A DNA stretch of 33,966 nt from Saprospiraceae bacterium (lineage in GTDB: Bacteria > Bacteroidota > Bacteroidia > Chitinophagales > Saprospiraceae), in the NCBI GenBank assembly GCA_015490715.1, contig WFXH01000010.1, positions 1-33,966 on the forward strand. The letters run 5' to 3'. Of the stretch, positions 1-33,966 are shown one piece after another. The stretch's first letter is position 1. Every line of letters starts with the position of its first letter. The translations under genes were made by a program, and so were the position numbers. The notes beneath the pieces are model-generated. The model was not told the origin of the DNA and made no database searches. It saw nothing but the letters and a program-made list of their open reading frames with translations.

Positions 1-479
1 CGATGGGAGAAAAGATAGAAGCCTTGCTCACTATGCGCTTAGCATGATGCGTGAGTCAAATAAAAGGCATTTCTTTCCAACAGGGCTCGCGCGCGGTGCG
101 CGGGAAGTGGTGTACGTGCTTGCTCGACGCGTTGCTGGGCGATGTAGTGCTTAAATGAACGACAAAGCCACGACTTTTTATGTGAATGTCTTCCTATAGT
201 ATTTAAATTTTCTATTGGAAATGATTCCAATAGTAGAATTAGCGGGTGTGTTGTATAGCTCATGGCGTGGATTGAAAGGGTAGCGTGGTGTATTCAACCA
301 CAGTGTAGGAAATTCGCCTCATGAGGTGAAGGGAAAGATGAGAGGACGATCGATCTTGGAGTACTTTGGGTACCTCTCTGGGTGGGTTGTGGTGGTGGGG
401 CGAAAGATTAGATTTAGCCCAGTGTAGAAAATAAGCAGGATGAGGGATGAATCAAATTGTATCGGAAGGGGAGACATAG
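1..479. other. No convincing gene; region with small hairpins
   Basis: No ORF here has recognisable protein features. Two frames run in from the left edge, one stopping at 47 (ending in a helix-like EKIEALLTMRLA) and one at 154, so a gene tail from outside may end here, but I cannot say which frame is real. From 155 on I see only non-coding sequence. It includes a perfect 9-bp hairpin at 212-220/225-233 with an ATGA loop, and a 5-bp hairpin at 285-289/297-301. Neither is followed by a T-run on either strand, so neither is an ordinary intrinsic terminator. Confidence 0.5.
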
Positions 480-554
480 TCGGGGTGGCAGGATTCGAAC
501 CTGCGACCCCCTGCTCCCAAAGCAGGTGCGCTAACCAGACTGCGCTACACCCCG
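480..554 (-). tRNA. tRNA-Pro (anticodon TGG)
   Basis: The minus strand folds into a cloverleaf. The acceptor stem CGGGGTG pairs with CACCCCG, the discriminator is A, and the T-arm has GGTTCGAATCC. The anticodon stem/loop has TTTGGGA, giving anticodon TGG, which reads proline CCA and probably other CCN codons. CCA is not encoded after the discriminator. It lies directly downstream of tRNA-Ser and is probably processed from the same transcript. Confidence 0.96.
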
Positions 555-558
555 ACAG

Positions 559-650
559 TGGCGGTGAGGGCGGGATTCGAACCCGCGGTACCCCGTTAAG
601 GGTACGCCGGTTTAGCAAACCGGTGGTTTAAGCCACTCACCCACCTCACC
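559..650 (-). tRNA. tRNA-Ser (anticodon GCT)
   Basis: Minus-strand class II tRNA. The acceptor GGTGAGG pairs with CCTCACC, a long variable arm follows the anticodon stem, and the loop TTTGCTAAA gives anticodon GCT, reading AGC/AGU. The discriminator is G at 562, and CCA is encoded at 559-561, unlike in the other two tRNAs of this window. It is 19 nt downstream of the expected start of a strong promoter at 675-706, and four bases separate its encoded CCA from tRNA-Pro. Confidence 0.96.
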
Positions 651-674
651 TCGTGATCTCTACCATGAGGACTG

Positions 675-706
675 CAAAATTACGCATTTACGCGTATTTG
701 GGCAAA
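675..706 (-). promoter_or_regulatory. Bacteroidota-type promoter of the tRNA-Ser/tRNA-Pro unit
   Basis: On the minus strand TTTG (703-706), 20 bases, then TAATTTTG (675-682). This is an exact match to the known Bacteroidota consensus TTTG-N19/21-TAnnTTTG. Transcription would start near 668, about 18 bases before the tRNA-Ser 5' end. It is the best promoter in the window. Confidence 0.85.
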
Positions 707-787
707 GCGTCATGCGACCGTACTACTTCAACGCCTGTGGCGGGATTTGGTTTGACGGCGGGCAACAAGGATCTGCTGCGTGGGCGA

Positions 788-1705
788 TTAGAGGTTGAAG
801 GAGACGAGATCTTTAAATTTGAGCACGCGCTGTTGGATTTCGTCGCGCGTGAGGGTTTTCAGTCGCTGGAGACCGAATTCCTCTACGACGAAGCTCGCCA
901 TGGCAGAGCCGTAGACCATGGCGCGTTTCATGTTGTTGAAGCTCGTGTCGTCGGTAGCTGCGAGGTAGCCGAGAAACCCTCCTGCAAAGGTATCGCCGGC
1001 ACCGGTGGGGTCTTTGACCACGGCGAGAGGGAGGGCTGGCACGAAGAAGATGTCGTCGGAGCTAAATAAAAAGGCGCCGTGTTCGCCCTTTTTAATGATG
1101 AGATAGGAGGGGCCCCACTGGAGGATTTTGGCGGCGGCGACGACGAGCGATCGCTCTCCCGACAGCAGTCGGGCTTCTTCGTCGTTGATGGACAGCACGT
1201 CGGCAAGGGCAATGGCGCGTTGGAGCTCTTCGAGGCTGTGTTTGATCCAGTAGTCCATCGTATCGAGTACGACGAGGCGTGTGGTGTGTTCAGCCAGCTG
1301 ATCGATGACCTGTTGTTGGACGGTGGGCGTGAGATTGCCGAGGAGGATGTAGGGCGTAGTGGTGTAATCGTCGGGGAGCTGTGGATGAAAGTTTTCCAAC
1401 ACATTGAGTTCGGTGACGACGGAATCTCTATGGATCATGTCGGGGTGGTAGCGGCCGTGCCAGTAGAAGGACTTCGCTCCCTGGATGCGTTGGATGCCGG
1501 CCGTGGAGACGCCGCGCTTTTCGAGTATGTGGAGCTCTTCCTCGGGAAAGTCGTCGCCGATGATGGAGATCATGCCCACCGATTGGATGAAGAAGGAGGC
1601 CGACCAGGCGCTGTACATACACGAGCCCGCTACGGTGCGTTCTACTTTGCCGTAGGGGGATTCGACGGTGTCGAAGGCAACGGTACCAACGGTCAACAAT
1701 TTCAT
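788..1705 (-). CDS. PfkB-family carbohydrate/nucleoside kinase
   Basis: 305 residues from the ATG at 1705. The open frame extends 33 codons upstream, but the family N-terminus (MKLLTVGTVAFDTV) begins here. Seen: a GG-type nucleotide and sugar fold with NDEEA near residue 174, and DPTGAGDTFAGG at 232-243, where D238 is the catalytic base of the ribokinase/PfkB family. The family phosphorylates sugars or nucleosides with ATP in the cytoplasm. The substrate cannot be told: adenosine-kinase-like and sugar-kinase-like members both look like this. The gene stands alone between tRNA genes. A copy of the repeated word GTATGAAAT overlaps the start codon (1699-1707). Confidence 0.88.
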   Translation of the reverse strand: MKLLTVGTVAFDTVESPYGKVERTVAGSCMYSAWSASFFIQSVGMISIIGDDFPEEELHILEKRGVSTAGIQRIQGAKSFYWHGRYHPDMIHRDSVVTELNVLENFHPQLPDDYTTTPYILLGNLTPTVQQQVIDQLAEHTTRLVVLDTMDYWIKHSLEELQRAIALADVLSINDEEARLLSGERSLVVAAAKILQWGPSYLIIKKGEHGAFLFSSDDIFFVPALPLAVVKDPTGAGDTFAGGFLGYLAATDDTSFNNMKRAMVYGSAMASFVVEEFGLQRLKTLTRDEIQQRVLKFKDLVSFNL

Positions 1706-1744
1706 ACACGGATCGTTAAAATCAAGACAAAGACCACGCAAAGA

Positions 1745-1777
1745 TTGCACAATTTTTGAATTAAATGCGTAACTTTG
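1745..1777 (+). promoter_or_regulatory. Possible promoter of tRNA-Asn
   Basis: TAACTTTG at 1770-1777 matches the TAnnTTTG -7 element exactly. A TTG at 1745-1747 lies 22 bases upstream, slightly longer than the usual 19-21. Transcription would start near 1784, about 70 bases before tRNA-Asn. Confidence 0.4.
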
Positions 1778-1854
1778 CATCCGCTCTGCGTGGGATGGGG
1801 ACATTAGAAAGCAGGTGCTTTCACGGAGGGGATGTCCTTCAACCCACAGAGCAT

Positions 1855-1928
1855 GCCCTCTTAGCTCAGCTGGTTAGAGCGACGGACTGTTAATCCGTAG
1901 GTCCCAGGTTCGAGTCCTGGAGGGGGCG
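1855..1928 (+). tRNA. tRNA-Asn (anticodon GTT)
   Basis: Cloverleaf with acceptor GCCCTCT/AGGGGGC (one G-T pair), D-stem GCTC/GAGC, anticodon stem ACGGA/TCCGT around CTGTTAA (anticodon GTT), and T-arm CCAGG-TTCGAGT-CCTGG. The discriminator is G at 1928, and CCA is not encoded. It lies 80 bases before nosL on the same strand. Confidence 0.96.
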
Positions 1929-2008
1929 CAATCTTCCTTCCCACCAGCTGACCGCCGTACACAACGAGGAGTTTTTAGTATCTTCGGCATCAGTTAAATG
2001 CTCATCGG

Positions 2009-2476
2009 ATGAATGTATTACGGCGTTTTTACGGCTTTGCCTACATAGGCATGGTGTTTTTCGGGATGTGGATACTCGTCGTGGGGTGTAAGCCCGAGGT
2101 CAAGCCCATCGAGTACGGCAAGGACGTGTGTCACTTTTGCAACATGACCATTGTCGACAAGGCTCACGCCGCGCAATACGTCACTAAAAAGGGGAAAAAC
2201 TACAAGTTTGACGCTATCGAGTGCATGATACGTCAGATTTTGCAGGAGGACAATATGGATGCCCTGGCCATCATTTTAGTAGCCGATTATGCGCATCCCG
2301 GCGTGTTGGTGCCTGCCGACGAAGCGGTGTATCTCATCAGTGAGGGCATCCGCAGTCCGATGGGGGCAAACCTGTCGGCATTTTCTTCAAAAGAAGAGGC
2401 CGAAAAGGCGCTACAGACCCACGGTGGACAGCTGTATAATTGGTCGGAAATCCTCGATTATTTCCGTCAACATTGA
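2009..2476 (+). CDS. nosL: NosL, copper-binding lipoprotein of nitrous oxide reductase assembly
   Basis: 155 residues. A hydrophobic signal sequence ends in a lipobox (LVVGC, Cys27). The NosL metal site CHFCNM follows at 41-46, and the downstream DAIECM element is also present. In known systems NosL is an outer lipoprotein that binds Cu(I) and delivers it to the CuZ site of NosZ. It is the first gene of a four-gene cluster and ends 8 bases before nosD. No nosZ lies upstream: the preceding gene is tRNA-Asn, 80 bases away. NosL relatives also act as general copper chaperones, so the partner could be another enzyme. Confidence 0.9.
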   Translation: MNVLRRFYGFAYIGMVFFGMWILVVGCKPEVKPIEYGKDVCHFCNMTIVDKAHAAQYVTKKGKNYKFDAIECMIRQILQEDNMDALAIILVADYAHPGVLVPADEAVYLISEGIRSPMGANLSAFSSKEEAEKALQTHGGQLYNWSEILDYFRQH

Positions 2477-2484
2477 TTGTCTTG

Positions 2485-3723
2485 ATGAGGTGGTGGCACA
2501 TAGCATTGGTAGGAATTGCCCACGGTGCTATGGCCGGGACGATACGGGTATGCGACACCTGTCGCTTTCAATCCATCGCCGGGGCCATTGCTCAGGCAAA
2601 CAAGGGGGATACGGTGCTGGTGTATCCAGGAGTGTATCGGGAGTCCAATATTCAAGTCGACAAGTCGCTCTACGTCGTGGGCATCAACTATCCCCGGGTG
2701 GATGTCCAGCAGCAGGGTTATGGCTTTGTGCTCAAGGGCGATTCGATAACTTTGAAGGGATTTGAAATCTACGATGTAGAGCAGAGCTATGTCAAGGAAT
2801 ATGCGGCCGTACTGGTGCGGCGCTGCACGACCTTTGTGGTGGAAGATCTGCGCATACGCCGTGCCTTTTTTGGCATATTAGCTGAAAAATCGTCGAGCGG
2901 GGTAATACGAGACAATCGGATCAGTGGAGTATATCGCACTGAGGCAGATGCGGGCAACGGCATACATCTGTGGCACTGCAAGCACATGCGCATCGAGGGC
3001 AATGTCGTCCATCACATGCGCGACGGCATCTACTTCGAGTTTGTTTCCCGAAGTGTCATTGAACACAATCACTCCCACGACAATGTGCGCTACGGATTGC
3101 ACTTTATGTTTAGCAACAACGATGAATATCACGACAACATCTTTGAGCGCAATGGGGCAGGGGTAGCGGTGATGTTTTCGAAATACATCCACATGCGCCG
3201 CAATGTGTTTCGCGACAATTGGGGTGTGGCCTCCTATGGTCTACTGTTAAAGGAGATCTACGATGCCACGATTACGGACAACCATTTTATACGCAACACC
3301 ATAGGCATCAACATCGATGGGTCGACGCGCATTCGCTACGAGCGCAATCTCTTTCAAGCCAACGGATGGGCAGTGCGCATCCTCGGTGCGAGTTATCAAA
3401 ACGATTTTAGTGAAAACAATTTTCTCCACAACACCTTTGATGTGGCTTTTAGCGGGCGGGAGACGACGGTGCGCTTTGTGCGCAATTACTGGAGTGATTA
3501 CACGGGCTATGATCTGGACAGAGACGGATACGGCGATGTGCCCTATCGGCCCGTGAAGTTGTTTTCGTATATCGTCAATCAGGTGCCTGAGGCCATGGTC
3601 TTGTTGCGGAGTTTGTTTGTGGGGTTGATCAACTTTTCGGAGAAAGTCTCGCCGGTATTTACGCCGGACAATCTCGTCGATAGCAAGCCTGCCATGCGGG
3701 CGTACGATATTGAGGTGCGATGA
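2485..3723 (+). CDS. nosD: NosD, periplasmic beta-helix copper-maturation protein
   Basis: About 412 residues from the ATG at 2485. The frame is open from 2440, but the residues after 2485 form a clean signal peptide (MRWWHIALVGIAHGAMA), and this start avoids a 37-base overlap with nosL. The body is a right-handed parallel beta-helix of CASH type. It is rich in repeated N-x-x and G-I units around 110-320 (for example HNHSHDN and the NNDEY region), and ends in the NYWSDYTGYDLDRDG element typical of NosD. NosD works with the NosFY transporter to mature the Cu centre of N2O reductase. The stop overlaps the nosF start (ATGA). Confidence 0.93.
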   Translation: MRWWHIALVGIAHGAMAGTIRVCDTCRFQSIAGAIAQANKGDTVLVYPGVYRESNIQVDKSLYVVGINYPRVDVQQQGYGFVLKGDSITLKGFEIYDVEQSYVKEYAAVLVRRCTTFVVEDLRIRRAFFGILAEKSSSGVIRDNRISGVYRTEADAGNGIHLWHCKHMRIEGNVVHHMRDGIYFEFVSRSVIEHNHSHDNVRYGLHFMFSNNDEYHDNIFERNGAGVAVMFSKYIHMRRNVFRDNWGVASYGLLLKEIYDATITDNHFIRNTIGINIDGSTRIRYERNLFQANGWAVRILGASYQNDFSENNFLHNTFDVAFSGRETTVRFVRNYWSDYTGYDLDRDGYGDVPYRPVKLFSYIVNQVPEAMVLLRSLFVGLINFSEKVSPVFTPDNLVDSKPAMRAYDIEVR

Positions 3724-4436
3724 TACAGATACGTGGATTGACGAAGACCTTTGGCAAGCTGCGCGTCCTTGACGACTTGCACTTAGACATTGCAGAGTCC
3801 AGGGTAACGGCTATTTTAGGTCCAAACGGATCAGGTAAGACGACCTTGATCAAGAGCATACTCGGCATGGTGGTGCCCGATAAGGGGGATGTCTGGATCG
3901 ATGGCACTTCGGTGCGTGGCCAATGGGCCTATCGGCGCAACATTTCATACATGTCGCAAATCGCCAATTTTCCCGCCAATCTTCGGGTACGCGAAGTGGT
4001 CGACATGATCCGCGAGATTCGCCAGCAGCCGGCTCCTAATATGGATGAAATCGTCCGCCGCCTGGGTGTTGGGCGGTTTTGGAACAAGCAAATGCAGCAT
4101 TTGTCGGGGGGAATGCGCCAAAAGGTCAATGTCTTGTTGACCTTTATGTTTGACACGCCGATCTACATTTTAGACGAGCCGACCACGGGCTTAGATCCGC
4201 TGGCTTTGATGCATTTGAAGGAGTTGATTGTGCAGAGGAAGGCACAAGGCAGGACCATTCTGATCACCTCGCACATCATGGGTTTTGTCGAGGAGATGGC
4301 GCAACACGTCGCCTTTCTCGTCGAGGGGCGCCTCTACTTTGATGGAAGCCTTGAGGAGCTGAAACAGCGCACGGGTACGGATACCCTTGAGCAGAGCATT
4401 GCAGAAATTATAAAGCGCAATTATGCAGCTGTATAA
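3720..4436 (+). CDS. nosF: NosF, ABC transporter ATP-binding protein
   Basis: 238 residues with a complete ABC nucleotide-binding domain: Walker A GPNGSGKT at 34-41, a Q-loop (MSQ), signature LSGGM, Walker B YILDEPT and the switch His in TSHIM. NosF powers the NosDFY complex in the cytoplasmic membrane. It starts in an ATGA overlap with nosD and its 3' end overlaps nosY by 14 bases, so the three are surely co-translated. A copy of the repeated word GTATAAAAT contains its stop codon (4431-4439). Confidence 0.93.
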   Translation: MIQIRGLTKTFGKLRVLDDLHLDIAESRVTAILGPNGSGKTTLIKSILGMVVPDKGDVWIDGTSVRGQWAYRRNISYMSQIANFPANLRVREVVDMIREIRQQPAPNMDEIVRRLGVGRFWNKQMQHLSGGMRQKVNVLLTFMFDTPIYILDEPTTGLDPLALMHLKELIVQRKAQGRTILITSHIMGFVEEMAQHVAFLVEGRLYFDGSLEELKQRTGTDTLEQSIAEIIKRNYAAV

Positions 4437-5211
4437 AATCGTGCGATACGTCATACGGGATCTGTTGCGGAGTCGGTGGACCTATGTGTACTTTGCCTTT
4501 TACTATTTGCTGGGCATGGTGTTGTTGTTTATCAATCGCGATTTGTCGAAGGCGGTCATTACCTTGATGAACATCATCACGATTTTAACACCTCTGATCG
4601 GCACGGTCTTTGGCGTGATGTATTACTACAATTCGAGGGAGTTTATCCAGTTGCTCTTAGCGCAGCCTTTGCGGCGCGATATGCTCTTTAGCGGACAGTA
4701 CATCGGTGTGTCGCTGTCGCTTTCGTTGAGTTTGATTTTGGGTTTGGGCATTCCGTTTTCGATGTATGGGGTGTTGTACTCGGGCGTGATCTGGGATTTT
4801 GCGGTGTTGTTGGTCATTGGGGGATTTTTGACGTTCATCTTTGTTGGGTTGGCCTTGGTGGTGGCTCTTGCCAACGACAATCGCATAAAGGGTTTTGGTT
4901 ATGCTATTTTTCTGTGGTTGGCCTTTGCGGTGGTATACGATGGGCTATTTTTGCTGGGGCTGCTGTATTTTCGCGATTACCCGCTGGAGAAGTTTGCTCT
5001 TGGGGGGGTGTTGGTCAATCCGATCGATCTTTCGCGCATACTGATTTTGCTCAAGCTCGACATCGCTGCACTGATGGGCTTTACGGGTGCGGTATTCAAG
5101 AAGGTCTTTGGCACGTCTGTGGGAATGATCATGGCCTTTGGCGCGCTGCTTCTCTGGGTGTGGATTCCCTGGCAGCTGATGTTGTGGTATGCGCGCAGGA
5201 AGGATTTTTGA
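4423..5211 (+). CDS. nosY: NosY, ABC transporter permease
   Basis: 262 residues, almost entirely hydrophobic with about six membrane segments (roughly 20-38, 43-66, 94-116, 125-150, 160-180, 225-258) and short charged loops such as NSREFIQLLLAQPLRRD near 70. This is the ABC-2 type permease layout of NosY, which pairs with NosF and NosD. It is the last gene of the cluster. The next gene (waaA) converges, with 24 bases between the two stops and no clear terminator hairpin. Confidence 0.9.
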   Translation: MQLYKIVRYVIRDLLRSRWTYVYFAFYYLLGMVLLFINRDLSKAVITLMNIITILTPLIGTVFGVMYYYNSREFIQLLLAQPLRRDMLFSGQYIGVSLSLSLSLILGLGIPFSMYGVLYSGVIWDFAVLLVIGGFLTFIFVGLALVVALANDNRIKGFGYAIFLWLAFAVVYDGLFLLGLLYFRDYPLEKFALGGVLVNPIDLSRILILLKLDIAALMGFTGAVFKKVFGTSVGMIMAFGALLLWVWIPWQLMLWYARRKDF

Positions 5212-5235
5212 CGATGCCAGCTGCATTGGCGGATC

Positions 5236-6480
5236 TCACTGGAGAGCACTTTGGACGAGGTGAAGCAGTTTAGAAGAGGGGTGTTCGTATTTTTTAAAAT
5301 ACTCCCGTAGGGCGGCACGTGCGCGATGGTGCGCTGCTCGTTGGGCGAAGTGTTCGAAGGCCTGCAGCAGTGCGTTGGCGTTGGAGATAGCTCGGGCTGC
5401 GCCTATGCGGAGGAATTCCTGTGCCTCGGGGGAGTTGGCGTACGAGGGACCCCAGAGCAGGGGTATTTCGTAAGCGGCAGGTTCGAGGGCGCTGTGAATT
5501 TTTCCTCGAAAGCCACCGCCCACATAGGCCATGTCGGCCAAGCGGTAGAGCTTGTTGAGCCAACCAATCGTGTCGACGATGAGCACGCGCGATCGGGCGG
5601 ATTGGCTCGGGTTTGTCCAATAGCTGGCAGAGGGAAAGAGCCGGGACAGGTAGCGCATGTGGGAAGCTCCCACATCGTGGGGGGCGATGAGCAGTTTCCA
5701 CTGCCGAAAGGCGTCGGATTGGATCAGTTGTGCCAGCAGTTGTTCGTCCTTGTGCCAGGTGCTGCCCGCTACCAAGAGGCGGTGGTCACGTATGAAATCG
5801 TGGACGAAGGCGGGGAAGGCGACCTCTTGACGTGCAATTTGTCGGACACGGTCGATGCGGGTGTAACCGATGAGCTGAGCGCGGTCTAAGCCGCGTTCCA
5901 GGGCAGCGTGTAAACTGTGTCGGTCGCGTACAGCTATTGCATAGGCATTTTTTAACAAGGGGAGCCAGGCTCTTCCGATAAAATTTAAGGGATACTTACC
6001 TGGTCGAAACACTACGTTGAAGGGGATCAATGGTATACGCCTTTGATGGATGAGCTCGATGGCGTGCCACCACCAATCGTATTCAGCCCACAGCACGATA
6101 TCGGGGTGGATGTGATCGATAAAATGGTGCATTGAGTGGTAGTCGTCCCAAGGCAGGTACCAGGTGCGATACCAGCTGGTGTGTGGCTGGACGTGTTCGT
6201 AACCCGAAGGGCTGAAGAAGCTCACTTCAATTGCGGCGTTGGGAATGTGTTGTCGGATGGTCTCCAGCACGGGCAGGGCGCCCTCGTATTCGCCGAGCGA
6301 GGCACAGTGTACCCATACGACGGGCCCTCCAGAGCGTTTGTGCTGGGATCGCTCCTTGAGAATTGCTTTTTGAGCGCGAATCCCTGACGAACGTTTGGCC
6401 ACTGCGGGAAAAATTCGACGCATTAAGGGTTCGAGCACCAACCAGAGGCGGATAGCTATGTCGTAAAGCCGTCGGATCAA
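5236..6480 (-). CDS. waaA: 3-deoxy-D-manno-octulosonic acid (Kdo) transferase
   Basis: 414 residues. Transfers Kdo from CMP-Kdo to lipid A precursor at the inner face of the cytoplasmic membrane (LPS core synthesis). Seen: an N-terminal hydrophobic anchor (about 8-26), WVHCASLGEYEG with the catalytic glutamate E64, and the C-terminal GT30/GT-B nucleotide-sugar site VGGGF-x-GKIHSALEPAAY. The start codon is TTG at 6480, in a TTGA overlap with the stop of the upstream gene; no better start lies downstream before the conserved region. It is the last gene of the minus-strand run beginning with mreD. Confidence 0.92.
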   Translation of the reverse strand: MIRRLYDIAIRLWLVLEPLMRRIFPAVAKRSSGIRAQKAILKERSQHKRSGGPVVWVHCASLGEYEGALPVLETIRQHIPNAAIEVSFFSPSGYEHVQPHTSWYRTWYLPWDDYHSMHHFIDHIHPDIVLWAEYDWWWHAIELIHQRRIPLIPFNVVFRPGKYPLNFIGRAWLPLLKNAYAIAVRDRHSLHAALERGLDRAQLIGYTRIDRVRQIARQEVAFPAFVHDFIRDHRLLVAGSTWHKDEQLLAQLIQSDAFRQWKLLIAPHDVGASHMRYLSRLFPSASYWTNPSQSARSRVLIVDTIGWLNKLYRLADMAYVGGGFRGKIHSALEPAAYEIPLLWGPSYANSPEAQEFLRIGAARAISNANALLQAFEHFAQRAAHHRARAALREYFKKYEHPSSKLLHLVQSALQ

Positions 6481-7283
6481 TAGAAGATGAGCTCTTTGCT
6501 TTGGTTTCCAAAATAATATCGAAGGTGATAGCTCACCGAAACACCAGCGGTGATATCGATCCTATACGTGCGGTCGTATGCCATCTGATCGTAGTTAAAA
6601 CTACGCAGGTTGCGCGTGCGAGCGAAGTATGAGAAGAGGGTTATGGAGAAGTTTCTTCGGTTTTTGACGTCGAGCAGGCGATAGCGTAGGGCCAATCGAA
6701 GGGAGGGGCCGCCACTGAGTCGATCCAGGCCACGGCCGTAATGGCCGAAGAGCTGGGCTACCGATCGCGAGTCGTCGACAAAGTAGATGCGGTGGCGCAT
6801 TACTCCCATGCCGATAGATGCTTGTGTGTAATGGTGGAGCGATTGTTGTTGGAGGATACGAAATGCATAATCCATGGTAGCCCCTATCCATGAGCCGCGC
6901 ATGCGGAGCAGGACGTTGGCGGGGGTAGCGCCGCTTTCGTCCCAGCCGTAGATATGACCGTATTCGTCGCGCAACCATGCGAGGGGGTCTTCTTTGACGG
7001 TTTTGCCGAAGAAATAATCGTACACGATACTCCAGGACCAGGGTGAAGCTGCAGGCTGGAATCCCACCGTAATTCCGTTGGAGAGGAAGGTACCATAGCG
7101 GTGGGCGAGGGCGGCATAGGGTTGATGTACTGCGTAGTGGTAGGCAAACTCCGCTGTGTGTTTTTTCATCCAGGGGGGAGCGGTGCGAATGTTTTGCTGT
7201 GCACGTATGAAGCTATAGGAATGAAGAGAGAGGAGTGCGACGAGGCTGGCGGACCACCATTTTATACGGCGAAGATCAGGCAT
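6477..7283 (-). CDS. Exported protein of unknown function, probably outer-membrane barrel
   Basis: 268 residues. A signal peptide (about 1-28, cleaved after RAQ) is followed by alternating-hydrophobicity strands rich in Tyr, Trp, Phe and Gly. The C-terminus is VSVSYHLRYYFGNQSKELIFY, as in small outer-membrane beta-barrels. I do not recognise a named family. Its start overlaps the folB-folK stop by 8 bases and its stop overlaps the waaA start, so it belongs to the same operon. A link with LPS or envelope assembly is plausible from position only. A GTATAAAAT repeat lies at 7259-7267, inside the signal-peptide codons. Confidence 0.75.
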   Translation of the reverse strand: MPDLRRIKWWSASLVALLSLHSYSFIRAQQNIRTAPPWMKKHTAEFAYHYAVHQPYAALAHRYGTFLSNGITVGFQPAASPWSWSIVYDYFFGKTVKEDPLAWLRDEYGHIYGWDESGATPANVLLRMRGSWIGATMDYAFRILQQQSLHHYTQASIGMGVMRHRIYFVDDSRSVAQLFGHYGRGLDRLSGGPSLRLALRYRLLDVKNRRNFSITLFSYFARTRNLRSFNYDQMAYDRTYRIDITAGVSVSYHLRYYFGNQSKELIFY

Positions 7284-8067
7284 ATCTTTCGATTTGTTTG
7301 GTCAGGTGGGGTTGGAGGGTTTTGAGGAAGTGGCGCAAGAATTCGAATTCGCGGAGGCCTTCTTCGTCGATGATGTGGTCGTTGAAGGTGGTGATGTCGA
7401 GATCGATGGTGCGGGGGGCGTTTTTGTTGTCGGTGCGCACGCGGCCGAGTTTGGCTTCGATGTGGCGCAGGTGGTATTGGAGCGCTTCGAGGGGGTGGCT
7501 TGTGTAGAGGAGGACTGCGGTGTTGAGGAAGTCGGGCTGGTCGGTAAATTTTTGCGGTTTAGTGCGGAGGATTTCGGCTTTTTGCTGGATGAGGCCGAGC
7601 TGGGAGAGCTCGTGGAGGGCCTGATGGATGTGTTTTTCGGGTTTGATATTGGAGCCGAGGGCGATGACGGCCTTGTTGGGGCGCATTTGGTCGTCGACGA
7701 TGGCTGCGACATTGTCGGCGAAGCGCAAGGCATGGGGCTTGTTGACGCGCACCCATACGTGTGCGCGGTAGGGATTGGATTTGATGAGTCGGTACACTTC
7801 TTCTGCTAAGGATTCGAGTAGTTGAAACGATTGGCCGTCGATGCGTCGGATGATGGCCTTGTTGAGCGTTTTGTAGTCGTCGGTATCTGAGGGGTCATCG
7901 CTTTGGAGGGCGCGTTGGGCGTTGAAGGCAAAGTGGTAGTCGATGAGGACGTCCTGGAGTTTGTGTTTTTCCCACTCGTTGAAGCCGATGTAGCACCGCA
8001 AGCGGAGCTTGTCGACGGCGATTTTGACCCATTGGATGGGTACCTTAGAGAAGATGTGCTCCTCCAT
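7276..8067 (-). CDS. folK: Bifunctional dihydroneopterin aldolase / HPPK (FolB-FolK fusion)
   Basis: 263 residues from ATG 8067; the open frame upstream lacks conserved sequence. Residues 12-125 are FolB-like: the GFNEWEKHKLQ element carries the conserved Glu, and NKPHA has the catalytic-type Lys (K110). Residues 132-263 are FolK: ALGSN at 136-140, RTKPQKFTDQPDFLN and APRTIDLDI (217-225, Mg-binding Asp pair). Together they convert dihydroneopterin to 6-hydroxymethyldihydropterin and pyrophosphorylate it, consecutive steps of folate synthesis. The FolK C-terminus after the DLD motif is atypical, lacking the usual HPR segment. The start lies 23 bases inside the upstream SDR gene. Confidence 0.9.
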   Translation of the reverse strand: MEEHIFSKVPIQWVKIAVDKLRLRCYIGFNEWEKHKLQDVLIDYHFAFNAQRALQSDDPSDTDDYKTLNKAIIRRIDGQSFQLLESLAEEVYRLIKSNPYRAHVWVRVNKPHALRFADNVAAIVDDQMRPNKAVIALGSNIKPEKHIHQALHELSQLGLIQQKAEILRTKPQKFTDQPDFLNTAVLLYTSHPLEALQYHLRHIEAKLGRVRTDNKNAPRTIDLDITTFNDHIIDEEGLREFEFLRHFLKTLQPHLTKQIERYA

Positions 8068-8770
8068 CGACGTAGAGTATTTCACCGGTGACGAATTTAC
8101 TAACAATGAGGTAATGTAGGGCATGGGCGATATCTTCGAAGCCGCCGTGTCGTTGTAGCGGGAGTTCGTTGGCTCTTTGTTGGAGGTACTGTAGGTCCTT
8201 TCCAATGGGAGGCAAGATGGGCCCCGGTGCGATGCCATTGACGCGGATGTAGGGAGCGAGTTTTTTAGCCAATCCTCGAACCAAGTCGGCGCTATTGCGC
8301 TTGCTCAACCAGTATTCGAAGTATTGGGTGTCGATGGTTTGGATGCGGGTATCGAGCAGGAAGATTACCAGGCCGCTGTTGGTGTAGCGTCCGTAGAGGG
8401 TAGTGAGCAAGTACGGTGCAGCAACGTGTACGTTCCAGTGGCGGGTGAGGAGCCGTAGGTCGCCTTCGTCGGTTTCGGGTGAGGGCAAGAAGAGCGAAGC
8501 GTTGTGGATGATGATTTCGGGCAGACCGTATTTGCGCATGAGGTGCCACATTTGGATGAGTTCGTTGGCCTTTTCGAAATCAGCTTGGAGCAGTCGACAG
8601 TTGCTACCGAGTTGTTCAATGCGCTCGGCTGTCTTGCGCGCCTCGTCTTCGGAATGGCGGTAGTGGAGGTAGATGTTGTACCCTTGTTGAGCGAGCCAGA
8701 GGGCAATGTCGCTGCCCAATCGTCGGGCTCCACCTGTTATGAGTGCTGTTTTGTGCGCTTTTGCCAGCAT
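8045..8770 (-). CDS. Pteridine-reductase-like short-chain dehydrogenase (FolM/PTR1 type)
   Basis: 241 residues, SDR fold. The nucleotide motif is TGGARRLG (12-19), the TGxxxRxG form used by pteridine reductases instead of the usual TGxxxGxG. HNAS follows at 89-92. The expected SDR serine is replaced by Asp140, followed by Tyr153 and Lys157. The spacing (13 and 17) equals the Asp181-Tyr194-Lys198 triad of Leishmania PTR1. Such enzymes use NADPH to reduce dihydropterin or dihydrofolate to the tetrahydro form. Its place between folA and folB-folK supports a pterin role. It abuts the flippase stop without a gap. A generic SDR function remains possible. Confidence 0.82.
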   Translation of the reverse strand: MLAKAHKTALITGGARRLGSDIALWLAQQGYNIYLHYRHSEDEARKTAERIEQLGSNCRLLQADFEKANELIQMWHLMRKYGLPEIIIHNASLFLPSPETDEGDLRLLTRHWNVHVAAPYLLTTLYGRYTNSGLVIFLLDTRIQTIDTQYFEYWLSKRNSADLVRGLAKKLAPYIRVNGIAPGPILPPIGKDLQYLQQRANELPLQRHGGFEDIAHALHYLIVSKFVTGEILYVDGGAHLL

Positions 8771-10231
8771 TTATGTGTCCTTTTTCAGCATTTCAAGCCA
8801 GTACTTCCATTTCAGGCTCTTCGTCTCGCTGTAGAGCCAGAGGAGGGAGAAACCTCCTGCTAAGGATAACGCACATACCGCTATGAGCATATGCGATTGT
8901 GGGATGAGCTGTTCGAATATCCACACGGCAAACGTGGTCGCGATGCCGAAAGCGCAAAATCGGCATAGATAGCGGAGATCCAACTCGGGTAAGACTTCTC
9001 TGCGGAGGAGGTAAAATCCCATGACGACGACGGCCAGCTGGGTTATCAGAGTGGCCAGTGCTGCCCCTTCGGCCTTGAAGACGGGAATATATACGGCATT
9101 CAGTGCGATATTAGCGAAAGCGGCGATGCCGTAGAGCATGCTGGCTTTGCGCACTTTGCCAGCGGCGAGCAGGAGCGCCCCCTGTACATAGGAAAGCGCT
9201 GAAGCGGGAAACGACCAAAGGAGCCAGCCCCATACTTCGCCCCAGTAAGGGGTAAAGTGCGTATAGAGCACCTGCATGATGATGTGTCGGAAGGGAAAGC
9301 ACACCAAAGCGGTCAGTAGCCCAATCATCCACAGCAGGCCCGCTCCGAGTCGGAAGAGGGGAAAAGGCGATTTTCCCTCGCGGTACAATCGCGCAAACAT
9401 CGGCAGCAGGAGGCTGGCAAACAAAAAGGCAAACATGTTGAGCATTTCCCACAGGCGATATGCCGCGGCGTACACCCCGGCGTGATAATCACCATCGGGC
9501 AAGAGAAATTTCAACATCACGCTGTCTACGCGCGTGTAGATGGTGCCGAAGAAGAGCACAGCAGCATAAGGGAGACTCTTTCGCAATAGCCTCCACACCC
9601 AAGGGAGTGAAAGGGAAAAACGCATGCCCCTCAGCTGAGGCACCAACACATGTAGCGCTATGCCAATGGTGATAAAAATCGACAGAGTTTGTGCCAGTAT
9701 AAAATGGTGCACCTTTAGCTCAAATGAAGGCAGCCCCCAAATGAGGAAGGCCATAATCGTGATGAGCCAAAACTTGTCGGCAACCGATAGCAGGCTGTCC
9801 ACGCGGTAGTGACCAAGTGCGGCAATGTTGGAGCGAAAGAAAAACAGAAAGGAAATCAACACCAGATTGAAAGACAGAAGTGCTAAATTGACGAGAAGTG
9901 AGGGACTCAGCCCAAGAAAGTAAGCACTGCCCAAGACAGCCGCCATGTATAGGATGGCCAATATGCCTTTTAGCGAAAGCAGATGGGGAAAGTATTGGGC
10001 GAAGGCTGAGGGCTGGTGGGATATTTCGCGGGCGGTGAAGTTTTGGATGCCGAAGTCGTTGAGGAGGGCAAAGAGATAGGCGTAACTCAGCAGAGCAGAG
10101 TAGGCACCGCCGTAGACATCGGGACCGAGCAGATTTTGTACTGTGCGATCGATGCCAAAGACGTAGAGTGGTTTGATGAGGAGGTTGGCCGTGGCGAGGA
10201 TGGCGATGTTGATGAGAAACTCGCGTTTCAT
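8771..10231 (-). CDS. Polysaccharide/oligosaccharide flippase (MOP superfamily, Wzx-like)
   Basis: 486 residues with about 12-14 membrane segments along the whole length and a typical MOP-superfamily start (NIAILATANLLIKPLYVFGIDR). An early loop reads LLGPDVYGGAYSAL; proteins of this family commonly have LG-x-x-x-YG here. The family flips lipid-linked sugars across the cytoplasmic membrane. Substrate unknown: O-antigen, capsule or lipid II-like. It starts 5 bases after folA and ends flush with the SDR start. A GTATAAAAT repeat lies antisense at 9697-9705. Confidence 0.85.
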   Translation of the reverse strand: MKREFLINIAILATANLLIKPLYVFGIDRTVQNLLGPDVYGGAYSALLSYAYLFALLNDFGIQNFTAREISHQPSAFAQYFPHLLSLKGILAILYMAAVLGSAYFLGLSPSLLVNLALLSFNLVLISFLFFFRSNIAALGHYRVDSLLSVADKFWLITIMAFLIWGLPSFELKVHHFILAQTLSIFITIGIALHVLVPQLRGMRFSLSLPWVWRLLRKSLPYAAVLFFGTIYTRVDSVMLKFLLPDGDYHAGVYAAAYRLWEMLNMFAFLFASLLLPMFARLYREGKSPFPLFRLGAGLLWMIGLLTALVCFPFRHIIMQVLYTHFTPYWGEVWGWLLWSFPASALSYVQGALLLAAGKVRKASMLYGIAAFANIALNAVYIPVFKAEGAALATLITQLAVVVMGFYLLRREVLPELDLRYLCRFCAFGIATTFAVWIFEQLIPQSHMLIAVCALSLAGGFSLLWLYSETKSLKWKYWLEMLKKDT

Positions 10232-10236
10232 GCCTT

Positions 10237-10731
10237 TTAAGCCCTTCGCTCGTAGATCTTAAAGGTGAAATCATAGGGGTGGCGTTCGTCTTTGGGGTGG
10301 TAGTGGCTCTGTACGAGCTGCCATTCTTCCAGGCGAATGTCGGGGAAGAAGGTATCGCCATCGATGGGGGCGTGGATCTCGGTGATGTAGAGCCTCTCCA
10401 CGTAGGGTAGAGCCTGTTGGTAGACGGTGGCACCGCCGATGACAAAGGCTTCTTCGTCTTCGTACCGACGGGCGATGTCGAAGGCCTGTTCGAGGGAGTG
10501 GGCCATGTAGCAGCCCGAGAGGTACAGGTCTTTATTGCGCGTCAGTACGATGTTGATGCGGTTGGGCAAGGGGAAAGGGCCGCTGTGGAAGCATCGGTGT
10601 CCCATGATGATGACGTGGTCGATTGTGCGCTTACGGAAATATTTGAGGTCGTCGGGCAGGTGCCACGGCATACGGTTGTCTTTTCCGATGACGCCGTTGG
10701 CAGCGACGGCGGCGATTGCTGAGATTTTCAT
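10237..10731 (-). CDS. folA: Dihydrofolate reductase
   Basis: 164 residues from ATG 10731, which overlaps the mrdA stop (ATGA). The much longer open frame upstream is antisense-frame noise over mrdA. Seen: MKISAIAAVAANGVIGKDNRMPWHLPDDLKYF with the substrate-binding Asp, PLPNR, and FVIGGATVYQQALPYVERLYITEI, all typical of FolA. It reduces dihydrofolate to tetrahydrofolate with NADPH. The NADPH-binding motif usually MGRxTxxS is MGHRCFHS here, an unusual change at the Arg and Thr positions. Confidence 0.93.
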   Translation of the reverse strand: MKISAIAAVAANGVIGKDNRMPWHLPDDLKYFRKRTIDHVIIMGHRCFHSGPFPLPNRINIVLTRNKDLYLSGCYMAHSLEQAFDIARRYEDEEAFVIGGATVYQQALPYVERLYITEIHAPIDGDTFFPDIRLEEWQLVQSHYHPKDERHPYDFTFKIYERRA

Positions 10732-12581
10732 AGAGAGGGCTTTTTGAGGGGAATAGTGCGCAGCTTGCGCATCCGATATTCGAGGTAGCGGCGGTAGACG
10801 GTGTCGAGTACGTATTTTTCCATGATGAGACTGGCGATAGGTGCGGCTACTTTTCCTCCGGTACCGGCATTTTCCACCACTACGGCCACGGCAATTTTGG
10901 GCGTGTCGATGGGGGCGAAGCCGATGAAGAGTGAGTGATCTTTTCCATGGGGATTTTGGGCCGTGCCCGTCTTGCCGGCCATGGCCAAATGAGGTGAATA
11001 GGCGCGTGTGGCAGTGCCGTAGATAAAGGACCGGCGCATGCCCTCGATCACGGGAGCAAAAAGTGTTGTGTCGATGGATAATCGATGTGCTCTTCGATAG
11101 TGCAAGGGAATGGACTTTGTGCCGTCTCCGATTTGGCGGATGAAATGTGGGGTGTAGTAGTATCCCCTGTTGGCTATCATGGCAGCGATGTTGGCCAGCT
11201 GTAGAGGTGTGGTGAGGAGCTCTCCCTGTCCGATGGCGATGGACATGATGTAGGTGGAGCTCCATCGATAGGGATGATACAGGGCATCGTAAAACTCACG
11301 CGAGGGAATAAATCCCGCAGATTCGCCGTGAATATCTACGCCTAAGCGCCGGCCGAGGCCCGCCTCATAGAGGTAGTCGACCAATATATCCAAACGCGCT
11401 TGTTCGAACTGCGGCCCATCGCGTTCCAATAGGCGTCGAAAGGTCATGAAAAAGTAAGAATTGCACGAATGCTGCAGAGCGATCATGACGTTGCGGGGCT
11501 TTGGGTGTAAGTGACATCCATAGGTGAATTCCTTGTAACGGTAATAACCTGGACAGGATCCTACAGTATAGGGGCTAATGGCACGTTCCTGCATGGCAAT
11601 GAGGGCCATGAGGGGTTTGATCGTAGAGGCGGGAGGATAGTTGGCCATGATGGCTCGGTTGAAGAAGGGCTTGAGACTGTCTTCTTGCAACTTTTCCAGC
11701 TCGAGTCGGTCTCTTTCGCTCAGGGTGAGGATGTTGGGATCGTAAAAGGGGGCCGAGACCATGGCCAGGATTTCGCCGCTTGAGGGCTCTATCGCTACGA
11801 TAGCCCCGGATTTGCCCTGCATGAGCGATTCAGCGTATTGTTGAAGATCGAGATCGATAGACAGGTACAAATCGTCGCCAGCTCTGGGAGGCCGTGCTCC
11901 GGAGTATTCTAAGACCTTGACCTTGGTGCCTTTGTTGTCCTTTAAAACGATGCGCACGCCTTTTTCGCCGCGCAAGAGGGGTTCGTAATACTTTTCTATA
12001 CCACTAATGCCGATAAAATCACCATATCGATACAGTCCCCCGGAGTCTCGAACTACCTCTTTAGTCACCTCGTTGAGGTAGCCGAGCACATGAGCGGCGG
12101 AGTGATGAGGATAGGCCCGTATGAGGCTGAGCCGTGGCTCGAAGCCAGGATAGGCATATTGATATTCGACAAAGCGGTGTACGTATTGGGGAGGGACATT
12201 CTTCAGAAAGTAAAAGGGGATCCATTTGGAATAGCGCTTGTCGCGCCAGTCTTTTTCAATACGTCGAGCGAACGCTTCGCGACTGAGGTGAAATATTTGA
12301 CAGAGTCGGGTAGTGTCCATATGGGGGTCCAGCGCGTTGTAACGCACCAGGATATCGTACGTTGGACTATTGTGAACGAGGATATTGCCATTGCGATCGT
12401 AGAGCAATCCGCGAGCTGGGGTGATGATTTCCCTATCGATGATCGTGGCTTCGGCTTTTATCTTGTAGCGCGGATCCCACAGCTGCAGCTGTCCCAATCG
12501 AAAGACTAAGATCCCTAGTCCTATAAGGAATAACCACTGAATGTGTGTAGCTCTCGCCTTTAGCTTACCCCGGTATGCCAT
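10728..12581 (-). CDS. mrdA: Penicillin-binding protein 2 (peptidoglycan transpeptidase)
   Basis: 617 residues. A membrane anchor (about 14-32) and the class B PBP dimerisation domain with TPARGLLYDRNG (54-65) are followed by the transpeptidase domain, with STIK (Ser319 nucleophile), SCN at 372-374 and KTGT at 537-540. It cross-links lateral-wall peptidoglycan in the elongasome. Its ATG overlaps the mreD stop by one base, the usual mreD-mrdA order. No rodA follows; folA takes its place. Confidence 0.96.
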   Translation of the reverse strand: MAYRGKLKARATHIQWLFLIGLGILVFRLGQLQLWDPRYKIKAEATIIDREIITPARGLLYDRNGNILVHNSPTYDILVRYNALDPHMDTTRLCQIFHLSREAFARRIEKDWRDKRYSKWIPFYFLKNVPPQYVHRFVEYQYAYPGFEPRLSLIRAYPHHSAAHVLGYLNEVTKEVVRDSGGLYRYGDFIGISGIEKYYEPLLRGEKGVRIVLKDNKGTKVKVLEYSGARPPRAGDDLYLSIDLDLQQYAESLMQGKSGAIVAIEPSSGEILAMVSAPFYDPNILTLSERDRLELEKLQEDSLKPFFNRAIMANYPPASTIKPLMALIAMQERAISPYTVGSCPGYYRYKEFTYGCHLHPKPRNVMIALQHSCNSYFFMTFRRLLERDGPQFEQARLDILVDYLYEAGLGRRLGVDIHGESAGFIPSREFYDALYHPYRWSSTYIMSIAIGQGELLTTPLQLANIAAMIANRGYYYTPHFIRQIGDGTKSIPLHYRRAHRLSIDTTLFAPVIEGMRRSFIYGTATRAYSPHLAMAGKTGTAQNPHGKDHSLFIGFAPIDTPKIAVAVVVENAGTGGKVAAPIASLIMEKYVLDTVYRRYLEYRMRKLRTIPLKKPSL

Positions 12582-13090
12582 TAATACGACGGGTTGAAGA
12601 TCATCTGATGGAGCAATATCAATACTAACGACAACAACCAGCTTACGGTTGTCTTCAGCAGGACGTTGTAAAAATACACCAGAGAAAAGGCCTCTATTAG
12701 ATAGTAGCTAAAGATAAACACTAAGAGACCGAGGCCTACATAACGAAGGTACCACAGCAGACCCATCCTTGAAGCGACGGGCACCACAGCTGTTGGGTAT
12801 CCCGTAGTTGGGGCTATAAGGCGCAAGATCCACGGTCGTACAAAAGCCAGTAATACCATCGACGCCGCTTGTACGCCGACACTCCCGTAAAACCAATCGA
12901 CGATCAATCCCGTCAAAAAGCCTACCAACATGACAATAGACACATTCCACTCTGTGGGTAGCAGTAAGAGACCGAGGGGATAGATGAAAAAGTGCCCATA
13001 AGGGCCCACCTGTACGTGACGGAACACCAAAACCTGCAGAACGACGAAGATTAAAAGTCGCAGTACGGTGCGAATGGTGCGTCTCGACAT
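12581..13090 (-). CDS. mreD: Rod shape-determining protein MreD
   Basis: 169 residues, about five membrane segments. The start MSRRTIRTVLRLLIFVVLQV and a GFLTGLIVDWFYGSVGVQAAS segment resemble MreD of Bacteroidota. It is part of the MreBCD elongation complex with PBP2. mreB and mreC are not upstream; the preceding gene ends 61 bases away, so this operon starts at mreD. A GTATGAAAT repeat and a small GCCGT/ACGGC hairpin lie at 13101-13118, in its leader. A TACCTTTA box (minus, 13118-13125) could be its -7 element, but no -33 match is seen. Confidence 0.88.
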   Translation of the reverse strand: MSRRTIRTVLRLLIFVVLQVLVFRHVQVGPYGHFFIYPLGLLLLPTEWNVSIVMLVGFLTGLIVDWFYGSVGVQAASMVLLAFVRPWILRLIAPTTGYPTAVVPVASRMGLLWYLRYVGLGLLVFIFSYYLIEAFSLVYFYNVLLKTTVSWLLSLVLILLHQMIFNPSY

Positions 13091-13151
13091 AGGAGTTTGC
13101 CGTTATTTCATACGGCATAAAGGTAATACAAGCAGCCTTTATCTGTCATGT

Positions 13152-14474
13152 TTAAATAAAAGCGTACCTCAGACCAATACTCCAATGCCAATCGTGGAGG
13201 GGAAGTTTTTGCAGGGAGGTCTGCATGTACTGGTATGCAGAGGGATAGAGCAGTTTGGGGTACGTGCTCTTTGGATCCGTATCCTTTTCATACCAAAGTG
13301 GTGCGTATTCGTACGTGAGTGATCCGATGAATTCGATATTTCTATGAATGCGCAGGCCCACTACGGATTCGATGTTGAGATTGAGTTTTATTTGGTTATC
13401 GATTCGTATTTCGGTGTAGTGTAAGGGAATGTAGGCAATACTGTTGTCCTGAGGTGTGGAGCCGTTTTGAGTTTTGATTTGATTATAGGCGAGGAGTCCT
13501 CCGAGTCGCAGACCCGTCCGCCACTGTCGACGGATATGCTGATAGAGCCCAACGAACATGCCCAATCGGTAATGGGTAATTTGTATTTGCCAGGAAGGGG
13601 TTAGCATAGGTGTGGTCGGTTGGGGCCGGGCAAAACCGTGTGGAACACCAAAATTGGTGAAATTGTTTTGGTCTAAGTGGGGATCTTGCGTGATGCCGCT
13701 GATGCCCTCAAAGGGGTTGTCAAAGGAGATTTTCCCGAGACGGAAGGGGCGGCTCTTGTAGTTGTGCTTTCGGACGTCGGCTCTGTGGATGTGCACTTGA
13801 TAGGCCAGGCTCCAATCCCACGAATGATGCTTCGACAGGGTGTACATCTTGCCGAAGTCGATTTTAAACAACAGCGGCTGACCGATTTGTGACGATAAGA
13901 AGTAGTGCGAGGCTTTTGTCGATGGTGATACGACGGCGATCTCTGCACCAGTGGAACGTTTTGGCCCCGGATCGGCGATGGCTCTGATCGCAGCCGAGCG
14001 CAGGGGCTTTATGATCTTCACAGTATGGGCGATGGAGGTATGGACTTGGCTCGGTGTAGCTTTTACTATCTTGGGAGCAATGGTCGATAGTGAAGGCACA
14101 GCTGAGGGAGAACTCTTCCTGTTGGTTATAGGTGTAGGGGTTGTAGATGGGTCGATCGACGAGCTGGGCCTATAACTCGGTGAAGGTTGTATGGTACGGC
14201 TAGCATGAAGGCTTGCCACATGTAGCGCTTGCAGTTGTGGGTGTGGACTTAGTTTGTGGATGGCGTGATGCGTTTTAAAAAAGTGGCTTGAGTCGCGGAG
14301 AGGGAGTGTGCTGAGGCCGAGCAGGAGGAAGGCAATCCACAGTATGGGGCGCCGTTTTTTCTCGCTTTGGTCGGCCTGTGGGGGCATGTGTTGGTCGAGC
14401 AAGACGCGCATCCGCATCCACCCCTTGTTGATAATTCGCTCCGTAGCAGGATGTGTACTCGGTTTTTGGTTCAT
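13152..14474 (-). CDS. Inner-membrane-anchored, barrel-like protein, putative anti-sigma partner
   Basis: 440 residues from ATG 14474, in an ATGA overlap with the sigma-factor stop. The N-terminal 42 residues are cytosolic-like and basic (INKGWMRMRVLLDQHMP, then SEKKRRP). One membrane segment follows at about 43-59. About 110 residues rich in Ser, Thr and Pro come next. The last 240 residues carry alternating strands of outer-membrane-protein type and end in SIGLRYAFI. This layout occurs beside ECF sigma genes in Bacteroidota. The cytosolic part could hold the sigma factor and the tail could reach or sense the outer membrane. That role is inferred; no named anti-sigma domain is recognised. 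Confidence 0.7.
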   Translation of the reverse strand: MNQKPSTHPATERIINKGWMRMRVLLDQHMPPQADQSEKKRRPILWIAFLLLGLSTLPLRDSSHFFKTHHAIHKLSPHPQLQALHVASLHASRTIQPSPSYRPSSSIDPSTTPTPITNRKSSPSAVPSLSTIAPKIVKATPSQVHTSIAHTVKIIKPLRSAAIRAIADPGPKRSTGAEIAVVSPSTKASHYFLSSQIGQPLLFKIDFGKMYTLSKHHSWDWSLAYQVHIHRADVRKHNYKSRPFRLGKISFDNPFEGISGITQDPHLDQNNFTNFGVPHGFARPQPTTPMLTPSWQIQITHYRLGMFVGLYQHIRRQWRTGLRLGGLLAYNQIKTQNGSTPQDNSIAYIPLHYTEIRIDNQIKLNLNIESVVGLRIHRNIEFIGSLTYEYAPLWYEKDTDPKSTYPKLLYPSAYQYMQTSLQKLPLHDWHWSIGLRYAFI

Positions 14475-15016
14475 AGAAGACCCTGTTTTTTGAGAAGATG
14501 TTGGATGCGTGCACGGGCGTCGGAGACCATCCACTTGGAAGTGCCTTCGCTGATGTTGAGCTTTTGGGAAATTTCGCGATGGGAGTAGCCCTCAATGGCG
14601 AACATTTCGAATACGGTACGCATGCGCGGAGGCAACGTGTCGATGAGGCGGTACAGGTCTTGAGCGTACAGCCTCGATAGGGCCTGGGATTGGACAGATA
14701 CGTGCTCCGGCATGGTATGGTAGATATTCTCTCTGTATTTTGAATGCCGCTTTAAGTAATCTTGCATGGTGTTGAAGACGACGCGTCGCACCCAGCTTTC
14801 GAAAGAACCATGGTGTTGAAAGCTATCGATCTTGCGAAAGACCTTGAGAAACCCCCTGTTGACGATATCGATCGCTTCGTCTTCGTTGTGCACATATCGG
14901 ATGCACATCCCGAACATTTTCGGAAAGTACTTCCGATACAATTGCTCTTGAGCATCTCGGCAATTTTTCTTACACCCTTCGATGAGGGCTTTGAGAGGAA
15001 TACTTTCCCGTGGCAT
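14471..15016 (-). CDS. ECF-type RNA polymerase sigma factor
   Basis: 181 residues. Region 2 (about 26-90) contains DAQEQLYRKYFPKMFGMCIRYV and DEAIDIVNRGFLKVFRKI. Region 4 (about 122-178) contains LPPRMRTVFEMFAIEGYSHREIS and a helix-turn-helix with EGTSKWMVSDARARI. The region between is short, as in group 4 sigma factors. It directs RNA polymerase to a small regulon. The next gene overlaps by ATGA and is the likely regulator. A 26-bp palindrome overlaps the likely promoter just upstream, suggesting autoregulation. Confidence 0.94.
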   Translation of the reverse strand: MPRESIPLKALIEGCKKNCRDAQEQLYRKYFPKMFGMCIRYVHNEDEAIDIVNRGFLKVFRKIDSFQHHGSFESWVRRVVFNTMQDYLKRHSKYRENIYHTMPEHVSVQSQALSRLYAQDLYRLIDTLPPRMRTVFEMFAIEGYSHREISQKLNISEGTSKWMVSDARARIQHLLKKQGLL

Positions 15017-15034
15017 TATCGTCGTTTGTGGTCA

Positions 15035-15063
15035 TTTCGAATTCGCATGCAAATTCGAAAATA
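15035..15063 (-). promoter_or_regulatory. 26-bp near-perfect palindrome over the ECF sigma promoter
   Basis: Positions 15035-15060 form an inverted repeat: TTTCGAATT and AATTCGAAA arms around a GCATGC centre, with one mismatched pair. The minus-strand box TATTTTCG (15056-15063), one base off TAnnTTTG, overlaps its upstream arm. The sigma start codon is 19 bases downstream. The arrangement suits a dimeric repressor or activator site controlling the sigma gene. Confidence 0.6.
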
Positions 15064-15104
15064 CGCATTTTTTGCCGATGCTCATTGTATATAGACGACG
15101 GCGA

Positions 15105-15125
15105 TGGTAAAGGCGTTGGTAAAGG
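15105..15125 (-). repeat. Two direct 9-bp repeats, 12-bp period
   Basis: TGGTAAAGG occurs at 15105-15113 and again at 15117-15125, separated by CGT. The copies lie between the gamma carbonic anhydrase stop and the sigma gene, on one face of the helix within about a turn. They could be a regulator site. Confidence 0.45.
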
Positions 15126-15137
15126 AGGGAGATTTTT

Positions 15138-15659
15138 TTATTTTTTGGGCATATACCACTGAGCGTATTCGACGTAATTACGGGCTGTTCGGCGGATGTA
15201 AAACTCGAGCTGTTCTTGGGTGAGTGGTTTGAGGGGTTTAGCGGGATTGCCGGCGTAGATCCAGCCCGATTGGAGTGCGGTGCCGGGGGGCACTACGGTG
15301 CCGGCAGCGACGAGCACCTCACTGTGTACGGTCACGCCGTCCATGAGGATGGCGCCCATACCGATGAGTACCTCGTCGTGAATGGTGCATCCATGTATCA
15401 GCGCTCGATGGCCGATCGAAACGTCATTGCCGATGTGTACGGGATGCTTTTGGTACGTGCCGTGGATGATGGTGCCGTCTTGGATGTTGACCCTATCGCC
15501 AATGCGGATGTAGTGTACATCGCCGCGTATTACCACGTGATGCCACACACTGCACGACTCGCCCAATACCACATCGCCGATGAGTACAGCCGTATCGGCG
15601 ATGTAGGAGTTCTTTCCGATAACGGGCTTTTTACCTCTGACCGAAAGAATGTGCGGCAT
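15138..15659 (-). CDS. Gamma carbonic anhydrase family protein (left-handed beta-helix)
   Basis: 173 residues made of hexapeptide repeats ([LIV]-G-x-x-x-x) over 12-150. The three histidines expected for the zinc or iron site are present at H66 (IIHGT), H84 (SIGHR) and H89 (LIHGC), as in YrdA/PaaY/CamH proteins. The enzyme may hydrate CO2, although many bacterial members have no shown activity. Cytoplasmic; no signal peptide. It follows the TraB-like gene after 13 bases and is likely in the rlmB operon. Confidence 0.88.
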   Translation of the reverse strand: MPHILSVRGKKPVIGKNSYIADTAVLIGDVVLGESCSVWHHVVIRGDVHYIRIGDRVNIQDGTIIHGTYQKHPVHIGNDVSIGHRALIHGCTIHDEVLIGMGAILMDGVTVHSEVLVAAGTVVPPGTALQSGWIYAGNPAKPLKPLTQEQLEFYIRRTARNYVEYAQWYMPKK

Positions 15660-15672
15660 GGAAGGCGGAGAT

Positions 15673-16623
15673 TTAAAACTTCACCCGCTTGCGCATGGGT
15701 GTGACGCGATAGCCCCGCTTGCGCAGAAGAGCGATCAGGCCGTTTTTTCCCGCCAGATGACCGGCTCCAACGGCAAAAAACACGGGGCCCTTGCGCATCT
15801 GACGTTCCATACGGGGTATCCACATGCGGTTGCGATAGTGTAGGAGCCAGTGCACGAAAGGCTTGCTGTCGGCTTCCTGAATGATAAGTCTGTGCAGCCC
15901 TTCGATATCTTGCTGCCTATAGAGCTTATAGAGCACTTCGGTGCTGTCTTGAGGTGTCCGTATCGATTCGACGAGGAGCTTGGCCTGGTGGCGATACGGG
16001 ATGGAGTCCAATATGCCGAGGACCTCTGAAATGCGCTCGAGCTTGTCGAGCTTAAAGCCAAACTCGCTGGCTATTTTGGCGAGCTCCCTTTCGTAGGATA
16101 AGGTTTTGCCTTTCCCTTCCATTTCGAATGTGTGGAGAAATTGGCTTGTGAAGATGGGCTTTAATCGGTTGATCATATAGAGGAGCAGCTCTTCATTCCT
16201 GGGGTTGTTTTTGATAAATGCTTGCACAATCTCTTGATATGCTTGAGAGTCGACGAGCATATCCAAAGTCGTATCGTTGCGCATGTAGAGCTTGCCACGC
16301 AAGGTATACCATAGTAGTTTTAGAGATGAGCGCGAGAGCATGTCCGTCTCCAAAGTGATGGTGGAGGTGTTGTTGAGGGCTTCTCCGACGCCTTCGGGCC
16401 AAAAAAACAGTTCTTCGGGAATGATGTGTACTGTGCCATACAGATACGAGGGGGTATCCAAGCCGTTGCCGGAAATCTTCCAAAGTAGCGACGGTGCTAC
16501 CGGCGTAGCCTCTGCTTCAGGGGCGAGCTTTCTGCTGCTGTAGCACGAGCTCAGAGTGAGGAGTAGCAAAAACATCACGAGGGGCGACAGCGAAAAGAGA
16601 TGCATTTTGCGATAGAAAGTCAT
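15673..16623 (-). CDS. TraB/GumN family lipoprotein
   Basis: 316 residues. A signal sequence ends in a lipobox (LSSC, Cys27). The TraB/GumN domain opens with LLWKISGNGLDTPSYLYGTVH and closes with YRNRMWIPRMERQM and FFAVGAGHLAGKNGLIALLRKRGY, the conserved GxH and AGH elements of the family. Members are Tiki-like metal-dependent peptidases or of unknown function. The product should sit in an envelope membrane facing the periplasm or outside. It starts in an ATGA overlap with the rlmB stop. Confidence 0.87.
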   Translation of the reverse strand: MTFYRKMHLFSLSPLVMFLLLLTLSSCYSSRKLAPEAEATPVAPSLLWKISGNGLDTPSYLYGTVHIIPEELFFWPEGVGEALNNTSTITLETDMLSRSSLKLLWYTLRGKLYMRNDTTLDMLVDSQAYQEIVQAFIKNNPRNEELLLYMINRLKPIFTSQFLHTFEMEGKGKTLSYERELAKIASEFGFKLDKLERISEVLGILDSIPYRHQAKLLVESIRTPQDSTEVLYKLYRQQDIEGLHRLIIQEADSKPFVHWLLHYRNRMWIPRMERQMRKGPVFFAVGAGHLAGKNGLIALLRKRGYRVTPMRKRVKF

Positions 16624-17366
16624 AGAACTTTTATTTTATACAAACGATACAGTGCGATTCCTGTTGCAACGGACACATTAAGCGAATCGATCGCATCCCT
16701 TTGATCGATGTAAAATGTTTCGTCTGCTAAATTTAGGAGTTCTCTGCGTATACCGCGGTGTTCGGAGCCGACGACGAGACACCATTTCGGCGGTGGGGAG
16801 AGCTCGGAGAGCTCGGTGGTCGCTGCGTTTTTGTCGGCACAGAGGATGCGGTAGCCTTTTTCCCTCAACTCCTGGGCCAAAGCGACGAGGTTGTGCACAC
16901 GCACGACGTATTGCTGGAGCAGAGCGCCTGCAGAAGCCTTGATGGTCGTGGCGTTGATCTCGGCAGAGTGCTTGGTGGGGGTGACCAGAATGTACACACC
17001 GAAAGCTAAGGCCGAGCGGGCTATGGCTCCCCAATTGCGCACATCCGTCACGCGGTCGAGCATGACCACTCCCGTCGTCGACGGGGCCTGTTGAAGGGCT
17101 TCATCAAGGGTATAAAACCGTACCGGCGATACCACAGCCACAACACCTTGGTGATGCGGCCCGGCCAGCTTTTGGAGCTTTTGCTTTGGTACGCGCACTA
17201 AGGGCGTAGCGTGCTCGCGCGCCCAATGTCGAATATGCTTTTCAAAATCCCCTCGCAATTGCTGGGCGAGATAGATCTTTTCGATAGATGTGCCAGAGCG
17301 CAGTGCCTCTAAAAGGGCATTTTTCCCCCATATGAGCGATGAAGATGTGAGCGAGGAATTTTTCAT
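16620..17366 (-). CDS. rlmB: 23S rRNA 2'-O-methyltransferase (RlmB/TrmH, SPOUT family)
   Basis: 248 residues. An N-terminal substrate-binding domain (WGKNALLEALRSG) is followed by a SPOUT methyltransferase with the three motifs NWGAIARSA, VVGSEHRGI and IDSLNVSVATGIALY, which form the knotted SAM site. RlmB methylates G2251 of 23S rRNA in E. coli. The protein could modify another rRNA or tRNA site. It is the first gene of the minus-strand group ending at 13152. The repeats GTATGAAA (start codon) and GTATAAAAT (16633-16641) flank it. Confidence 0.9.
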   Translation of the reverse strand: MKNSSLTSSSLIWGKNALLEALRSGTSIEKIYLAQQLRGDFEKHIRHWAREHATPLVRVPKQKLQKLAGPHHQGVVAVVSPVRFYTLDEALQQAPSTTGVVMLDRVTDVRNWGAIARSALAFGVYILVTPTKHSAEINATTIKASAGALLQQYVVRVHNLVALAQELREKGYRILCADKNAATTELSELSPPPKWCLVVGSEHRGIRRELLNLADETFYIDQRDAIDSLNVSVATGIALYRLYKIKVL

Positions 17367-17513
17367 ACGGTGTAAAACGATAAAATTCGCTGGTTCCGTT
17401 TAATTATCGGGTGTTTATGCCGTTTTTCCAGCAACAACAAGTGTTGCTCTTCCATGCGTACGCTATCCAGTGTTCGTCCTCATAGGGGGCGCTTGCTCGG
17501 CTTGGCCGAGACA

Positions 17514-17545
17514 TTTGGGCAAATTTGCCAAACTTTGTACCTTTA
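17514..17545 (+). promoter_or_regulatory. Promoter of the M36 peptidase, overlapped by a palindrome
   Basis: TTTG (17514-17517), 20 bases, TACCTTTA (17538-17545), one base off the Bacteroidota consensus. The -33 element is also the left arm of TTTGGGCAAATTTGCCAAA (17514-17532), a palindrome with one unpaired G, a likely operator. Transcription would start near 17552. Confidence 0.6.
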
Positions 17546-17658
17546 ATTGTTAGGATGAGACAACCATCCGCGAAAGATCTCTTAGCTATGTACAAAACAA
17601 AGGATTCTCACTCGTCGTGCTGAAGTGTGCGGTGAGCTTATTGTTGTACGGGGATGAG

Positions 17659-17736
17659 CCAATCGCCTGGGATAACAAGGAGACTTGTACAATGGTGTGA
17701 TTTATGATGCACATGTGCAGTATCCCAGGCGGTCGG
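17659..17736 (+). ncRNA. Candidate structured 5' leader RNA (multi-branch fold)
   Basis: The outer stem 17664-17674 pairs perfectly with 17721-17731 (11 bp, GCCTGGGATA-type arms). It continues outward to 17659/17736 with one wobble and one mismatch. Inside are a 5-bp hairpin ACAAG-GAGA-CTTGT (17675-17688, GNRA loop) directly stacked on the stem, and the self-complementary TGCACATGTGCA (17708-17719). It lies in the leader of the M36 gene, 60 bases before the start codon. It has no T-run, so it is not a simple terminator. I do not recognise a known riboswitch. Confidence 0.5.
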
Positions 17737-17796
17737 TGGATCTATGGATTATACCCATCTTTTTTGGGATGAAACGCGTATGGATTGAGGTATGAA

Positions 17797-20700
17797 ATGG
17801 TGCAAAATTTTCAGTATATGAGAAGAGTCGTTTGGACAATTGTAGGTTTGTTCGTCACGGTGATTTGTGTGGCTCAGGAGTCGCTACCGACTTGGGCAAG
17901 CGAATATATCGTTCGAAACAGCTACAAGTACGGTTTTACGAAGGAAGATTTGGAAGATCTCGCAGTGGTGACACACTACAGGGATGCGCGCAGTGGAATC
18001 GAACACGTGTATTTACAGCAGCGCTATAAGGGGGTGCCGATTCACAACGCCTTGTGGAGCCTACACCGCAACAGGCAGGGTAAAGTATACGCCTCCAAGC
18101 CGAGATTTGTAAAAGGTATTGTCGATCGCGTGGTAGAGGCCCCGTCACGGCTCACGGCGAGGGAGGCCCTCTTGCGCGCGGCCCAGCACATCGGCATGGA
18201 AAGGCCGCTGTGGAAGGGTGTGATCGAAAAGAGACAGGAAGGCGATCGATACGTGTTCGAACAGGTCCCCTTTTCGAGATCTGCTGTGCACATGCACAAG
18301 GTCTATGTACTGAATGACGATGGTAATCTGGTCTTGTGTTGGGATTTGGCCATTGATCGGGTGGATAAGGCCGATTATCCCAGTATGCGCATCGACGTGT
18401 CGACGGGACAGGTGGTGGACAGTGCCAACTGGATGGTGCACTGTCGTTTTGGAGAGGGCTCGTATGAAATCGTGCAATCCCATGCAGAGTCAAAGGGTGA
18501 AGCAGCGACTTCAAAGGTGGTGGAGTCCCGTATGGATGGTGCGCGATACTACGTCATTCCTCTGCCGGCGGAGAGTCCATTGACGGGATCCTTTCAGTGG
18601 GTGATCGACCCTGCAGATCCGATCGCAAGTCCGAATGGATGGCACAGGGTGCGCAATCAGTTGTATACCATCACAAAAGGCAATAACGCACATGCTTATA
18701 CCGAATGGGAAGACGACGGGCAACCCGATATGGAAGAGCCCGACGGAGGACCAGAACTGCACTTCAACTATATGTACGACACGACCAAGCCGGTCGATGA
18801 TTCCTCTAACGCTCGTGCTGCTGTGGTCAATGCCTTTTATGTGACCAACATGTTTCACGACATTTTATATCGACTTGGTTTTGACGAACAATCGGGCAAT
18901 TTTCAGGAGGATAACTTCAGAAAGGGCGGTTTAGGAGGCGATGCTGTAATTGTGCAGTCACAAGACAGGGGAGGTCAAAACAATGCCAATTTTTCCACAC
19001 CGCCCGATGGATTGAGTGGGCGCATGCAGCTGTATTTGTGGAGCAATACCGCATCGGAGGTGACCCTTCTTTTGGGCCAGCGCGAGCAAAGGGTACCCAG
19101 CGTACAGGCAAACTTTGGCAAGCGTCCGCCCTTTGATCCCATCGTTGCTCCTATGGAAATCGTCGATGATGGCACAGAGAAATCGTCGCGAGGATGTCGA
19201 AGTCCGTTGAAAAACGACCTCACTGGCAAAGTGGCCATTATCGACCGCGGCACGTGCGAATTTGGCACCAAGTGCCTCAATGCGCAAAATGCCGGGGCAG
19301 TTGCTGCTTTGATATGTGGTTTTGACGACTCGCGCGTCGTCATGGCACCCGGTCAGGATGGCGATAAGGTCACCATACCGGCGTATTACATCCCGCGCAC
19401 TGCGTGCGAGCGGATACGCATCTATGCAGGAGATACTACCGTGAAAATCCGCATCGGCAAAGAAAATGCTGAAGAGATCATCCGCGCCACGAGTTTTGAC
19501 AACGGTGTCATCATCCACGAATACGGTCATGGTGTGAGCAATCGCCTCACCGGTGGACCGTTGAACTCCGATTGTTTGTCCAATGTCGAGCAGATGGGAG
19601 AAGGGTGGAGCGATTTCTTCTCCCTGGCATTGACTCATCAGCCGGGCATGACGGGCGAACAGCCGCGCGGTCTAGGCAATTACGTGACCAATCTCAGACC
19701 CAGTGGCCGTGGTATTCGCCCCAAGCCCTATTCTACCGATATGAAGATCAACGATTTCACCTATTTTTCCGCTCGAGCCCTTTCTATTCCACATGGATTG
19801 GGATCGGTTTGGGCCACGATGCTGTGGGAGATGTACTGGCAGCTGGTCGATGCCTATGGCTTTGACCCGGAGATTCGAGACACCAATGCGGGAAACTTCA
19901 TCGCCCTTCGCCTCGTCGTCGAAGGAATGCGGCTGCAACCCTGCAAACCGGGGTTTGTCGACGGCAGGGATGCCATCTTGCTGGCCGATACCTTGCTTTA
20001 CAATGCAGCGCACAGCTGCTTGATCTGGAAGGCCTTTGCCAAACGAGGTCTGGGATACGGAGCCTCGCAAGGCGATCCAGATGAAATCGGCGATGAAGGA
20101 GAGCGCGAGAGCTTTCTGCCTCCACCGGTTTGCCAAAACCGGTTCTTGCTGCAAAAACATGTCACCCCTGAAGTCGTAGCAGGCGAAGATGTCACGGTAC
20201 AACTCGTCCTGTCCAACAATCGCCCGGACACAGCTTTTGAGGTGGTCATCACCGACACCATTCCCCAATACGGCAGTTATGTACAAGGCTCAGCCAGTAT
20301 TCCTCCCGATTCCGTCGACGGGAACGTGTTGTACTGGAGGATGGATACCATGATTCCCCTGCAAAGTGTGGAGCTCACCTATCGCTTTACTACCGATCCC
20401 AACCGAGCATCTAAAATACACTGGTACGAACGCGTTGAAGAAGACCTGGATATCTTTGAAGATACGTGGCAGGACGTTGCGCTCAACGGCTACGACTATT
20501 GGGATGTGACCGAAGAATACGTGCGCTCCAAACCGTATGCATTTTATATTCAAAATTCCATGCAGGCCAACGACCAGCACTTGTTCTTGCGAAACCCATT
20601 GGAGATCAATCTATCCAATCCCGTTTTGCGCTTTCACCACTGGTATCGGTTTCCCAATATTCGAGGCAATGTCACTGCCGGTACAGTAGAGTACTCTGTC

Positions 20701-21336
20701 GATGGGGGGCCCTTTCTACTGGCCGATTCGCTATTTATCCGCAACGGCTTTTCCGGCCCCATACCCTATGGCACCTTTGTCGAGCCATTTTATAAGGGAT
20801 TTTACGGGAGCTCGGATTCGTTTGTGCGCAGTTATCTCGATTTAAAGCCCTTCATAGGGAGGAAGTTCAATATCAAGTTTCGCTACGGTCACGACTCGTA
20901 TTCTCAAGATTTCGTGCTCGGTGCTCCCGACGGATGGGCAATCGACGACATCGAGCTCATCGACCTGGTGGAATACACCGCTCAGGCATGTGTGGAGGCA
21001 CGTGGAATAGAGCGGACCTGTGTGTATCCAGCGGAGGGCTCTACTTTTGTCGAAGCAACGGATACCCTCAGTGGTGTGCGCGATATAACGGGTGAATCCA
21101 TCTTTCAGGTCTATCCCAATCCAGCTCGCCGGCATTTACACGTGCGCCTGACGAAGCCATCCGACGGCCCGGCTGTCGCTGAACTCTTGGACGACAAGGG
21201 AAGGACAATCCGCACGGTGAAAGGTGTTGGCCCCTTGATGCGGATCGATGTGTCGACGCTTCCCGCCGGATGGTATGTCTTGCGCATGCGCACTCGAACG
21301 GCCTACCGTTCAATACCGTTTATCGTTTTGCGTTAA
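17797..21336 (+). CDS. Secreted M36 (fungalysin) metallopeptidase with T9SS sorting domain
   Basis: About 1179 residues. Starts at ATG 17797 or 17818 both give a signal peptide (MRRVVWTIVGLFVTVICVAQ core). Order (from 17797): FTP-like propeptide to about 240; M36 catalytic domain with zinc site HEYGH (His574) and the following GEGWSDFF glutamate; an inserted PA domain (about 440-545, DRGTCEFGTK); a DUF11-like domain (about 780-866, VQLVLSNNRPDTAFEV); a beta-sandwich region (about 870-1080); and a type A sorting domain from about 1102 (FQVYPNPARRHLHV to the C-terminus). The enzyme should be secreted through the type IX system and digest extracellular protein. The gene has its own promoter and long leader. 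Confidence 0.93.
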   Translation: MVQNFQYMRRVVWTIVGLFVTVICVAQESLPTWASEYIVRNSYKYGFTKEDLEDLAVVTHYRDARSGIEHVYLQQRYKGVPIHNALWSLHRNRQGKVYASKPRFVKGIVDRVVEAPSRLTAREALLRAAQHIGMERPLWKGVIEKRQEGDRYVFEQVPFSRSAVHMHKVYVLNDDGNLVLCWDLAIDRVDKADYPSMRIDVSTGQVVDSANWMVHCRFGEGSYEIVQSHAESKGEAATSKVVESRMDGARYYVIPLPAESPLTGSFQWVIDPADPIASPNGWHRVRNQLYTITKGNNAHAYTEWEDDGQPDMEEPDGGPELHFNYMYDTTKPVDDSSNARAAVVNAFYVTNMFHDILYRLGFDEQSGNFQEDNFRKGGLGGDAVIVQSQDRGGQNNANFSTPPDGLSGRMQLYLWSNTASEVTLLLGQREQRVPSVQANFGKRPPFDPIVAPMEIVDDGTEKSSRGCRSPLKNDLTGKVAIIDRGTCEFGTKCLNAQNAGAVAALICGFDDSRVVMAPGQDGDKVTIPAYYIPRTACERIRIYAGDTTVKIRIGKENAEEIIRATSFDNGVIIHEYGHGVSNRLTGGPLNSDCLSNVEQMGEGWSDFFSLALTHQPGMTGEQPRGLGNYVTNLRPSGRGIRPKPYSTDMKINDFTYFSARALSIPHGLGSVWATMLWEMYWQLVDAYGFDPEIRDTNAGNFIALRLVVEGMRLQPCKPGFVDGRDAILLADTLLYNAAHSCLIWKAFAKRGLGYGASQGDPDEIGDEGERESFLPPPVCQNRFLLQKHVTPEVVAGEDVTVQLVLSNNRPDTAFEVVITDTIPQYGSYVQGSASIPPDSVDGNVLYWRMDTMIPLQSVELTYRFTTDPNRASKIHWYERVEEDLDIFEDTWQDVALNGYDYWDVTEEYVRSKPYAFYIQNSMQANDQHLFLRNPLEINLSNPVLRFHHWYRFPNIRGNVTAGTVEYSVDGGPFLLADSLFIRNGFSGPIPYGTFVEPFYKGFYGSSDSFVRSYLDLKPFIGRKFNIKFRYGHDSYSQDFVLGAPDGWAIDDIELIDLVEYTAQACVEARGIERTCVYPAEGSTFVEATDTLSGVRDITGESIFQVYPNPARRHLHVRLTKPSDGPAVAELLDDKGRTIRTVKGVGPLMRIDVSTLPAGWYVLRMRTRTAYRSIPFIVLR

Positions 21337-21386
21337 AATGAGGAAGGTAAGGGAGATCACAATCTCGAGGTAAACAACTCAGGCTT

Positions 21387-21896
21387 ATGCAAGATTCGAG
21401 TGCACGGGAAATACCGACGGAGTTGCGCGTATTGTTTGTCTGCTTGGGCAATATTTGTCGTTCGCCGATGGCGGAAGGCATCTTGCGCGATAGGGTGCAG
21501 AGGCTTGGTTTGCATTGGGAGGTGGATTCGGCGGGCACGAGTGACCTGCGCATTGGTCAGCCCCCTGATCCTCGGGCGATCGAAGAGGCGGCCCGTCACG
21601 GCATCGACATTAGCGGAAAGATTTCACGCCTGTTTGAGCCAGTAGATTTTGACCGCTTTGATCTTATCATCGCCCTGGATCGCTCTGTCGAACAGACGTT
21701 GAGGGAGATGGCAGGGGACGAGCCCATGTATCAAGATAAAATCCACTTGTTGACCGAATACAGTACCCAATACCGCAATCAAGATGTGCCGGATCCCTTT
21801 GTACAGGGGGGCTTTGATGTGGTGTATGAAATGTTGGACGAATCCATCGATGGGTTAATTGAGGCCTTTGAGCCCCATTTCATTGCCGATGCCTAA
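21387..21896 (+). CDS. Low-molecular-weight protein tyrosine phosphatase
   Basis: 169 residues. P-loop CLGNICRS at 19-26 (nucleophile Cys19, Arg25) near the N-terminus, DSAGTSDLRIGQPPD, and the general acid Asp136 in DPF. Cytoplasmic. Members dephosphorylate tyrosine, for example of polysaccharide-chain-length kinases, or arginine. It starts 50 bases after the M36 stop and ends flush with mnmE (TAA followed directly by ATG). A 5-bp hairpin GAGAT/ATCTC lies in the gap from M36. GTATGAAAT lies at 21824-21832. Confidence 0.93.
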   Translation: MQDSSAREIPTELRVLFVCLGNICRSPMAEGILRDRVQRLGLHWEVDSAGTSDLRIGQPPDPRAIEEAARHGIDISGKISRLFEPVDFDRFDLIIALDRSVEQTLREMAGDEPMYQDKIHLLTEYSTQYRNQDVPDPFVQGGFDVVYEMLDESIDGLIEAFEPHFIADA

Positions 21897-23270
21897 ATGG
21901 TGTATCGCTACGACACTGCCGATACCATCGTAGCGCCTGCGACGCCTCCGGGCACGGGTGCCATTGCGGTGGTGCGCCTCTCAGGGTCTGAGGCCATAGC
22001 CATCGCCAATGCTCTGTTGCCTAAGGTGGATCTGGCGAAGGTGAAGAGCCGTACGGTGCAGTACGGGGTTCTATCACGAGATGGTGAAGAGCTCGATGAG
22101 GTGTTGGTGACGGTCTTTCGCGCGCCGCACAGCTATACGGGCGAGGATGTGGTAGAAATCTCCACGCATGGCTCGATGTACGTGGTGCGCAAGCTGGTAC
22201 AGTGGTGCATCGATGCTGGTGCGCGCATGGCAGAGCCCGGCGAATTTACGATGCGCGCCTTTTTCAACCGCAAGATGGATCTCAGTCAGGCAGAAGCCGT
22301 CATCGACATCATTCAGGCGGACAGCGCCGCAGCGCATCGGCAAGCCATGCTCCAACTGCGTGGAGCCTATTCCGAACAGTTGCGATTGCTGCGTCAGAAG
22401 ATCATCGAATTTGCCGCTCTTCTCGAATTAGAGCTCGACTTTGGCGAAGAAGACGTAGAGTTTGCCGATCGCACCCAGCTACAAGGCACGCTCCAAGAGA
22501 TACTGCGGCTCACGGGGGAGCTGCGCGATTCCTATCGTCTGGGGGTAGTTGTCAAGGAGGGGGTACCCACCGTCATTGCAGGTCGCCCCAATGTGGGCAA
22601 ATCGACACTGCTCAATGCTCTTCTGCGCGAGCAGCGCGCCATCGTATCCGACATCCCCGGCACTACGCGCGATGTGATCGAAGCCAGCCTGCTCATCAAA
22701 GGCGTGCGCTTCCGCCTCATCGATACGGCAGGGCTCCGCCAAACCACCGACACCGTAGAAGCCATCGGTGTGCAGAGGGCTAAGGAGTACCTCCAAAAGA
22801 GCCAGCTCGTACTCTATGTCCTCGATGCAACGGAGCAATCCTTTGAAGCCGCTAAAGCAGAGTGGGAAAAGCTCGAGTTGCCCCATGCCTATGTCCTCTT
22901 TGTCGCCAACAAGTGGGATATGGTCGGCGACGGTGAGCGGCCTGTCTGTAATCATCAAGAGTGCATTGCCATCAGTGCCCTCCACGGCCACGGCCTCGAC
23001 GCCTTGAAAGATCGCATGTATGAAATGGTGATCGGCGATACATCCCTGCAGGAAAAGACGTTGGTGACCAACGCACGGCACTATCAGGCCCTTGTCCAAG
23101 CACATGAAGCCCTTGAGCGGGCCCTCCAGGGATTGGAAGAATCCCTCCCGGCAGACCTCATCGCCATGGACATCCGCCAGGCTTCCCATCACTTAGGTGC
23201 CATCATCGGCGAGGTCGACCCCGAAGATTTACTCGATTACATCTTCGCCAACTTCTGTATCGGCAAGTGA
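21897..23270 (+). CDS. mnmE: tRNA modification GTPase MnmE (TrmE)
   Basis: 457 residues. An N-terminal tetrahydrofolate-binding domain (TIVAPATPPGTGAIAVVRLSG) is followed by a helical domain and an inserted G domain: GRPNVGKS at 229-236, the PGTTRD switch, DTAGLR and NKWD. The C-terminus is FCIGK with the conserved Cys. With MnmG it makes the 5-carboxymethylaminomethyl group on wobble U34 of certain tRNAs. Its last 42 bases overlap the 3' end of the convergent pnuC gene. GTATGAAAT lies at 23018-23026. Confidence 0.97.
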   Translation: MVYRYDTADTIVAPATPPGTGAIAVVRLSGSEAIAIANALLPKVDLAKVKSRTVQYGVLSRDGEELDEVLVTVFRAPHSYTGEDVVEISTHGSMYVVRKLVQWCIDAGARMAEPGEFTMRAFFNRKMDLSQAEAVIDIIQADSAAAHRQAMLQLRGAYSEQLRLLRQKIIEFAALLELELDFGEEDVEFADRTQLQGTLQEILRLTGELRDSYRLGVVVKEGVPTVIAGRPNVGKSTLLNALLREQRAIVSDIPGTTRDVIEASLLIKGVRFRLIDTAGLRQTTDTVEAIGVQRAKEYLQKSQLVLYVLDATEQSFEAAKAEWEKLELPHAYVLFVANKWDMVGDGERPVCNHQECIAISALHGHGLDALKDRMYEMVIGDTSLQEKTLVTNARHYQALVQAHEALERALQGLEESLPADLIAMDIRQASHHLGAIIGEVDPEDLLDYIFANFCIGK

Positions 23271-23843
23271 CCATCGGTATAGCCCGTAGACCGCAAAGCC
23301 AAGATATACGGCCATCAGGGTGGCAAAAAAGAGCGCTCCCTGGCGGAGATACATGTAGATGTACAGAGCATCCGTAACGATCCAGTACCACCAGTTGGAA
23401 CGCACCCGATAGACCATTAAAATGGTCGCCAATATGGATAAGACCGTCGTCACTCCGTCCAAGTAGATCAACGCAGCGCCAAATCGCCCCATCCACTGGC
23501 CGAGCACACCTCCTAAAAACAAACCGACAACGATGATGATAAAATGGACGTACCAGGGGAGCTCCCGCACAGAAAATGCGGCATCATCGCCCAGCGCACG
23601 ACGCCAATGGGTGACGGCGTACATTCCCATGCCGATGTAATACAGCTGCAAGAGGGCATCCGACAGAAGCCGATACTGGACGATGTCTTTCCACAGTACG
23701 ATGCTGCAGCTCAAGATTCCCCATAACCAGCCTGTCCACTTGCCGCGTGCTACGAGAAAGACGTAAATCACCCCGCATATAAAGGCCAACAGATCCCATA
23801 AGTCCTGTCCGTACACCTCGCGAAGAAAATCCTGTACGCTCAT
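23229..23843 (-). CDS. pnuC: PnuC-family vitamin/nucleoside transporter (copy 1)
   Basis: 204 residues with seven or so membrane segments. PnuC hallmarks: VARGKWTGWLWGILSCSIVLW early and SNWWYWIVTDALYIYMYLRQG late, where the Trp-rich helix lines the substrate path. The family takes up nicotinamide riboside, thiamine or riboflavin by facilitated diffusion. It starts 15 bases after the amidase stop. Its 3' end overlaps mnmE tail to tail by 42 bases. A second member lies at 25544-26167. Confidence 0.9.
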   Translation of the reverse strand: MSVQDFLREVYGQDLWDLLAFICGVIYVFLVARGKWTGWLWGILSCSIVLWKDIVQYRLLSDALLQLYYIGMGMYAVTHWRRALGDDAAFSVRELPWYVHFIIIVVGLFLGGVLGQWMGRFGAALIYLDGVTTVLSILATILMVYRVRSNWWYWIVTDALYIYMYLRQGALFFATLMAVYLGFAVYGLYRWSLADTEVGEDVIE

Positions 23844-23858
23844 GTGATCATCGACTGG

Positions 23859-24947
23859 CTATCGGGGGAGGACATCCGCTTCGAGGATGAGCGTGTGCAA
23901 GAAGGGTTCGGTATTGGCGATGACGTCGATTTCGACGCGCACATGGCCCGGCTTGCGTCGGGCGCTATAAAACGTCAGGCGAATGGCACCACTTTCCCCG
24001 GGGGCAATGGCTTGTTTGGGGTAATCAATTTCGGTGCAGTCGCATGCCGACACCATTTCGATTTTAAGCGGAGCAGTGCCTACATTGGTGAAACGATAGG
24101 TGTGGTGCCGCACTTCGCCGTGCTGTACCGTTCCGAAGTGCACCGAGTCGGAATGCCATACGATCTTCGCCACGCCGGCAGTATCGTCCTGAGATGAATG
24201 CATCGATTGCGTTTCATCAATGGTGGGCTTGGGCAAGGTAGCTGGAGTAGGCAGTGGTTGAAAGGGCAGATCGTGCAGCTCTGCTCGGAGTGCTTCCATG
24301 AAGGCGTCGCCAGGGTCGACCTTGTAGGTGAGATAGCTCGTATCGAGCTCTTTCCAGAGCGGATGTCCGATAAATCTCGTGTATTCGTGATGTCCCAGCA
24401 AGTATTCGATGGGATATTTTTGCGCGAGCTGCCGTATCAGGCAGGCATTGGCCCGCAGCTGGTCTTCGGTGAGGGGGTGGGAAGCGTCGCCGACGTTTTC
24501 GATGCCTATGGCGGCGTGGTTGAGCCCAATGACGTGTCGCGCCATAATGGTGTCGGGCAAAAGTCGATAGATCGTGCCGTCTCTGTCGACGAGATAGTGT
24601 GCGGAGACGTTGAGGGCGCCAGCATGGCGTATTTTGCTTCGCGAAGAGGGCAAAAGGACGGGATCAAAGGCCGCAAACGAGCGCTCTATGTCGGGTATGG
24701 CCGTCCAGTGGACGACGATCATCTTAGGCTGGATGGTTGGCCGGTCTACCTCCATGCCGTAGTGACTTTTCATGTATTCGATGGTGAGCCGTGCCCGCGT
24801 ACTGTCAAAGGTGATGGGCCGATCGACGATTTTCATGCGTGTACATGCATCTTGACGAAAAGCCTTCCAATGACAGGCAGCTGTCGACCAGAGCGCGATG
24901 GCCAGTACTAGATAGAAATTCCAATGCTGGAACGTTCGCCATTTCAT
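23859..24947 (-). CDS. N-acetylmuramoyl-L-alanine amidase lipoprotein with C-terminal DUF1573
   Basis: 362 residues from ATG 24947; the open frame upstream is not conserved sequence. Lipobox STAAC (Cys25). Residues about 70-220 are an Ami_2/PGRP-type amidase: zinc ligands His80 (VVHWTA), a His in LLGHHEY (186/187) and Asp211 (KVDPGDAF). Residues about 262-358 are DUF1573: FGTVQHGE, YRFTNVGTAPLKIEMVSACDCTE, APGESG. DUF1573 is an Ig-like domain common in Bacteroidota exported proteins. The protein should cut peptidoglycan stem peptides from the glycan, anchored to an envelope membrane. It leads a two-gene unit with pnuC copy 1. Confidence 0.88.
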   Translation of the reverse strand: MKWRTFQHWNFYLVLAIALWSTAACHWKAFRQDACTRMKIVDRPITFDSTRARLTIEYMKSHYGMEVDRPTIQPKMIVVHWTAIPDIERSFAAFDPVLLPSSRSKIRHAGALNVSAHYLVDRDGTIYRLLPDTIMARHVIGLNHAAIGIENVGDASHPLTEDQLRANACLIRQLAQKYPIEYLLGHHEYTRFIGHPLWKELDTSYLTYKVDPGDAFMEALRAELHDLPFQPLPTPATLPKPTIDETQSMHSSQDDTAGVAKIVWHSDSVHFGTVQHGEVRHHTYRFTNVGTAPLKIEMVSACDCTEIDYPKQAIAPGESGAIRLTFYSARRKPGHVRVEIDVIANTEPFLHTLILEADVLPR

Positions 24948-24973
24948 ATGCCCGACGAATTTGGCTAACTTTG
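24942..24973 (+). promoter_or_regulatory. Promoter of the thioredoxin-like gene
   Basis: TTTC (24942-24945), 20 bases, TAACTTTG (24966-24973), an exact -7 match. Transcription would start near 24980, so the upstream TTG at 24961 cannot be the start codon, and ATG 25003 is favoured. The -33 element overlaps the start codon of the divergent amidase gene. Confidence 0.65.
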
Positions 24974-25002
24974 CCCTTGGAGCAAACACAAAAGTAGCGA
25001 AA

Positions 25003-25560
25003 ATGGTTTTGACCCCCTCACAGATGGTTCCGCTGGGTACGCCAGCGCACGATTTTATACTGATCGAACCGCGAAGCGGAAAAATGCGCTCCCTGGAGGA
25101 ATTACGATCCGACAAGGGTACGGTCATCATCTTTATGTGCAATCACTGTCCTTACGTGATCCATATCATGCCGGCGCTCGTTCCCCTTTCAAAGGAGTAC
25201 ACGAAAAAGGGCATCTCCTTTGTCGGCATCAATGCCAACGACATTGAAAACTACCCCGATGATGCCCCCGACAAGATGATCGTCTTCCAGGAAAAGTGGG
25301 GTTTTGATTTTCCCTACCTCTTTGACGAAACGCAGCAGACGGCAAGGGCCTATCAAGCGGCATGTACGCCCGATATTTTCGTCTTTGATGGCGGTATGAA
25401 ATTGTACTACAGGGGGCGATTCGACGCCACGCGACCGGGCAGTGGATCCTCCCCCACGGGTGAAGATCTCGCTGCAGCTCTGGACGCCTTGCTGGCCGGC
25501 AAGGAGCCACCAAAGGAGCAATTCCCCAGCGTAGGGTGTAATATCAAATGGAAATCCTGA
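25003..25560 (+). CDS. Thioredoxin-fold (AhpC/TSA-type redoxin) protein
   Basis: 185 residues from ATG 25003. Thioredoxin fold with the redox motif CNHCPYV (Cys46, Cys49), PALVPLSKEYTKKGISFVGINAND, and the cis-Pro in ACTPDIFVFD. This CNHC subfamily occurs widely in Bacteroidota as a peroxiredoxin-like or thiol oxidoreductase protein. There is no signal peptide with this start, so it is probably cytoplasmic. Its stop lies 17 bases inside the convergent pnuC copy 2. Two copies of the repeat word lie inside (25052-25060, 25394-25402). Confidence 0.88.
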   Translation: MVLTPSQMVPLGTPAHDFILIEPRSGKMRSLEELRSDKGTVIIFMCNHCPYVIHIMPALVPLSKEYTKKGISFVGINANDIENYPDDAPDKMIVFQEKWGFDFPYLFDETQQTARAYQAACTPDIFVFDGGMKLYYRGRFDATRPGSGSSPTGEDLAAALDALLAGKEPPKEQFPSVGCNIKWKS

Positions 25561-26167
25561 TTTCCCTCTGGGAGCGCTGCATTCGATATTGCCGATTCCA
25601 CTCCAGCCATCCCATTATACAGAGGGCGAGATAAACAGCAAACAAGCCGGCCGTCGGGTAGAGGTGCTTGAGCACGTAAACGGGGATGGCCACGAGGTTG
25701 ACCGATATCCACAACAGCCAGTTTTCGAGGTATTTCTTGGCCAAAAAGTACTGAGCCGTGAGGCTCATCACCGTCGTATACGCATCGGCATAGGGAAAGC
25801 TCGCTTGAGTGTTGTGCGCCATGAAATATCCCCACAGTGCGCTGGCCGTAAGCACTCCTACAATGACCAACACCCAGAGCCACGGTTGAAATCGACGAAT
25901 GGGTACCTCGGAATGCGTGTCCCGTCGTCGCTGCGACCAATACCACCATCCGTAGGCATTGAGGGCAATGTAGATGAAATGCAACAGGGCATCGGAATAC
26001 AGTCGAGCTTGATAAAAGATCCACACATAGATCGACACTGAGAGGATACCCAAGGGCCATGCACGGATATCTTCCCGCGTCTGCAGCCACACACAGAGGA
26101 TACCCGAAAGGACAGCGATGTATTCCAATCCCTCCTGAAGGGAAAGCGATACAGCAAAAAGGCTCAC
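25544..26167 (-). CDS. PnuC-family vitamin/nucleoside transporter (copy 2)
   Basis: 207 residues, about seven membrane segments, with the PnuC elements EYIAVLSGILCVWLQTREDIRAWPLGI and ENWLLWISVNLVAIPVYV. It lacks the double Trp (NWWYW) of copy 1 (NWLLW here), so its substrate may differ. The start is GTG at 26167; no ATG is in frame nearby. It begins 7 bases after the lipoprotein stop and overlaps the redoxin gene by 17 bases at the 3' end. Confidence 0.87.
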   Translation of the reverse strand: MSLFAVSLSLQEGLEYIAVLSGILCVWLQTREDIRAWPLGILSVSIYVWIFYQARLYSDALLHFIYIALNAYGWWYWSQRRRDTHSEVPIRRFQPWLWVLVIVGVLTASALWGYFMAHNTQASFPYADAYTTVMSLTAQYFLAKKYLENWLLWISVNLVAIPVYVLKHLYPTAGLFAVYLALCIMGWLEWNRQYRMQRSQREIRISI

Positions 26168-26174
26168 CGACGTC

Positions 26175-26747
26175 TCATATTTTCAGGCGGTCGAGCGCGA
26201 TATCTTTAAAGCGTCCGGCCTGTATTTCGATTTTGTTGCCCTGGCTGTCGACCAGGGTGCCGCTGAAACTCCCCGAAATCATGTACTTGTCGGGATCCCA
26301 TTTCGACACTTCGATACGCGCCGTAGTGCTTTCATACTGATGCGCGCTGGGATTGTCTTGTTCTAACACCTTGTAGTAGATTTTTGCGCCTTTGGTATAG
26401 GCTTTCTTTTCGGGGTCGAACTCGTGTAGGAGGAGTTCGAGCAGGCGTACCTGCCGCTTTTCGGCAATGGTTTCCATGGTTGAACTCGAGATATGTATTA
26501 TGATCTGGCCGGTCTCTTGCTCTTCGATATAGCGGCCATTCGTCGAGGCGGCTTCCCACAGTTGGTCGTCGATGAGACACTCAACATACGCTCCCTCTTC
26601 GGCAAGTCGCATGCTGGGCTTTTCGATCTTTTGATACGCAGGTGCGTCCTCTGATGTGGCTTGTGATGTACTCGATGCCGATTTTTCATTCTTGCAATGG
26701 GTAAAGAGCAATGCGATCAGCCCGAAAGGGATCCATCCCGTCTTCAT
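26175..26747 (-). CDS. Lipoprotein of unknown function
   Basis: 190 residues. Signal sequence with lipobox LFTHC (Cys18), then a low-complexity Ser/Thr linker, then a domain of beta strands (ECLIDDQLWEAAS, and GSFSGTLVDSQGNKIEIQAGRF near the end). The pattern resembles DUF6252-like Bacteroidota lipoproteins, but I am not certain. It precedes pnuC copy 2 by 7 bases and is probably cotranscribed with it. Confidence 0.75.
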   Translation of the reverse strand: MKTGWIPFGLIALLFTHCKNEKSASSTSQATSEDAPAYQKIEKPSMRLAEEGAYVECLIDDQLWEAASTNGRYIEEQETGQIIIHISSSTMETIAEKRQVRLLELLLHEFDPEKKAYTKGAKIYYKVLEQDNPSAHQYESTTARIEVSKWDPDKYMISGSFSGTLVDSQGNKIEIQAGRFKDIALDRLKI

Positions 26748-26766
26748 ATGAGGAAAAATTTTTATG

Positions 26767-26774
26767 CAAACCTA
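26767..26774 (-). promoter_or_regulatory. Possible -7 element of the lipoprotein-pnuC unit
   Basis: TAGGTTTG on the minus strand, an exact TAnnTTTG match about 20 bases upstream of the ATG at 26747. No good -33 element is seen at 19-21 bases. Confidence 0.4.
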
Positions 26775-26824
26775 CGGAAATTCTCTCACAAGACGGTTAA
26801 AAAAGCGGATTTATGCTGTTGCAG

Positions 26825-26832
26825 TACTTTTG
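26825..26832 (+). promoter_or_regulatory. Possible -7 element of the ABC ATPase gene
   Basis: TACTTTTG, an exact TAnnTTTG match 19 bases before the ATG at 26852. No clear -33 element is seen. Confidence 0.4.
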
Positions 26833-26851
26833 TTGGTGAGCCATTTTCCGT

Positions 26852-28360
26852 ATGAAATCGACGGTGCTTGATTTGCAGGGGTTGATTATCGAGCTTCGAG
26901 GGCGACGCGTCATCGATGATCTGAGTCTTTCCCTTCCAGAGGGTGCAATCACGGCGCTGGTAGGCCAAACGGGCGCGGGAAAAACTCTGGTCGCACTGAC
27001 GCTGCTCGGATTCATTCCTTCCGAACACCTCCGGGGAAGACTTCGGCTGCTGCACATACCCAATGCTTTTGAGCTCAGCCCTCGCCAGTGGGAAGGTCTT
27101 CGCGGGACGACCATTGGGTTGATGATGCAGAATTCCCACGAGGCCTTTGATCCGCTCTACACGGTGGGATCGCAAATTACGGAGAGTATGCACAGCGTGC
27201 TCGGAATGAGAAAAGAAGAAGCGCGGAAGCACCTCTACGGTGAAATGGCCGAGTTGGATCTCGATCGAGACTTGCTGGAAGCTTATCCCCATGAGCTATC
27301 TGGAGGGGAATTGCAGCGTTTTGCCTTGCTGTGGACCTTTGTGTTGCGTCCAAAGATAGTTGTGCTGGACGAGCCTGTAGCGGCGCTGGATGCCTCCTTA
27401 CGTCAAAAAGCCCTATCGTATATTCACCATAGACAAAAGGAGGGTTCTATTGCACTTCTGTGGATTACGCATCAAGTACATATCGCTTTAAAGTATGCAG
27501 ATCGAATGGCCATCATGCGAAGGGGGAAGATTGTCGAGTGTGGAACGGTAGAAGAGCTCCGACGACGGCCCAGACATCCCTATACGCGTCAACTCTTCCA
27601 ATACGCTGAGATCTTGAGCGAGCAGAAGGTGCGTATTCAGGAGAGGGCGGCGCCTGAAGTACCTCGTGGCACACGTGTCTTAGAGGTGAGAGACCTGTAT
27701 TATCGCCATCCTCGTATTCGAGATCGTTTTTTATTTCGGGGGCTCCGTTTTTCCTTAGCTGAGGGTCAATCGCTTGGCATCATGGGGCCATCGGGAGTGG
27801 GAAAGTCGACGCTCGCCCTGCTGATCGCTGGATTACTCAAGCCCGAGGGTGGGGAAATCTGGCTTAAGGGTGTGCAATCCAATGCAGTGGATTCTACGCA
27901 TCGACATCGGATCCGTCATCCCGTACAAATCATCTGGCAACACCCCTCGAGTTCTTTACATCCCTACCGGTCTGTACGAGCTACCCTGTGCGAAGCGCTT
28001 CAATGTCGTCCGTCTACGTTACCACCGCTCCAAATTGGGGATTTGCTTCGATGGGTTGAGCTCGAAGAAGACGTGTTGGACCGCTATCCACGGCATCTGT
28101 CTGGCGGCCAACAGCAGCGCGTGAGCATAGCAAGGGCACTGGCTGTAGGACCTGAAGTGCTGTTGTGTGACGAGCCCGTCTCAGCACTCGATATGGCGAC
28201 GCGCTTGCAAATATTACAGCTGTTGCGTCGCATACAAGCGGAGCAACGCCTCAGCATCCTCTATGTTTCCCATGCTCTGAGCGAAATCGCCTTTCTCTGC
28301 CGATATGCCCTCCGATTACCTGATCAGAAGTGGATCGAGCTGGGAGTTTTAGGTGAGTAA
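26852..28360 (+). CDS. ABC transporter with two fused ATPase domains (peptide/nickel type)
   Basis: 502 residues. NBD1: Walker A GQTGAGKT (38-45), signature LSGGELQR, Walker B IVVLDEPVAALD, and the C-terminal RRRPRHPYTRQLF element seen in DppD/OppD. NBD2: Walker A GPSGVGKST (312-320), LSGGQQQR, VLLCDEPVSALD. This is the YejF/GsiA-like fusion that drives oligopeptide, glutathione or nickel importers. No permease or binding-protein gene is adjacent, so the partner lies elsewhere. NBD2 ends shortly after its switch region, without the usual C-terminal oligopeptide extension. The start codon lies in a GTATGAAAT repeat. Confidence 0.9.
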   Translation: MKSTVLDLQGLIIELRGRRVIDDLSLSLPEGAITALVGQTGAGKTLVALTLLGFIPSEHLRGRLRLLHIPNAFELSPRQWEGLRGTTIGLMMQNSHEAFDPLYTVGSQITESMHSVLGMRKEEARKHLYGEMAELDLDRDLLEAYPHELSGGELQRFALLWTFVLRPKIVVLDEPVAALDASLRQKALSYIHHRQKEGSIALLWITHQVHIALKYADRMAIMRRGKIVECGTVEELRRRPRHPYTRQLFQYAEILSEQKVRIQERAAPEVPRGTRVLEVRDLYYRHPRIRDRFLFRGLRFSLAEGQSLGIMGPSGVGKSTLALLIAGLLKPEGGEIWLKGVQSNAVDSTHRHRIRHPVQIIWQHPSSSLHPYRSVRATLCEALQCRPSTLPPLQIGDLLRWVELEEDVLDRYPRHLSGGQQQRVSIARALAVGPEVLLCDEPVSALDMATRLQILQLLRRIQAEQRLSILYVSHALSEIAFLCRYALRLPDQKWIELGVLGE

Positions 28361-28387
28361 CCATTTCATACAAAAAGAGAAAAAAAG

Positions 28388-28978
28388 TTAGTCCAGAGGA
28401 GGGACGGGTGAAATTCCTTCACGCAAGACGTGGTAGAGGCTCTTGCAGTTATGGCGTGGTTTAGGCAGTATAAACACCAGGATGATCTCTTCGATGTTGG
28501 CTAGTATGCCGGCGATAACTACCGTCACAAAACTCACGGGCTCGATGCCGTAGAGGAAGAGTATAAAAAAGTACAAAGCGAAGAGGACGGCCACAGTCTT
28601 CCAGGAGTACAGATGAAAGGATGGTATGGTGCGGTATCGCACAAATGCCAGCACATAGAAGAGTGCATAGCTGATCAAAAAGATCCAAACCCAAAATACG
28701 TAGGGCTGAATGAGCTCCCAGCGCATGGTATAGACCCCGTAGAGCCCTGCAATCATAGTGAGTAAGTCGCCGTAGGAGTCGATTTTGGCACCAAAGTAGC
28801 TCTCTATGCGCCATTTGCGCGCCAAATACCCGTCAAGCACATCGCTGAGGAGGACAAAAAACATGGCTGTAATAAAGGGTTTTTCCATCTTGTGGTGCGC
28901 CCAATAAAGGAGCAGCGGAAATACCACAATGCGAAAGCCACTGAGCACATTGGGAACGTACGCGCGTAGATCGGTCAT
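28388..28978 (-). CDS. CDP-alcohol phosphatidyltransferase
   Basis: 196 residues, about six membrane segments. The complete CDP-OH-P motif is present: Asp46, Asp49-Gly50, Ala53-Arg54, Gly63, Asp67 and Asp71, with exact family spacing. The enzyme moves a phosphatidyl (or similar) group from a CDP-linked donor to an alcohol, for example PgsA (glycerol phosphate) or PssA (serine). The substrate cannot be read from the sequence. It lies 60 bases after the M16 gene on the same strand and converges with the ABC gene. The gap there holds a GTATGAAAT copy but no hairpin terminator. Confidence 0.88.
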   Translation of the reverse strand: MTDLRAYVPNVLSGFRIVVFPLLLYWAHHKMEKPFITAMFFVLLSDVLDGYLARKWRIESYFGAKIDSYGDLLTMIAGLYGVYTMRWELIQPYVFWVWIFLISYALFYVLAFVRYRTIPSFHLYSWKTVAVLFALYFFILFLYGIEPVSFVTVVIAGILANIEEIILVFILPKPRHNCKSLYHVLREGISPVPPLD

Positions 28979-29038
28979 GAGCGAGCTGTCGTCAAATCCG
29001 TGAAAAGATACGAAAAATCACTCATGCGGGACCATTCA

Positions 29039-31747
29039 TCAGGATTTCGCAGCAGCGGTGGGCGGAGCAGTCGTTTTGGCAAAATCGCCCGCTTTGACCA
29101 CGACAAATTGGCTTGGCTGTACATATCGACGAAAGACACGATGTACTTCGTCGGTGGAGAGTTGTCGTGCACGTTGGAAGAGATCTTCGTACCACTGCAT
29201 CGTGCGCTCCTTAAAGAGGTTGTCTTCCAGGGTAGCTGCCAGCCATCGATCATCCGAAAAGCGTAGATGGTATTTTTGAATCCAACCCTGTACGGCGTTT
29301 TGGAGTTCGCGCTCTTCGAAACCCTCTTGAAGGGCTTTGTCCAGCTCTTCGAAGACGGCACGGTGGAGGCGTTCCCTATCCGAAGGGGAAAAGATGGCGT
29401 AACAGGAGAAAGCGGCCGAAGCACTGAAGTAATTGGCCGAAAAGCTCGAAGCCACACCGTAGCTCATGCCCTCTTTTTGGCGAACACGCGTGGCTAATCG
29501 CGAAGAGAGAAATCCCCCGCCTATGATGACATTGGCGATTACCATGGGTAGGTAGTCCTGATCTCTTTGACTGAGAGGTATCAGCATACCAGCTTTGAAG
29601 ACGGCATTGGCTTTGTCGGGCGTGTTGATCTCGATCTCTTGAGCTGAAGTGGGAAAGTAGAGATTGGGGATCAATTGAAATGGTTGTTCGGCAGGTTGGT
29701 TGGAAAACTGCTCTTGGAGCCACGAGCGGACTTCTTCGGGAGCGAAGTCTCCCACAACTCCAATGGTGATGTGATCCGTGCCGTAGAATTGGCGGTGAAA
29801 TTGGCGGATCTCGTCGAGTTGCAGATTCGATATTTGCTGGATTTCCTCGTCGAGGGTGCGTACATAACGGGGATCCTCCGGTGCGTAGCGATATAGGGCA
29901 CGTCGATAGGCGAGGGAGGCAAGGGTGAGGGGATCTGTGCGGCGGTGTTCGAGGGCGGCGAGAACTTCCCTGCGCAATTTTTCGAATGCCTTTTCTTCCA
30001 GGGCAGGATCGAACAAGAGCTCTGACAGCAGTTCTATAATGGTGCACAAGTGTGCTCGTCGCGTTTCGATGATGACGGATACGGCATCGAAGTAGGGATG
30101 GATGTCGATGGTCGTACGGGTGGTGTCGAGTATGTCGTTGATCTCTTCCTGGGATTTCTGGCGCGTGCCTTTTAACAGGAGGCGTCCGAGGAAGAGGGCT
30201 GCTTCGGTTTTGCCTTTGAGACTCTGAAGAGTGCCGTACCGCATAGTTAGGGACAAGTGGACCGTTTGGCCGCGCGTCTTTTTGGGGAGTAAGGCGATTT
30301 GCGGGTCATTGGCATGGACAATCTTCTGCGTGAGGCGGTCGATATTGGCAGGTGTGGCTTCGAAAGCCTCACCCGATGCACGGCTCTTGCCTCCGCGATA
30401 GTCGCGCAACAGCTCTTCCAGGGGAGGAGCTTCTTCAATTTCTACAATGTGGGGTTCCTTGACGGGTTCAAAGATACCCGTCGTGCGATTGGAAGGGTGG
30501 AAATACCTTTTGGCTACCTCGACGATGTCTTCACGCTGTACCGCCTGAATCTGATCGCGAGCGTAGAAAAACAGCCTCCAATCACCCCGGGCGATGAAGT
30601 TGGTCAGCAGAATGCCCATCTTTTCGGGATCGTTGAAGGCCATGTCCCATTCCTTGAGCAAGCGGTTTTTGGATCGCTCCACCTCTTTATCCGGGGGTAT
30701 CAAATCAGCGAGCCGATCCATGATGTCGAGCGTGGTCTGACGCAGCTCGTTAAGAGAGCTATTGGTGCGCGTCTCGGTGTGGATGTAAAAATATCCCGGC
30801 TCCGCCGTGGGAGGGATGAAACCCCATACTCCTGTGGCTTTGCCCGTTTCGATGAGGGCCTTGTACAATATACCCGTAGGCTCGTCGGTAAGCAAGTCAT
30901 TGAGTACCATCAAGGGGTAATAGTGGGGATGGGTGGATGCGGGGATGTGGTACAGGCATGCGAAGAGCTGTATCTCGCCGACGCGCTTGAGATGTACGGT
31001 TCGCTCACCGTCCTGGGCGGGTTCGCGCGTATACGTGGGCAGTAAGGGGAGTCGACTGCGGTCTGGGGCTGGTATGCGGCCGAAGTATTTTTGTATGCGT
31101 TGGAGTGCGTCGAGCACTTCAATCTTGCCCGTCACGATGAGCACGGCATTGTCGGGTTGGTAGTATCGGTCGTAAAACTCCCGCAATCGCTCGGCGGGCA
31201 CGTGTAAGATGTCGGATAGACAGCCGATCGTGCTGTGGCCGTAGTTGTGCCAATCGTACGCCGCTCCGATCATGCGCTTGTAGAGCACGTGGGCAGGTTG
31301 GTTTTCTCCCATTTCATACTCATTGGCGATGACCTTGGCCTCGCTTGCTAAATCTTTGGCTGAAATGTTGGCGTTGCGCATGCGGTCGGCTTCGAGTTCG
31401 ATGGCCCAGTCGAGGAGTTCGTCGGAGGCGGGAAAAGTTTCGTAATAATTGGTGCGATCCATCCAGGTGGTGCCATTGGCGCGCACACCCCGCTGCGTAA
31501 ACTCTTCCGGTATGTCGGGATGCGAGGGCGTGCCTTTAAACATCAAGTGTTCTACGATGTGTGCCATTCCGTATTCGCCGTAGCCCTCATGCCGTGAGCC
31601 GACGCGATAGGTGATATTGACGGTGATCGTCGGCCGGGAAGGATCGGGGAAGAGCAAAATCTGCAGACCGTTGTCCAAACGGTATTCTTCGATGCCTTCG
31701 ATGGCACGTATAAACCGAACGTTGGGGGGGAGATTTTGATGTGCCAT
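29039..31747 (-). CDS. M16 family zinc metallopeptidase, two-domain
   Basis: 902 residues from ATG 31747; about 160 codons of open frame upstream have no family similarity. The N-terminal half is active: inverted zinc motif HIVEH (His63, Glu66, His67) and the third ligand Glu143 (ANEYE). The C-terminal half lacks the zinc motif but has LATRVRQKEGMSYGV, the Arg/Tyr substrate-binding pair. Two M16 halves in one chain form the clam-shell peptidase that degrades peptides. No signal peptide or lipobox is visible, unlike many Bacteroidota M16 proteins, so it may act in the cytoplasm. The gene diverges from the acyltransferase. Confidence 0.92.
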   Translation of the reverse strand: MAHQNLPPNVRFIRAIEGIEEYRLDNGLQILLFPDPSRPTITVNITYRVGSRHEGYGEYGMAHIVEHLMFKGTPSHPDIPEEFTQRGVRANGTTWMDRTNYYETFPASDELLDWAIELEADRMRNANISAKDLASEAKVIANEYEMGENQPAHVLYKRMIGAAYDWHNYGHSTIGCLSDILHVPAERLREFYDRYYQPDNAVLIVTGKIEVLDALQRIQKYFGRIPAPDRSRLPLLPTYTREPAQDGERTVHLKRVGEIQLFACLYHIPASTHPHYYPLMVLNDLLTDEPTGILYKALIETGKATGVWGFIPPTAEPGYFYIHTETRTNSSLNELRQTTLDIMDRLADLIPPDKEVERSKNRLLKEWDMAFNDPEKMGILLTNFIARGDWRLFFYARDQIQAVQREDIVEVAKRYFHPSNRTTGIFEPVKEPHIVEIEEAPPLEELLRDYRGGKSRASGEAFEATPANIDRLTQKIVHANDPQIALLPKKTRGQTVHLSLTMRYGTLQSLKGKTEAALFLGRLLLKGTRQKSQEEINDILDTTRTTIDIHPYFDAVSVIIETRRAHLCTIIELLSELLFDPALEEKAFEKLRREVLAALEHRRTDPLTLASLAYRRALYRYAPEDPRYVRTLDEEIQQISNLQLDEIRQFHRQFYGTDHITIGVVGDFAPEEVRSWLQEQFSNQPAEQPFQLIPNLYFPTSAQEIEINTPDKANAVFKAGMLIPLSQRDQDYLPMVIANVIIGGGFLSSRLATRVRQKEGMSYGVASSFSANYFSASAAFSCYAIFSPSDRERLHRAVFEELDKALQEGFEERELQNAVQGWIQKYHLRFSDDRWLAATLEDNLFKERTMQWYEDLFQRARQLSTDEVHRVFRRYVQPSQFVVVKAGDFAKTTAPPTAAAKS

Positions 31748-31921
31748 GGCCGTATGGTTTTGGTATGAAATGGTCGATCGTACGCGAATCCAGACACCTT
31801 CGAAGTACATCCGACGGCTGCGGTTGCAGATGTACCGAATGGCGGGGATTCTTGGCATATAACGCCATTGGGAGGGATGCGGTTTGAGCAGATGGTGTAT
31901 TTTGGGGCCAAAGTAGGAAAT

Positions 31922-32476
31922 ATGGCACCATGGCGTAGCTGGATTGCTCGGCGAATATTGCACTGGAAGGGTTGGAAGATCGAAGGAGAGGAACATGCCA
32001 GGCCGCTGCAAAAAGCCGTCTTTGCCCTTGGACCGCATACTTCCAACTGGGATTTTATCATCGCCATCTTGGTGCGCGAAGCTACCGGCATTCCTTCGCG
32101 CTATCTCGCCAAACACACGCTGTTTCGACCGCCCCTGGGATGGCTCATGCGCGCTTTGGGGGGCTATCCCGTCGATCGAAGCCGACCGCAGGGACTCGTT
32201 CGGACAGTGGTGGATATCTTCCGCAAAGAACCGCATTTTCTACTCGCAATCACACCCGAAGGTACGCGTAAAAAGGTCGACAAACTCCGGTCGGGCTTTT
32301 ACTACATCGCTCGCGAAGCACAAGTGCCCATCGTGCCTGTGGGCTTGGATTACGGCAAAAAGCTCGTACGATTTTATACCCCCATAGATCCTCGACGGGA
32401 TCGAGATGAGGTCCTATCTGAGGTTACTGAAATCTTTCGCTCCCATCGGGGAAAATACCCGCATCAAAGCATTTAA
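31922..32476 (+). CDS. Lysophospholipid acyltransferase family protein (1-acyl-G3P acyltransferase-like)
   Basis: 184 residues from ATG 31922. Earlier in-frame starts exist (TTG 31868, ATG 31877, ATG 31892), but the conserved start (ILHWKGWKIEGEE) fits 31922. Motif I HTSNWD (39-44, HX4D catalytic pair), motif III PEGTR (112-116) and VPVGLDY. It acylates a lysophospholipid or related lipid at the inner membrane. TIGR02757 follows after 9 bases. The 174-bp gap to the divergent M16 gene has one GTATGAAAT copy (31763-31771). Confidence 0.87.
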   Translation: MAPWRSWIARRILHWKGWKIEGEEHARPLQKAVFALGPHTSNWDFIIAILVREATGIPSRYLAKHTLFRPPLGWLMRALGGYPVDRSRPQGLVRTVVDIFRKEPHFLLAITPEGTRKKVDKLRSGFYYIAREAQVPIVPVGLDYGKKLVRFYTPIDPRRDRDEVLSEVTEIFRSHRGKYPHQSI

Positions 32477-32485
32477 GGCCACACC

Positions 32486-33262
32486 ATGCCGTCTATCGAG
32501 TATTTGCGCGAGTGGATGGAAAAGCGCGTGGACTTTTACAATCGACCCGATTTTATAGCCACGGATCCCATAGCCATACCGCATCGGTTTACAAAACGGC
32601 AAGACATCGAGATAGCGGGCTTCTGGACGGCAGTGTTGGCGTGGGGAAGGCGTTCGCTCATCATACGCAAAGCGGAAGAGCTCCTCCGACGGATGGACAA
32701 TGCGCCACACGATTTTATCCTCCACCACACCGAAAGGGATAAAAAGCGCCTTTCGGACTTCGTGCATCGCACGTTTCAGGAAGTCGATGCATTGTATTTT
32801 CTCGATTTTTTGCAATACCATTATCGTGCGCACGACACGCTGGAAAGAGCTTTTGTGTACGGTGAAGATGCCGAGTGGTCGGCACGAGCGGCTTTGGAAC
32901 ACTTTCACCGTTATTTTTTTTCGCTGCCGCAGGCTCCGCAGCGCACGAGAAAACACGTGCCTACGCCGGCCCGGGGTTCTACGTGCAAGCGCTTGAATAT
33001 GTTTTTGCGGTGGATGGTGCGCCGCGATGATCGGGGTGTGGACTTTGGGCTGTGGACGCGCATAGCACCATCGCGTCTGGTTATTCCGCTCGATGTGCAT
33101 GTCGAGCGCGTCGCCCGCCGATTGGGACTGTTGCGTCGGAAGAGCCTCGACTGGAAGGCTGTGGAAGAAGTGACGGAGATATGCCGCAAACTCTTTCCCG
33201 ACGATCCCGCTGTCTGCGACTTTGCACTCTTCGGCGCCGGAGTGCTTGAAAGAGATGGATGA
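32486..33262 (+). CDS. TIGR02757 (DUF2400) family protein
   Basis: 258 residues. Family signatures: ATDPIAIPHRFTKRQDIEIAGF near 25-46, AWGRRSLIIRKAEELLRRMD, RKHVPTPARGSTCKRLNMFLRWMVRRDDRGVDFGLW and PLDVHVERVARRLG. The family is common and conserved in Bacteroidota. It resembles HhH-GPD DNA glycosylase folds, but no activity is established. It is probably cotranscribed with the acyltransferase. Confidence 0.9.
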   Translation: MPSIEYLREWMEKRVDFYNRPDFIATDPIAIPHRFTKRQDIEIAGFWTAVLAWGRRSLIIRKAEELLRRMDNAPHDFILHHTERDKKRLSDFVHRTFQEVDALYFLDFLQYHYRAHDTLERAFVYGEDAEWSARAALEHFHRYFFSLPQAPQRTRKHVPTPARGSTCKRLNMFLRWMVRRDDRGVDFGLWTRIAPSRLVIPLDVHVERVARRLGLLRRKSLDWKAVEEVTEICRKLFPDDPAVCDFALFGAGVLERDG

Positions 33263-33454
33263 ACCATAGAGCGCGCGGAGGGGATACGGAGCGAACAGGC
33301 GCTGCTCTGCGCTCTCAGGAAAAATCTCTGTGGTCTCTGTGGTTTGCCACCTCTACTTTTACTTTTACAAAAACGATGAAATTTTTTACCCTTTGCAGGC
33401 AGCGTTTTTTGAGGTTTGAGCATCTATAGTAGTAGATACAAGATGTAATGGAGA

Positions 33455-33468
33455 AAAAATGCATTTTT
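33455..33468. repeat. AT-rich perfect palindrome
   Basis: AAAAATGCATTTTT, a 14-bp perfect palindrome flanked by GA/TC. It sits 13 bases before the -33 element of the next promoter. It could be a bidirectional terminator stem or a regulator site. Confidence 0.5.
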
Positions 33469-33480
33469 CGGTGGGTGGAG

Positions 33481-33510
33481 TTGGTGGTTGAGAAAAAATA
33501 TGTATATTAG
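33481..33510 (+). promoter_or_regulatory. Promoter of the last, partial gene
   Basis: TTG (33481-33483), 19 bases, TATATTAG (33503-33510), one base off TAnnTTTG. The start would be near 33517, giving a 120-base leader to ATG 33636. Confidence 0.5.
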
Positions 33511-33635
33511 TGCAACGCTTTTGACCACACAAGCATTTATCGATTGAGGCGAGGGCACGGATTTCGGAGGACAGCGGCAGCAGTAGATAAGAAGAACGAG
33601 CGTAGCAAACGTTTAAACTCAAAAACTTTTTAGTT

Positions 33636-33966
33636 ATGTTGTTCTTCAATCTCAAATCTGTAGCCGGCTCCCGTAATGGTCGAGCCCACACTACACACCA
33701 CCTGTACAGTACCTCCCGTATGTGGGGGGGGGGATCCCTCTGTTGCCCCTGCTCGTATTCCTAACGTTTAGTGTCATGGTACGCCCCGTCGAGTTACTGG
33801 CCCAGCAACGCCCGATGGAGATTGCACCGCCCAAAGGATTGCAGCTGACCACCCGTGAAGCCTTTGAACAAGCCGTGCGTGCGTACGAAGAGCGATACCT
33901 CACGGATGCCCAGCAGCTGGAGCGGATACGCCGCGACTTAATGCAGGGCGACCTTCCTGCCGAAGA
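33636..33966 (+). CDS. 5' end of an exported-protein gene, frame interrupted at a G10 run (partial)
   Basis: From ATG 33636 the frame codes a basic segment (MLFFNLKSVAGSRNGR...STSRMWGG), then stops at 33760-33762. A different frame takes over right after the ten Gs at 33724-33733. It encodes a signal core IPLLPLLVFLTFSVMV, a cleavage-like LLAQQ, and a mature start PPKGLQLTTREAFEQAVRAYEE that runs off the window. With 11 Gs the two parts join into one protein. With 10, only a GTG at 33722 could start the second frame. Function not recognised. Either the run varies in length (phase variation) or it is a homopolymer sequencing error. Confidence 0.6.

Follow-up and report, generated by a model that had tools for sequence, protein, structure and literature searches.

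An abundant DNA-uptake-sequence-like word in a Saprospiraceae genome and a candidate receptor pair in the absence of pilin matches

The word in the window and in the genome

The analysed window, a stretch of 33,966 nucleotides from a Saprospiraceae bacterium, carries among its predicted genes a nosD-like gene, an ABC ATPase gene, an M36 peptidase gene, mnmE and an M16 peptidase gene, together with 20 exact copies of the word GTATRAAAT, ten per strand; 100 dinucleotide-preserving shuffles gave 0.44 copies on average (largest 2). The original prediction had counted 19 copies, divided 10/9 between the strands, where about 0.5 were expected; the enrichment and the balance of strands are borne out, and the figures themselves are corrected. 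Fourteen of the 20 copies carry the further NGT, as it had stated, the near match that it had pointed out at 4041 is GGATGAAATCGT with one mismatch, and its assignment to the phylum Bacteroidota agrees with MnmE, whose nearest relatives are in Saprospiraceae and other Bacteroidota.

The copies use varied reading frames and lie antisense to genes and between genes, again as predicted. In the sense direction, GTATGAAATTGT (1696..1707, -) is found within the predicted gene 788-1804(-), GTATAAAATGGT (7256..7267, -) within 6477-7283(-), GTATAAAAT (16633..16641, -, without GT) within 16620-17366(-), GTATGAAAT (21824..21832, +, without GT) within 21387-21896(+), GTATGAAATGGT (23018..23029, +) within mnmE (21897-23270(+)), GTATGAAAT (31311..31319, -, without GT) within the M16 peptidase gene (29039-32236(-)) and GTATGAAATCGT (18462..18473, +) within the M36 peptidase gene (17785-21336(+)), whose 5' end bears GTATGAAATGGT (17790..17801, +). 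The antisense copies are GTATAAAATGGT (3281..3292, -) in the nosD-like gene (2440-3723(+)), GTATGAAAT (3942..3950, -, without GT) in the ABC ATPase gene (3720-4436(+)), GTATGAAATCGT (5790..5801, +) in 5236-6480(-), GTATAAAATGGT (9697..9708, +) in 8771-10231(-) and GTATGAAATGGT (31763..31774, +) in the M16 peptidase gene. At gene borders, GTATAAAATCGT (4431..4442, +) lies where two plus-strand genes overlap, GTATGAAAT (26850..26858, +, without GT) spans the start codon of the predicted gene 26852-28360(+), by its look a putative ABC transporter, and GTATGAAATGGT (28360..28371, -) lies in the gap left by two convergent genes, whose ends are at 28360(+) and 28388(-). Scripted gene calling places GTATGAAAT (13105..13113, -, without GT) in an intergenic region, and likewise GTATAAAATCGT (32368..32379, -), yet the open frame 31868-32476(+) spans the latter site and its context is unsure. 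The gene context is equally unsure for GTATAAAATCGT (25049..25060, -), in the overlap of the frames 23859-25142(-) and 24961-25560(+), and for GTATGAAATTGT (25394..25405, +), within the frame 24961-25560(+), where the mechanical caller chose an antisense frame.

Across the genome, the 12-mer GTATRAAATNGT occurs 674 times (350 and 324 copies on the two strands) and its reversed control 0 times, so that the predicted over-representation is genome-wide and the counts are far above expectation rather than near it. Among 9-mers that occur eight or more times in a sample of 324,573 bp, a ranking by Markov z put GTATGAAAT first (85 copies vs 2.7 expected) and GTATAAAAT second (63 vs 3.1). The full form of the word is KNGTATRAAATSGTRS, around the core GTATRAAAT; it comprises an 8-base fixed core and two further biased bases, with a weakly T-rich flank on one side. 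No flanking position outside GTATRAAATNGT exceeds 0.31 bits and therefore the word is not part of a longer repeat unit; a mobile repeat is rejected, because beyond the core only a few flanking bases, weakly biased, carry information. A HIP1-type palindrome is ruled out as well, since GTATRAAATNGT differs from its reverse complement.

Genomes usually avoid restriction sites instead of accumulating them, which counts against the word being a target site for a restriction-modification system or an orphan methyltransferase, as do its non-palindromic form and its structure of fixed core and biased bases. The HIP1 word of cyanobacteria is an example of a short word at very high density, and an orphan methyltransferase link, with epigenetic accumulation, has been proposed for it (PMC4390886, in excerpt). 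The present word resembles HIP1 in being short and very abundant genome-wide, whereas HIP1 is palindromic and linked to methyltransferases and this word is non-palindromic with degenerate positions. A methylation target is thus a very unlikely explanation.

Placement and conservation of the copies

In a sample of 598,971 bp, 273 sites were found (140 and 133 on the two strands). Within genes, 78 are sense and 78 antisense, 14 lie at gene edges, all sense, and 103 (38%) are intergenic, although intergenic regions make up 12% of the sequence, a three-fold enrichment. The copies are therefore not confined to start codons, and they are spread over different genes rather than one gene family. The extra GT is retained in 82% of the intergenic copies vs 58-60% of the genic ones. 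The intergenic share, three times that of the sequence, would suit a regulatory role, as a promoter, terminator or RNA signal, but 62% of the sites are in genes or at gene edges with equal sense and antisense numbers, the intergenic density per kb is lowest in divergent gaps (1.0, vs 1.38 in convergent and 1.76 in codirectional ones), and close pairs lack a hairpin orientation. On this placement a promoter or terminator role is rejected, and we consider a regulatory element of any of these kinds highly improbable.

The spacing, described as fairly even in the original prediction, is not so: 235 gaps in 599 kb give a coefficient of variation of 1.0, equal to random placement, and the longest word-free stretches (10.2, 9.7 and 8.8 kb) are within chance at this density by a rough estimate and give no sign either way of a depletion in recently acquired DNA, such as an uptake sequence would be expected to show. 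Close pairs are in excess in the same 599 kb (34 within 100 bp vs 10.5 expected), and among them no preference for inverted pairs was found (14 direct; among the inverted ones, 12 in one form and 8 in the other). Runs of sites on one strand were also absent, consecutive sites being on the same strand in 99 cases and on different strands in 136, and strand correlated with GC skew at -0.28 over 24 loci. Together with the balanced genome total, these results support the earlier argument against Chi or KOPS, which strand use rules out. They do not count against an orientation-free chromosome protein: a nucleoid-associated, segregation or recombination protein acting inside the cell, with a binding site needed about every 2 kb, would also fit the genome-wide spread, the use of both strands, the intergenic enrichment and the conservation at the DNA level described below.

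Of the sense copies in genes, 62 of 78 share one reading frame, and the word overrides codon preference: 63 of the 117 Y[KE][IM] tripeptides are encoded by it, vs 6.8 expected from codon use. These tripeptides themselves exceed the number predicted from composition by a factor of 1.6 (117 vs 72), which would suit copies that arise from codon or peptide preference; nevertheless, the codon-use expectation leads us to reject such a by-product. Many copies are moreover intergenic or antisense, which argues against a by-product and against relics of a dispersed mobile repeat alike, and we find this pair of explanations scarcely credible.

Between the genome (G000) and its sister species (G069), 24 of 27 aligned G000 sites are intact in G069, as are 24 of 26 G069 sites in G000, with A and G swapped at the R position in three of the intact sites, vs 533 of 1245 (43%) for a shuffled-word control. 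Identity is 94.8% at the fixed bases of the word, 84.9% in the flanks and 89.0% over all aligned sequence; the flanks thus diverge more than the average, as would fit a preference of the copies for permissive sites, while the word bases diverge less. As judged from these alignments, the word is conserved at the DNA level and appears to be kept intact by evolution.

Distribution and dialects

Among 298 sampled genomes of the family, only four carry the word, in two genera (g1 and g42), and 294 genomes and 110 of the 112 genera do not. This narrow distribution would be odd for a housekeeping factor, and therefore, despite the features that would also fit it, a chromosome protein is in our view an unlikely explanation. 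The word, also written GTATRAAATSGT for the two carrier genera, differs between them: genus g1 uses R, whereas genus g42 uses a dialect with G only at this position (42 GTATGAAAT, 2 GTATAAAAT).

A different but similar word, AAGTATAAA (also written AAAGTATAA), is found in Pontibacter, with 2,758-4,309 copies in five of six genomes and 24-42 copies of the controls; it is not enriched in P. beigongshangensis (L056). The pooled Pontibacter consensus is about AAAGTATRR, leaving out L056, L074 (3 copies) and the tiny pieces L171 and L176. In a wider survey, a single stretch was taken from each of 40 class-level genomes; 34 of them reached 8 kb and were scored, the other six being too short. By copy number, none of the 34 came near Pontibacter. 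Words with a density like that in G000 can escape this survey, because the known word headed the 8-mer ranking in just six of 13 G000 stretches. A repeat in L243 reached a z similar to that of Pontibacter (9.9), with 8 copies. G359, G573 and G323 may be leads to further dialects, and G407, first after G000 by ratio among genomes with more than 100 matches, showed no word in 20 kb. In a literature search, whose coverage excluded most subscription papers and bioRxiv, no identified uptake word in Bacteroidota appeared among the matches listed, the nearest of which is the Riemerella study on own-DNA preference discussed below (PMC7965970).

Competence genes, a candidate receptor pair and the uptake reading

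ComEC and HhH (ComEA-like) proteins were found in 12 of 12 genomes and DprA in 17 of 18, the draft G069 being the one in which it was not found. In contrast, a profile search for N_methyl pilins (PF07963) gave no match in the 18 genomes and matched eight of 14 controls. The search for the pilus ATPase (PF00437), which covered 12 family genomes, gave nothing above the cut-off of 24.9 bits in the four carriers (none in G041 and G142; 20.2 bits over about 82 model positions of frames of about 900 aa in G000 and G069), and the non-carriers G111 and G028 were just over it on similar short stretches (25.0 and 25.3 bits). The com genes that the original prediction had proposed to look for are present and no pilins were found, and the lack of an N_methyl pilin in 18 genomes and of a pilus ATPase over the cut-off in the four carriers speaks against a ComP-type receptor. 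The machinery does not require the word, since all eight non-carriers tested, which represent eight genera, encode ComEC and DprA, and six of them DUF5689.

On contig C109 of G000 (10794-15532, -), a lipoprotein with two DUF5689 domains (307 bits) and a choice-of-anchor J domain (54 bits, cut-off 30), scoring below the cut-off for DUF5017 (26.1 vs 28.8), lies beside a 925-aa TonB-receptor-like protein. The latter scores below the cut-offs for the TonB plug (16.3 vs 23.9 bits) and CarbopepD_reg_2 (11.8 vs 32.2), for which its counterparts give 19.7 and 24.2 bits in G041 and 16.1 and 26.6 bits in G028, and neither the G000 protein nor its G041 counterpart had a sequence match in the PDB. As no type IV pilins were found, we propose the lipoprotein as the candidate reader of the word.

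The pair is unusually alike between the two carrier genera: the identity of the 925-aa protein is 53-58% between them, vs 38 and 45% in two pairs of non-carriers with the same MnmE divergence, a comparison of one carrier genus pair with two control pairs; ComEC showed no clear excess over the control pairs. MnmE itself is 57-60% identical between the carrier genera vs 45-51% to non-carriers, and by these identities a close relationship of the carrier genera may be all that lies behind the likeness. The underlying table was built on open frames read stop to stop; it left out the G069 DUF5689 row (a contig-end fragment) and the G111 MnmE row (a 186-aa fragment), kept the G142 barrel row (a 534-aa fragment) and has no barrel or DUF5689 rows for G036 and G042. 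In the six Pontibacter genomes, DUF5689 gave one weak match. For the 925-aa protein, G691 has a distant relative (27% over 254 aa), three genomes show matches that are short and N-terminal, and the other two have no match. Pontibacter thus lacks the pair though it has a strong word of its own, and therefore either this receptor is wrong for Pontibacter or the receptors differ; for this reason the candidate receptor is tentative.

Word-guided uptake is documented in Neisseriaceae and Pasteurellaceae, where it is tied to type IV pili or, as in Pasteurellaceae, to a type IV pilus-like machine. Since the known systems depend on such pili and the 18 genomes gave no N_methyl pilin match, an uptake sequence here would imply a different outer-membrane step. 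The word shares with the DUS/ComP system of Neisseriaceae its non-palindromic form of 10-12 bases and its hundreds to thousands of copies, and with the DUS its dialects between genera around a common core and, as in Neisseria, copies better conserved than their flanks (PMC3630211 and PMC2397512, both in excerpt). Unlike in that system, the searches above gave no pilin and, in the four carriers, no pilus ATPase over the cut-off, inverted pairs are not preferred and the core is GTATR instead of CTG. With the USS of Pasteurellaceae, for which a minor pilin is the predicted receptor (PMC12616744, in part), it shares a short word on both strands, genic and intergenic copies, one favoured in-gene frame (PMC2346458, in part) and a likeness in the weak T-rich flank on one side; the words and the bacteria are unrelated. 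The likeness to both families originally proposed thus extends to most of the genomic signatures tested, but not to the inverted-pair terminators or the pilins.

A parallel to the genes is offered by Riemerella anatipestifer and R. columbina, which also have ComEC, DprA and a periplasmic HhH protein, and in which a barrel-type protein with a CarboxypepD-reg domain adjoins a DUF5689/DUF5017/choice-of-anchor-J protein; ComF, RecA and a DUF1343 protein further belong to the Riemerella-type machinery. In R. anatipestifer, such a two-gene pair is essential for transformation, and software used by the authors placed the DUF5689 protein in the fimbrium (PMC8459023, in the sections available). The pair described here looks like its counterpart, the two being likened by domain description and not by direct alignment. 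R. columbina prefers its own DNA, and the top 9- and 10-base words of Riemerella are A-rich, about 3-8-fold over expectation, with a function left open by the authors; the accessible text of that study establishes no specific uptake word (PMC7965970).

The best reading of the word is probably that of a DNA-uptake word read without pili, and we hold this reading, including the lipoprotein/925-aa receptor pair and the ComEA-like/ComEC/DprA route, with reasonable though not strong confidence. Cells taking up free DNA would favour fragments bearing the word, and, as related DNA is taken up and recombined time and again, the copies would spread and be preserved. The DUF5689 lipoprotein, beside the 925-aa protein putatively located in the outer membrane, would read the word there, and the DNA would be handed to the periplasmic multi-HhH ComEA-like protein, then to ComEC and finally to DprA. 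More tentatively, and with somewhat less than an even chance in our estimation, Bacteroidota might own pilus-free uptake words in general, with a surface lipoprotein on a TonB-receptor-like barrel reading a GTATR core, the dialects of the Saprospiraceae-type genera and Pontibacter being related and the pair co-evolving with the word in the Saprospiraceae-type genera.

If true, this would be a second, independent bacterial way of telling own from foreign DNA at the cell surface, an uptake-word trait evolved on a machine different from pili, and it would name a candidate receptor and hint at where to seek the cause of the own-DNA preference of R. columbina. Pontibacter, whose word runs to thousands of copies and which has named strains in culture, offers a direct test system in an ordinary environmental bacterium, and the word could aid genetics in transformation-resistant Bacteroidota.

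Abundance and conservation of the word

The word GTATRAAAT (R being A or G) occurs 20 times in the window against 0.44 copies expected, with a maximum of two in any of 100 shuffles, which confirms the over-representation behind the original prediction of a possible DNA uptake sequence; the NGT that it had placed directly 3' of 14 copies was also recovered (14/20). Across the whole assembly (G000; 2,454,194 bp in 115 contigs), the 12-mer GTATRAAATNGT is present in 674 copies, 350 and 324 by strand, and the pattern read backwards is absent, so that the enrichment and the balanced strand use both hold genome-wide. The attribution of the host to Bacteroidota was equally right, as the MnmE protein of the window is nearest to Saprospiraceae and other Bacteroidota (best 53%). 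In a 324,573-bp sample of G000, where 9-mers occurring eight times or more were ranked against an order-3 Markov expectation, GTATGAAAT (85 copies vs 2.7 expected) and GTATAAAAT (63 vs 3.1) had the first and second z values. The profile of 148 copies shows an invariant GTATRAAAT, followed by a weak S, G (85%), T (77%) and weaker R and S, and preceded by a T-rich tendency.

Several observations concern selection on the DNA itself. The favoured reading frame of the word gives Y-K/E-I/M, a tripeptide found 117 times in the G000 sample against 72 expected from composition; the exact word encodes 63 of these 117, against 6.8 predicted from codon usage. The extra GT is kept in 84/103 intergenic, 53/92 sense and 47/78 antisense copies, and its higher frequency in intergenic copies indicates a preference for the longer form wherever coding imposes no constraint. 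G000 was aligned with another species of its genus (G069) over 43,053 bp, at 89.0% identity. Of the 27 copies in G000, 24 are intact in G069, and of the 26 in G069, 24 are intact in G000 (A and G being exchanged at R in three), compared with 43% of shuffled words (533/1245). At 29 sites, identity is 94.8% for the eight fixed bases and 84.9% for the flanks (7-100 bases). This pattern is the same as that published for the DNA uptake sequences (DUS) of Neisseria, whose copies are far better conserved than neighbouring DNA and lie in more permissive regions (PMC2397512).

Placement in the genome

Placement was recorded in 598,971 bp (24% of G000, including a 2,694-letter contig reading N) with 454 mechanically called genes, the gene context being unsure at at least three window sites. 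The contig without A, C, G or T throughout is C19 (L197, 2694 bases), whose letters seem to have been masked or withheld. The 273 copies divide 140/133 by strand, with 78 sense and 78 antisense within genes, 14 at gene edges (every one sense) and 103 (38%) intergenic, where 12% of the sequence is intergenic. The even spacing originally described was not upheld: gaps are random-like (CV 1.0), and pairs at most 100 bp apart are in excess (34 vs 10.5 expected). Neighbouring copies share a strand 99 times and oppose each other 136 times, and word strand correlates weakly with GC skew (-0.28, 24 loci), which speaks against a Chi- or KOPS-like polarity. A promoter role is disfavoured by divergent gaps, which have the lowest intergenic density of the word, and a hairpin-terminator role by the 34 close pairs, of which 14 are direct and 12 and 8 are in the two inverted forms, so that neither orientation is preferred.

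A 9.7-kb stretch of contig C9 (L097, ~2254-11837) is free of the word, a length within chance, and is possibly acquired DNA; it encodes CCG/Fer4, pyridine-nucleotide oxidoreductase, GcvH-like and DsrE proteins, a set resembling an sHdr-type sulfur-oxidation cluster. Depletion of the word in foreign DNA did not emerge from its word-free stretches. The window also holds a plus-strand nos-type gene run (2009-5211), comprising NosL (Pfam), NosD (413 bits, cut-off 300), an ABC ATPase and a fourth protein without an NCBIfam match, and two minus-strand PnuC-type nicotinamide riboside transporter genes ~2 kb apart (23229-23843 and 25544-26167).

Distribution, dialects and a Pontibacter word

Among 298 sampled family genomes from 112 genera, the word is confined to four, which belong to two genera: G000 (674 copies), G069 (626), G041 (690) and G142 (512). 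The remainder have at most 29 copies each. In G041 (129,766 bp), GTATGAAAT has 42 copies and GTATAAAAT two, indicating a G-only dialect in its genus. Among 395 genomes sampled from the class, GTATRAAA is strongly enriched solely in G000 (1389 vs 112 for the reversed control), the next-highest ratios being 33 vs 12 (G480), 34 vs 16 (G603) and 544 vs 271 (G407). In being abundant, balanced between strands, permissively placed, conserved at the DNA level and divided into dialects, the word is built like a DNA uptake sequence.

A survey for other words used a single stretch per genome, a design under which the known word came out on top in just 6 of 13 stretches of G000. Over-represented in it were ACGGACAA in G359 (L272; 11 copies in 20 kb vs 1.1 expected, both strands), possibly a further uptake-like word; CTTGCGTC and GCGTCGCAC in G573 (L243; 8 and 7 copies in 20 kb), which look like a longer dispersed repeat; and AGTGTCAC in G323 (L260; 8 copies).

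Named relatives in the search with the window MnmE brought Pontibacter to light, where a separate and still denser word, AAGTATAAA (fuller form ~AAAGTATRR(A)), is found in five of six genomes (G687-G691): P. chinhatensis (4309 copies), P. arcticus (3679), P. flavimaris (4204), P. ruber (2758) and P. anaerobius (3135), with controls of 24-42 and near-equal strand use. P. beigongshangensis (G692) shows no such enrichment (99 copies vs 70 in the control) and is a natural contrast to the others. The 104 copies in 11 Pontibacter loci comprise 29 in sense and 38 in antisense orientation, 31 between genes and 6 at gene edges; loci with the word include L021, L032, L036, L046, L047, L050, L052, L058 and L064. 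The GTATR core common to GTATRAAATNGT and AAGTATAAA may reflect homology or chance.

Predicted uptake machinery and a candidate receptor

N_methyl pilins (PF07963) were not found in 18 genomes (12 family, 6 Pontibacter) with a model that matched in 8/14 control genomes. The pilus ATPase family (PF00437) gave short partial matches in 9/12 family genomes, under the cut-off in carriers G000 and G069, absent in carriers G041 and G142, and marginally above it in non-carriers G111 and G028. ComEC and HhH (ComEA-like) proteins are present in 12/12 family genomes, immediately adjoining in G000, and DprA in 17/18 genomes, the draft G069 being the one where it was not found.

According to PMC8459023, transformation of Riemerella anatipestifer (Bacteroidota) requires ComEC, DprA, ComF, RecA and proteins without known counterparts. 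Two of the latter are encoded side by side: one, predicted to lie in the outer membrane, has a carboxypeptidase-regulatory domain, and the other is a DUF5689/DUF5017 choice-of-anchor-J protein, assigned to the fimbrium by the authors' software. Contig C109 of G000 has a pair likened to it by domains and gene order: a 925-aa protein (12755-15532, minus strand), whose matches to TonB-plug and CarbopepD_reg_2 stay below the cut-off, and after it a 649-aa protein. The latter begins like a lipoprotein and contains two DUF5689 domains (307 bits) and a choice-of-anchor J domain, besides matching DUF5017 weakly. DUF5689 matches occur in 10/12 family genomes, carriers and non-carriers alike, and the word is therefore no prerequisite for the pair.

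Identity of the 925-aa protein is 53-58% from one carrier genus to the other and 32-39% between G000 and non-carriers; for the DUF5689 protein it is 55% vs 31-42%. In two non-carrier genus pairs of equal MnmE divergence (58-59%), the 925-aa protein reaches 38 and 45% and the lipoprotein 38 and 48%; this comparison sets one carrier genus pair, somewhat closer kin, against two controls. ComEC identity (28-30% in carriers) is slightly above that of the control pairs (21 and 28%). The similarity of the pair between carrier genera would fit a receptor constrained by an unchanging word. Pontibacter, with a strong word and without the pair, counts against a universal receptor: DUF5689 has a single weak match in its six genomes, and the 925-aa protein has one distant relative, in G691 (27% over 254 aa), while G687, G688 and G690 give short matches to its N-terminal part and G689 and G692 none.

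The word is most likely a DNA uptake sequence working without a pilus, and the foremost, though tentative, receptor candidate is the lipoprotein/barrel pair. The pilin receptor and terminator pairs of Neisseria were not encountered here, and the word is therefore not classed as a ComP-type DUS, only said to work like one. Among the matches listed in open-access literature, there was no identified uptake word in Bacteroidota. For R. columbina, the frequent words listed in PMC7965970 are A-rich only, their function being left open by the authors; the species' own DNA competes for transformation at 1 ug, where R. anatipestifer or E. coli DNA does not, and both of the latter compete at 10 ug, which the authors term unspecific. 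The competition data provide independent support for the view that Bacteroidota can prefer self-DNA.
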